Source: Muricea muricata
Taxonomy: Eukaryota; Cnidaria; Anthozoa; Malacalcyonacea; Plexauridae
DNA length: 64,000 bases
Direction: 5' to 3'
Assembly (NCBI GenBank): GCA_963855995.1
Contig: OY979716.1
Location: 45,589,213 to 45,653,212 of the forward strand
Under the pieces are notes generated by a model. That model was not told the DNA's origin, made no database searches, and worked only from the letters and a program-made list of their open reading frames with translations. Numbering within the stretch: position 1 is the first letter of the stretch; each line of letters starts with the position of its first letter. Below, one piece after another: positions 1-64,000 of this stretch. The position numbers and the translations under genes are program-made.

Positions 1-714
1 GCATGCGGGCGGGGATCAGAAACTAATATACAACAAATAGTGGCCTTATATGACGAAGGGCTTGATGACTCTGACAGTGCAATGGAGCCTGGACCCCATA
101 CTATCGCCGTACCCAAGGAGGCCACTACCCAGCAATGCAGACCTTCAGGGGGTATGATCCCTTCTCCTGTGCCATGATGACTACCATGAGTGGCCCGACA
201 TTTGGACGTGAAGCGCCCGCCTGTCAGGGGTCCCTCACCTATGATGGTGGATGGTGGAACGACATGATAATTGGCTAGAATGCGCCGTCAAATGCACCCT
301 CGAATGGGTTCCGAACACCGAAAAAAATTGTTAACCTGACGTGACCACTGCAGCGAGCCACCAGTCAAAAATTAACCTAAGAACCCCAAACCCCCGACCT
401 CCCGGGACTATGGCAGTACAACCAATGAAGGCGACCCCCACATCCCAGGGACCGAGAGTCCAGGGCCAATAGGCTCAGCTACACGCTGAGACAAACAAAA
501 AACTCAGCTACAAACACCTGCTGAGACGAGATGGTGCAATTGAAATGACATGGAATCGAAAAAACAGAGCCGCCAACCGGAACAGATAGTACACTCAGAA
601 TAATAACTCTGCTGGCCGCGAGGAGGCCACAGGTCACGCTGAAAACCTAATGCATGCTAAATTTATCTAGAGCATGCAAGACAGAAAGACGAAAAACGTA
701 AAACCCTAATAAGG
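1..714 (-). other. Element A 3' UTR and possible flank
   Basis: No supportable coding sequence. Two adjacent hairpins lie at 474-490 (CTCAGC/GCTGAG, 5-nt loop) and 503-525 (same arms, 11-nt loop). They are in the 3' UTR relative to ORF2 and could be RT-recognition structures. I cannot place the boundary between the 3' UTR and flanking DNA; no poly(A) or microsatellite tail is evident. Confidence 0.45.
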
Positions 715-3700
715 TCAAGTACTATGGTATGCGATAATAAAACATACAAGACAAAAGGACAATGGACAGCGCAGGACAAAAAGACACACAAACACACAAA
801 AACAGGACAACACCAAGACGGAAATAACATGAAAACGATATAAATCATGATAACACATCCTGATGTTCTCCACTGACATGTAACCAAGGAGGCCACCGGG
901 CAGCCACGACTCAATGAACAGGTCGCGTGGGCAGTGCCGCTGCTGGATTTTCACCACAAAGCGCAAAGACGATATTACGGATGCCAGAATCGCCGAGTAG
1001 AGCACCGGTGTCCGATCGAAGCGAACTCTGTTCCGGCCAATCCACAGACGATGCCTAATAATGCCAAGCAAACAGGGAATAACGGGAGGGATCGACATGG
1101 ACCGGCCATAACCAACTAGGAGCTGGGAAGGAGACGGTTGGGTAGTCAACGAGACAGCACGCTTAACAAGAGACTGGTACAAAGCGAAAATCTGCCGCCC
1201 CACTGGGCACTGGGTAAATAAATGCACTAACAATTCAGCAGCACCACAGTGATACAACGGGTCGACCGTTATCCCAAAACGGACCAAGCGATCAGCGGTG
1301 TGAAGAATCCCGTGCACGATCAACCAATTAGTATCTCGGACGGGTCTGATGAAGCGCCATAGATGGAGGTTCGACCAAACCATCGACCATTCGACGTCCA
1401 GACCCCACGAACGATATCTGGAGACACATCAGTGTTCAATACGGTCCATTCGTGAAAATTGATCATACAAAAAACGAACAGACAGCGATAAAATTGGGTG
1501 TGAAGATACGTCGGATTGGCCAACGTGGATGATGCCGTGTTCCAGCCGTCGTGAAAGCGCAAGCCACGAAACCATAACCGATCGATAAAAAGAAGGCAAC
1601 AGATTGAGCGCGGTTTGAGACGGAGCAGCAAGAAGTACCTGTTCCAGGGAACGTCCCGCGAACGCAACACGTAATGAATGGCGAAAGAAGAAAGTGGATG
1701 GGTGATCCACATTTTCAACCAACCGACGCACCCACATAACATGTAGCGCAGAAATTTTGTGGTGAAGATTGACCACATTAAGGCCACCTCGGTTAATACG
1801 TTGCGTGACAGAGGAGCGCGCCAAACGCTCGCGTCGCTGCTGCCACACAAAAGAAAAAACCCACGAATTGATGGTCTGCTGGAGATGGCACGGCAGTACA
1901 AGGAAAGACGCCAGGTACCAAAAAAAGACTCAGTCCAAAGGCCCACCGAGGCCCGGCCATGGTAGGACAACCGCCGTGTCAGCCACTGAGATAAAACAGC
2001 ATCCAACTTCTGTAGAGGCGGGATCCATGATTCATCAGATTCCATATTAGATACCTGAGCACCCATGATGGTGATGTGCTGAGAAGACCAGTTCAGCTGA
2101 ATGGGGCGATGGGTCCGCGTAGCCCAGGATCCGACTAAAAGGCCATGGGACTTTGTCACGTTAAGCTTGGCTCCAGACGCAAGTTTGTATCGGCGAAAAA
2201 GCGAAAAAACTTCAAGGAGGGCAGCGTCAGACATGACGAACACCGAAGTGTTGTCCGCATATTGGTAGAGCTTGGCACAACTATGGCCAGGAAAAGAAAA
2301 ACCGTCAATGACAGGACTGTTCCGAATGGTACTCGCAATAGTCTTGGCCATGATGACATAGAGCAAGGGGGGTAATGGGCAACCCTGGCGGACGCCACGT
2401 GAGACAAAAAATGGCTCAGAACTCTCGCCATTAACCAGCACACGTGAGGAAATACCACATTCGAAAGGATGAGCCCAAGTTCATTGCTGCTAATACCAAA
2501 GCAAAAACGACCAGTCAACCCTGTCGAAAGCTTTTTCTTGGTCCAAAGACAGTAAGGCTCCGCCCAAATCACGTCGATTTGTGTCAGAAACTATATCCTG
2601 CAAGAGATGATTATTCACTACGGGGTTACGACCGCGAACCCCACCGGATTGATCCGTGTGAATAATCGAGGGGAGAACTTGAAGTAAACGATTGGCAATT
2701 GTCTTGGCCGCGATCTTGTAGTCAACACAGAGCAAAGTTATAGGGTGCCAATTCTTCATCTCCAGAAAATCCCCTCACTTGTACAGTAGAGTGATCAGCC
2801 CGGATCGCTGAGACGAAGAAAGACAACCCGTGCGATAGGAAGTATTAATCACTTTCACCAAGTCACTCCCAAGCACCGGCCAAAAGTGTTGATAAAATTC
2901 GGCGGGAAGACCATCAATGCCAGGCGATTTCCATCTAAAGCAGCCTTGCACTCGTCCAGGGTTAATTCACCCTCACAAGAACTACGCTCCTCGTCCGTCA
3001 CCCGTTGACAGAGCTGACTTAAAAAGAAGTCTTGCTGCGTAACATGTAGCGGCTGAGCAGTGAATAACAAGACGTAAAAAGCAACCCAAGCATGCAAGAT
3101 AAGGGTCAAAGAAGAAACGACTACATCTCCAAGGGTCTTGATCGCCCTGAAAGTTCGGTTTTCACCATGCTTTCTTTCTAGATTTGAAAAGTAGGCAGTC
3201 GAGGCCTCGCCCTCTTCTGCCCACTGCACGTTAGCTCGCATCCAACAGCCATGAGCGTGCTGGCGATGAGCATCTTACAGTTCAGATTTCGTGTCATCAA
3301 GTAGCAGATCAACATCCTCCCCCATCTCCGCCCGACGGTGAAGAAAAAAGAGAGTGCGCTCCAAAGAAGAAACACGACGACGGAAAGCACAGGCTTGCTT
3401 CGAGTTCGAATGAATTAAGCATCGAAGGCGGGCCTTGCCCGCATCCCACCACACACACAAAGAGTAGAATGACCGCTTCTCGGCCTGCCAAGACTCCCAA
3501 AACTGAGTCACTAAGAGGATGAACTTGCCATCCTTGAGGTGAGTCATGTTGAATTTCCACACCCCAGGGCCACGATGTATGGAATTAGGAAGCGCAAATT
3601 TCATATAAACATAAGAGTGATCTGAGCGAAAAATGTCGATCGAGAGCAAAAATGGTAGGAAAAAAGCGCTAACCCAAAACATATCAAGGCGCAATGCTTG

Positions 3701-4311
3701 GAGGCCATGAGACCGATGCCATGTATATGCAACGGCATCAGGGTGGTTCACCCGCCATGCGTCGTGCAACTCGAATGTAGACATTAACCGCGAAAGAGAC
3801 GTGGACCAATTGTATGCCCAAGGCGACAAGGGGTTGCATCCACGACGATCCTTGAACGGATCCACCACCGTGTTAAAATCACCGCAGATTATACACGGCA
3901 AAAACGGGTCGAGGATGGGGTATAAGGAATCAAAGAATACAGTGCTCTCCACAGCCTTATTTGGATCGTAAACGTTACAAACCTGGAAGGTTTGAGAGTG
4001 CATAGTAAATTGTGCACACACCAAATGACCTGCTTGGTCGGTGGCACAAGAAAACAGGTCAATTGAAGACTTGCTACCCCACTACTACGATTAGTGCCGG
4101 GGGACGATACACACTGTAATGGCGGATGAGAAGGCCAGCTTCTCTGGCATCATCCAACCAGGCAGAAAATTCCCTTGGTAGAGACCGAGTGTGTCTCTTG
4201 TAAGCATAAAATATCAACCTGACAGCAGTTGAGCCACGAAAACAGGGTATCTCTGCTATCGGTTGAGGGCAATCCTTGACAATTTAGAGTAATGATCTCC
4301 AAATTAGCCAT
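715..4311 (-). pseudogene. Element A ORF2: endonuclease-reverse transcriptase, broken
   Basis: It starts at ATG 4311 with an AP-endonuclease N-terminus (LNCQGL, then CLQETH) and breaks near 4150. The endonuclease continues at 4024-3275 with GDFN and SDHS motifs. A linker fragment (QWAEEGEAS) is at 3241-2855 and RT blocks at 2759-2490 (LSLDQEKAFDRVDW). From 2441 come RGVRQGCPL and then YADN, where the second catalytic aspartate of YADD is replaced by Asn. The C-terminal region (1383-715) still contains the L1/Tx1-like tail, but its Cys-His motif is eroded. About 1200 codons in total, the normal size for the family. At least four frame changes make it non-functional. Confidence 0.8.
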
Positions 4312-4323
4312 CAAAGTGTAAAA

Positions 4324-5774
4324 TTAGTGAGACAATTTACGCTGCGGCTGAGAACCAGGTCTCAGAACACGGCGGGTGCCAACAACAGGCAGAGGACAAG
4401 TACTTTCGCGCACAAAGGGAGACAAGAGATCGGTTGGCTGCGAAGCCGAAGAAGAAACAATTTTATTTTCGGGAGTAGGTTGAGTGAGAGGATAGTCCTG
4501 AGAATCGAGATCCGTTACCGTGCTTATTGGTTCATCAACTTTGTCGGGGTCCTTAGGGGTATCCAAATCCGGGTCCAATGTCAAATCATCATCATCAGGC
4601 AGCGGAGTGGAGCTAGCCCTATTGACAATCTCCGCTTGCAAAAACAAAGAGGAAAAGCGGGATTGAATGACCTTTCCACACTTAAGCTCTTGCGTAACGG
4701 TACTTTCCGAGCTATCGGAACTACTGCCACTTGACAGCACCCGTTTCATAGGCAGAGAGTCTGAAACCTCTTGCGCATCTTCATAATGCTCGTCTTCAGA
4801 ACCAGCCAGGGTCCATACTATCAGAGTCAGAAGTAGAAGTATCATCACCGAGCTCATAAGCTCCCTGGGAACCCGAGCCTTCATCTACAATCTTTAGACC
4901 CTGATCATCTATATCTTGGGATCACCATGGCCCAAGCCCTCACTATTAGTGGTCTGACAAGCCTGCTCGCCCGCACCGTTAATCTGCAGACTGGGATCCA
5001 CTATCGCTGTACTTACTACTACATTAACCTGACCAACAGGGTCATCACCATTATGCTTCAAACTAGAGGCCAGATTCTCGCAACCGGTCGTCAAATCCTG
5101 AGACCCTTCGACTGGGACATCTGAGCCTTCACCACCAAAAGTCGTCAGACTCGGTGGCCCATCCACTGCAGAATTAATAGCCACTGAGGCGGGAACAACC
5201 GCCGGGCACTCGTTAGAAATATTTTCATCGTCGTCGTCCTGGCCACGTCGTCCTGGTCATTAACAGTGCCAGCCACCACATGGTCCACAACTGAACCAAG
5301 AACTTCATCGGCCAAATTGCGCCTTGCTGGAGAATGTAAGGTTGGAGTTTCCTCCTCTACAGCGTCCACAGCTGGGACAGTTAAGTCAGCACGGGGGCAA
5401 TTTGCCCGAGTATGCCCTAATTGCCTACAGGCAAAACAGGTTGGGGTCTGACCGAGGTAAAAGATATTGCACCAATGTCCGGCGATTTGAAGAGAAGATG
5501 GGATAGGATTTGTAATCTCCATTAAAATATTACGAACCCCTACATAAACACCCTGGTAGATATCCATCTTAACATGCAGAATTTTCCCAAAAGGGCTTAA
5601 AGCAGAAGTTAATGCGTGGTTTGGGATCCCATAACTCAAACGTGTCACATTCACCCATTTGGCGGTGCGACATGGACGAAATACAACATGCTGGCCATGA
5701 TAATCAAACCCTAAATTCTGAACCTCCTCGAGAGCTCTTGGAGTACATGTCACCCGAACTTTCCTGGGAGACAA
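4324..5774 (-). pseudogene. Element A ORF1: RNA-binding CCHC protein, broken
   Basis: An RRM-like N-terminal half (from about 5774, possibly starting further upstream) is followed by a CCHC zinc knuckle at about 5400-5450 (CFACRQLGHTRANC) and an acidic, low-complexity C-terminus ending at 4324. A frameshift near 5200 separates the knuckle part from the tail, and a stop at 4909 interrupts the tail. ORF1 proteins of Tx1 elements coat the element RNA and act as nucleic-acid chaperones. The stop lies 12 nt before the ORF2 ATG, so ORF2 would need reinitiation or internal entry. Confidence 0.7.
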
Positions 5775-5840
5775 AAGAACAAATGCCTTGAAGAGGTCTG
5801 AAAAATTACAGGGGACTTGGCCTCGAAAAGAATCAATAAC

Positions 5841-6597
5841 ACTCTACCGTGACCTTCGGCTGTTCTTCGACGGCTGGTAGGTCCACGTCCGCTGTACGGT
5901 TAGCGAACGGAATACGAATGATACAAATAACTACGATAATAAATAAACTACTAATCAATAAGTTATAGACAAACGCGGGTTGAAAAGAACCACCGCCTAT
6001 AAAGAGCCGAGAAAACTGGGCTACGGGGATCAGTCGCGCACCTCCCCCCGTACACAAAAAATCAACAAGACAAAAAAGGTCCCCTCCTTTCCGATTGCCC
6101 CGTGATGGGCCCCCGGGATCAGAAACAGACCCACGAAACTAAACACACCCGCCCACTAAAATGAACGCACACAGCGTGTGGTGCACCCACACTATAAGAC
6201 ACAAATAAAAATAAAACTCACGTCACACGCCCACTGCGCGTGCGATAAAATAAACAGGAATCAGGCCAAAAATTACTCAGCCAGGACACGGGACCAAGAA
6301 CTGGACCAGCACTCAGAAACCAGGTCAAGGAGCAGGACCAAACAAGGGACCAAACTTATTGACCGGACGCTTAACAGGAACAGGAACCAGGCAAAGGAGC
6401 CGGACTAACCAATGGACCAAACTTCTTGACCGGGACGCACAGGATAGGACCAAAACTGCACCAGGACACGACTTGACAGCGACGGATGTCAACCAGAAGG
6501 AGCGTCTTCTCCACCAAGAACTTCTTAACAGGAACAAACAACAATAAGATTCGTCAGCAGGACTTCGTAAGAACCTCTTGATCTTCGGTAATTTTCA
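5841..6597 (-). other. Element A 5' UTR with degenerate tandem repeats
   Basis: Non-coding. Between about 6290 and 6480 a unit containing GGACCAAACTT(A/C)TTGACCGG is repeated, along with many degenerate AGGAACAGGAACC/GGACCA words. Internal 5' repeats are common in LINE promoters. Right at the 5' boundary, 6586-6597 is a 12-nt stretch separating U2-like AAGATCAAG (6577-6585, minus) from the U2 head. Confidence 0.5.
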
Positions 6598-6621
6598 TTA
6601 GCCAAAAGGCCGAGAAGCGAT
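6598..6621 (-). ncRNA. U2: U2 snRNA 5' end (nt 1-24), gene interrupted by element A
   Basis: On the minus strand it reads ATCGCTTCTCGGCCTTTTGG followed by CTAA, identical to the universally conserved first 24 nt of metazoan U2. Element A begins immediately afterwards. After a 12-nt insertion, U2-like AAGATCAAG reappears (6577-6585), then similarity ends. The gene is therefore interrupted and non-functional here; branch-point recognition, Sm and 3' stem-loop sequences are absent. Confidence 0.85.
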
Positions 6622-7028
6622 ACCTTGGCTGGGATGGACAAGCCTTTATCGCCCTCGCTTTGGCGTGCGTGCACGCGGTGCTTTCGTGAGTTGAGTTTGC
6701 ATCAGAGTTGCTCGCGCAGCACGCGAGCGAGCCGTTTTGAGCATGCAGGTCACGTCATGCATATAGCATGTGCGCCGTCTACGGCTTTCCTCGTCACCAC
6801 GCGCAAACTTCCGGCGATTCAACAACACGATTGGCATTAAAACAGCAAAGGCAGACAGTTCGCGAGACGAGACCGAGACATAGTACCGTGTATAGCACCA
6901 GCTGTGACTGCTGCTTTTCATTTTCACTACTCATTGTCCAAGGTTCTCTAATAGTCTCTGTCTCGGTCTATTTACCTTGGCGGCGCATTCTAGACACTGC
7001 CGAATGACTATATGTTATTAGATGACAA
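6622..7028 (-). promoter_or_regulatory. Spacer between U1 3' end and U2 5' end; presumed U2 promoter region
   Basis: This 407-bp GC-rich stretch lies upstream of the U2 head and downstream of U1, both on the minus strand. It should hold the U2 PSE/DSE if the U2 copy was once real. A GATAAAGG word lies at about -24 to -31 relative to U2 nt 1 (6645-6652); I cannot call a specific PSE without a species consensus. No ORF or repeat is supported. Confidence 0.4.
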
Positions 7029-7193
7029 GAGGGGACGAGCGCGAATGCAGGTCTCCACTAGCAGAAATTCTACCCTCGAGTTACCCACATTAGGGGTAAC
7101 CGCAGGAGTCAACCCAGTCTTAGTGCAATGAAAGGGCCTCATCCTGAGAGGACCTCCTAGTTGATCACGGTGCCTCTTGTGTCAGGTAAGTTT
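7029..7193 (-). ncRNA. U1: U1 snRNA, full length but diverged (probable pseudogene)
   Basis: Reading the minus strand from 7193, similarity to U1 runs in order over about 165 nt (human U1 is 164). Seen are the 5' splice-site-pairing CTTACCTG; GTGATCA in the stem-loop I region; CATTGCAC of the stem-loop II loop (7123-7130); stem-loop III; an Sm-like AATTTCTGC (7061-7069); and the stem-loop IV tetraloop TTCGCGCT. The U1-70K loop (normally GATCACGAAGG) reads GATCAACTAGG and many stem positions differ, suggesting a dead or variant copy. The 5' end abuts the 3' end of LINE B1, so its own promoter is displaced. Confidence 0.85.
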
Positions 7194-7561
7194 ATATTTT
7201 AAAGATGGCGATTCCGTCCCTACTGAGGGAACATGCAATGAAATGCCATATTTCAGGGTGTGCACCCGCACGCAAACGACTGGGGAGTCGAGCTCCAACC
7301 CTGACTAAATATGTGCACTGGCTATTTCTTTTTGCAGTGACGCGGCACTATCACATATTTAGTGCTAACATCAATACAAAAGGACATATTGACGAACGAG
7401 ACAGTAAACAGGACAGAAAACAACATAATCACAAAACAAACATATAATGCATGCCTAATTCGATTATGATTACATGCCCCTACAATTAAAAGCTAAAATT
7501 AGCTACCTATACTAAAACACACTAAGGTCACACCGAGATTAAAAAGAGAATAAAAAGACAC
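7194..7561 (-). other. B1 3' UTR with conserved hairpins
   Basis: Three structures shared with the other B elements are present. The U1A-site hairpin is at 7205-7249 (outer ATGGC/GCCAT, core TCCCT/AGGGA at 7217-7230). A GGGT/ACCC hairpin lies at about 7257-7268. A T-arm-like 5+7+5 hairpin is at 7281-7297, with one stem mismatch in this copy. The heptamer that is ATTGCAC elsewhere is mutated to ATTGCAT. Confidence 0.6.
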
Positions 7562-8328
7562 TCAGAAGGCAAAGATCAATTCCGTGCCCTCAAAGTGCCC
7601 CAAACAACCGCGGGCAAGCCACTCCCGCTCAAACGCACAAATTTGAGCAGGAGACCTACACCGCTTACTAAGTAAACCCAAAATAAATTTCACTTTGGCT
7701 ATAGCCTGACTAAGGCATTTTGATGCAACCGGCAGATGTTAAAGACTTCCTCTATGGAGTCATCTGTGGTCACCGCGACAGTCGTATCGTCGGCATACCC
7801 TGAGCTCCTAAACTCCTCCAAAGAATTTGGAAGTGTAATGCCGGTTAGTTTTGGAGACGTCCGAAGACAGACGGCAAGCACTTCGATTGATAGGACGTAA
7901 AGTAGTGGGGATAACGTACACCCTTGCTGTACCCCATGTGAAGGAGAAAAAAAGGAGGAAGTCCAACCATTGATAACAATGGCCGACTCTATATTATTAT
8001 AGAATAATTTGATCCAATTTATGAAGTCAGGACCAAAGTTAAAGGAAGAGAGTATGCGGATGAGAAAACCCCAGTCTACTTGATGAAAAGCCTTCTCTTG
8101 ATCGACACAAAAGCGCAAGCGGGAGATTTTCTCGATCCACATACTCCAAGAGATCTCGTATCAGAGAGAGATTCTCCGAAATGGTGCGGCCAGGAACACC
8201 ACACGTGATAATAACTCCGCCAGACACATACGATGGCAAAAGGGTCGTGGCAGACTTCACCCGTGGTTGGATCTCTAATGGACTTCATGGCTTGTTTGCC
8301 ATCCTTCTTGGTTAATTAATCCCAATTA

Positions 8329-8913
8329 ATGCATCTGTTGATCGATGGACACCCAATTGAGACAGTGCGTTCACATAAAGTACTGGGACTCACGATCCAA
8401 AACAACCTGAAATGGGATGAACATATCTATGAAATAGTCTCAAAGGCATCCAAACGATTGCATATCCTCCGGGTGTTGCGCCAAAGTGGTATTCCTCCTG
8501 CAGACCTTCTCACTGTGTATATTGTGTATATTGCGTTAATACGCTCAATCCTTGAATACTCTTGTGAAGTTTGGCACAGCTCTATCTCGTGCTATTTATC
8601 TGACAAACTTGAGAAAATCCAAAAGCGAGCCTTGCGTACTATATACCCTGAACAAACTTATAAAGATGCGTTGCTGTTGGCTGGTATCACCAAATTGGAG
8701 ACTAGACGTGAAGATCTATGTTTGAAGATACTCACGAAGATAACCAGAGGTGGTCCCCTTACACAATACATGACCCAGACTAGATCGAACGAGCATAATT
8801 ATTTTATTAGATCACTAAATAATTTATCAACTTATAAATGTCGAACTGATCGGTTTAAAAATAGTTTTTTTCCAAATACAATTAAGATTGCTAATAGTAA
8901 ACAGTGCTGGTGA
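8329..8913 (+). pseudogene. CR1/L2-like reverse transcriptase C-terminal fragment
   Basis: 194 codons starting at an internal Met, open to a TGA. It contains the post-catalytic signatures of the group: LGLTIQNNLKWDEHI, then LEYSCEVWHSSI, then QKRALRTIYP and LETRREDLCLKIL. Catalytic blocks and endonuclease are absent (5' truncation). The reading frame is intact, so the insertion may be fairly young. CR1, L2 and RTE-X tails resemble each other; which it is cannot be settled by eye. Confidence 0.75.
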
Positions 8914-9025
8914 GACTTGATCTTAACTTTGTCCTAACAACCATTGTAAAATCTTATATTATTATAGTATTTTAATGTAAGCACATTGTACTTCACGTTA
9001 TGTGCGAATTTGTGCTATTAAACAT

Positions 9026-9056
9026 CATCTTATCTTATCTTATCTTATCTTATCTT
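9026..9056 (+). repeat. (ATCTT)n microsatellite tail
   Basis: Six tandem ATCTT units directly at the 3' end of the CR1/L2-like fragment, acting as its 3' tail. Confidence 0.95.
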
Positions 9057-9501
9057 AAAAAAGGTGTTGTGGGCAGGATTTCGATTTGGTGCATATAATG
9101 AGATGAAACTAAGGGATTCATCCCCTAAAGATACTGAAGCTTGGGCAAAACGTCCAGCATCATTACGGATGATTTTATCTATTTTGTAAGTATCTTTTAC
9201 TAAAATGGCTGTGCCACCACTTTTATTGGTGAAACAAGAGGAGGCGGCGTGAAAGCTTGAGTTATGGAACTACCATCTGATAGATTCGTGAGAAGAGGCA
9301 TGCGTCTCCTGAAGACAAACGAAATCCACCTTCATGCAATGTAACCAATCGATAAAGGCAGTCCGTTTTCTATGATCATTTAGACCGTTAACATTTATTG
9401 ATATTAGATTAAAATTCATGGTCTAAGAAATGGAAGACAGGTAATGTTGGATACATTAACTGTAGGGCACGAATCTCTCGAAGCGATTCGGGCAAACTAG
9501 A

Positions 9502-11611
9502 TCACACATTGGCGTCAATAACAGCACCTGTCTCCACACTAGGAGGAGCAGGGGAGATAGGTTCAAGATTACTTGGACCAGTAGTTAAAGAGGAGGAAGC
9601 TGGTGGAGTATCACTCCACAAAATATCTTGACTGTTATCATGACTATCTGGATCATGATAAGGGACTAAGGCTAGAGAGGAGACTGGCGAGATCTCACTC
9701 TCAGCAGATATACTATTATTATTATTATTATTTACTGACTGAGGAGAGGAGCCTGGCGGGGACTCGCTCTCCACAGTCAAACTATATCTATTATTTACGT
9801 TGGCGTTTAAGGCCTTTTGGTCAGTGGTACTAGGCAGAGGGGAAGAATGACGCTGGGCTGATGCCCAAGGTGTGTACCCATCTGCAAGGACGCCAATCGT
9901 AACTTCCTCACTAGGTGGCACAGATGGCACCTCCAAGGCAACCTCAGAAGTTGGCAACGTAGGGGAGGAAGGAAGAGGAGGCAGATCCTCCAAATGAAGC
10001 AGTGGATCAACGACTGATGATCCAGCCAAGCAAAAATCTACGTCATCAGATCGCACCGTTTCCGTGAAGCGACAACGTTTCCGGCGACGACGCTCCGCCA
10101 ACGAGATGTCATCTAAGTCACCATCAGAATCGAAAAATAGAGCTTTCTGCCCAAAGGAACGGTGCTTGGCAGATTTAAAAGGCTTTGCTGTGGAAGCATT
10201 TACATCAAACGCGAAAGGAGTAGCTGGCACAGTATGTGTACAAAATAAACGTTCTCGGTAAAATGCTCAAGTGATAGACTGACTATGAACAAAGGAACTT
10301 GTACAAGTGGCCTTGTGGCCAGCAACTGATCGAGATTGGTGCGCCAGTACTTTAAATTGTTCCTCGACTGAGGAAGAAGAGACGTCTCCACTCTGAGGTT
10401 CTACCGATGTTGAGGGAAGATTAAACATCTGGCGTAGCGCAGCCAGATGGGCAGCAGGAGCAGAGGTAGAAACAGAGCTCGTTTCCGGTCCGTTCAATTC
10501 TGGGGTGGAAGGAACAGCAACAGTCGGTGATGTTATGACTGCCTGCTTGCCATCCCACCTAGTATATCGTTGGTGTTTGGCATTACGGGACCGTCTATTA
10601 GGAGGAGACGAAAAGCATTCGGTCGCCATTAATGCGACAGGGGCGAGGGAGGAAGGTGTCTCAGCCAGAGGCTCTACGGCATTACTCCCATCCATTGGTT
10701 CTATTTGCTGACCCTGTGTGTGCTCTATTTCTTTTTGCGGAGGAAGAGGCTTTTGGGCGGTGGTTTCCACCTGATCCTTAGATGTAGGTTTGGCCGCCCT
10801 TTTGGCATTTAGTTTTATTGTTAAATCTTCCTCTGACTTAGAAGATGGCTGGGTTGTCGTAACAACCCGTGTTTTACCAACGAATTTAACCTTCCATTTT
10901 TCGTGAGTGGAAGGCTGACTAGTTTTATTAACGTTATCATCCCTGATAGGATTGTTTTTATTGTTATTTATGCTATTGGCAGATCTCCGCGCCCGCCGTG
11001 ACTTCAGACAGCCCCTGCCCGTATGCCTCACCTCTTGGAACACGAAACAGGTCGGTGGCTGCCCTCGGTAGCGGAAGGAGAGCGAAAAACCACCTATATT
11101 TATATTGGCAGGGATGGGCTTAGTAATCACCATGGACACCCTACGCGTGCCGGATCGAACTGAAGGAAACCCTTTGACCTTCAAATGTTGGACTGAAATG
11201 ACCCGACCGTAGGGTGCCAAGGTGCCAAATGTTGGTCCTGCATCTGTAGAGGGGCCTGATCCACAAAGACGGACTTAACTTCCTCATATGCAGGAAGGGG
11301 TGTCAATTGTATACCCCGAAAAGCGATGCCATTTATATCGGCAGCGTGCAGATCTGAAAAGTAACGATACTCGATCCTATATCTAGTGGGGGACAAGGCC
11401 TGAACAGCAGCGACCTTGCGCTCCCCAATGGCATTGATAAGTTCTTTTCTCAACTGCGGGATTTTGGATTGTTTGGCTATTTGGGATGGAATTTTTACCA
11501 CCGAAGTGGTTTGATTCCACCGTTGAAAGTCTGCAGCCTGCAGTTGAAAGTCTGTTGTTATTATTATTAGGACTAGTATTGATGTTATTACTCTGGCTGG
11601 CAGCCAAGGTT
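9502..11611 (-). pseudogene. B1 ORF1: CCHC RNA-binding protein, broken
   Basis: The expected ATG is mutated (TTG at 11611, other copies ATG GCT). Conserved order: DFQRWNQTTSV, IPQLRKELINAIGERKVAAVQALSP, an RRM-like core with YGRVISVQHLKVKGF, then the zinc knuckle. The knuckle reads CFVFQEVRHTGRGC, so its second Cys is lost. Frame changes occur near 11220 and 10250. The C-terminal half is low complexity with SPPG/PVSS repeats and an Asn run. It ends earlier than the B4 homologue because of a stop at 9502. Confidence 0.75.
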
Positions 11612-12349
11612 GTTAAGGTGTAAAGAAGGGAATTAATAAAGTATATATACAAAATCCAGTACAACAGACACTCTCTAATAAATAAATTAGAGAAAAAACA
11701 AGAGAAAATCACTGGATTAAAACAAACAAAATTCCCAAAAGCAACAAAAAAACAAAACTTAATGCTAAAATAGCACTAAAAGAACCTACTATTAAAAGGC
11801 GCCTGTGCAATTGCGTACAATTGTCCCACAGACAACTACGACCTTTTAATAGACTACCGATAGCACCCACCCAACGCAAACACCACCAAAGACGCGCTCA
11901 AAACCTGAAGGTAAAAGATGACCAAGAACCCCAACAGGAAGCGTCAAAGAAACCAGAAGAAAGTGATCCCTGACCTTTGAGCAACCTGGCTCGACCGGCC
12001 CAACCACGGAAAAACTAGTACCCTCTACCTAAATGTGTTACATTATGTGCAAAATATGGAGGGAGTTGCCCTGCTAGTCAGGCACAACGGAAGAACCAGC
12101 CAACTGGTTAAAACAAGAAAAAGAGGGGGATTTGTTGCAAGTCGGACAAACTGAGGCTAACCCTCAGCCGGACTGAACAACGGAGGTAAACTACAAAAAA
12201 GTGTAAGCGGAGTGGCGTGTCTACACCAAGCACAATGGGGGTGTAGCTAGTTGAGTCCAGCACAGTCGTGTTAAGGGCTCCAATCCCTGGCATGGACGTC
12301 CACAACTGCCCGGTTGAAGACACTGAATGCGAGTACAAGTGACTTGCAT
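11612..12349 (-). other. B1 5' UTR
   Basis: Non-coding. It contains the nested inverted repeat conserved in the family: outer arms 11789-11799 and 11842-11852 (CTATTAAAAGG/CCTTTTAATAG), inner arms 11803-11813 and 11818-11831 around a CAATTG-CGTA-CAATTG loop. The 5' terminus is a hairpin at 12329-12347 (minus: GCAAGT/ACTCGC, weakened by a mutation). Confidence 0.6.
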
Positions 12350-12360
12350 CAGGTAAGTTT
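12350..12360 (-). other. Retained U1 target motif between B2 3' end and B1 5' end
   Basis: Minus strand AAACTTACCTG, equal to U1 nt 1-11 with one change, followed by AT and the B1 hairpin. It is the head-to-tail junction between two LINEs. Confidence 0.7.
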
Positions 12361-12783
12361 GTATTTCTAAAAACGACATGTTCGTCTCTACTGAGAGAAA
12401 GTGCAATGGAATGTCGTATTTCAGGGTGTGAACCGGCACGCAAACTACCAGGGAGACGATCCCTGACCCTGACTAAATGTGGGCACCGGCTGTTTATTTT
12501 GACAGCGACGCGGCACTGGCCCACATTTAACGCTAACATCAAGACAAAAGGACATACTGACGAACGGGACATATTGACAACCCTAACAGATATAGTAACG
12601 AAAGGGACATATTGACAATTCAAAACATATAATTACGAACGGGACATATTGACAATCATAAACATACATGGGAACCCCTACCAATTAAAATTAATTAGAA
12701 TAATAATTTTCTAACTAATGATAAAAAATAATGGACGATGTGACACGCTAAGGTCACATCAGGAATTGTTAAAAGGACGACAC
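12361..12783 (-). other. B2 3' UTR with covarying hairpins
   Basis: The U1A-site hairpin spans 12374-12416: outer CGACAT/ATGTCG and core TCTCT-CAGT-AGAGA at 12385-12398. The core pair at position 3 is T-A here but C-G in B1 and B4. The T-arm-like hairpin is CAGGG-7 nt-CCCTG at 12449-12465, against TGGGG/CCCCA in B6 and B7. ATTGCAC is present. A short GACATATTGAC repeat occurs at about 12550-12655. Confidence 0.65.
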
Positions 12784-15030
12784 TCAGAAGAAGACAAGTT
12801 CCTGGCCCTCAAAGTGCCCCAAAGAACCACGGGCAAGCCACTCTCGCTCAAACGCGCGTATTTGAGCAGGGCTCTTGCACCGTTTTGATACTAACGTTAG
12901 AATGAATTTTAATTTTGCAATTACTTTGTTTAGACATTCTGAGATTATTGGCGTCTTCTGACGAAATCGGAAGTCACAACGAGCAACCCAGATGGTATGT
13001 TTAACAACCAACAACATATAAATGATGATTGAAGGGATTGCTCGACGACGTGCCTCCGAAAAACCAAACAAAAACTCCTCAACAGTAAACCGACCTGCGG
13101 TTGGATTGATTGTGTATAAATTAAAGTATACTCATGCAACCAGGATGCGAGCCAGCTCGCACTCGAAGAACAGGTGCTCGAGAGTGTCGTCGTCAGCGCG
13201 ACAAAAACAGAGACTCTCTTTATGGCGCATGCCGAAGCGATGCACAAGGCGAGCACCTGTGTAAAGCACACCGTGTGCTATCTGCCAGTTAAGATCGATG
13301 ACTTTACGGTCAAGATCGCAAATGTGCAACTGGCTCCAGGTTTGAGACCAGTGCAACTGACCGTAAATTGGCAGATACTTCTGGATGCAGTGCGGCTCTT
13401 TGTAGTTACGAGACCGCAAAAGGGCATACGTATTTCGCGAGGAAATTTGCTCTAAGGGTAAAGGAAAATCAGAAAACGCTTGAAGACTGAGCACATCGCC
13501 GTTTGCTACGCCACCACCGTTTGCTACGCCACCACCCAGGGTCCGCCATACCCGATGGATGGTTTGATAGAATGCAGGAAGTTGTTTGATCTGCTGGCAA
13601 TACTGCTCAGACAATAGCGCATTGCGTGGCTGCATGTCAAAAGCGAACATGTAAAAATAGGTGGAAAACGCTTTCCATTTGCCCTCAGACGGGGCAAAGA
13701 AGCGCTTCAGCCACTGCAATGCAAACGAGTCAGCCTTTTCTTTGAAATTAATAATCCCAAAGCCACCCTGGCCTTTGGGAAGGCTGACCGTTATTCGTGC
13801 CACAAGTTCTTGCTTCCCCGACCAAAAGAAATTCCAGACCGCCATGTTAATTCGTCTCATGGCCCAACTTGGCACCGGAAAGACGTGGCATAAGTGCCAA
13901 ACCTGGGACAAAGCCAGGCTATTGATGATAACTGTCTTTCCTTGGAAAGACAGTTGACGGCCTGCCCAAGCAGAAAGTTGCGATTCTAAACTATTCACTG
14001 CCGGTTCCCATGTTGGCATGCTGTAATCGCCAACGCTGAAGGTCGCTCCAAGCAGTGGGAGTTGTTTAACCCACTGCAACCCATAAGGGTTATCTTGGCG
14101 ATCCTTCCATGAACCAGCCCACATTCCTTTCGACTTTCCGCGATTTAGTCGAGCACCTGAGGCACATTCGAATTTACTATAGACGTTGAACGTCTCCTCT
14201 ATCGATTTATCGTTTGTCACGGGTACGGTCGTATCGTCAGCGTAGCCGGAACATTTGCATGGGTCCACCAAGTGCGGTATGGTAACGCCGGTGATTCTGG
14301 GTGACTTGCGAATACACTTGGCGAGCACCTCGGTGGAGAGCACATACAAAAGAGGAGACAAAGAACACCCCTGTCGGACACCCCACGAGGGGCAAAAGAA
14401 AGAAGATGTCCAGCCGTTGATGACGACGGCAGATTCAACGTCTGTATAAAATAGTTTGACCCAATTCATAAAATCTGGGCCAAAGTTAAATGTTTCGAGT
14501 ATGCAATGCAGGAAACCCCAATCGACTCTATCAAATGCCTTCTCTTGGTCTAAAGAGAGAAGGGCTAGGGGGAGGTTTTCCTGATCAACATACTCAAGGA
14601 GATCTCTGATTGTAAAAAGATCCTCGCTAATGGACCTGCCACGTACGCCACACGTTTGGTCAGGTCCAATAATGCTTTCTATTACACCAAGAAGTCATCC
14701 AGATATAGCCCAAGTGGCGATCTTGTAATCCACATTCAAGAGACTAATCGCACGCCAGTTCTTGGTGTCCAGTTTATCGTTCTTCTTATAAAGAACAATA
14801 ATCAAACCCCTGCGCTGTGAGGTGGATAGTTGGCCGGCCTCGAAAGCAGCGTTGAGGACGCGGACCAAATCGGCACCAAGGGTTTTCCACAATGCTTGGT
14901 AAAATTCCATTGGGAAGCCATCCGAACCTGGGGTTTTACCCTTAGGCATACCCTTGAGAGCTTCAAAACACTCATCAAGAGTCAGGTTGCCTTTGCAGCC
15001 AGCTCTCTCGGCCGTACTCAGACGACGATG
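12784..15030 (-). pseudogene. B2 ORF2, RT and C-terminal part
   Basis: RT blocks run from 14949 (MPKGKTPGSDGFPMEFY) through DQEKAFDRVDW (about 14530), RQGCSLSPLLY and YADD (intact) to the thumb. The C-terminal zinc-like CFCRADDDTLEHLFFEC follows at about 13180, then the tail to 12784. One frame change near 14695 and another near 13140. An 18-bp tandem duplication at about 13498-13535 adds a repeated GGGVAN hexapeptide. Confidence 0.8.
15022..15030. repeat. Left target-site duplication of the Academ-like transposon
   Basis: ACGACGATG, repeated at 23564-23572. Removing the element and one copy restores continuous B2 ORF2 sequence. Confidence 0.85.
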
Positions 15031-15031
15031 G

Positions 15032-15116
15032 ACCCTGCTAGCAGAGCGTCATTTTCCTTCCTTCTGGGGGCGGCGAGGGCGAAGGAAAACGACACTCTGC
15101 CGAAATTGTGTTCTTT
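15032..15116 (+). repeat. Left TIR of the Academ-like transposon
   Basis: Begins ACCCTGCTAGCAGAGC and contains an internal CTGCTAGCAG palindrome. It matches the reverse complement of 23478-23562 over about 85 bp with no difference that I can see; the nucleotide just outside differs between the ends (G at 15031, A at 23563). Confidence 0.9.
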
Positions 15117-15290
15117 CTCTGAAGTCGCCGTCACCCAAGAACTTGGGCGAAACAAACTGGTTTATTGTTGCATTAATTCATGTTTTACAGGTTTTAATGC
15201 GCACGCTTTGTTTTTGCGTATGATCGCTGACATACAAGTGAGCCCACGTTGTGACCTTATACATTTATTATTCAGTAATCAGTATTCAAA

Positions 15291-17509
15291 ATGTCTGTAA
15301 AGAGTCATGTTCAAAAGTGCTTAGCGAAAGTTATGTTTGATATTTTCCGTTCCGAGGATATAAAATTGAGGGAAGAACAGACAAATGCGATAGAAACTTT
15401 CATGTTGGGTAGAGATACGTTTGTTTCTCTACCAACAGGTTCTGGAAAATCTTTAATATATCAAGTAATTATTCCTCTCGCCAGTGAGTTATTTATACAA
15501 CGTGAAAGCGGTGAAACAAGAAACTTTTCACGTCAGCTGCCAAAATACCCGATGCTTTTGGTTGTGGCTCCACTACAAGCATTGGTAAGTGAACAGATAA
15601 CCTCGTGTGAAAAGTTGGGTTTAAAAGCTACAAAATTGGAATGCACTGATTGCGAACACGACGACACCAAATTCGACCATTTCAACATACTTTTCACAAG
15701 TCCTGAAACGTTAGAGAGGAATTATGTCGCTATTCGACACTTGCAGCACCGTATAATCGGAGTCGTAATCGATGAGTCTCATTGTGTTGTAAACTGGTAA
15801 GTAACATTTTCTGATTGTTTGCATTTGATTAACTGCTTGTACACCCCCCCCCCGCACAAAAAATTCAAAAACAGCGTGTGCGTTGTACATTATTATCATT
15901 ATATTATGAAGAAACTTTCAGTTAAAAGGCTAAGTATAATACTGTAAGTCATAATTTAGTGTGTGAAACGACTAAATTATAACCAACAACAATGACAGAA
16001 GATAAACAAAGTCCGGTCAGCTCCTTGGTAGCACACCAATGCACCCCCCCCCCAGGAAAATCTGCACCCCTCCTATCAGATGAGATTGTGCAGTTCTATG
16101 TATTTAGGAACATGTATGATGTATCTGTTTGCAGAGTCCACTGGAAGTAGGAATTTCCTGTGCAAAGTTTGCAATTTATTTTTTTATAAGCCATATTTAA
16201 TTTTGTATAATTGGATAGTACAAACTGGGGTAATTTCACAGTCAAATTAGTGAAAGTAAAGATTTATTTTGATTTGATAATTAGGGGAACTACTGACCAT
16301 GGCAAAACTCCTTTTCGTTCATCTTATGCACGTGTTGGTAATATCAAGGCATTAGTAAATGCTCCAACCCTGTGTTTAACAGCAACAGCAAGTGCAAAAA
16401 CAAGAAAAAAAATCATCCAGATGCTGCATATGGTCAACACAAAGGTGATATACCTTTCTCCTGATAAGGAAAATATAAAGTATATTGTGCAGAAAGCAGA
16501 CAAAGGAGGACTTCATGTAACATTTAGTTGGATTATTGAAGATTTAAAAAAGCATTTGCAAGCATGTCCTAAGACAATAATATTTTGTACTTCATTCAAG
16601 GAATGTGGAGAGGTGTATGACACCTTCTCAGATATCATGGCTGATACTTTTACTACATATTATGCTATGTACCATTCTAAAACTCCAGAAAGAATAAAGG
16701 AGCAAGTACTGTCTGATATTGTCACTAATGGAAACATACGTATTGTTATTGCTACAAGTGCACTAGGAATGGGGATAAACATTGCAGACATTCAAAGAAT
16801 TATTCACTATGGTGCCCCACAGGATATCGAATCATATGTTCAGGCTGTTGGGAGAGGTGGAAGAAATGGCTGTGATGTTTTGGCAATATTGTATTATCAA
16901 AACTACCACCTCCGTCACTGTGATGAGAAAATGAGAGCTTACATCAAAAACAACAGGCTATGTAGGCGTTTTGAAGTCCTAAAATATTTTAATGAAAAGC
17001 GAAAAGAATCATCATTGGTGCTCCATAGTTGTTGTGATATCTGTTCTTTAAAGTGTGCATGTAAATCATGTCCTGTAGATGTGCATAGACCCATTGGGAA
17101 GGGCCTAAATGCCAGCACTTCCCTCTGTGATGAAGGAAATGAAAACTTGGTAACACGTTGTGTCTCTAGCAAAGAAAGAGAAACATTTGTTGATGTGTTA
17201 AAAGATATTCAACAAAGTGGAAATGCAACAGTATTTGGTACAACATTTCTAAAAAACATGCTTGATGACTGTGTAATCAATAAATTGGGCAGTGGTTTGG
17301 AGAACCTATTCAGTGTTGAATATGTTACAAAAAACTTTCCCATTTTGGATCATAGAGTGGCATGTGAAATCTTAAATGTTGTCAATGATATATTCCAGGA
17401 CATTGACGAAGCATCATTTCAGGAATCACATTTTAGTAACTGGGTAAGAGATGACTTTTACTTTTCTCAAGTAACAGACAGTTATGATAGTGAAAAATCT
17501 GTTTGCTGA
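15291..17509 (+). CDS. RecQ-like superfamily II DNA helicase of the transposon (two exons)
   Basis: Exon 1 is 15291-15796, the intron 15797-16284 (GT...AG) and exon 2 16285-17509, giving 577 codons including TGA with no internal stop. Exon 1 holds motif 0 (LREEQ), Walker A TGSGKS (residues 49-54) and DESH at the exon end. Exon 2 restores the RecQ-type W-G-x-x-D-H context and has LTATAS (motif III), IIFCTS (IV) and IATSALGMGINIADI...QAVGRGGRNG (V/VI). A Cys-rich CCDICSLKCACKSC block resembles the RecQ zinc-binding domain. An HRDC-type region is not obvious. ATP-dependent unwinding during transposition is the presumed role. The intron contains a C-run at about 16043 and another at 15845. Confidence 0.85.
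15797..16284 (+). other. Helicase intron
   Basis: GTAAGT donor, ATTAG acceptor, 488 bp. Splicing joins AACTG to GGGAACTAC in frame and rebuilds the conserved Trp-Gly after DESHCVVN. Two runs of 9-11 C (about 15843 and 16043) lie inside. Confidence 0.85.
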
Positions 17510-18211
17510 TAACCTGATCAGTATAAAGCAACTGAATACATGTCAGAGTTAGTAAGTAATTGGATAGGATAAGTACATAATTTAGTAATTCAGTGAAGTA
17601 TGTGTGACATAAGAGCCTCGCTTTGAGACATGTAATATGTGACCCGATAATAAAAACAATGTCAAACAGGGAGAGAGTGTGTATAGAGAACCACAAACGG
17701 ATTCTGTTTTGGGGTGTTATTAGGGCGTGTTATAACCGTAACAAATACTTGTGAAGTTGTCGAGTACTACGATATTGCTGAGATCGAATAATTCCCAATA
17801 TACATGATTATAATTATCTAGCATATTAAAGAATGGGTATCTTACAAGTGATCCTTTGCACACTTGACATCCCAGAAAATAGCTGACGGTTGAGATGTTT
17901 ATGAGTAATTGTTCCCATTCACAGCAATGTCCATTTTCCATGGTCATTGCTGAAGTGAATACAACAGATCACCTATCATTGGTGACACAATAAGGACTAG
18001 GCCTAATAAGACACACCCAAATGTAAATTGACATAAGTATAAACACAAGCTGAAGAATGCATGGGATCACTGGCATAATACTCACCCTTTAGCCCTTTAA
18101 CATTATATTATACACACATATCCAGTTATGATGTGAGCAATTTTTACAATATAAATTGTTACCAGCCCAGTCTCATGATCAGCTAAAATATCCTGACTGC
18201 CATTGATTTGG
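17510..18211. other. Spacer between convergent helicase and transposase genes
   Basis: AT-rich, no supportable ORF. It should contain both 3' UTRs; several AATAAA-like words occur on both strands (for example 17648 plus). Confidence 0.5.
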
Positions 18212-21200
18212 TTATTTATCTACTCTGTACAGATGCCGATGTTGTCTGTGCCAACGGTCTTGGTGCATTTTGATCCACTTGTATAGCTGTTGTGGTGAAA
18301 GATCATTATATATTTCACATGATAAATTTGGAAATGCACTATAATGTCTGCCCTCCTCAAAGCTGAAAACATTAGCTTTAGTATGCACTTGATCAAAAAT
18401 GATGTTAAATTGTTTCAAGGCTTCTTTATTGCAATGATGCCCAGATCTTGCTTCAATTCCAAGATCAGCTTTAGAATTTGTTACCATTTGCTCCACTGCA
18501 GCTGTAGTTCTTGTTGCATTCTGAACACTTGCATCATTTATATTTGGAAACCTTAAAGCTCGTATTTCCTCTTTTGAAATCTTATTTAATTGCTCCACTC
18601 GAAGATCTCTCGAAATTCTTTTTCCTTTCCTCCCTTTTTTCCCAGCAAATCTGTTCCATGTTAATCTGTGAGCCTGACAGGGGGTTAGAAGACCCTCAAC
18701 TGATGCTATCAATCTTAGTCCTGCAAGGGCATATTTGTTGTGTCCTTTCAAATGAAATAGGTATGTAAAAAATTTCCAAGCTCTCAGGAGACGCAATCCA
18801 TCACCTTCCTTCACTGCATCCTCTGCATTTCGCAACATTAGGCCAAGAGATATATGTATGCAACCATAATTGAAAATATGATCTTCAGTGAGTGTTTTCC
18901 CTTCAGACTCCTGGCCAGACTCATTAGGTGTAATATATACACCATGTTTTTCATTTTCATGATTTATTCTGCACTTTGAGTACTTGAAAGTCTTGGAACA
19001 TCCAGCAGCTCTACATGGCAGGGTACTTTGATCAGACAAAGTTTCAACAGATTTTTGTGTCTCAGTTACACCAGATAGAGTGCCTGAAACATATGTGTCA
19101 AATATTTTAGACATTTGATTGTGAAGCCAGATTCTTTTTTCCACATTATTTGTCTTTTGCATTCCAGAAGGGATCAGATTTTTCTTTGGTGTATCTTGCA
19201 TAGTAGTCATACCAAAATGATGAAGTGTTGCAGATACAAGGAATGCGTCTGTTTCAGAAGCCATAAACTCTCGTATCTGTTCATAGTGTTCTGATTCTAC
19301 TTCCTTAGTTGCATTATAGTTCCCAGTTAGGATGTATATGTACCCCAGTCTGGTAGTGAATTATCCTTCCTCAGTATAGAAACTACAGCCTAAAAATTTG
19401 ATTTAAACAATTGGTTCCTAACATTATTATTTAATTATCATTTAGCTTGAGGAACAAGCTTCTATTATATTTGTAATAGTTATAATATTAATATTGGTTT
19501 AAATTAGGTTTTTTTCAAGTTTTTTGTATTCCATGTGTACCTGTATCGCTATATTTGTTGAATATATTATTATTTAGTGCAACAGCATATAAGGCTCCAA
19601 ACTTTGAGCTAATGTTGTCACATATACATAAAAGTATTTACTATTAGCAATGCTTTTCACTTCCACATGTCATAGGAAAACATAATGTATTTTTGACCAT
19701 TAAAACAAAGAAAAATTCTATCTATGTTCTTTTTTCTGTGATGCAGTTAAAATTAATAACTGGTTTTATACCTTATAAGCAGTTCTAATGGCATGCCAGT
19801 CCTCATTCTTTGGAAACACTGCTTCAAGTCTCTCTTTCTGATCTTGCCCATCAGCTCTAGCTCTTTGTACGTTTCGTGCACGCTCTTCAGTCAATTGGTC
19901 CCCACCAAAGAAGATAGTGTCTGCTGATACTAGTTTTTCCTCAGTCTCACTTTGTACTGTTATAAAAGGGGCATAGTTCTCCTGTATTGTTTCCAGAATA
20001 TCAACCATATCTTCATTTTTACTCTCGTTTTTTGGAAGAACTCCCAGTGGAATCTACAAAATCATACAATATCCAAGATATTCAGTATACTCGGTAATAG
20101 CATTCCAGACAGAAGATGCTTACAAACGTTGTAGTTCTATTCAAGGAAAGTCCCTGAAATTACAGTGTTTCAGCACCTAAAAAAAGAGGGAATAAACAAA
20201 ACAGAGCAAAATTTGAAGTCCTTGCAAAAATAGGCATTTTAATAAATTGGTTTTTGTGTTGAATAGTTCATTTGTTTGTCTGCATCTGACATCATATGTG
20301 CAGAACACTTTAACCAGAACGTCAAGATGACTCACATTGCATTTAAGTGTTAAAAAAACGAGAGGGGGTTCAGCCCCTCAAAAATTCATGTGTACTTTTA
20401 GCAAGAGGGCTTAGCCACCCTGAGCGGGGGGGGGGGCACTACATTCCTGGACTGAATCATCTCATATTAATATAATTACCTCTTCCACAGGTTTTATCAT
20501 TACATCACTGTACTGGTGTGGAATATGGTAAATTACACCTTTCTTGAAACAGGAAAAATACTCAATGTGTTTTACAACAACACGAGACCATAGTACCACA
20601 AAGTCCCTTTTAAAGCTGTCCAGATCTTTATGTGATGGAAGAAATGTAGATATTGGAATACTTTCTAGGGTCTTTTCATGTGTATCAGGAAGTGAATTAC
20701 CATTTACTTGGTCCTTAAAGGCAACTAAATTGAAATAGTGCAGAGATTTATTCTTGTTATCATCAGCCATGTGGCGAACCTTCACTTCCAAGTCAACATT
20801 ATCTCCAACGATCTGGTATGACAAATGAGAATCCACTTTTTTTCTGCAAGCACAAACTGCATCAAGAAGACCAGAACTATCTGGTGCCATTTTTAATATG
20901 TCTTTGAAACACCCAGAAATACAGGCATCATCAATGCCTTGGCACTTCAGTTCTGAACAAGCATTGAGTAATAGTTGTGTTGAGCTTGGGTTTGTGCAAC
21001 ACAAGTTCAGTTTTTCAACATCAAGGGTTTGAAATTCATCACTGATGTTTTCTGTAGAAGTACTAATGGAGGAATTGTCATGGTCATCCTTGTGGAGATA
21101 CCGGTTTAAGTCAGTTACATCAGGAAAGTTAGGATGGTAATAAATTTCTTTCAGTCCATTTTCAAATAGATTCAAGCACATTTCTTTCTGCAACCTCTTG

Positions 21201-23371
21201 ACAGACTCCTCTTTCCACAGAAGCATTACATCATCACATGTTTTACCAAGCTCATTTGCTTTCAATGACAGTGTCTTCTGGCATACTGTTAGACCATGTT
21301 TGTGGAGTGTTTCTATTCCCTTTAAATCAAACAATCATGAGCATAAGTATGTAATTCTGGTATCAACCTATTTAAGCACCAAACATCATCAACTATCATG
21401 TGCTTTGGGAGAGTCTAAGGAAAAGAACCTTCTTATTTGTCCATTTATAGTCTAAAAATGAGGTTGTAGAATGTGGGGAGTTAAGGTCATAGGGGAAGAT
21501 GCCCCCATACTTAACTTTGTTTTTTGCACTTTCAGCAAAAACAGTAGGAAATATGCTCTAGTTCCTGATAGCAGAGGAGGCCATAAGTAAAAAAAATTGC
21601 ACCTCAATGTTGAATGATTACTTGCAAAACATTAAGGAACTGGGATTGTATAGAAACAAATTTGATTATGAACAAGAGCTATGATCAATCATACTTAGCA
21701 TGTTTGTTTACACACATACCATTGTTCCTGCACCTGCATGTCGCATTATAAATCCAAGTCTGTAAGCAAAAACAGACATCTGAGGACATCTTGAGAAAAG
21801 GATAATAGCTCCAATAGTTGAAACTACATTGGGATTACAGGTTGCTTTTCTTGACCTATTTGAGTGGCAGACAGATGCAAGGGTCTTTGAAGTCAATGGG
21901 GCCATGCACTTAAACTCCTTTTCAAATTTACTTAACTGAAAGTTTGTGAGTCCATGAACTCCAGTATTTTTAAGAACACAATTGGATTTCTTTTTGCACA
22001 TTTCTTGACACTCCTTGTCCATGATGGTCAAAAACATGTCTTCAATAATCTTTCTCCTTTCTTCATTCTCCAGAGCAAGTTTAAACGCTGTGCAATAAAT
22101 CCCATGAGCCAAGTTTATGATAACAGACGCAATGTTCTTGTCATCCACATTGATCGTTCTATTGCCTGAGGGATACTTTATGTTGACCTGCAAATGAGAA
22201 CGATGTTTTGTTACTTTTTTGTCAGTCATATCAAATAAATAAATATTCATCATATGTATATAATATACAACATAATGATTATTCTTTTAAGTGTTGACTA
22301 TTTAGCAGTGCAGTATAAAAACGCATAAATGGAAAGCAGCTTTAAAAATAAATCTCACGTGTCAATAATTGATAGTTGTTTACATTTTGATATTTAAAAT
22401 GCGCAATGTATATGGCTTCAGTGTTTTGTTGTGTTTAACTTGGTTTTTTGTCTAATCTAATTTACTTTTCGGCCAAAAATGTGCGCTTTGGTTACTAGCT
22501 ATGAATCGAAATCTGAAGCTAAATATATCCAACCAAAATATTTCAAATAGCAAGTTTCAATTTAAACAACTGATAAATATTATACAGGTCAATTTTTGTG
22601 CATAATACAGGTAAATTTTTCTGCATATTTCAGCACGTAAATAGTTATCAATAAATTTGCACTCTTTATGAAGGTAACATTTGATTGTCTCTATTTGTTT
22701 TAAGTATATTCTCCCATACTTTATATTCTGCGACAAAAACAATATGTCAATATGTTACAGTACCTCTACCTAACGCGAACATTCTTCATTTTCAATTGGC
22801 GCTTGTTGATGACACGCACGATCATTTACATCTTGATCAACATATAGCGGCGTGAAATCCAAATAGAGTAATGTTGAGTTAAAGATTCGAATAAAGGCCC
22901 TCTCGCTTTTTTTCTTGGACGATGTGGACTTGACTTAGCACATCTTTTGATGACCTCAACAACTTGTACATTTGACCTCGCCTTTGGCGATGTACATTTC
23001 AGTTTTAAACTGTCATCTGGCGTTCGCGAATTCAAAGTAGAATATTTAGTCCGTAATTCTTTCAGGTCGGCTTCAAGTACTGAATATCGCTTAGTCAGAG
23101 AGTCGATTCTGCGAAAACAGGACTTGCACAAACGACACGAATTTTGATCAATGTTTATGCGACATTCTAACAATTTTTCAAGTTTCTCTTGAACACCTTC
23201 ACACGTTTTCAAGTTATATGTGCACCTTATACCAACTAGTATAGTCCCACAGCATAAACATGCAGAATCTTTATCAACCGTTCTATGGCGCCTTCCTATT
23301 TTTATAGGAGTACACTTTGTGGGAAAGTTTTCTTTATCGTAATCTTTGTTCGTAGTTCGCCAAAAATTCAT
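18212..23371 (-). CDS. Academ-like transposase, multi-exon (Cys-rich finger plus DUF6589-like core)
   Basis: Exons inferred from frame and splice signals: 23371-about 22835, 22189-about 21720, 21320-about 20480, 20053-about 19773 and about 19345-18212, about 1100 aa. Exon 1 has nine Cys, including CLCC, RLCKSC and spaced single Cys (Cys8-type finger). Exon 3 carries IVGDNVD and HYFNLVAF, and exon 4 LGVLPKNE and FGGDQLTEERAR; both Asp are candidate catalytic residues. Exon 5 has a C2H2-like CSKTFKYSKCRINHENEKH and LLRAWKFFTYLFHLKGHNKY. The start of exon 5 (19320-19400) may need a shifted acceptor or contain a 1-nt lesion. The terminal stop is at 18212. Confidence 0.7.
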
Positions 23372-23477
23372 TTCTGTGTGCAGCGTAAAATTCCCGCGTA
23401 ATTAACGAACGCGGGAGAGATACTTATTTGCGGAAAACCAGAAAGGGCGGAGCAACCGTTGCGCATGCTCAAATGGA

Positions 23478-23562
23478 AAAGAACACAATTTCGGCAGAGT
23501 GTCGTTTTCCTTCGCCCTCGCCGCCCCCAGAAGGAAGGAAAATGACGCTCTGCTAGCAGGGT
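23478..23562 (-). repeat. Right TIR of the Academ-like transposon
   Basis: Reverse complement of 15032-15116; followed by one nucleotide and then the right copy of the 9-bp duplication at 23564-23572. Confidence 0.9.
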
Positions 23563-23572
23563 AACGACGATG

Positions 23573-24648
23573 TAACTGAGAGAGCATTTCATCTTGTGCA
23601 ACAGGATCGCATTCCTGTGCTGTTCAATAGGTTCGAATAATACGAGTGCCACACACCCAGGATCTCAAATATGTCCTGGCGTACAAGTCCATCTCTGGAT
23701 CGTGTATAGAGTGCATCGTCTGTTGGGCTTTGTGATGTGTTTCAAGATTAAGGAAGAAGAAAGACGAAGTCTCTCCTTCTTCGGCCCATTGGCAACGAGC
23801 GCGCACCTGTGCCCCTCGTGCAGAGCGATGCCTCGCAATTCCTGCTGGACTTCACATAATTTGCCAAATGCAGTTCGATCCTCCTGGTCGAACGATCTTT
23901 TCAATTTATGCATTTAGCATGTGAGAGAGGTTTTCCGGCTCCGTTGGTCGGCAACTTTCGAATGAGAATACAAACGAGTAACCTCTCTCAGATAAAATTT
24001 ACCCTGATCCCACCAGTCCATAAGGGAGGCAAAATCTTCATGATCTTCTAGGGACTGCCAATGGGACCAGAAAGAGCTCACCAGGCTGACGTACTCGGGA
24101 TCTTTAAGGAGGGAAGTATTGAATTTCCACACTCCTGGACCCGAGTCGATCTTCGGTAATAGATGGAATTTTACCAAAAGGTACTGATGGTCTGTGAGGA
24201 ATGACGGATGGTATTCGCATTCCTCAATCAAGTCAGCCATAGCTGTTGGAGCCCACACCATGTCTATTCGCGACGCACGATCATCCGATCCGTGCGTCCA
24301 CGAATATGCTATGCATTTTGGATGTAGATGATGCCATAGCGCGTAAGTTTGTGTGCAGGACATGGGCGACTCCAATGCAGCAACACTCTCACGTCTATGC
24401 GCAAAGCGATTAGGATCGTGAGAGGGATCTCTCATTCTATCCACTTCTGGATGGAGAACGGAGTTAAAATCGCCCCCAATAAAAAACGGGGCGCAATAGA
24501 ACAATTAAGTTTGTCAGTGATGTAAAATAACGATTTCGCTCCGGGTTCGTGTTCGGAGCGTATAAAGAGACAAAACTTAATTGATTCTCCCCAAAGTCTA
24601 TAAATAATTGTATAAAGCGGCCATGTTCGTCTTTGATGATCCTTTTCA
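23573..24648 (-). pseudogene. B2 ORF2, endonuclease and linker part
   Basis: Endonuclease C-terminal half (GGDFNSVLHPEVDRM, RIDMVWAPTAM, TDHQYLLVKF) and linker (GPGVWKFNTSLL, MDWWDQGKFYLREV) up to the point where the Academ element inserted. A frameshift near 24500 separates GGDFN from the upstream part (SFVSLYAPNTNPERN). The first approximately 90 residues of the endonuclease are absent. Confidence 0.75.
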
Positions 24649-24893
24649 GGGTATGGCGGGCCCTGGATGGGGGTTTGATAGTGGGTAGCGACGCTCAAGC
24701 GTGGAGCTCAAGCATGAGGTAGTTGTTGGGGTTCCTACAATGGGGTTCCTTGTAGTTGTGTGCCCGCAAAAGGGTGTACGTAGTTCGCGATGAGAGCTGC
24801 GAGATGTTAACCGGGTTGTCAGAAGATACCCTAATGCCCAGCTCGTCGCTACCCACTATCAAACCCCCATCCAGGGCCCGCCATACTCTGAAA
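24649..24893. repeat. Fold-back inverted repeat at the B2/B3 junction
   Basis: 24649-24695 and 24847-24893 are inverted copies (about 47 bp, one mismatch noted) of the ORF2 stretch encoding RVWRALDGG...GSDEL, separated by about 150 bp. The first copy abuts B2. Confidence 0.85.
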
Positions 24894-27228
24894 AGGAGCT
24901 GATAAAAGGTGGGCAGAGATCGTAAAACGCGACGAGGCTGAGCAGTTAAAAGTGTGTTGCGTGGCTCTAAATTAAAGGTAACTTTAAAGAAGTAAACAAA
25001 AAAGGTCTTCCAACGCCCGTCGAAAGAAACAAAAAAACGTTTGAGCCACTGCAACGCAAATGCTTCAGCTTTATAACGGTAATTTACTACCCCAAAGCCA
25101 CCCTGAGCTTTGGGGAGAGTTACTGTGGTTCGGGCCACTTGGTCACGTTTGCCAGACCAAAAGAAGGTCCAAACAGCCTTATCAATGCGTTTCCCCACCC
25201 AACCTGGAATGGGGAAAATGTGACACAAGTGATATAGTTGACTAAGTGCAAGGGTGTTTATGACAACTGCCTTCCCCTGAAAAGACAGTTGTTGCCCGGA
25301 CCCCGACCCAAGCCGAGTCTCCAAACTGGAGACGACTGGCTCCCAGGTTGGGGTGGTGTAATCACCAACGCTGAAGGTCGCACCGAGCAGTGGTAGTTTT
25401 TTGACCCACTGTAGCCCATACGGGGTATCGGTACGATCCTTCCAGGAACAGCCCACATAACCTTCGACTTGCCTCTATTTAGTTTGGTGCCAGAGGCCCT
25501 CTCGTATGTAGAATAAACTGAGAAGGTCTCCTCTATTGACTGCTCTGTAGTGACGGCTACAGTGGTGTCGTCCGCGTAGCCGAAGCACTTGTGCCTCTCC
25601 ACCGAGTGGGGGATGGTCATGCCCTGAATGTTCGGAGATGCACGAATGCACTCCGCTAGCACTTCGATGAAGAGGACGTACAATAGAGGAGACAGAGGGC
25701 ACCCCTGGCGCACACCCCTAGTGGGGTTAAAAAAAGAAGACATCCAACCATTTATAATAACGGCCGATTGGATGTCCGTATAACATAAGCAAACCCAGTT
25801 GCGAAACTGCGGTCCAAAGTTAAAAGTCTCGAGTATGCGGAGCAGGAATCCCCAATCCACGCGATCGAATGCCTTCTCCTGGTCTAATGAGAGAAGGGCG
25901 AGGGGAATATCTTCCCGCTCCACATACTCTAACAAATCTCGCACCCCGGCGAGATTTTCGCTGATCGTCCGGCCTCGCACAGCGCACGTCTGGTCTGGAC
26001 CAATTATAGAAGACATGACACCAAGAAGGCGCCCCGAAATAGCTCTCGTAGCGATCTTGTAATCTACATTCAAGAGGCTAATGGGGCGCCAATTCTTGGT
26101 GTCGAGAGGGTCGTTCTTCTTGTAAAGGACTACGATGAGTCCCCGGCGCTGAGAGGTGGAAAGCTGGCCTGCCTCAAAAGCTGCATTGAGGACTGTTTCG
26201 ACTCCAGGTTCAAGAAATATGAGGAGGATGTCTCTCCCTCCTCTGCCCACTGACATCGGGCACGAACCTGGGCCCCTTTGGCCTTATACAGAGCGATGTC
26301 TCTCAACTCCTGCTGGACTGCGCACAGGCGTGTAAAGGCCGTTCGATCTCCCCGATCAAACGCCTTTTGTAAATTGTTGATTTATTTTGTGAGAGAGGCC
26401 TTCCTGGTGCGTTTTTCGACGGCTTTAGCTCGTTCGTAGGTTCTGGAGACCTCTCTCACATAGAATTTGCCCTGGTCCCACCAGTCCATCAGGGATGGAA
26501 AATTGGCATGATTTTAGTTGGCAGGTATTGGTGGTCGCTAAGGAAGAATGTGTGATACTCGCACTTTGTGATGTTATTACTTAATGCTGTTGGAGCCCAC
26601 ACCATGTCGATCCGCGACGCCTGGGTACCGTCCCCATGCGTCCACGAGTACGCCGTGCGCCCTGGGTATAATTGGCGCCACAGCGGGTAGGTTTGCGTGA
26701 ACGACATGAGGGACTCCAACGCAGCGTTGCTTTCCCGTTGCTAGCAGCAGGCCCAGCAACGTAAGTGGGATCTCGCATCCTATCCTTAGCTGGGTCTAAC
26801 ACCGAATTAAAATCACCGGCCACAAAGGTTGGCCGGGATAGATCAATTAGTCCAGTTAGACTGGCAAAAAAGGTATTATGCGTCGGATTGCGATTCGGCG
26901 CGTACAAGGAAACAAAACTAGCCTGGCCTTCGCCGAAGTCCACAACGGCCTGAATGTAGCGGCCATCTTCATCCTTGATGATTTTAGTGATTTTATATTT
27001 GTCTTTGACAAGGATGGCGACGCCTGCACTCTTTGATTTTAATGAAGAGGAGGCGACACGATAGCCGCTGTTAGCGAACCACTTTCTGGCAGACTCGTGC
27101 GAAGGGGAGTGGGTCTCCTGGAGACACACCACGTCCGCCTTCATACACCTAAGCCAGTCTACCAGAGCAGTTCGCTTTAGATGGTCGTTCAGACCGTTAA
27201 TGTTGAGTGAGATGATCTTGAGATCCAT
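24696..27228 (-). pseudogene. B3 ORF2, deleted
   Basis: ATG 27228 starts MDLKIISLNINGLNDHLKRT and the endonuclease runs to about 26600 (GDFNSVLDP, SDHQYL) with a frameshift. A deletion at about 26515 removes the segment before the MDWWDQGKFY linker. A second deletion at about 26195 fuses linker (EPGVET) to RT (VLNAAFEAGQL). RT is otherwise good: SLDQEKAFDRVDW, RGVRQGCPLSPLLY, YADD. It ends in the thumb region at the fold-back junction. Confidence 0.75.
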
Positions 27229-29820
27229 TATCGGACTCCAAGAAAGGTGCAGGCAGCTCCATAAGGAGCTCTAGACATTGCGGATCGGTGAGGATCGCCC
27301 TGTTAATGACCTCGATCGTGTCCAGCGGCTCCGACTCCGACTGGGACGCGGAGGCCACAGGGGCCCCACCGATCAACGTCTCAAACCTCCCCGTTGATGA
27401 TGCTGGGGAGGGAAAATTCAGGTTAGGATGGGAAAGAGCCCAACGTCAACTCATCTCCCTCCTCCACCGATGGAAACAAGCTGCTGTGGAATGGGCGTGG
27501 GGTTTCCCACCCCGTGTTGGTAACCACAGCAGCAACGTTTGAGGACTGGGAGAGAGAGTCAGACGTCGACTCGGTCTCCAAGCGAGAAAGAGGGGAGGAG
27601 ACTGGCGGAATCTCGCACCCCTCAACTAAATTATTATTTGGAACCCGGGTCGACGTGACCCCAGAACCAGTATTGTTGTTATTACTTGGAACTGGGCTTG
27701 ACGTGACCCCAGAACCAGTGTTGTTATTATTACTTGGAACTGGGATCAACGTGACCCCAGAACCAGCAGAAAGGTTATAGGTGGGAACTGGGACCAATGT
27801 GACCCCAGATCCAATATTATTATTATTGATATGCATGTCAGTGGAAACTGAGGCCGGCGTGGCTCCATTTTCCATGCCTAAGTTAGGGGAGGAGACTGGC
27901 GGCATCTCACTCCCCTCAGCTAGTGCGTTGATAAGACTAGGAGGGTCCGAGACCAACATGGCCTCAGGCCCAGAATCAGACTGAGGGGAGGAGACCGGCG
28001 GAATCTCCCCCACCGTAGCGATGGTATGGCTATGCCAGGGGGAGGAGACTGGCGGCATCTCACTCCCCCTGCTTGTTGTAAGTGCAGGACAGTCCACGCT
28101 TAGGGGGTCCACGACACTGGACCCCGACAAACACTCGTCCACGGCCTCGACCGTTGGTGTTAAATTTGAACGCCATCTCTTGCGTTCCTGGCTGCGCTGC
28201 GTCAAGGGGACATCGTCGTCCTCCTGCAGCGAGTCAAACTTGCATTTGCTAGGCCCCCGGGGGGGGGACAAGGGAGAGGGCATGAAGCACCTCGATACGC
28301 CCTTGTCCACTCTGATTGTACTGAGGAGGCACTGGCAGTAACTGTTGATGTTGAGACAGTCGTTAGCGTAAAAGAGAACTGCTCGACCGAGGGAGCAGCA
28401 ACGCCAGAGGCAACATCCTCTGGTGCGCTTACCAGGACCGACTTGGCCCTGGTTGACCTTACACTACTCGGACGAGCAGAACCCTTATAATTGAATGACG
28501 CTGGCGTGGCCGTGGCGAGCGTTGCCACGTTGGCGATGGACTGCACCTGCTGGGCCAGAGACTTGAAATCAGCCTCTGAATCGGAATCTCTTATTTCCCC
28601 TGGCTCCAGATCTTCTAATTGGCGCTGGCATGCCAAACACCTGGCGTAGCGCAGCCAGGTGACTAGCTGGGGGGAGATGTTGATATTGTGTTTTTTGGTG
28701 TATTGTTTATAGTAATAGGAGACTGGACTGCTCTCAGACCAGCCTCGCCAGGAACAGAAGGGGCAGTCTCATCCTGTGGATCCATAGCGACCACCTTAAC
28801 TCCCGTTCCCTTTGCTGACCAGCCCTTAGCTTTGCCAGCCTCACTATTGTTCTTTGATGGAGAAGGAGGCTGCGTATCCATAAGGTCAGCCTCTCCAGGG
28901 GCGCTATGGACAGTTTTGGCTGCTTCAGCCTTTGCCCCCTTTGACGACTGACCCAGTGATGTGTCAGCCTCCTTAACAATACTATTATGTTTTATGTGCG
29001 AGGTGGACCCCAACGCGGCAGCTTTCGAGGGAGCCAACTTGGCAGCCCTCGACGGGTTGATCTTTTCCCGGAGATCCACCTGCTGTTGCTTAGCAAGGGC
29101 AGAGACAATACGCTCTGACCCTTGAATTTGTATTTTGAGGTCCTCATGACCTTGTTTGTTCTTAATATTTTTATTATTATTGCCATCCTGATTAGGTTGT
29201 TTAATTTTGGCTGACTTCTGGGCCCGCCGAGACTTTGGGCAGTCCTTGCTCGCATGCCCCACCTCCTGGCACACGAAACAAGTTGGTGGCTGCCCGTGGT
29301 AACGGAAGGACACCATGAAGCCCCCAATATTGATGGTAGCAGGGATGGCTTTAGTTAAGACCATGGACACCCTACGGATGCCGGAGCGAACGGACTCAAA
29401 GCCCTTCACTTTTAGGTGTTGAACACAGATTACTCTCCTGTAGGGTGCCAAGGTTTCATACAAAATATTATTCTGCATCTGGAGAGGGGCACGGTCGACT
29501 AAAATGGATTTGACCTCCTCAAAAGCAGGCAGGGGCTGCAGATGGATTCCCCTGAACGAAATACCGTTAATGTCGGCAGCATGCCGATCAGAACTTCTAT
29601 GGAATTCGACTCTGAATTTAAAGGGAGACAAGGCTTGCACAGCTGCAACCTTGCACTCCCCAATTGAATTTATGATTTCTTTTCTCAGCTGCGGTATTTT
29701 GCTGGATCTTATCAACTTTGATGGAATTGTAACCACCGAAGTGGTCTGATTCCACCGCTGGAAATCCGCAGCTGAGAAGGTAACTATTTTTTGTGTGTTG
29801 TTACTCTGGCTGGTAGTCAT
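27197..29820 (-). pseudogene. B3 ORF1, frameshifted
   Basis: ATG 29820 (MTTSQSNNTQKIVTFSAADF) opens a 385-codon intact N-terminal part with the RRM-like core (TLAPYRRVICVQHLKVKGF) and a good knuckle CFVCQEVGHASKDC, then a Lys/Ala-rich stretch. Frames shift near 28660 and 28260. The C-terminal part (28310-27423) has repeated EMPPVSSP and GSGVT(L/S)-PVPSNNNN units, a coding minisatellite at about 27640-27840. The end is frameshifted relative to B7. Confidence 0.75.
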
Positions 29821-30561
29821 GGTTCAGAATAAGCAAAGAAGGGAATTAATAGAAATATATACAGAAAAATCCAGTACAAACACACACTTTCTCTAATGAA
29901 AATAAATTAGAGAAATAAAACAAAAACAAGAGAAAATACTGGATAAACAAACAAATTCCCAACAAAAACAAAACTTAACTTAATGAACCTACTATTAAAA
30001 GGCCTCTGTGCAATTGCGAACAATTGTCCCACAGACAACTACGACCTTTTAATAGACTACCGATAGTATTTACCTAATGTAAATACTATCAAAGACGTGC
30101 TCAAAACCTGAAGGTAAAAGATGACCAAGAACCCCAACAGGAAGCGTCAAAGAAACCAGAAGAAAGTGATCCCTGACCTTTGAGTCTGAGAGCCTGACTC
30201 GACCGGCCCAACCACAGAAAAAACTAGTACCCTCTATCTAAATGTCTTACACTATGTGCAATATATGGAGGGAGTTGCCCTGCTAGTCAGGAACAATGGA
30301 AGAACCAGCGAACTGGTTAAAAAAGAAAAATAGGGGGATTTGTTGCCAGTCGGACAAACTGAGGCTATGCCCTCAGCCGGACTGAACAACGGAAGTAAAC
30401 TACAAGAAAGTGTAAGCGGAATGGAGTGTCTACACCAAGCACAATGAAGGGGGTGTAGCTAGTTGAGTCCGGCACAGTGGTGTTAAGGGCTCCAATCCCT
30501 GGCATGGACATCCACAACTGCCCGGTCGAAGACACTGAATGCGAGTACAAGTGACTCGCGT
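29821..30561 (-). other. B3 5' UTR
   Basis: Nested inverted repeat: outer arms 29992-30002 and 30045-30055, inner CTGTGCAATTG arm at 30006-30016 with a four-base loop. The 5'-terminal hairpin GCGAGT-CACTTGT-ACTCGC is at 30541-30559. No coding sequence. Confidence 0.6.
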
Positions 30562-30572
30562 CAGGTAAGTTT
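30562..30572 (-). other. Retained U1 target motif between B4 and B3
   Basis: Minus AAACTTACCTG then ACG; U1 nt 1-11-like, directly between the B4 3' end and the B3 5' hairpin. Confidence 0.75.
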
Positions 30573-30929
30573 ATATTTTAAAGATGGCGATTCCGTCCCT
30601 ACTGAGGGAGCGTGCAATGGAATGCCATATTTCAGGTTGTGCACCCGCACGCAAACGACTGAGGAGTCGAGCCCCAACCCTGACTAAATATGTACACTGG
30701 CACATATTTAGCGCTAACATTCAAGACAAAAGGACATATTGACGAACGGGACAGTAAACAGGACAGAAAACAACATAAGCACAAAACAAACATAAATTGC
30801 GTGCCTAATTCGATGATGATTACATGCCCCTACAATTAAAAAGCTAAAATAAGCTAACTAGACTAAACCCGTGGATGGAGTGACACGCTAAGGTCACACC
30901 GGGATTAAAAAGAGAATAAAAAAGGACAC
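30573..30929 (-). other. B4 3' UTR
   Basis: U1A-site hairpin 30584-30628 (ATGGC/GCCAT, core TCCCT/AGGGA at 30596-30609), ATTGCAC present. T-arm-like hairpin at 30660-30676 with one G-T pair. Confidence 0.6.
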
Positions 30930-33678
30930 TCAGAAGGTAAAGACCAATTCTGTACCCTCAAAGTGCCCCAAAGAACTGCGGGCAAGCCACTCCCGCTCAA
31001 ATTTGAGCAGGAGACTTACACCGCTTCTTAGAAGACCCAATATAAATTTAATCTTGGCTATAGCCTGACTAAGGCATTTTGATGCGATGGGCATCCTCTG
31101 ACGGAAACGGAAGTCGCAACGGGCAACCCAGATGGTGTGTTTCATGACTAACAACATGAAGATGATGATAGATGGGATTGCCCGCCGACTAACTTCCGAA
31201 AATCCGAACAGCAACTCCTCCACAGTGAAACGACCAGCAATGGGGCTGATATGATGTAATTGCTGGAACAACCATGCAACTAGGATTTGAGCTAGTTGAC
31301 ACTCAAAAAAGAGGTGTTCCAGCGTTTCGTCCCCTGCCTTGCAAAAGCAAAGACTGTCAACATGTGCCATCCTAAAACGATGCGCCAAGCGAGCCCCAGT
31401 GTATAAAATTCCATGGGCTATCTGCCAATTGAGGTCGATTACCTTACGGTCCAGATTGCAGATGTGCAGCTGACTCCAAGTTTGGCGCCAGTGCAACGGA
31501 CGGTAAGTTGTCAGGAATTTGTCAACACAGTGGGGCTGCTTGTAGCTGCGCGATCGTAATGCGTTGTAGGTGTTTCTGGAGGAGAGCTGCTCAAGTGGAA
31601 TAGGAGCGTCAGAGAATGCTAAAATACTTAAAACCCCACCAGTCACTTCGCCCCCATCCAAGGCCCGCCATACCTTGAACAGGAGCTGATAAAAGGTGGG
31701 GAGGGTTACTGTTAAGTGGCGAGGCTGCGAAGATAAAAGGGCAGCCCTTGGCTTTAAATTAAAAGTGGAAGAAACAAAAAAGGTAAAAAAAGACTTCCAT
31801 TTGCTCACCGAAGGAGCAAAAAAGCGTTTCAGCCACTGTAAGATAAAAGATTCCGCTTTGAGGGCGAAATTGATCACCCCAAACCCACCTTGGGACTTGG
31901 GGAGGGTTACAGTGGTCTGAGCAACCAAATCACGTTTGCCTGACCAGAAAAATGACCAGATGGCTTTGTTGATGCGTTTCTCTGCCCACGGAGAAATGAC
32001 AAAAACGTGGCAGAGATGCCATATCTGGGACAGGGCCAAAGTGTTGATTACGACTGTCTTACCCTGAAAGGACAGTTGCCTGCCCGACCACGCCATAAGG
32101 CGTTTCTCTAATTTAGCTACGGCTGGCTCCCACGTTGGGATGGTGTAGTCACCAATGCTGAAGATCGCACCGAGCAACGGGAGTTGTTTCACCCAACGCA
32201 ACCCATGAGGGGCGTCGGTGCGATCCTTCCAGGAACCAGCCCATAGACCCTTTGATTTTCCCCAGTTTAATTTGGCACCGGAGGCTCTTTCATATGTGGA
32301 GTAAATATTAAAGGTCTCCGTTATAGAATCATCTGTGGTAGCCGCGACAGTTGTGTCGTCTGCGTACCCCGAACTCCTAAATTCCTCCAAAGAATTGGGA
32401 AGCGCTATACCCCTGAGCTTCGGAGACGTCCGAAGACAGACGGCAAGTACCTCGATGGTAATAACATAAAGGAGCAGGGATAGTGGACACCCTTGTCGCT
32501 ATTTTATAGTCTACATTAAGTAGACTGATAGGCCTCCAGTTCTTGGTTTCGAGAGGGTCGTCTTTCTTATATAGTACTATGATGAGCCCTCGGTGCTGAG
32601 AGGTGGAAAGCTGGCCGGTCTCAAACGCAAGGTTGAGGACACGGACCAGATCAGCGCCGAGAGCGTCCCAAAAAGCAACGTAGAACTCCATGGGAAAACC
32701 ATCGGAGCCCGGTGTCTTACTGCGACTCATGCCCATAAGGGCCTGAAAACACTCGTCCACAGTAAGACACCCTTCACATGAAGCCCGTTCATTAGAGTCA
32801 AGGCGGCATGTCAATTTGGCCAAGAGTTCATCTTGGGCCACAGGGTCACACTGTATTGCAGTAAAAAGGTCTTTGTAGTAATTCCGCCAGACACCCACGA
32901 TGGCAAAAGGGTCGTGGCAGACTGCACCGGTGTTGGGGTCCCTGATTGACCTCATGACTTGTTTGGCATGCTTCTTTGTTGGCATGTTAAGAAAGTAGGA
33001 CGAAGAGGTCTCCCCTTCCTCCACCCACTGGCAATGAGCACGGACTTCGGCTCCACGAGCTTCATGGAGTGCAATGCGACAGAGTTCCTGTTGAACTTGG
33101 CATAGCGCTGCGAAGGAGGCCTGATCACCGGCCTCAAAAAAGGCTTGCAACTCTCGCATCCATTTTAAAAGTGAGGCTTTATTGCTGCGTTGTTGTGCAG
33201 CCTTGGATTTAGAGTATGATTGAGTAACCTCACGAAGGTAGAATTTGCCTTGATCCCACCAGTCCAACAAGGACGCAAAATCCTCATGATCTTTATATGT
33301 CTCCCAGAAGGACCAAAACGATTTTACTAGTGCAACATACTCTGGAATTATAGGATCACGAAAATTGCACTTGACAAATAAGTATTGGTGATCTGAGAAA
33401 AAGGAAGGGAAATCATCATCATCGTGGATGATTTTATCGATTTTGTATGTATCTTTTACTAAGATGGCTGTGCCACCACTTTTATTTGTGAAACAAGACG
33501 AGGCAGCATGAAAGCCAGAGTTGCGAAACCACCATCTAATAGACTCATGGGAAGGTGCATGCGTCTCCTGAAGGCAAACGACATCCACCTTCATACAGTG
33601 GAGCCAATCAATAAAGGCAGTTCGCTTTCTATGATCATTAAGACCGTTGATGTTAATGGATATTATATTAAAATTCAT
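30930..33678 (-). pseudogene. B4 ORF2, deleted
   Basis: ATG 33678 (MNFNIISININGLNDHRKRT); the ATG overlaps the ORF1 stop as ATGA. The endonuclease is cut by a deletion at about 33410, which joins a DDD stretch to SDHQYLFVK. Linker and early RT continue open to about 32500 (433 codons), where a deletion removes RT blocks up to just before YADD. The frame 32390-30930 (486 codons) contains YADD, thumb and CFCKAGDETLEHLFFEC and ends ELVFTF. It is well preserved apart from the deletions. Confidence 0.8.
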
Positions 33679-35656
33679 TTTCGAGAAAATGAAATGCGGG
33701 TATCGCGGAGCGATTCGGGCGAATTTGATGACTCACCAGAGTCAAGAACGGCACCTGTCTTGACAGTAGGAAGAGCAGGGGAGATGGGTCCAAGATTACT
33801 TGGATCATGAATTGGAGAGGAGGAAACTGGTGGAGTGTCACTCCCTAAATCAATATCTTTTTTGTTATCATGACCATCTTTGTCATGATAAGGGACTATA
33901 GCTAGAGAGGAGACTGGCGGAATCTCACTCCCAGCATGTATATGATTATTATTTCTATTATTTAACTGAGAAGAGGAGCCTGGCGAGGACTCACTCTCCA
34001 CAGTAGTACTATATATATTTTTTTTGTGGCAGGAAAGTCCGTTTGAACGTTGGTACTAGGCAGAGGGGAAGGAAAAGGCTGGACTGGCGACCAAGGTGCA
34101 TACCCTTCTGCAAGGACTTCCACCATAACTTCCTCGCCAGATGGTTCAGATGGATCTCGCGAGGCAACCTCAGAAGTTGCCAACGTAGGTGAGGAAGGAA
34201 GAGGAGGCAAATCTTCAAGGTGAAGAAGCGGATCAACAACGGAAGATCCAGCTAAACAAAAATCAATGTCGTCTGATGTAGTATGCTCGTTGACGCGACG
34301 ACGTTTCTGGCGGCGACGCTCCGCCAGCGGGGTGTTATCGAGATCATCGTCGACATCAGTTAGTGACGCTTTGCCTCCACATTGCCGATTTCTGGCAGAT
34401 TTAAAGGGCACAGATGTAGGTGCTGCGACCGATGCGTTTACATTAAATGCAAAAGAAGAAGCAACTGGCACAGTATATGTACAGAGTAACCGTTCCCGGT
34501 AGAAGGCTCGGGAGATAGACTTGCCTCTGACGAAGGAACGTGTACAAGTGGCATCATAGCCAGCGACAGATCGTGATTGTTCTGCCAGTGCTTCAAACTG
34601 TTCTTCCACTGAGGAAGAGGGGAAGTCTCCTGTCTCAGGTTCTTCTGATGTTTGTGGAAGATGGAATATCTGGCGCAGCCAGATAGGCAGCAGGAGGAGA
34701 CGTGGATATAGTGACTGGTACTGGTCCGTTAGGTTCTGGGGGGGAAAATGCAGTTGGTGACAAAATCACTGCCTGACTTGGGGGAGATGAAAAAGGCTCT
34801 AGCTCCATTAAATCAGCTGTTTGCCTATTTTGTGGTTCATCAGCCGCTATATTGTTTGATTGAGGAAGATGCGTCTGGGCAGTGTTTGCCACTTGATCTT
34901 TAGGTGCGGTTGTAGCCGCTGGTTTGGCATTAAGTTTTTCCCTTAAATCTTCCTCAGCTTTCCTGGATGGCTTGGTTGTCGTGACAACCCGTGTTTTGCC
35001 ATCGGTTTTGACCTTCAGAGTAGCTTGAGCTGAAGGTTTTTTACTATTATTACTACCATCCCCGGTAGGTCTTTTATCATTGTTGTTCTTTTCGGCAGAT
35101 TTCCGGGCCTGCCGCGACTTCGGACAGCCCCTGCCCGTATGCCCCACCTCCTGGCACACGAAACAGGTCGGTGGCTGCCCTCGGTAGCGAAAGGAGACCG
35201 AAAAACCACCTATATTTATATTGGCAGGGATTGGTTTAGTTATAACCATGGACACCCTACGCGTGCCGAATTTAACGGAAGGAAAACCCTTCACCTTCAG
35301 ATGTTGGATAGAAATGACCCGACCGTAGGGCGCCAAGGTGTCATATAAATATTGATCCTGCATTTGTAGAGGAGCCCTGTCTACAAAAACGGACTTAACT
35401 TCCTCATACGCAGGAAGGGGGGTTAGTTGAATACCCCGAAAAGCAATACCATTAATATCGGCAGCATGCCGATCCCATGAATAGCGGTACTCAATTCTAT
35501 ATCTCGTGGGGGACAAGGCTTGTACTGCAGCGACCTTGCGCTCCCCAATGGCATTAATCAGTTCCTTTCTCAACTGTGGGATCTTAGATGTTTTTACGAT
35601 ACAGATGGAATGTTCACCACCGAAGTGGTTTGATTCCATCTTTGGAAGTCCACAGC
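33675..35656 (-). pseudogene. B4 ORF1, N-terminally truncated
   Basis: IPQLRKELINAIGERKVAAVQALSPTRYRIEYRY, RRM-like core (TLAPYGRVISIQHLKVKGF), good knuckle CFVCQEVGHTGRGC, basic Asn/Lys-rich segment, then a low-complexity C-terminus. Frame changes near 34640 and 33990. It ends in TGA (33675-33677), whose first bases form the ORF2 ATG. Confidence 0.75.
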
Positions 35657-37494
35657 CAGTCCAAGTCCGGACCCTCCAAGTGCCCCAAAGAACCGCGGCC
35701 AAGCCACTCCTGCTCAAACGCGCGAATTTGAGCAGGGCTCTTGCACCCCTTAAATAATAAATTTAAAATAAATTTAATTCGAATAATGGCTATGTACAGT
35801 ACCTGCAAAGCAACGGGTACCTTCTGACGAAACCGGAAGTCGGACCGAGCAACCCAAATGGCATGTTTCATAACCATGAGCATGAAAACAAAAATAGAAG
35901 GGATTGCCCGACGACGAGCTTCCGAAAACCCAAAGAGCAGCTCATCAACCGTAAACTGACCAGCGGTTGGGTTGATATGATGTAAATTTGTGTACACCCA
36001 GACCACCAAGAGGCGAGCCAGCTCGCACTCGAAGAATAGATGTTCCAGCGTCTCATCGGCAGTTGCACAAAAACAACGACTGTTGACTCCACGCATTCGG
36101 AACTTAATGGCCAAACGGGCGCCGTTAGGAAGAACCCCATGTGCGATCTGCCAACTCAGATCGACCACCTTACGGTCCAGATCGCAAATGTGCAACTGGC
36201 GCCATGTCTCGGGCCAGTGCAAGGGACCGTTGGTGGGATGGAATTTTGAAATGCAATGGGCTCCTTGTAGTTGTGCGCCCGCAAGAGGGTGTACGTGTGT
36301 CTCGAGGTGAGCTGCGAGATGTTGATTGGATCGTCAGAAGATACCCGAATGCCCAGCTCGTCGCTACCCACTATCAAACCCCCATCCAGGGCCCGCCATA
36401 CCCTGAAAAGGAGCTGATAAAACGTGGGCAGAGATCGTAAAAGGCGACGAGGCTGGGCAGTGAGAAGTGCGTTGCGTGGCTCTAAATTAAAAGTCGATTT
36501 AAAGAAATAAACAAAAAAGGTCTTCCAACGTCCGTCGGAAGACACAAAAAAACGTTTGAGCCACTGAACCTGGAGTCCTCTCTCGGGAGACCTCTCTCAA
36601 ATAGAATTTGCCCTGGTCCCACCAGTCCATCAGGGATGGAAAATCGGCATGATTTTCCATGGATTGCCAGTGGGACCAGAACGATGTAATCAAATTGAGG
36701 TACTCGGGGTCCTGGAGGAGCGAAGCATTCAGCTTCCACACCCCCGGCCCCGAGTCAAATTGTTGGTGTAATGTAAAGACCACCAATAAATATTGGTGGT
36801 CTGACAAAAAGGATGGGTGGTACTCACACCCTTTAATGTTGTTACTGAGTGCTGTTGGAGCCCACACCATGTCGATCCGCGACGCATGGGTACCGTCCCC
36901 ATGCGTCCATGAGTATCCTGTGCGCCCAGGATGGAGCTGGCGCCACAGCCGGTAGGTTTGCGAGAGCGACATGAGGGACTCCAACGCAGCAACGCTTTCC
37001 CGTTGCTGAGCTGCTGGTCCAGCAACATAGGTTGGATCACGCATTCGGTCTAACTGCGGATCCAACACAGCATTGAAATCACCGGCCACAAAGGTTGGCC
37101 GGGACAAATCAATTAAGCCTGTTAGCGAGGCGAAAAATACGTTACGCGCCGGGTTTCGATTCGGCGCGTACAATGAGATAAAACTAGCCTGGCCTTCCCC
37201 GAAGTCCACAACGGCCTGAACGTAGCGGCCATCTTCATCCTTGATGATTTTAGTGATTTTGTATGTGTCTTTTACAAGGATGGCGACGCCTGCACTCTTT
37301 GATGTTAATGAAGAGGAGGCGACGAGATAGCCGCTGTTAGCGAACCACCTTCTGGCAGACTCGTGCGAAGGGGAGTGGGTCTCCTGGAGACACACCATGT
37401 CCGCCTTCATGCACCTAAGCCAGTCTACCAGGGCAGTTCACTTTAGATGGTCGTTCAGACCGTTAATGTTGAGCGAGATGACCTGGAGATCCAT
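35657..37494 (-). pseudogene. B5 ORF2 without reverse transcriptase
   Basis: ATG 37494 (MDLQVISLNINGL) with a stop soon after (NDHLK, then TGA). The endonuclease is otherwise intact in frame 37410-36570: VCLQETH, GDFNAVLDP, RIDMVWAP, SDHQYL. At about 36570 the linker (YLREVSRERT) jumps to the thumb region (SDGRWKTFFVYF), removing about 1.6 kb of RT. The C-terminal CFCATADETLEHLFFEC block and tail end at 35657. Confidence 0.8.
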
Positions 37495-39425
37495 TATCGG
37501 ACTCCGAGAAAGGCGCAGGCAGCTCCATAAGGAGCTCGAGACAGTGCGGATCGGTGAGGATCACCCTGTTAATGGCGTCGATCGTGTCCAGCGGCTCCGG
37601 CTCCGACTGGGACACCAAGGCCACAGGGGCCCCACCGATCAACGCCTCAAACCTCCCCGTTGCTGATGCTGGGGAGGGCAAAAATTCTGGGGTGGAGAGA
37701 GCAGAGCCAAACGGCGACTCATCTCCCCCTTCCACTGATGGAAACGAGCTGCTGTGGAACGGGGGTGGCGTTTGCCATTCCATGTTGGTATCAACAGCAG
37801 CTACGCTTGAGGTCTGGGAGAGAGAGTGCATCGTCGACTCTGTCTCCAAGCGAGATAGAGGGGAGGAGACTGGCGGAATCTCGCCCCCCTCGACTAAATT
37901 ATTATTATTTGGAACTGGGGTCGATGTGACCACAGAACCAGAGTTAATATTATTACTTGGACCTGGGGTCGACGTGACCCCAGGACCAGTGCAGATGTTA
38001 GTACTAGGATCTGAGGTCGGCATGACCCCAGAACCAATGTTAGTATCTATTGGGAGGGAGGAGACTGGCAGTATCTCACTCCGCTCAGTTGGTGCGATTG
38101 TGTGGCATGCTGGGTCAGAGACCAACATGGCCTCGATCCCAGAATCAAGCTGAGGGGAGGAGACTGGCGGCATCTCCTCAACCACAGCGATGGTATGGCT
38201 AGACTGGGGGGAGGAGACTGGCGGTATCTCACTCCCCCCACCTGATGTAAGAGCAGGGCAGCCCTTATTAAGGGGGTCCACAACACTGGACCCCGACAAA
38301 CACTCGTCCACGGCCTCGACCGATGGTGGTAAATACGAACGCCGTCTCTTGCGCTCCTGACTTCGCTGCAGCAATAATACATCATCATCCTCCTGCAGCG
38401 AGTCGAACTTGCACAAGGGAGAGGGAGCGAATCACCTCGATATGCCCTTGTCCACTTTGATGGTACTGGGGAGGCACTGGCAGTAACTGTTGATGTTGTT
38501 GAGACGGTCGTTAAACGAAAAGAGAACTAGGATCGACTTGGCCCTAGATGATCTTATACCGCTCGGACGAGCAGAACCTTTATATGCGAAGGATGCTGGC
38601 GTGGCTGTGGCGAGTGTTGCCGCATTGGCGATGGACTGCGCCTGTCGAGCCAGAGACTTGAAATCTGCCTCTGACTCTGAGTCTCTAATTTCCCCCGGCT
38701 CCAGTTCATCAGATGGCGATGACATGCCAAACACCTGGCGAATCGCAGCCAGGTGATGAGCCGGGGGAGATGTTGGTATTTTGCTGTTATTATCTGTATT
38801 ACTGAGAGACTGGACTGCTCTCAGACCAGCCTCGCCAGGGGCGGAAGGGGCAGTCTCACCCTGTGGGTCTTTGGCGACTACCTTGACTCCCGCCCCCTTT
38901 GAAGACTGGCCCTTAGCTTTGCCAGCCTCTCTTTTGACTTTTGGAGGAGAAGGAGGAGAGCATGTATCCATGGAGTCAGCCTCTCTATGGGCGCTATGGA
39001 CAGTGGCTGCCTCAGCTCTTGCCTCTTTGGAGGACTGACCCAGTGATGTGTCAACCTCCTTCACCTTAATTGTATTTACTTGCAAGGTGGATCCCGACGC
39101 GGCAGCTTTCGAGGGAGCCAACTTGGCAGCCCTCGACGCGTTGATCTTTCCCCGGAGATCCACCTCCTGTTGTTGTTTAGAGAGGGCAGAGACAGTGCGC
39201 TCTGACCCTTGAACATTAATTTTGAGGTCATCCTGACCTTGATTGTTTGTATGCTTATTACCATCCTGTTGTTGTTGTTTTTTGACAGACTTCTGGGCCC
39301 GCCTAGACTTTGGGCAGTCCTTGCCTGTATGCCCCACCTCCTGGCACACGAAACAAGTTGGTGGCTGCCCGCGGTAACGGAAGGACACCACGAAGCCCCC
39401 GATGTTAATATTGGCAGGGATTTGT
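37463..39425 (-). pseudogene. B5 ORF1, N-terminally deleted
   Basis: It begins within the RRM-like core (PANINIGGFVVSFRYRGQPP), has a good knuckle CFVCQEVGHTGKDC and the Lys/Ala-rich middle to about 38440, a frameshift, then a C-terminal low-complexity part (38416-37463) with EMPPVSSP and GVTSTPGPSNN repeats. Confidence 0.75.
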
Positions 39426-39637
39426 TGCCAGTCAGACAAACTGAGGCTAACCCTCAGCCAGACTGTACAACGGAAGAAAACTACAAGAAGTGAAGAAGTA
39501 TGGCGTGTTTATACCCAAGCACAATGGGAGGTATAACTAGTTAATTCCGGCACAGCTGTGTTATGAGAACCAATCTCAAGCATCGATCCACAACTTCCCG
39601 GTCGAAGACACTGAAACGCGAATCAAGTGACTCGCGT

Positions 39638-39775
39638 CAGGTAAGTATGAGTTTCAATAGCGCAGGCACTCACGTTTTATTCAGCCAACAAGAATGGAAA
39701 CGGACGTGGTTCTGCCTGCAAACTCGTGCTCACTCATGTACCCCATTTGCATTTCATCTCTCAGCTTGGGTAAGT
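39638..39775 (-). repeat. 138-bp junction segment, copy 1
   Basis: Minus strand: starts ACTTACCC, contains octamer ATGCAAAT (about 39747-39754), ends CTCATACTTACCTGAC at the B5 5' end. Near-identical copies at 46905-47042 and 54467-54604. Probably U1 5' flanking sequence; see findings. Confidence 0.7.
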
Positions 39776-40206
39776 TTATACTTTTAAATTCGACCTTACC
39801 GTCCCGATTGAGGGATTGTGCAATGGCATGCCGAATTTTGGGGTGTGTACCCACACGCAAAACAACTGGGGAGTCGAGCCCCAACCCTGACTAAATGCCT
39901 GTTAAGGACACATTTAGCGCTAATGGACACGACAACACTCTGACGAACAGGACAGAAAACAAGGCAGAAAACAACATAAAACATATAACAAGAGAAACTT
40001 GCAAATGAGACATAAATAGCGCTATATAAACCCCGAAAATTAAATAACTAAAAGTTAAAAAATGTATATATGTGTGTGTAATTATCTATGTGTAATTGTA
40101 CATGTAATGTACCTATATATATATATACATGGACGATGCACCATGGAAGATAGCACCGGGATACCACCAAGAAGGTTAAAAAGAAGAAAAGAGGGAAGAG
40201 AGACAC
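39776..40206 (-). other. B6 3' UTR
   Basis: Core hairpin TCCC/GGGA at 39802-39815 with ATTGCAC beside it, T-arm-like TGGGG-CTCGACT-CCCCA at 39867-39883, TTAGCGCTAA palindrome near 39913 and a (TA)n run near 40113. Non-coding. Confidence 0.6.
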
Positions 40207-43200
40207 TTAGAAGGTAAAGACAAGGTCCGGACCCTCCAAGTGCCCCAAAGAACCGCGGCCAAGCCACTCCTGCTCAAACGCGCGAATTTGAGCAGGACTC
40301 TTGCACCGTTTGAATAATAAATTTAAAATAAATTTAATCCTACGAATAGCTATGTGTAAAATATTCGAAGCTATGGGTACCTTCTGACGAAATCGGAAGT
40401 CGCACCGTGCAACCCAAATGGCATGTTTCATGACCATCAGCATGAAAACAAAAATAGAAGGGATTGCCCGGCGACGAGCTTCGGAAAACCCAAAGAGCAG
40501 CTCATCAACCGTAAACCGACCAGCGGTTGGGTTGATACGTTGTAAATTTGTGTACACCCAGGCCACCAAGAGGCGAGCCAGCTCACACTCGAAGAAGAGA
40601 TGTTCAAGCGTCTCGTCGGCAGTTGCACAAAAACAACGACTGTCGACTCCACGTATTCTAAATTTGATAGCCAAACGGGCACCGGTAGGAAGAGCCCCAC
40701 GGGCGATCTGCCAACTCAGATCGACCACCTTACGGTCCAGATCGCAAATGTGCAACTGGCGCCATGTCTCGGGCCAGTGCAAGGGACCGTAGGTGGGATG
40801 GAACTTTTCAATGCAATGGGGTTCCTTATAGTTGTGTGCCCGCAACAGGGTGTATGTGTTTCGCAATGAGAGCTGCGATATGTTGATTGGATCGTCAGAA
40901 GATACCTGAATGCCCAGCTCGTCGCTACCCGTCCAGGGCCCGCCATACCCTGAAAAGGAGCTGATAAAATGTGGGCAGAGATCGTAAAAGGCGACGAGGT
41001 TGGGCTGTTAGAAGAGCGCTGTGTGGCTCTAAATGAAAAGTGCTTTGGAAAAAATAAACAAAAAAGGTCTTCCAACGCCCGTCGGAAGACACGAAAAAAC
41101 GTTTGAGCCACTGCAGCGTAAATGCTTCGGCTTTTAATCGAAAATTTATGACCCCAAAGCCACCCTGAGCTTTGGGGAGAGTTACTGTGGTCCGGGCCAC
41201 TTGGTCACGTTTGCCAGACCAAAAGAAGGTCCAAACGGCCTTATCGATACGTTTCCCCGCCCAAACAGGAATGGGGAAAACGTGACACAAGTGCCAAATC
41301 TGAGATAATGCAAGGGTGTTTGTGACAACTGCCTTCCCCTGAAAAGACAGTTGTCGCCCGGACCACGAGGCAAGCCGAGTCTCCAGCCTGGAGACGACTG
41401 GCTCCCACATTGGGGTGGTGTAATCACCAACGCTGAAGGTCGCACTGAGCAGTGGCAGCTGTTTTACCCACTGTAGCCCATATGGGGTATTGGTACGATC
41501 CTTCCAGGAACCAGCCCACATAGCCTTCGACTTTCCTCTATTTAGTTTGGCGCCAGAGGCCCTCTCGTATGTAGAGTAAACTGAGAAGGTCTCCTCTATT
41601 GACTGCTCTGTAGTGACGGCTACGGTGGTGTTGTCCGCGTAGCCGGAGCACTTGTACCCCTCCACCGAGTGGGGGATGGTGACGCCCTCAATGTTCGGAG
41701 ATGCACGAATGCACTCCGCAAGCACTTCGATGGAGAGGACGTACAATAGAGGAGACAGAGGGCACCCCTGGCGCACACCCCTAGTTGGGTTAAAAAACGA
41801 GGACATCCAGCCATTGATAATAACTGCTGACTGGATGTCTGTATAAAAGAGACGGACCCAGTTGCGAAACTGTGGTCTGAAATTAAACGTCTCGAGTATG
41901 CGGAGCAGGAAGCCCCAATCCACGCGATCGAAAGCCTTCTCTTGATCGAAAGAGAGAAGGGCAAGGAGAATATCTTCCCGCTCCACATACTCTAACAAAT
42001 CTCGCACCCCGGCAAGATTTTCGCTAATGGTCCGACCCCGAACCCCACAGGTCTGGTCTGGACCAACTATACTAGGCATGACACCAAGAAGGCGCCCCGA
42101 AATAGTTCTCGTAGCGATCTTATAATCTATGTTAAGTAGGCTAATGGGGCGCCACTTCTTGGTGTCTAGTGGGTCATTTTTCTTATAGAGGACGATGATC
42201 AGTCCCCGACGCTGAGAGGTGGAAAGCTGGCCGGCCTCAAAAGCTGCATTGAGGACACGGACCAGATCAGCGCCGAGGGACTGCCAAAATACTTTGTAGA
42301 ACTCCATCGGGAGACCATCCGACCCGGGTGTCTTACCGTGAGGCATGCCCGAAAGGGCGGCCCAGCATTAGTCAACGGTAAGACACCCCTCACAACTAGC
42401 CCTCTCAGCCTGACTTAGCGACGTGTCAGCTGAGAGAGCATGGTGTCTTGTGCTGAAACATCACACACCTGTGCGGTAAATAAGGTGTCGTAATACGCCC
42501 GCCAGACCCCTAAGATCTCAAATGGGTCGTGGCGGACCAGTCCAGTTGCAGGATCGCGTATCGAGTACATCGTCTGCCGGGCATGATGTTTGGACTCCAG
42601 GTTCAAGAAGTATGAGGAGGATGTCTCTCCCTCCTCAGCCCACTGACATCGGGCACGAACCTGAACCCCTTTTGCCTCGTACAGAGCGATGTCTCTCAGC
42701 TCCTGCTGGACTGCGCACAGGCGTGTGAAGGCCGTTCGATCTTCCTGATCGAACATGTCTTTGAGGGCGTGCATTTCTTTCGTGAGAGAGGCCTTCCTGC
42801 CGTGTTTGTCAGCGGCTTTTGCACGCTCGTACGTTCGGGAGACCTCTCTCAAATAGAATTTGCCCTGGTCCCACCAGTCCATCAGAGATGGAAAGTCGGC
42901 GTGATTTTCCATGGACTGCCAGTGGGACCAGAACGAAGTTATTAACTGAATGTACTCGGGGTCCTGGAGGAGCGAAGCATTCAGCTTCCACACCCCCGGC
43001 CCCGAGTCAAATTGTTGGTTTAAAGTAAAGACCACCAATAAATATTGATGGTCGGACCAAAAAGGATGGGTGGTACTCACACCCTTTGATATTGTTGCTC
43101 ATTGCCGTTGGAGCCCACACCATGTCGATCCGCGATGCCTGGGTACCGTCCCCGTGCGTCCATGAGTATGCTGTGCGCCCAGGATGGAGATGGCGCCACA

Positions 43201-43742
43201 GCCGGTAGGTTTGCGAGAACGACATGAGGGACTCCAACGCTGCAACGCCTTCCCGTTGCTTAGCTGATGGTCCTGCAACATATGTTGGATCGCGCATCCG
43301 ATCTAATAGCGGATCCAATACAGCATTGAAGTCCCCGGCCACAAAGGTTGGCCCGGACAAATCCATTAAGCCTGTTAAGCGAGGCGAAAAATATGTTCCG
43401 AATCGAAATCTGGCGCGTACAGCGAGACAAAACTGGCCTGGCCTTCCCCGAAGTCCACAACAGCCTGAACGTAGCGGCCATTTTCATCCTTGATGATTTT
43501 TGTGATTTTATATTGGTCTTTAACAAGGATGGCGACGCCTGCACTCTTAGATGTTAATGAAGAGGAGGCGACGCGATAGCCGCTGTTAGCGAACCACTTT
43601 CTGGCAGACTCGTGCGAAGGGGAGTGGGTCTCCTGTAGACACACCACGTCCACCTTTATGCACTTAAGCCAGTCTACCAGTGCGGTCCGCTTTAGATGGT
43701 CGTTCAGACCGTTAACGTTTAGTGTAGTATCTTGAGATCCAT
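40207..43742 (-). pseudogene. B6 ORF2, frameshifted, active site YADN
   Basis: ATG 43742 reads only a few codons because a small deletion near 43725 shifts the frame. Endonuclease runs 43730-43010 in two frames (CLQETH, GDFNAVLDP, RIDMVWAP; the SDHQ site reads SDHQY in its own frame). Linker 43080-42415. RT 42346-40925 has SFDQEKAFDRVDW, RGVRQGCPLSPLLY and YADN instead of YADD. C-terminal region 40866-40207 with CFCATADETLEHLFFEC, ending DLVFTF. Several frameshifts. Confidence 0.8.
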
Positions 43743-46247
43743 TATCGGACTCCAAAGAAGGCTCAGGCAGCTCCATGAGGAGCTGTAGACATTGCGGATC
43801 GGTGAGGATCGCCCTGTTAATAGCCTCGATCGTGTCCAGCGGCTCCGGCTCCGACTGGATTACGGAGGCCACAGGGGCCCCACCGATCAACGCCTCAAAC
43901 CTCCCCGTTGATGACTCTGGGGAGGGAAGAAATTCAGGCGTGGAGAGCCCAGAGCCGAACAACGACTCATCTCCCCCTTGCACTGATGGAAACGAGCTGC
44001 TGTGGAAGGGAGGTGGCGTTTGCCATCCCATGTTGGTTTCCACAGCAGCTACGCTTGAGGTCTGGGAGAGAGAGTCGATCGTCGACTCGGTCTCCAAGCG
44101 AGATAGAGGGGAGGAGACTGGCGGAATCTCGCTCCCCTCAACTAAATGACTATTATTGTTTTGAGCTGGGGTCGACGTGACCCCAGAACCACTATTGATT
44201 GTATTACTAGGGTCCTGAGTCGGCGTGATCCCAGGACCAGTGGTGTTATTTTGACTTGGAACTGGGGTCAACATGAGCCCAGAACCAGAAATGATGTTAT
44301 GAAGTGGTACTGGGACTGACGTAGCCCCAGAACCAGAAGAGAATGTGGGGGAGGAGACTGGCGGCATCTCACTCCCCGCGGCTGGTGCAATGATGTGGCA
44401 TGCCGGGTCAGAGACCAACATGGCCTCGGTCCCAGAATCAAGCTGAGGGGAGGAGACTGGCGGCATCTCCTCAACCACAGCGATGGTATGGCTAGACGGG
44501 GGGGAGGAGACTGGTGGCATCTCACTCCCCCCACCTGATGTAAGAGCAGGGCAGCCCATGTTTAGGGGGTCCATGACACTGGACCCCGACAAGCACTCGT
44601 CCACGGCCTCTACCGTTGGTGTTGCGTTCAAATGCCGTCTCTTTCGTTCCTGACTCCACTGCAGTAAGGGGATATCATCATCCTCCTCATGCAGCAGGTT
44701 GATCTTAGATTTGCCAGGCCTCCGGGGGGGGACAAGGGAGAGGGCCCGCAGCACCTCGATAAGCCCTTGTCCACTCTGATTGTACTGAGGAGGCACTGGC
44801 AGTAACGGTTGATGTTGAGACGGTCGTTAACTTAAAAGAGAACTGCTCGACCGAGGGAGCAGCAACCCCAGAGGCAACATCCTCTGGTGCGCTCACCAGG
44901 ACCGACTTGGCCCTGGTTGATCTAGAACTACTCGGACGAGCAGAACCCGTGTAGGCGAATGACGCTGGCGTGGCCGTGGCGAGCGTTGCAGTTGATGTTG
45001 CCACAGTGGCGATGGACTGCGCCTGCTGTGCCAGAGACTTAAAATCAGCCTCCGGCTCTGAATCTCTAATTTCCCCCGGCTCCAGATCTTCTGATGGCGA
45101 TGTCATGCCGAACACCTGGCGAAGAGCAGCCAGGTGATGAGCTGGGGGAGATGTTGATAGTGTTGTGGTGCTTTTATTTAGAGGAGACTGGACTACTCTC
45201 AGACCAGCCTCGCCGGGGACGGAAGGGGCACTCTCACCCTGTTGGTCTTTGGCGACTACCTTGACTCCCGCCCCCTTTGAAGACTGGCCCTTAGCTTTGC
45301 CAGCCTCTCTTTTGACTTTTGGAGGAGAGCACGTATCCATGGAATCAGCCTCTCTATGGGCTCTATGGACAGCGGCGGCTGCCTCAGCTCTTGCCTCTTT
45401 TGAGGACTGACCCAGTAATGTGTCAACCTCCTTCTCCTTAATATTATTTACTGGCAAGATGGATCTCGACGCGGCAGCTTTCGAGGGAGCCAACTTGGCA
45501 GCCCTCGACGCGTTGATCTTTTCCCGGTGATCCACCTGCTGTTGATGTTTAGAAAGGGCAGAGACCTTGCGCTCTGACCCTTTAACGTTAATTGTGAGGT
45601 CATCCTAACCTTGTTTATATTTTTTATTGTGGCCATCCTGTTGTGTTTGTGCTTGTTTCTGGGCCCTCCGCGACTTTGGACAGCCCTTTCTCGCATGCCC
45701 CACCTCCTGGCACACGAAACAAGTCGGTGGCTGCCCGCGGTAGCGAAAGGACACCGTAAAACCGCCGATGTTGATAGTGATGGGAATGGCTTTACTTAAG
45801 ACCATGGACACCCTACGGGTGCTGGAGCGAACGGACTCAAAGCCCTTCACTTTTAGATGTTGGACGGAGATAACTCTCCCGTAGGGCGCCAAGGTCTCAA
45901 ACAAAATGTTGTCTTGCATTTGTAGGGGGGCTCGGTCCACAAAGATTGACTTAACCTCCTCATATGCGGGGAGGGGCTGCAAATGGATGCCCCGGAACGA
46001 AATTCCATTCATGTCGGCGGCGTGCCGATCTGAGCTATGACGGAATTCAATCCTGTACTTAAATGGAGACAAGGCTTGCACAGCCGCAACCTTGCGCTCC
46101 CCAATTGATTGAATTAATTCTTTTCTCAACTGCAATATTTTGCTAGATCGTATTAGCTTCTGTGGAATCGAAACCACCGAAGTGGTCTGGTTCCGCAGCT
46201 GAGAAGGTAACTGTTTTCGTGTTGTTGTTATTCTGGCTGGTAGCCAT
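43740..46247 (-). pseudogene. B6 ORF1, frameshifted and fused to the endonuclease
   Basis: ATG 46247. A deletion just after the N-terminus removes DFQRWN. RRM-like core and knuckle CFVCQEVGHARKGC (46177-45605), Lys-rich middle, then C-terminal repeats (44796 onward). The stop is lost by the same small deletion that breaks the ORF2 start, so frame 44796-43375 reads from ORF1 (SDNGSQD) straight into NGLNDHLKRTALVDW of the endonuclease. Confidence 0.75.
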
Positions 46248-46904
46248 AGTTAGTATAAGTTAAGAAAAAAAGGGAATTAAAAAAATAGAAATATATACAA
46301 TAATCCAGTTCAACACACACACACTTTCTCTAATAAAAATAAATTAGAGAAAAGAAAAACAAGAGAAAATAACTGGATAAACAAATTGCCAACAAAAACA
46401 AAACTTAACTTAACCTAACTAACCTACTATTAAAAGGCCTCTGTGCAATTGAATACAATTGTCCCACAGACTAACTAATCCGGCCTTTTAATAGACTACA
46501 GACGCGCTCAAAACCTGAAGGAAAAGATGGACCAAGAACCCCAACAGGAAGCGTCAAAGAAACCAAAAAAAAGTGATCCCTGACCTTTGAGTCACCAGAC
46601 TCGACCGGCCCAACCACGGAAAAACTAGTTCCCTCTACCTATACACGTGTGGACTATGTGCGAAAAATATGCAGGGAGGTGCCCAGTTAAGCCGGTACAC
46701 CGGAAGACAAGGTAGGCTAACCCTACCACCTACAGCGGAAGTAAACTACGAGAAGGGAAGGGTTATGGAGTTGTCTACACCAAGCACAATGAAGGGGGTG
46801 TAGCTCGTTGATTCCGGCACAGTCGTGTTATGAGAACCAATCTCAAGCATCGATCCACAACTGCCCGGTCGAAGACACTGAAACGCGAATCAAGTGATTC
46901 GCGC
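46248..46904 (-). other. B6 5' UTR
   Basis: Nested inverted repeat: CTATTAAAAGGCC (46427-46439) and GGCCTTTTAATAG (46482-46494), inner CAATTG pair. 5'-terminal perfect hairpin CGCGAATCA-CT-TGATTCGCG at 46884-46903. No coding sequence. Confidence 0.65.
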
Positions 46905-47042
46905 CTGGTAAGTATGAGTTTCAATAGCGCAGGCACTCACGTTTTATTCAGCCAACAAGAATGGAAACGGACGTGGTTCTGCCTGCACACTCGTGCTCTC
47001 TCATGTACCCCATTTGCATTTCATCTCTCAGCTTGGGTAAGT
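46905..47042 (-). repeat. 138-bp junction segment, copy 2
   Basis: Between the B7 3' end (ACTTACCC) and the B6 5' end (ATACTTACCAGGC). Contains ATGCAAAT. Almost identical to copies 1 and 3. Confidence 0.75.
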
Positions 47043-47465
47043 TTATACTTTTAAATTCGACATTGCCGTCCCGATTGAGGGATTGTGCAATGGCATGCCG
47101 AATTTCGGGGTGTGTACCCACACGCAAAACAACTGGGGAGTCGAGCCCCAACCCCGACTAAATGCCTGTTAAGCACACATTTAGCGCTAATGGACACGAC
47201 AACACTCTGACGAACAGGACAGAAAACAAGGCAGAAAACAACATAAAACAGATAACAAGAGAAACTTTTGCAAATGAGACATAAATAGCGCTATATAAAC
47301 CCCGAAAATTAAATAACTAAATGTTAAAAAATGTATATATGTGCGTATGTTAAAATGCGTGTATAATGTAAACTATATATATATACATGGATGGTGCTCC
47401 ATGGAAGATAGCACCGGGATACCACCAAGAAGGTTAAAAAGAAGAAAAAGAGGGAAGAGAGACAC
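47043..47465 (-). other. B7 3' UTR
   Basis: Hairpin with core TCCC/GGGA at 47069-47082 and outer CATTGC/GCAATG (47061-47066, 47087-47092). T-arm-like hairpin at 47134-47150 and a TA-rich run near 47373. ATTGCAC present, but here its first bases can also pair in the outer stem. Confidence 0.6.
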
Positions 47466-50400
47466 TTAGAAGGAGAAGACAAGGTCCGGACCCTCCAAGT
47501 GCCCCAAAGAACCGCGGCCAAGCCACTCCCGCTCAAACGCGCGAATTTGAGCAGGAGACTTGCACCGCTTAAATAAATTTAAAATAAATTTAATACGTCT
47601 AATCGCTATATGTAAAACGTTAGAAGCAACAGGTACCTTCTGACGAAATCGGAAGTCGCACCGAGCAACCCAAATGGCATGTTTCATGACCATCAGCATG
47701 AAAAGAAAGATGGAAGGGATTGCCCGGCGACGAGCTTCCGAAAACCCGAAAAGCAGCTCATCAACCGTAAACCGACCAGCGGTTGGGTTGATAGAATGTA
47801 AATACATATACACCCAGGCCACCAAGAGGCGAGCCAGCTCGCACTCGAAGAAGAGATGTTCAAGCGTCTCGTCGGCAGTCGCACAAAAACATCGACTGTC
47901 GACTCCACGCATTCTAAAATTGATGGCCAAGCGGGCACCGGTGTAGAGAACCCCATGAGCGATCTGCCAATTCAGATCGACCACCTTACGGTCCAGATCG
48001 CATATATGCAACTGGTGCCATGTCTCGGGCCAGTGCAAGGGACCGTAGGTGGGAAGGAATTTCGTGATGCAATGGGGCTCCTTGTAATTGTGTGCCTGCA
48101 GGAGTGTGTACGTAATTCGCGAGGTGAGCTGCGAGATGTTGACCGGGTTGTCAGAAGATACCCTAATGCCCAGCTCGTCGCTACCCACCATCAAACCCCC
48201 GTCCAGGGCTCGCCATACCCTGAAAAGGAGCTGATAAAATGTGGGCAGAGATCGTAAAAGGCGACGAGGCTGGGCTGTTAGAAGAGCGCTGCGTGGCTCT
48301 AAATTAAAAGTACTTTGGAAGAAATAAACAAAAAAGGTCCTCCAACGCCCGTCGGAGGACACGAAAAAACGTTTGAGCCACTGCAGCGCAAAAGCTTCGG
48401 CTTTATAACGAAAATTTACAACCCCAAAGCCACCCTGAGCTTTGGGGAGAGTTACTGTGGTCCGGGCCACTTGGTCACGTTTGCCAGACCAAAAGAAGGT
48501 CCAAACGGCCTTATCGATACGTTTCCCCGCCCAACCTGGTATGGGGAAAACGTGACACAAGTGATAAAGTTGACTTAGTGCAAGGGTGTTTATGACAACT
48601 GCCTTCCCCTGAAAAGACAGCTGTCGCCCGGACCACGAGGCAAGCCGAGTCTCCAAACTGGAGACGACTGGCTCCCACGTTGGGGTGGTGTAATCACCAA
48701 CGCTGCAGGTCGCACCGAGCAGTGGCAGCTGTTTTACCCACTGTAGCCCATATGGGGTATCGGTACGATCCTTCCAGGAACCAGCCCACATAGCCTTCGA
48801 CTTGCCTCTATTTAATTTGGCGCCAGAGGCCCTCTCGTATGTAGAGTAAACTGAGAAGGTCTCCTCTATTGACTGCTCTGTAGTGACGGCTACGCTGGTG
48901 TCGTCTGCGTAGCCGGAGCACTTGTACCCCTCCCCCGAGTGGGGGATGGTCACGCCCTCAATGTTCGGGGATGCACGAGTGCACCCTGCCAGCACTTCGA
49001 TGGAGAGGACGTACAATAGAGGAGACAGAGGGCACCCCTGGCGCACACCCCTAGTGGGGTTAAAAAACGAGGACATCCAGCCATTTATAATGACAGCTGA
49101 CTGGATGTCCGTGTAAAATAGACGAACCCAGTTGCGAAACTGAGGCCCGAAATTAAAAGTCTCGAGTATGCGGAGCAGGAATCCCCAATCCACGCGATCG
49201 AAGGCCTTCTCTTGATCGAGAGAGAGAAGGGCGAGGGGGATATCTTCCCGCTCCACATACTCTAATAGATCTCGCACCCCGGCGAGATTTTCGCTAATGG
49301 TCCGGCCTCGCACACCGCAAGTCTGGTCCGGACCAACAATAGTAGGCATGACACCAAGAAGGCGCCCCGAAATAGCCCTAGTAGCGATCTTGTAATCTAC
49401 ATTTAAAAAGCTAATGGGGCGCCAATTCTTGGTGTCAAGAGGGTCGTTCTTCTTGTACAGAACAATGATCAGTCCCCGGCGCTGAGAGGTGGAAAGCTGG
49501 CCGGCCTCAAAAGCTGCATTGAGGACGCGGACCAGATCAGCATCGGGGGACTGCCAAAACACTTTATAAAACTCCATAGGGAGACCGTCCAACCCGGGTG
49601 TCTTACCGTGAGGCATGCCCGAAAGGGCGGCCCAGCATTCGTCAACGGTAAGACACCCCTCGCAACCAGCCCTCTCAGCCTGACTTAAGCGATGTGTCAG
49701 CTGAGAGAGCATGGTGTCCTGAGCGATGGGATCACACACCTGTGCGGTAAATAAGGTGTCGTAGTACGCCCGCCAGACCCCCAAGATCTCAAATGGGTCG
49801 TGGCGGACCAGTCCAGTTGCAGGATCGCGTATCGAGTACATCGTCTGCCGGGCATGGTGTTTCGACTCCAGGTTCAGGAAGTAAGAGGAGGATGTCTCTC
49901 CCTCCTCTGCCCACTGGTAGCGGGCACGAACCTGGGCCCCTTTGGCCTCGTACAGAGCGATGTCTCTCAACTCCTGCTGGACTGCGCACAAGCGTGTGAA
50001 GGCTGTTCGATCCCCCTGATCGAACGCCTCTTTAAGGGCGTGCATCTCTTTGGTGAGAGAGGCCTTCCTGTCGCGTTTGTCGGCGGCTTTTGCTCGCTCG
50101 AATGTTCGGGAGACCTCTCTCAAATAGAACTTGCCCTGGTCCCACCAGTCCATCAGGGATGGAAAATCGGCGTGATTTTCCATGGACTGCCAGTGGGACC
50201 AGAACGAATTAATTAAATTATGGTACTCGGGGTCCTGGAGGAGCGAAGCATTCAGCTTCCACACCCCCGGCCCCGAGTCAAATTGTTGTTGCATATTAAA
50301 TTCCACCAATAAATATTGGTGGTTGCTAAGGAAGGATGGATGGTACTCACACCCCTTGATGTAATTAGATAGTGCAGTTGGAGCCCACACCATGTCGATC

Positions 50401-51016
50401 CGCGACGCCTGGGTGCCATCCCGTGCGTCCATGAATACGCCGTGCGCCCTGGATGTAATTGGCGCCACACGGGGTAGGTTTGCGTGAACGACATGAGGGA
50501 CTCCAACGCAGGGATGCTTTCCCGTTGCTGGGCAGCAGGCCCAGCAACATATGATGGATCTCTCATCCTATCCTTAGCGGGATCCAGAACGGCATTAAAG
50601 TCACCGGCCACAAAGGTTGGCCGAGACAAGTCAATTAAGCCAGTTAGACCGGCGAAAAATACGTTACGCGCCGGGTTGCGGTTCGGCGCGTACAATTAAA
50701 TGAAACTAGCCTGGCCCTCCCCGAAGTCCACAACGGCCTGAACGTAGCGGCCATCTTCATCCTTGATAATTTTCTTGATTTTATGTTGGTCGTTAACAAG
50801 GATGGCGACGCCTGCACTCTTTGATGTTAATGAAGAGGAGGTGACGCGATAGCCGCTGTTAGCGAACCACCTTCTGGCAGACTCGTGCGAAGGGGAGTGG
50901 GTCTCCTGGAGGCACACCACGTCCACCTTCATGCACTTAAGCCAGTCTACCAGTGCGGTCCGCTTTAGATGGTCGTTCAGACCATTAATGTTTAGCGATA
51001 CGATCTTGAGATCCAT
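47466..51016 (-). pseudogene. B7 ORF2: endonuclease-reverse transcriptase, nearly intact
   Basis: About 1180 codons. Endonuclease from ATG 51016 (SLNINGLNDHLKRT, VCLQETH), a TAA at 50696, then LYAPNRN, GDFNAVLDP and a 1-nt deletion near 50430. The remaining 1000 codons (50468-47466) are open: RIDMVWAP, then SNHQYL where SDHQYL is expected, linker, RT with SLDQEKAFDRVDW, RGVRQGCPLSPLLY and intact YADD, thumb, C-terminal CFCATADETLEHLFFEC (zf-RVT type), ending LVFSF. The protein nicks target DNA and performs target-primed reverse transcription. Only two small lesions block the frame. Confidence 0.88.
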
Positions 51017-53489
51017 TATTGGACTCCAAGGAAGGCTCAGGCAGCTCCATGAGGAGCTGTAGACAGGTCGGATCGGTGAGGATCGCCCTGTTTAATGCGT
51101 CGATCGTGTCCAGCGACTGGGACACGGGGGCCACAGGGGCCCCACCGATCAATGCCTCAAACCTCCCCGTTGATGATGCCGGGGAGGGCAAAAATTCCGG
51201 GGTGGAGAGCACAGAGGCAAACGGTGACTCATCTCCCCCCACCACTGATGGAAACGAGCTGCTGTGGAACGGGGGTGGCGTTTGCCATCCCATGTTGGTA
51301 TCCCCAGCAGCTACGCTCGAGGACAAGGAGAGAGAGTCCACCGTTGACTCTGCCTCCAAGCGAGATAGAGGGGAGGAGACTGGCGGAATCTCGCTCCCCT
51401 CAACTAAATTGTTATTATTAGTTGTGAGGTCTGGGGTCGACGTGACCCCAGAACCAGGATTAATGATGTTACTTGGACGTGGGGTCGACGTGACCCCAGG
51501 ACCAGTGCAGATGTTGTTCGTTGGATCTGAGGTCAGCGTGACCCCAGATCCGATATTAGTGTTTATTGTGGGGGAGGAGACCGGCAGCATCTCCCTCCCC
51601 TCGGCTGGTGCGTTAGTGTGGCAAACTGGGTCCGAGACCAACATGGCCTCGGTCCCGGAATCAACCTGAGGGGAGGAGACTGGCGGCATCTCCTCAACCT
51701 CAGCGATGGTATGGCTAGACGGGGGGGAAGAGACTGGCGGCATCTCGCTCCCCCCGACTGATGGTAATACAGGGCAGTCCATATTTAAGGGGTCAAAGAG
51801 ACTTGACCCCGACAAGCACTCGTCCACGGCCTCCACCGGTTGCGTGGAAGACAAACGCCGTCTCTTGCGTTCCTGACTCCGCTGCAGTAAAGGGATGTCA
51901 TCATCCTCCTGCAGCGAGTCGATCTTAGATTTGCCAGGCCGCCTTTGGGAGGGTCAAGGGAGAGGGCTCACGGCACCTCGATACGCCCTTGTCCACTCTG
52001 ATTGTACTGAGGAGGCACTGGCCGTTACGGTTGATGTTGAGACGGTCGTTAGCTTAAAGGAGAACTGCTCGACCGAGGGAGCAGCAACCCCTGAGGCAAC
52101 ATCCTCGGGTGCGCTCACCAGGACCGACTTGGCCCTGGTTGATCTCGAACTACTCGGACGAGCAGAACCCTTGTACTGGAATGACGCTGGCGTGGCCGTG
52201 GCGAGCGTTGCCACAGTAGCTATGGACTGCGCCTGTTTGGCCAGAGACCGGAAATCTGTCTCTGACTCGGAGTCTCGAATTTTCACCGGCTCCAGATCGT
52301 CCGATGGCGATGACATGCCGAACACCTGGCGAATAGCAGCCAGGTGATGAGCCGGGGGAGATGTTGATATTTTAGTTTTATTATTGTTGAGAGACTGGAC
52401 TGCTCTCAGACCAGCCTCGCCAGGGACGGAAGGGGCAGTCTCACCCTGCGGGTCTTTAGCAACGACCTTAACTCCCGCCCCCTTTGAAGACTGGCCCTTA
52501 GCTTTGCCAGCCTCTCGTTTAACTTTTGGAGGAGAAGGAGAGCATGTATCCATGGAATCAGCCTCGCTCGTGACGCTATGGACAGTCTTGGCTGCCTCAG
52601 CTTTTGCCCCCTGCGAGGACTGACCCTGCGATGCGTCAACCTCCTTCCCCTTAATAATATTGACTTGCGAGGTGGATCCCGACGCGGCAGCTTTCGAGGG
52701 AGCCAACTTGGCAGCCCTCGACGCGTTGATCTTTTCCCGGAGATCCACCTGCTGTTGTTGTTTAGCAAGGGCAGAGACAGTACGCTCTGACCCTTGGACA
52801 TTAATTTTGAGGTCCTCATGACCTTGTTTGTGTGTGATGTTTTTAGAGCCATCCTGTTCTTGTTGTTGTTGTTTAGCCGATTTCTGGGCCCGCCGAGACT
52901 TTGGGCAGTCCTTGCCTGTATGCCCCACCTCCTGGCACACGAAACAAGTTGGTGGCTGCCCGCGGTAACGGAAGGACACCAAGAAACCTCCGATGTTTAT
53001 AGTAGCAGGAATGGCTTTAGTTAAGACCATGGACACCCTACGGGTGCCGGAGCGAACGGACTCAAAGCCCTTCACTTTTAGATGTTGAATAGAGATAACT
53101 CTCCCGTAGGGCGCCAAGGTCTCAAACAAAATGTTGTCTTGCATTTGCAAGGGGGCTCTGTCCACGAAGATCGACTTAACCTCCTCGTATGCGGGGAGGG
53201 GCTGCAAATGGATGCCCCGGAACGAAATTCCGTTTATGTCGGCGGCGTGCCGATCTGAACTACGACGGAATTCGATCCTGTACTTAAATGGAGACAAGGC
53301 TTGCACAGCCGCAACCTTGCGCTCCCCAACTGATTGAATTAATTCTTTTCTCAGCTGCGGGATTTTACTCGATCTTATTAGGCGTTGTGGAATCGAAACC
53401 ACCGAAGTGGTCTGATTCCACCGCTGGAAATCCGCAGCTGAGAAGGTAACTGTTTTTAAAGTGTTGTTGTGATTCTGGCTAATAGCCAT
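50985..53489 (-). pseudogene. B7 ORF1: CCHC RNA-binding protein, one frameshift
   Basis: ATG 53489 (MAISQNHNNTLKTVTFSAAD). 511 open codons: conserved N-terminus, RRM-like core (TLAPYGRVISIQHLKVKGF), knuckle CFVCQEVGHTGKDC, Gln/Lys-rich stretch, Ala/Lys-rich middle and Ser/Thr-rich segment to 51954. A frameshift lies near 51950, in a G-rich run of variable length between copies. The C-terminal part (51854-50985) has EMPPVSSP and GVTSTP repeats. It overlaps the ORF2 start by 32 nt. About 830 codons, long for an ORF1. Confidence 0.85.
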
Positions 53490-54149
53490 AGTTAGTATAA
53501 GTTAAGAACAAAGGGAATTAAACAAAATAGAAATATATACAATAATCCAGTTCAACACGCACTTTCTCTAATAAAAATAAATTAGAGAAAAGAAAAACAA
53601 GAAAAAATAACTGGATAAACAAATTCCCAACAAAAACAAAAACAAAACTTCACTTAACCTAACTAACCTACTATTAAAAGGCCTCTGTGCAATTGAATAC
53701 AATTGTCCCACAGACTAACTAATCCGGCCTTTTAATAGACTACAGACGCGCTCAAAACCTGAAGGAAAAGATGGACCAAGAACCCCAACAGGAAAGCGTC
53801 AAAGAAACCAGAAAAAAGTTATCCCTGACCTTTGAGTCACCAGACTCGACCGGCCCAACCACGGAAAAACTAGTTCCCTCTACCTATACATGTGTGGACT
53901 ATGTGCGAAAAATATGCAGGGAGGTGCCCAGTTAAGCCGGTACACCGGAAGACAAGGTAGGCTAACCCTACCGCCTACAGCGGAAGTAAACTACGAGAAG
54001 GGAAGGGTTATGGAGTTGTCTACACCAAGCACAATGAAGGGGGTGTAGCTCGTTGATTCCGGCACAGTCGTGTTATGAGAACCAATCTCAAGCATCGATC
54101 CACAACTGCCCGGTCGAAGACACTGAAACGCGAATCAAGTGATTCGCGC
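53490..54149 (-). other. B7 5' UTR
   Basis: Nested inverted repeat arms 53671-53683 and 53726-53738, same sequence as B6. Terminal perfect hairpin at 54129-54148. No ORF supported. Confidence 0.65.
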
Positions 54150-54160
54150 CAGGTAAGTTT
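54150..54160 (-). other. U1 target motif between short element and B7
   Basis: Minus AAACTTACCTG then GCG and the B7 hairpin. Confidence 0.75.
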
Positions 54161-54466
54161 GTATTGCAAGTCCTGCTCCCGACACCAAGAGGGTCGTGCA
54201 ATGGTCGCAGGGTGAAATGCAACTTGGAAGGCCCCCGTTCGCGACCGCTCTTTTCCGAAGAAAAGCCTCGCTACAGGTAACGCACCTCCCAACAGCGCGA
54301 AACTAGTAGGCCGTAAAGCACTACCAGCTAATGTCTCCAAAAGGAGGACAAAAAATACAACCTGCTGGGCGTACCATACAGGAGGAAAAAACTGCTGGGC
54401 GAACCATACAGCAAAAAGGTGCCTGCTGGGCTAACCATACAGACGAAAAACTTAACCTAAACGCGC
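54161..54466 (-). mobile_element. 306-bp non-autonomous element in the U1 target
   Basis: It lies between two ACTTACCTGGC motifs exactly as the LINEs do. Its 3' end (54161-54205) shares layout with the B 3' UTR: CCATTGCAC, a small hairpin (CGAC/GTCG, 54180-54196), then ATACAAACTTACC. The rest is unrelated and includes three copies of CTGCTGGGC..ACCATACAG at 54362-54381, 54392-54411 and 54423-54442. No ORF. Likely mobilised by B-type ORF2 (inference). Confidence 0.65.
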
Positions 54467-54604
54467 CAGGTAAGTATGAGTTTCAATAGCGCAGGCACTC
54501 ACGTTTTATTCAGCCAACAAGAATGGAAACGGACGTGGTTCTGCCTGCACACTCGTGCTCTCTCATGTACCCCATTTGCATTTCATCTCTCAGCTTCGGT
54601 AAGT
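54467..54604 (-). repeat. 138-bp junction segment, copy 3 (adjoins single-copy DNA)
   Basis: Same segment as copies 1 and 2, but its upstream side (ACTTACCGAAGC) meets non-repeat sequence instead of a LINE 3' end. This copy probably shows the ancestral context upstream of the U1 target. ATGCAAAT on the minus strand at about 54577-54584. Confidence 0.7.
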
Positions 54605-54977
54605 GTGAGCATCGCTTGCCATTGTTGCTCACTGTAAAAAGAATAAGGCAGAAATATGTTAGAAGTGAGTCCCATTCGCGATCAATGAGTAGAAATTGCT
54701 AAAACGTTAATAAGCTAGAGGACTAGTTCAATCCAAATGCTCCGTTACTTATTTATTTCTTTAAAATATAGTTTCTTTCTACTGATTTTTGAAAATCATA
54801 CGAGCTATTTCATTCTTAATGCTTTTATCAATGTTCTATCATGAAGTATTGCTGCCTACAGTGAGATCGCTAAGCCTTATGGGAGAGCAGCGGAAAATTT
54901 AAGCGTGACCCATAGCCCCCTTGCAAACAACAACAAAATATATAAGTGTACATAGATTACAGAAAGAGATAGAAAGA
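54605..54977. other. Non-repeat stretch with one perfect hairpin
   Basis: No gene seen. 54605-54632 is a perfect 7-bp hairpin (GTGAGCA/TGCTCAC, 14-nt loop) directly next to the ACTTACC motif. The remainder is AT-rich. Confidence 0.5.
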
Positions 54978-56805
54978 GATGAAATGTCACTCCCTAAATC
55001 TATATCTGGAATGATATCTTCACTATCTTTGTCACGATATGTCACTAAGGCCAGAGAGGAGACTGGCGGGATCTCACTCTCAGCAGATATATTATTATTA
55101 CTATTACTATTTTTGACTGAGAAGAGGAGCCTGGCGGGGACTCACTCTCCACAGTCGTACTATATTTATTATTTTCTTTGTTTTTAGGGTCCTTGTGGTC
55201 ATTGGTACTTGGCAGAGGGGAAGAATGAGGCTGGGCTGACACCCAAGTGCATACCCTTCTGCAAGGACTTCTACCGTAACTTCCTCGTTAGGCGACACAG
55301 ATGGCACCTCCAAGGTAACCTCAGAAGTTGTCAACGTAGGGGAGGAAGGAAGAGGAGGCAGATCCTCAAAATGGAGGAGTGGATCAACAACCGATGATCC
55401 AGCCAAGCAAAAATCAACGTTGTCTGGTGGAACAGGATCAGCGAGACAACAACGTTTCCGGCGGCGACACTCCGCCAACGGGATATTGTCTAGATCATCG
55501 TCGGCATCAGATAGTGAAGCTTTGCCTCCAAAGTGCCAATGTCTGGCAGATTTAACAGACACAGATGTAGGTGCTGCAGCTGACGCATTAACATCAAATG
55601 CGAAGGAGGGAGTAGCTGGCACAGTATATGTGCAGAGTAGGCGTTCCCGGTAGAATGCTTGGGATATAGATGTGCCACGAACAAACGAACTTGTACAAGT
55701 GGCATCGTAGCCAGCAACAGATTGGGACTGTTGTGCCAGTACTTCAAATTGCTCTTCCACTGAGGAAGAAATGACGTCTCCTGTCTCAGATTCTTCCGAT
55801 TTTGGAGGAAGATGAAATATCTGGCACAGTACAGTCAGATGGGCAGCAGGAGGAGACGTGGAAATAGAGGTTATTTCGGGTCGATCAGGTTCTGGGGAGG
55901 AGGGAACAGCAACAGTCAGTGATAATATGACTGCCTGACTCCCGTCCCATCTAGTATATCGTTGGTGTTTGGCGCTAATGGACCGTTTATGAGGAGGAGA
56001 TGAGTAAGGCTCTATCTCCATTAAGGTAACAGATGAGAGGGAGGAAGTCGCCTCAGCATTTGGCTCTACATCGTTACTCCTACCCTCTCTTACTATTTGC
56101 TGATTTTGTGGCTCATCAGCCTCTATTTCGTTTCGTTGAGGAAGATGCGTTTAGGCAGTGGTTGCCACCTGATCTTTAGGTGCAGGTGTAGCCGCCCGTT
56201 TAGTATTAAGTTTTATTCTTAAATCTTCCTCTGATTTCGTTGATGGCTTGGTTGTCGTGACAACCCGTGTTTTGCCATCTGATTTAACCTTCAGTATCTT
56301 GAGCTAAAGGTTGACTAATGTGTTTATTACTACCATCCCCGGTAGGTTTACTATTATTGTTGTTATTATTATTATCGGCAGATTTCCAGGCCCGCCACGT
56401 CTTTGGACAGCCCCTGCCCATATACCCCACCTCCTGGCAGACGAAACAGGTTGGTGGCTGCCCTCGGTACTGGAAGGAAACCAGAAAACCACCTATATTT
56501 ATATTTGCAGGGATGGGTTTATTAATGACCATGGACACCCTACGCGTACCGGATTGAACTGAAGGAAAACCTTTGACCTTCAAATGCTGAACAGAAATGA
56601 CCTGACCGTAGGGCACCAAAGTATCAAAGAGATGTTGGTCCTGCATTTGCTGAGGGGCACGGTCGACAAAAACCGACTTAACTTCCTCATATGCAGGAAG
56701 GGGTGTCAATTGAATACCCCGAAAAGCTATGCCATTAATATCGGCAGCATGCCGATCTGAGGAGTAACGGTATTCTATCCTATATCTAGTGCGGGACAAG
56801 GCCTG
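54978..56805 (-). pseudogene. B8 ORF1, middle and C-terminal part
   Basis: RRM-like core (PYGQVISVQHLKVKGF), then a knuckle reading CFVCQEVGYMGRGC, in which the zinc-binding His is Tyr. An Asn run follows, then frame changes near 56290 and 56150 and a Ser/Pro-rich C-terminus (56021-55107). Closest to B1 and B4. Confidence 0.75.
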
Positions 56806-57234
56806 TGTTGCCAATGAATGAAATCATACCCAAACCGTAGAGATTTTTCAGTAATTATATTTGAAATTGGACATTATATATCATATCATTAATTCTGAAA
56901 GTGATTAAATACAATTAAACTACATTAATATTTCATTGGATTACATGGTGTAAATGATTCAAAACTTGCATTAATCAATGATTTACGATACCTGAAGAGT
57001 GGATCTCTACAGCCTGTAACTATCTCTGTTCGAGCTTTTCTAAACGTCTGAGCGCATTTTGTTATTGTCACAGACTTTGCGCAAAGCTATTCTTATCCTA
57101 TATCGAATTACGGCATGCGAATCATCAATGAATCAGCGGGTAATCAGATTAAATATGTAAATCAACATGCATAAATTACTCGTATAAATTAACAGAATAA
57201 AATAATCATTGTCTTAGCTACTACGTCCGAAACA
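56806..57234 (-). repeat. BEL/Pao 3' LTR
   Basis: 429 bp; differs from the other LTR at about 57031-57033 (GAG against ATT in GTTCGA.C/T.TTT context) and near 57070 (A/G). Confidence 0.92.
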
Positions 57235-57250
57235 ACCCTCCGGGCCGCCA

Positions 57251-58969
57251 CTAAGCTGAAACTTCTTCTTCTAGAATCGGACAACACTTCTGGACTGATC
57301 GCTTATACTCTCCGGTCTTCGTTTTTAGCTTCACATTTTGTATCACGCCATCGTTACCCGGAAACACTTCAATAACTCGTGCGAGATTCCATTTTCCTCG
57401 ATTGACGTTTTCATCAACCATTAGCACAACGTCGCCGATCTTCAACGGTCGTTCTTTCCGCTTCCATTTGGTTCGTTGCATCAGAGTTTGTAGATACTCT
57501 CTCTGGAAACGGCTCCAAAACAATTGCACCAGTGACTGGACATACTCGAATCGCTTTCGATAGGTCGTTGCTTCTTGGAAGGGATGAGGTGGGATATCAG
57601 CAGTCGCACGACCAAGGACTAGGTGGTTCGGGGTAAGAGGTTGTAAATCATTTGCATCGTTAGAAGGTTGACCAAGAGGGCGGCTGTTAACGAGGGATTC
57701 GACTTCGGCAAACACTGTCGACATCTCATTCCATGACAGCGTTTGTTGACCAACAATCACACGCAATGCTTTCTTTGTCAGCTTGACCATACTCTCGAAG
57801 AACCCTCCCTGATGCGGACTCTGAGGCGTGTTGAATTTCCACTTTATCTTGCGAGTGACGATGAAATCTTCAATCTGTTGTTTCTCTTCCTTAAAAATCC
57901 GCTTTAGTTCGCTCTCAGCGCCGACAAACGAAGTTCCGTTATCTGATATCATCGTCATGGGCCATTCGTGATGGGCTGCAAAACGGCGAAGAGCGTGCAA
58001 AAATGCTTCTGCCGACAAGTCTTGAACGATTTCCAGATGAATGGCACGGACCGTAGCACAGGTAAACACGGCTCCCCAGCTCTTTATTTTCTTGTTTCTT
58101 CCGTATTTGAGCCAAAATGGGCCAAAAAGGTCTACTCCGGTGACAGAAAATGGTGGAGAAAACAACTGCAATCTCTCTGGTGGTAAGTTGGCCATCAGGG
58201 TGGAGTATGGGTACTGGCGGAGCTTCCGACATGTCACGCAATCTCTCAACACCTTCTTGACCAGATTTCTACCCCGCAGAATCCAGAACTTTCTGCGTGT
58301 TTCACATAGTGTGCGTTCTCGACCTGCATGGAGAACACGGTTATGACAATCTCGAACAATTAGATTCGATATCACGTGATCTGCTGGCAACAACACAGGG
58401 TGGGATTCGTCGTAAGTCAAGGGTGATCGAGCTAGTCTCCCTCCTACACGAACAACTCCGTCTTTCTCAAAGGGTGTTAACTCTTTGTACTGTTCTTTCC
58501 AGTTTCCCAACTCGCGTTGTACCTCCTTGACCCAATAACGCTCGGCGGACTCTATTTCTTCTGGAAGAAGGGGATTGGCGGATACACTGTGAGATTTAGT
58601 GTTTCTGATGAAACGAAAACAGTAGGCTGTCACTCGACAAAGTCTCGGCCAATTCGAATATCTTGATGGGTCCATAAAGGCGGTGGGCTTTGATTGAAGA
58701 ACAAACAAGGGTTTTCTTAGCTTTACTTCGGGAACATCAGACGGTGTCTCGCTTGTTTCGATTGGCCATTCCTCGAGTTCTTTCGTCAGGAACACGGGAC
58801 CGTTCATCCACCTTCCATTCATTTCGGAGACTGTAATTCCGCGACTGAGATCGTCGGCTGAGTTGAGGTCTGATGGAACGTGGCGCCAGGTGGCGGATTC
58901 AAACGTTGACTGAATTTCTGCGACTCGTACACCGACAAAGGATTTGAACGCTGTGGATTCTGAGCGGAG
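57251..58969 (-). pseudogene. BEL/Pao integrase (end of pol)
   Basis: After TGA 58967-58969 the frame continues to 57251. HHCC zinc domain (HAGRERTLCETRRKFW, CVTCRKL) at about 58350-58220. Catalytic D,D,E: VTGVDLFGPF, ISDNGTSFVG and SPHQGGFFESM. The C-terminal DUF5641-type domain (QREYLQTL, IGDVVLMVDE, WNLARVIEVFPG) ends in EEEVSA. Integrates the cDNA. Open except for the upstream nonsense codon. Confidence 0.88.
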
Positions 58970-60576
58970 TCATGCTAACACGATCATCGAGTCTGACCAC
59001 AATACTACGCGGGCTGGCTTAATCTTGAACTCGTTGCAGATGGTCTTTGCCAGTCTTGTCGCTATGAGGGCTGCCATAAGCTCAAGACGAGGTATCGTCG
59101 TTTGGCAAAGGGGTGCTACTCTGGCCTTGGCCGATACAAGGCGCACTTCTCTTCCAGTGGATGTAGGCCAAACCAGGTATGCTGCTGCACCAAACGCAAA
59201 AATACTGGCGTCGGCGAAAACATGGAGTTCTGGGCTTCCGTGGACGCATGCGGCTGAAGGCATTGAGGGAACTGAACCGTGTTCAGGTTTGCAATTTCTG
59301 CGAATAGCTTTCTCCAGTTCGATTGCATTTCTTTGGGAAGAGGATCGTCCCATCCGAACTTCTTCATTTTCCAGATCCCTTGAAGCGCGATTCTTGCCTT
59401 AATGGTGACGACTGACGCAAGGCCTAGCGGATCAAACAATCTGGAGATGTTGGACAAGATGCTCCGCTTGGTGTGAACCTCCTTTTCACTTAATTTTACC
59501 TGGAAATTGATAGTGTCCGTGCTAGGGTTCCATGATACTCCCAGAGCTTTCACTCCCTGCTCTCCATCCAGATGTACTTGGTTCGTGTCAGAAGGATCTT
59601 CTATGGGTTTTGAAATGTTGTTAACCAAGGGTGACTCAGGGGGTTGTTGGCTGGATGGTCTTCCTTCTTTAGTTAAGCACTCCCTTAACTTCTTTGATGA
59701 GCAGTGCCACTCCTTTATCCGGAAACCACCCGTTTTCAGTATTTTCTCTATGTCTTCGATTCTCTGTAGGCCGTCATTCACCGAGGGACAAGAGCGGATT
59801 AGATCGTCAACGTATCGATCGCGTTCTATGATCTTCGAAGCCTCGAGAGCGGAATTCTCGTGTTCCTTTGCCATCTTTATCATGACAAAGCTCGCCATGT
59901 CTGGTGAAGGCTTGTCGCCAAACGTGACGCGAAGAAGGGCATAGATTGTGGGCTCCCTTGTCGTTTCCATCTCTTTCCACAGGAATCTGTGGACTTGACA
60001 ATCACTTTCGGGTAAACGGATCTGTAGGAACATTTTCGATATATCTCCGGCAAATGCGACTGCTTCTTCTCGAAAACGCAAGAGAACGCCAAGTAAATTT
60101 CCGATTAGGCACGGGCCTTTGTGGAGAAAGGAATTTAACGAAATTCCTTTATAAGGACAGGCGGGATCGAATACGATTCGTAGCGGTGTACTCTTTTTGT
60201 CTGGCCGATATACACCATGGTGCGGTAGATAATATACAGGACCTTCGGTATTCTTTATTTCTGCTTCTGACAATTTACGAGCCCAACCGTTGGTTTCGTA
60301 CTCACGTATGGCGTTGCTGTATCTTGTCGCCTTGTCGGGATTTCTTAACAAGCTTCTCTCCAAAGACTCCAGGCGTTGCTTTGCTAGGGAGAAGTTGTTG
60401 GGGAGTTTGGCGGGATCTTTCTTCCACGGGAGACCTATTTCGTATCTTCCATCAAGCTTTCTACAGGACGACTCAAACAACTCTATCGTCTTTCTTCCCT
60501 CTCTTGTCATGATCTCTTCTGGGCAGTTGCAATCAGGCGCTCTAACTCCAAGTGTCTCGAAGTCGTAGAATTTCTC
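58970..60576 (-). pseudogene. BEL/Pao reverse transcriptase and RNase H
   Basis: In frame with gag but preceded by TAA at 60577-60579. RT has DISKMFLQIRL, FGDKPSPDMASFVM and the catalytic RYVDDLI at about 59820. RNase H follows after a frameshift near 59200 (HVFADASIFAFGAAAYL, RLELMAALIATRLA, LWSDSMIVLA) and meets an in-frame TGA at 58967 where Trp (LAWL) is usual. Confidence 0.88.
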
Positions 60577-62790
60577 TTAATCAATTTTCTTGACAAAGTT
60601 CAAATAAGCCGATGTCGAGCTGTGGGCATTGTCTGGGCCGATCACGTGCCATCCTAATTTCGTACGTTTCGCGACGGGCTGGAACGGCAAACCTTGACGG
60701 ACCTCACTCTCTGCGTGGAGGTGGCTGTACTGTACACCGAGGATTAGGTCTACGGGGCCGGAACTATGAGGAAACTCGATGTCACTTAAGTGATCAAACG
60801 ACTTCAACCAATCTCGATTTAGGACGGGAACGTTAATGATAGTTTGATCCAACTCATGAGCTTCGACAGGGTAGGTCACATCACCGTGAAGTGGGGAAAT
60901 CCAAAATTTGACTCGTCTACTATCGTCTTGTGTAATTCTTTCACCACCAACAACCGCTATGTCGATACGTTCCTTTCGTCCTTGTAACCCGAGAGCCTTA
61001 GCGAAATTCTTTCGAATGACCGTCGTACCCGCGCCGCTGTCAATAAGGACATTTCCTTCTCGAATGTTACCGTTCTTCGACTTGAATCGTACTCTAACTA
61101 CTGGCATAATGCTCTCTTTGTTGAGCGCTGACGTTGCAGAACTGAGGCGAGAAGTATGTGGTGGAGGTGGGTCTTGGTGGAGTAGATGGTGATGGAAACG
61201 AGAACAGCCGTTGACGTCACATTTCACCTTCGACTTGCAATCCTTTGTCACGTGACCTCGGTTAAGGCAAGAGAAACATAATCTTTGGTCCCTGACGTGT
61301 TGAACTTTCTGCTCGATCGTACAACCGGAAAATGTCGGGCATTCTACGACACGATGTTCTTCGGAGCACACGTAACATTTCAGGGGCTTCTTGAAATCCT
61401 TCTGATCGGAGTGGATACCTCGCAATGGCCGCCGTTTGTCAGACTTCTGTATGTCGCCGAAGTCTGGATCGAATTCTGCTTTAACATGCTTTCGTATAAA
61501 CCGTCCGATATGCTGGAGTGATGGGGTTTCGCCCTTTTCTCGCAGATCGGAAGCCACGCCTTTCCACTTGTCAATCAAGTGGTCAGGCAACCTAGTAATA
61601 ATTTTGCGCAGGTTTTCTGTCGCATTGACATCTGCCAGATGATTAATTTGCTTTAATACCGCGACGCAATTAATTACATCAAAAGATAGCTCTTGTAAAG
61701 ACTGTCTATCGTTGGTTTGTATTTTTTGATTGTCGACCAGCTTCGTTATATAGGCTCTAGCAATTACGCTTGGCTGACCAAAATGTTCCTTGATTGTTTT
61801 TAACGCCGTTGCGTACATTGCTCCCTGAGAGCCCAAACCGCTTATCACTCGCTCGGCACGTCCGACTAAATGCATTTTTAGTTGCGCCATCCTCACATCA
61901 TCCGAGAGATGGGGCTTGTCGTAAATAAGTAGCTTAAATCGGTCGATAAATTCAACGTAGGTCAATGGACTTCCATCGTATTTCATTAATTTGATAGTCG
62001 GAATGTCCTTACTGGCCTCTAATTTGTACAACGCTTCGGCGATAGACATTTCTGAATCATTCGCTGATACAATCGTTTCCGTAAACTCGCTTAAATTATC
62101 TATCCAACTGTCGAATGATCGGGGTGATGACAGGTTATAATTGGCTTTAGATTTCAAAATGTCGCTGGCGATTTCGGAGTTTGTATTTATTGCATTTTCA
62201 GGCTCTAGAATGTCTAAACTCGTTTTAGGCACCATTTCGTTTGCTTCAAGATTTGGCTCTGACTGAGACTGACTAACTTCGACCGTATTTTCCCCTGGGG
62301 CTGTATTATTTACTTCCTCGCTACTACCACCCGCGTCGACAGAACTAGCTTTATTGTTCGTCATGGATTGTTCAGATGTCTGTTCGCTCGTTAAAGACAT
62401 TGTGTTAGCGGGTTTTGGTTCAGAGATTGACTGAAGGAAGTTTTCTACCGTCTCTTCAACGTCATAGAAATCATTAGTTAAAACGTCCTCCCAATCGTCC
62501 ATAGTAGAGATTTGACTCTCGTCAACATATTCGTACATCTCTGCATGACACTCACGCGCTAAGTCAAAATCTTTACGAACTTGTAAAATTTCCTTTTCAA
62601 TTCGTTTGCGCATCTCCGCGCCTTGCTCGATAAACTTCTTTATTCTATTAATTGATCTGGTGACCTTACCTCGTAGTTGTGCGCGCCGTTTCTTGAGCTG
62701 CTCGCCCGCTTTTGCGTTTGACTCACCAACACTTTGTGATGTTGTTTGCGTCGCTTCGACTGACCCACTTTGCCCTTCGTTGTCGCTCAT
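60577..62790 (-). CDS. BEL/Pao gag-protease, intact ORF
   Basis: 737 codons from ATG 62790. Coiled, charged N-terminus (LKKRRAQLRGKVTRSI, QGAEMRKRIEKEI); acidic middle; DUF1759-type capsid region (KYDGSPLTYVEFIDRFK, about residues 285-410); two or more zinc knuckles (CYVCSEEHRVVEC, CFSCLNRGHVTKDC, about 500-545); retropepsin-like DUF1758 domain with the catalytic LIDSGAGTTVI (about 590). It ends at TAA, after which the frame continues into pol; BEL normally encodes one gag-pol polyprotein, so this TAA is a nonsense change or a readthrough site. Confidence 0.9.
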   Translation of the reverse strand: MSDNEGQSGSVEATQTTSQSVGESNAKAGEQLKKRRAQLRGKVTRSINRIKKFIEQGAEMRKRIEKEILQVRKDFDLARECHAEMYEYVDESQISTMDDWEDVLTNDFYDVEETVENFLQSISEPKPANTMSLTSEQTSEQSMTNNKASSVDAGGSSEEVNNTAPGENTVEVSQSQSEPNLEANEMVPKTSLDILEPENAINTNSEIASDILKSKANYNLSSPRSFDSWIDNLSEFTETIVSANDSEMSIAEALYKLEASKDIPTIKLMKYDGSPLTYVEFIDRFKLLIYDKPHLSDDVRMAQLKMHLVGRAERVISGLGSQGAMYATALKTIKEHFGQPSVIARAYITKLVDNQKIQTNDRQSLQELSFDVINCVAVLKQINHLADVNATENLRKIITRLPDHLIDKWKGVASDLREKGETPSLQHIGRFIRKHVKAEFDPDFGDIQKSDKRRPLRGIHSDQKDFKKPLKCYVCSEEHRVVECPTFSGCTIEQKVQHVRDQRLCFSCLNRGHVTKDCKSKVKCDVNGCSRFHHHLLHQDPPPPHTSRLSSATSALNKESIMPVVRVRFKSKNGNIREGNVLIDSGAGTTVIRKNFAKALGLQGRKERIDIAVVGGERITQDDSRRVKFWISPLHGDVTYPVEAHELDQTIINVPVLNRDWLKSFDHLSDIEFPHSSGPVDLILGVQYSHLHAESEVRQGLPFQPVAKRTKLGWHVIGPDNAHSSTSAYLNFVKKID

Positions 62791-62863
62791 GATTTCATCC
62801 AGATAACCAAAAACTGCCTGCTAACTCGGCACCACGTCTTCATGTAAACGCTTCTTCAGAACT

Positions 62864-63292
62864 TGTTGCCAATGAATGAAATCATACCCAAACCGTAGAG
62901 ATTTTTCAGTAATTATATTTGAAATTGGACATTATATATCATATCATTAATTCTGAAAGTGATTAAATACAATTAAACTACATTAATATTTCATTGGATT
63001 ACATGGTGTAAATGATTCAAAACTTGCATTAATCAATGATTTACGATACCTGAAGAGTGGATCTCTACAGCCTGTAACTATCTCTGTTCGATTTTTTCTA
63101 AACGTCTGAGCGCATTTTGTTATTGTCGCAGACTTTGCGCAAAGCTATTCTTATCCTATATCGAATTACGGCATGCGAATCATCAATGAATCAGCGGGTA
63201 ATCAGATTAAATATGTAAATCAACATGCATAAATTACTCGTATAAATTAACAGAATAAAATAATCATTGTCTTAGCTACTACGTCCGAAACA
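62864..63292 (-). repeat. BEL/Pao 5' LTR
   Basis: 429 bp, begins TGTTTCGGACG and ends TTGGCAACA on the minus strand; followed on the right by the GCCTG duplication. Confidence 0.92.
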
Positions 63293-63503
63293 GCCTGTAC
63301 TGCAGCTACCTTGCGCTCCCCAATGGCATTAATCAGTTCTTTTCTCAACTGTAGGATCTTAGACTGTTTTGCAATGCAGGATGGAATGTTCACCACCGAA
63401 GTGGTTTGATTCCATCTTTGGAAATCCACAGCCGAGAACTTTATTGTGTTGTTTGAACTAATGTTTATGTCATTATTATTATTATTGTTCTGGCTGGTAG
63501 CCA
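63293..63503 (-). pseudogene. B8 ORF1 N-terminus
   Basis: ATG 63503 (MATSQ, then an Asn run), DFQRWNQTTSVVNI, QLRKELINAIGERKVAAVQA, cut by the BEL insertion. Removing the BEL element and one GCCTG rejoins it to 56805. Confidence 0.85.
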
Positions 63504-63737
63504 TGGTTCTTGTTATGATGGAAAAGGAGGGAATTAATATACTATATATACAAAATCCAGTACAACACACACTCTCTAATAAATAAATTAGAGAAAGAAA
63601 AACGAGAAAAAATTACTGGATAAGAAACAAACAAAATTCCCAAAAGCAACAAAAACAAAAACTTAGTGCTTGAAATAGCACTAAAAGAACCTACTATTAA
63701 AAGGCGCCTGCGCAATTGCGTATAATTGTCCCACAGA
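63504..63737 (-). other. B8 5' UTR, truncated
   Basis: Carries the first outer arm and the inner CAATTG pair of the family inverted repeat (63694-63736) and stops before the second outer arm. Confidence 0.6.
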
Positions 63738-64000
63738 ATTTTAGTGTTTTGTATATGTCTGTTTATACCTTTAATTTCAATATTTTGGGTAGTGTAACTA
63801 ACCAGTGGTGATTTTTGTAATAATCGTAAGCATAAATATGCAGGAGCTTATGATAGGCAACTAACTTGCTAAACTGCATGTATATTGAATTCTCATGCAA
63901 CTGGTGTATTTATATTTAATAAGCAGATAAGAAAAAGGCAAGCGATTAAGATTAAAACCGGGCATTGTAGATAGATTATTATGTTTACTATCAAACTATA
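63738..64000. other. AT-rich flank
   Basis: No gene, repeat or RNA recognised; presumably host single-copy DNA. Confidence 0.5.

Follow-up and report, generated by a model that had tools for sequence, protein, structure and literature searches.

The window analysed here, that is, the whole stretch of 64,000 nucleotides from Muricea muricata (C1:45.59-45.65 Mb of a 453-Mb assembly), contains a 47-kb stack of LINEs lodged in a single U1 snRNA unit. Following the direction of the U1 gene, its parts are the following.

54476..54944, minus strand: spacer and promoter of the U1 unit whose gene received the array (76% identity to the U1 unit of C16; promoter alignment)
54159..54475, minus strand: F, a short element of 317 bp, 5' target copy included
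47043..54158, minus strand: E, full-length LINE, 7,116 bp including the 16-bp 5' target copy
47043..47110, minus strand: 3' tail of E, with the AUUGCAC internal-loop stem
46914..47042, minus strand: U1 promoter copy after E, from the upstream motif ACTTACCCAAG to the U1 start
39776..46913, minus strand: D, full-length LINE, 7,138 bp
39647..39775, minus strand: U1 promoter copy after D
30571..39646, minus strand: C, chimera with a 5' part of the D/E family and a 3' part of family 1
12359..30570, minus strand: B, with an E-like 5' part (to about 24738) and a family-2 3' part
24643-23564 and 15032-12359, minus strand: the family-2 3' part of B, in two pieces split by a DNA transposon
15033..23560, no strand assigned: DNA transposon nested in B, outside the U1 system
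7192..12358, minus strand: A, family-1 LINE with internal deletions
7030..7191, minus strand: U1 snRNA gene body, nt 3-166, severed from its own promoter by the array
6626..6821, minus strand: spacer 3' of the gene in the U1 unit (76% identity to the U1 unit of C16)

An earlier, sequence-only reading of this DNA had proposed that a LINE 3' end runs into a U1 body at one side of the array and that U1 flank leads into an element 5' end at the other, and both proposals are borne out. Namely, Rfam model RF00003 reports one U1 in the window, at 7193-7030 on the minus strand (120.1 bits against a cut-off of 69.5), and by BLAST it corresponds to nt 3-166 of the C16 U1 gene at 94.5% identity; since the BLAST match begins at nt 3, the Rfam match takes in two letters of LINE tail at its start. 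At the far side, the promoter and spacer at 54944-54476, 76% identical to the C16 unit, stand directly before the motif at 54475 and include the octamer ATGCAAAT, a conserved promoter block and an upstream ACTTACC motif. All seven motif sites named by that reading are present, although the places it quoted were about 2 bp off: on the minus strand they start at 7191, 12358, 30570, 39646, 46913, 54158 and 54475. With at most one mismatch, ACTTACCTGGC occurs six times in the window against 0.84 expected, a count reached by none of 100 shuffles, and the seventh occurrence, at 12358, carries two mismatches. The head-to-tail contacts that it described hold at 54158, 30570 and 12358, where a tail meets a head on a regenerated target, but not at 46913 and 39646, where a 129-bp copy of the U1 promoter intervenes.

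Elements sharing the site

Three LINE families and a short element of about 300 bp use the same U1 site. D belongs to the family of E, to which it is 88.5% identical; the ORFs of D are broken, while E retains an ORF1 of 511 aa and a broken ORF2 of which 988 aa are left. F shows no coding capacity and carries CATTGCAC in its tail; F tails were found at 6 of 20 sampled C1 junctions, and an F-like spacing of 316-318 bp recurs at three other sites. The DNA transposon nested in B measures 8.5 kb and has perfect 83-bp terminal inverted repeats and ORFs with a RecQ-type helicase C-terminal domain and DUF6589.

Intact coding sequence is available from a tandem U1 array on C16, in which six full-length copies are inserted, five of 6,900 bp and a longer one of 7,286 bp. 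Those of 6,900 bp do not differ from one another and have both ORF1 (735 aa) and ORF2 (1183 aa) open. In the 1183-aa ORF2, Pfam finds an N-terminal APE domain (Exo_endo_phos, 63.1 bits) and a reverse transcriptase (RVT_1, 117.4 bits), both above cut-off, and reports no RLE domain; the best PDB match is L1 ORF2p, over residues 3-875 (E 3.8e-82). For ORF1, zf-CCHC scores 23.2 bits in E and 23.7 bits in B against a cut-off of 20.8, and 15.8 bits, below that cut-off, in the C16 copy. The elements are APE-type, L1-like non-LTR retrotransposons, with APE and RT in one ORF, a separate ORF1, target-site duplications and no LTRs. Sequence-specific insertion, which is frequent but not universal in the Tx1 clade, is present in these LINEs, and none of the 120 homologues listed for ORF2 carries a Tx1 label. 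In eleven of those 120, identity is 60% or more across no less than 97% of ORF2. The viral contigs searched held no relatives with readable flanks, and the genome contigs searched held only two distant loci, at 28-30% identity. The idea of a 5' ribozyme was rejected after one Rfam search of positions 46700-47300 (E up to 5), in which no ribozyme, of the R2 type or other, turned up and the sole match, to an lncRNA, was below threshold.

Target site, genome-wide specificity and stacking

The C16 array defines the insertion most clearly. All six copies start after U1 nt 18, with the 5' flank CTCATACTTACCTGACGCGAG, and in five of them a perfect 16-bp duplication (U1 nt 3-18) is followed directly by U1 from nt 3, while the sixth has a junction at a promoter motif instead. 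The genes interrupted are U1 genes of about 142 bits; the insertions with perfect duplications are solitary in otherwise regular U1 units, and intact U1 genes lie alongside. Hence the junction of the tail lies immediately before ACTTACC and that of the 5' end after U1 nt 18, and the duplication of about 11 nt suggested earlier has to be corrected to 16 bp. In mechanistic terms, the endonuclease would nick the bottom strand before ACTTACC, where the element RNA would then be copied by target-primed reverse transcription.

Copies in random flanks, which would speak against a U1 target, did not appear among family-1-type tails. When such tails were searched genome-wide without flank, at up to one mismatch, all 22 led into ACTTACC (21) or ACTTTCC (1), and they lie at C1 44.4-45.9 Mb, C1 56.8 Mb and C16 6.1-6.45 Mb. 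An S/Y-degenerate tail joined to ACTTACC gave 40 matches against none in a reversed control; in one of the 40 tails, on C10, the next letters are ACTTGTC. Compared with 41 U1 places from a list of 114 sites, at least 13 of the 40 tails run directly into a U1 start, the U1 of the window being a 14th, and a 5' junction lies 6.3-7.4 kb upstream in 33 of the 40. This flank-free search covers family-1-type tails, and for the family-2, D/E and F tails and for the heads the specificity comes from three sources: the window, the C16 stretch, and a sample of C1 junctions (20 of 52) collected with the target in the query. That ACTTACC simply belongs to the element's 3' end or to an unrelated satellite, with U1 present by accident at one place, is a reading whose chance we regard as negligible: the single recognisable U1 gene of the window is all that favours it, and it is refuted by the C16 insertions, which interrupt U1 genes with perfect nt 3-18 duplications beside intact genes; the clusters that U1 starts and LINE junctions share on C1 and C16 also speak against it.

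The target is copied anew by every insertion, and the new copy houses further elements, frequently from a different family; the result is head-to-tail stacks. In addition to the three window junctions, tail-to-head stacking is seen in 7 of the 40 genome-wide tails (the junction at 30570 among them), and so the regenerated and reused target of the sequence-only reading is upheld. Could the stacks instead have grown mainly out of one U1 insertion, through unequal crossing-over or segmental duplication? The U1 array is tandem and homogeneous, the five C16 copies are identical, and the chimeric C indicates recombination between copies, all of which would suit such an origin. However, the window places members of different families side by side (F-E at 54158, B-A at 12358), sampled C1 junctions likewise pair unlike tails and heads, and the full-length C16 insertions, with their perfect 16-bp duplications, stand alone in regular units. 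As the sole cause of the stacks these processes are already hard to sustain, and we consider it very unlikely that they are the main one. That said, the identity of the five C16 copies could reflect homogenisation of the array instead of separate insertions. Taken as a whole, the best explanation, in which we place high confidence, is that a lineage of APE-type, L1-like LINEs with at least three families, together with a short non-autonomous companion, inserts at the start of U1.

Promoter copies, a proposed leader and the tail stem

In some copies the tail is joined to a second motif, CTCA(T/C)ACTTACC, about 125 bp upstream in the U1 promoter, with the 5' end unchanged at U1 nt 18. Such elements have 140-145 bp with the U1 promoter on either side, and the downstream U1 gene is intact in the one such case read. 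Promoter copies were read at six places (after E and D in the window, at C16 6372342, and at L063, L066 and L069) and are deduced at three more from gaps of 120-128 bp. Such copies would represent 140-145-bp duplications that take in the U1 promoter, in which case the element and the gene would each keep one. In particular, a first nick at the upstream promoter motif could result in an insertion with its own promoter copy and an intact U1 gene. A different origin, namely deletion of one U1 unit or exchange between a promoter-motif copy and a U1-start copy, would yield the identical order of parts, U1 units being tandem, and the spacing on C16 is compatible with duplication and deletion alike. 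We find it the less convincing and rather unlikely account, however, given that a single position separates the promoter after E from the one at 54475, upstream in its own stack, whereas most other C1 promoters sampled differ more, many of them far more. What is more, several promoter subtypes are involved and the join is each time at the same motif, and of the heads in the window and the C16 stretch, 11 have readable flanks and none of these has its 5' end at the promoter motif. None of the 20 C1 samples has one either, these having been chosen by the U1 target and being unable to show it.

The element RNA may start at the U1 start site and carry a U1 leader, nt 12-18 of which could pair with the first bases of the element. 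All 27 heads are able to form such a 5' hairpin, with 6 or more of the final 7 nucleotides derived from the target being paired, and these are not 27 independent cases, because heads of a family share ancestry. A U1-templated leader may be the source of the GCGCGAA target copies at D and E, but mutation at the locus accounts for them equally well.

The 3' tail of E contains a stem with an AUUGCAC internal loop, which is also present in the tails at 39776, 30571, 12359 and 7192. Among ten aligned tails the loop is AUUGCAC in nine and AUUGCAU in the tenth, and the pair closing it is C-G in all ten. Paired cells make up 94.3% of the stem, compared with at most 49.3% in slid controls, and 14 cells show changes on both sides, where shuffling gives 4.8 on average and none of 500 shuffles reaches 14, for a structure that was chosen from the same sequences used for testing it. 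Two other covariation measures are weak, the number of pairs changed on both sides being reached by 29 of 500 shuffles and that of pair types by 52 of 500. In single-sequence folds the loop is open in family 1 and in E, not fully so in a family-2 tail, and the F tail folds otherwise.

One interpretation, to which we grant an even chance, is that the stem is a structure recognised by the element's own reverse transcriptase and resembles a U1A site by coincidence. 3' tail structures recognised in this way exist in other LINEs; moreover, the U1A motif amounts to a single 8-mer, and some 8-mer in common with U1 turns up in 13-22% of simulated tails. On the other hand, only 0.3-0.6% of simulated tails contain CATTGCAC, which is found in 17 of 18 real tails of four types, including that of F, otherwise unlike the rest; the invariant C-G pair precedes the loop, as U1A requires; and the element targets U1 genes. 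An AUUGCAC loop beside a closing C-G pair is the U1A-binding motif of the SL2 or PIE type, as described in the relevant part of PMC2203988, and the tail stem matches this definition. The boldest step of our reading is to regard the tail loop as a putative binding site for the host's U1A, a U1 protein, judging by this match of motif and closing pair. Recruited by the loop, U1A might serve in control of polyadenylation or in delivery to the U1 locus. The combined picture, in which the LINE would be tied to U1 biology three times over (insertion at the 5' end, a U1 promoter with a folding leader, and a U1A loop) and a nick at the promoter motif would spare the gene, is offered tentatively, and we would sooner expect some part of it to fall than all of it to stand.

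Relation to known systems

Splicing depends on U1, and with a U1-specific LINE the short list of transposons of snRNA genes would gain a target. With its many intact genes and clean, identical insertions, the C16 array makes target recognition, re-insertion and promoter duplication testable with short DNA substrates, and the tail mimicking a U1A site, if true, would allow the borrowing of an snRNP protein by a retrotransposon to be put to the test. R1 and R2, LINEs of the 28S rDNA, resemble the present elements in that they insert site-specifically, and in the direction of the gene, into a tandem array of RNA genes of which many stay intact. They differ in the gene used and in ORF layout.

The literature searched, with Repbase outside the search, contained no U1-specific LINE. 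As of 2015, the transposons of snRNA genes given in the pertinent passage of PMC4640811 were Keno and Utopia (U2), Dada-U1 and Dada-U6, and site-specific APE-type enzymes are of interest for targeted gene insertion, R1 and SART1 being discussed in this respect in a section of PMC3706591. Keno, which belongs to the Tx1 clade and occupies U2 snRNA genes (Kojima and Fujiwara 2004, cited in PMC4640811 and PMC3706591), is likewise an APE-type LINE strictly confined to a single site within a spliceosomal snRNA gene; going by its published description, it differs in its target, U2 as opposed to U1 nt 3-18, and the passages on Keno in those two papers do not mention promoter-carrying junctions or an AUUGCAC tail. 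Utopia, as portrayed in the passages on it in PMC4640811, also has an snRNA gene as its target, with occasional tandem insertion and several families in one gene array, but is RLE-type and uses U2, whereas the elements here are APE-type (Exo_endo_phos) and use U1. Finally, Dada-U1 shares with them the U1 target, tandem copies and ATTGCAC, which, according to the part of PMC3706591 that deals with it, occurs both in its sub-terminal repeats and in U1. It is, however, a DNA transposon with a DDE transposase and a 6-bp (or 8-bp) duplication at GCGAAT/GCGAAC elsewhere in U1 (same source), whereas the elements described here are LINEs that code for RT and APE and duplicate 16 bp at nt 3-18.

Specificity and target site of the insertions

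The insertions belong to a genuine LINE lineage that is specific for U1 snRNA genes. A genome-wide tail search, with the terminal 19 bases of family 1 as query, no flank and up to 2 mismatches allowed, gave 70 matches. Those with no more than 1 mismatch, 22 in all, map to C1 (the contig of the window) at 44.4-45.9 Mb or 56.8 Mb, or to C16, the contig with the tandem U1 array. Each is followed by ACTTACC (21 cases) or ACTTTCC (one), which bears out, for family-1-type tails, the specificity proposed from the sequence. Another 17 matches belong to a variant tail and are followed by ACTTACC (15), ACTTATC (1) and, on C10, ACTTGTC (1), and one additional match ends in ACTTACC; the other 30, with 2 mismatches each, are at chance frequency, the reversed control giving 47. 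The C10 match (G000:C10:5442588-5442613), the single tail outside C1 and C16, may be a rare off-target or translocated copy. The 5' junction, searched as target plus element head (5' end) with up to 2 mismatches, occurs at 78 sites (52 on C1, 26 on C16; reversed control, 0). Two clusters, at C1 44.4-45.9 Mb and at C16 6.1-6.45 Mb, hold 72 of these sites; since the target is part of the query, this search is no test of specificity.

Among the 40 family-1-type tails genome-wide (variant tail included), 33 lie 6.3-7.4 kb downstream of a 5' junction, the spacing expected of full-length copies. At least 13 of the 40 directly abut a U1 start among the starts listed, the window tail abutting U1 being a fourteenth case; 7 directly abut another element, while the gap to the next 5' junction is 120-128 bp in 3 and 316-318 bp in 3.

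Clean insertions define the target site. Namely, in 200 kb of C16, the normal CTCAT precedes 66 U1 starts, 6 elements start after CTCATACTTACCTGACGCGAG, i.e. past U1 nt 18, and 5 U1 bodies adjoin an element tail directly, with nt 3 as their first base. Element heads follow nt 18 and U1 bodies resume at nt 3, and therefore the duplication is U1 nt 3-18. The sequence-only reading was thus right about a target duplication at the U1 start and wrong about its length, which is 16 bp rather than approximately 11 nt. Its seven U1-motif places in the window are indeed present, offset by approximately 2 bp, and ACTTACCTGGC with at most 1 mismatch is found there 6 times, with 0.84 expected.

The window is C1 45,589,213-45,653,212 of a eukaryotic assembly (453 Mb, 74 contigs). 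There, the 42 U1 genes scored, out of 5,883 candidates, are all on C16 and reach at most 143.4 bits; the window copy has 120.1 bits. U1 starts with up to 3 mismatches number 114 genome-wide (control, 0), and those listed share the C16 and C1 clusters with the LINE junctions, with isolated starts at C1 32.65 Mb and 48.07 Mb. The roughly 1.5 Mb of C1 44.4-45.9 Mb, where U1 starts are scattered among at least 45 LINE 5' junctions, looks like a second large U1 locus, most of it taken over by U1-targeting LINEs.

Composition of the window stack

Both ends of the stack are pieces of a single U1 unit, as judged by BLAST against the C16 unit.

Pieces of the U1 unit around the stack (window coordinates)
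54944-54476, minus strand: U1 promoter and spacer, bounding the stack
7191-7030, minus strand: U1 nt 3-166, bounding the stack
6821-6626, minus strand: spacer of the U1 unit beyond the gene

The copies between them split by BLAST into three types, with ORF2 identities of 71-74%.

Types of window copies
Family 1: A, parts of C
Family 2: parts of B
D/E: D, E, parts of B and C

Five of the six C16 elements are 6,900 bp long and letter-for-letter identical, with slightly overlapping ORF1 (735 aa) and ORF2 (1183 aa) and encoded APE endonuclease and RT domains. The remaining one (7,286 bp) contains ORFs of 851 and 1181 aa; between it and the 6,900-bp element, ORF2 identity is 72%. The protein lineage extends beyond this genome, with at least 11 homologues, among 120 of 3,374 listed, that match 97% or more of ORF2 at 60% identity or higher.

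Copy F (317 bp including its target copy) carries a fourth tail type, and 3 more sites have a gap of 316-318 bp at the corresponding place, 2 of which end in an F tail according to sampled junctions; we infer a short non-autonomous element. The 20 sampled C1 junctions are preceded by a normal U1 promoter (7), a promoter behind a D/E tail (3), a family-2 tail (4) or an F tail (6).

Other elements are present as well. A DNA transposon of approximately 8.5 kb (15033-23560), nested in a family-2 LINE, has perfect 83-bp terminal inverted repeats and ORFs with a RecQ-type helicase C-terminal domain and DUF6589. An LTR retrotransposon (56806-63293), which we take to be BEL/Pao-like, is inserted in a family-1 LINE fragment and has 429-bp repeats (99.3% identical) and an ORF with aspartyl protease and DUF1759. 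Outside the array, 1320-2441 is a reverse transcriptase ORF fragment (RVT_1, 37.7 bits).

Promoter-carrying junctions

Every U1 promoter aligned, from C16 and C1 units, has an ACTTACC-like motif approximately 125 bp upstream of U1, mostly as CTCA(T/C)ACTTACC. This copy of the U1 5' end, exemplified by the U1 units L007, L056 and L064 (the last with ACTTATC), may be an old insertion scar or a promoter part. In promoter copies behind elements, the letters preceding it are those of the element tail. At 6 places read, an element tail is joined to this motif and not to the U1 start.

Tails read at the upstream promoter motif
In the window: E, D
On C16: 6372342
Other junctions: L063, L066, L069

Spacing suggests 3 more such junctions. 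For window E, window D and the C16 6372342 copy, the 5' end is at U1 nt 18, and the simplest reading is a duplication of 140-145 bp containing the octamer and promoter. A single position separates the promoter copy behind E from the promoter upstream of the stack, from which most other sampled C1 promoters diverge widely, and at C16 6372342 the promoter copy precedes an intact, full-scoring U1 gene. Loss of one U1 unit, or exchange between copies, may also have produced these junctions.

RNA features and known systems

ACGCGAG, the last 7 target-derived bases, can pair with CTCGCGT, the first bases of the element. In all 27 heads compared (20 from C1, 5 from the window, 2 from C16), which are related, such pairing is possible at six or all seven positions; the C1 heads were collected via the target copy and not via the pairing arm.

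At the 3' end, all 18 tails have CATTGCA at a distance of 45-50 nt from their last base, and 17 of them contain CATTGCAC, compared with 0.3-0.6% of simulated tails of matching composition (13-22% for any 8-mer of U1). In ten tails from three families, the motif sits in a 9-to-1 internal loop flanked by two stems, with 94.3% of cells paired (30-49% in slid versions). Five pairs have changes on both sides, equalled in 29 of 500 shuffles; 14 cells are changed on both sides, a count that none of 500 shuffles equals (shuffled mean, 4.8); the further pair types are equalled in 52 of 500. Folded singly, tails have z-scores of -2.3 to -3.0; the motif loop stays open in family 1 and E, a family-2 tail has it paired in part, and the F tail adopts a different fold. 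According to PMC2203988, AUUGCAC next to a closing C-G pair is bound by U1A at two places, stem-loop 2 of U1 and an internal loop in the U1A pre-mRNA itself. The 3' tail loop is possibly a U1A site.

This kind of LINE is known; its U1 target is without description in the open-licence papers searched, where we found no U1-specific LINE. PMC8869645 (2022) discusses snRNA-gene LINEs in general terms and names U1 for Dada only. Dada-U1, as presented in PMC3706591, is a DNA transposon at a different place in U1. The LINEs here have two unusual features worth testing, the promoter-carrying junctions and the U1A-like tail.
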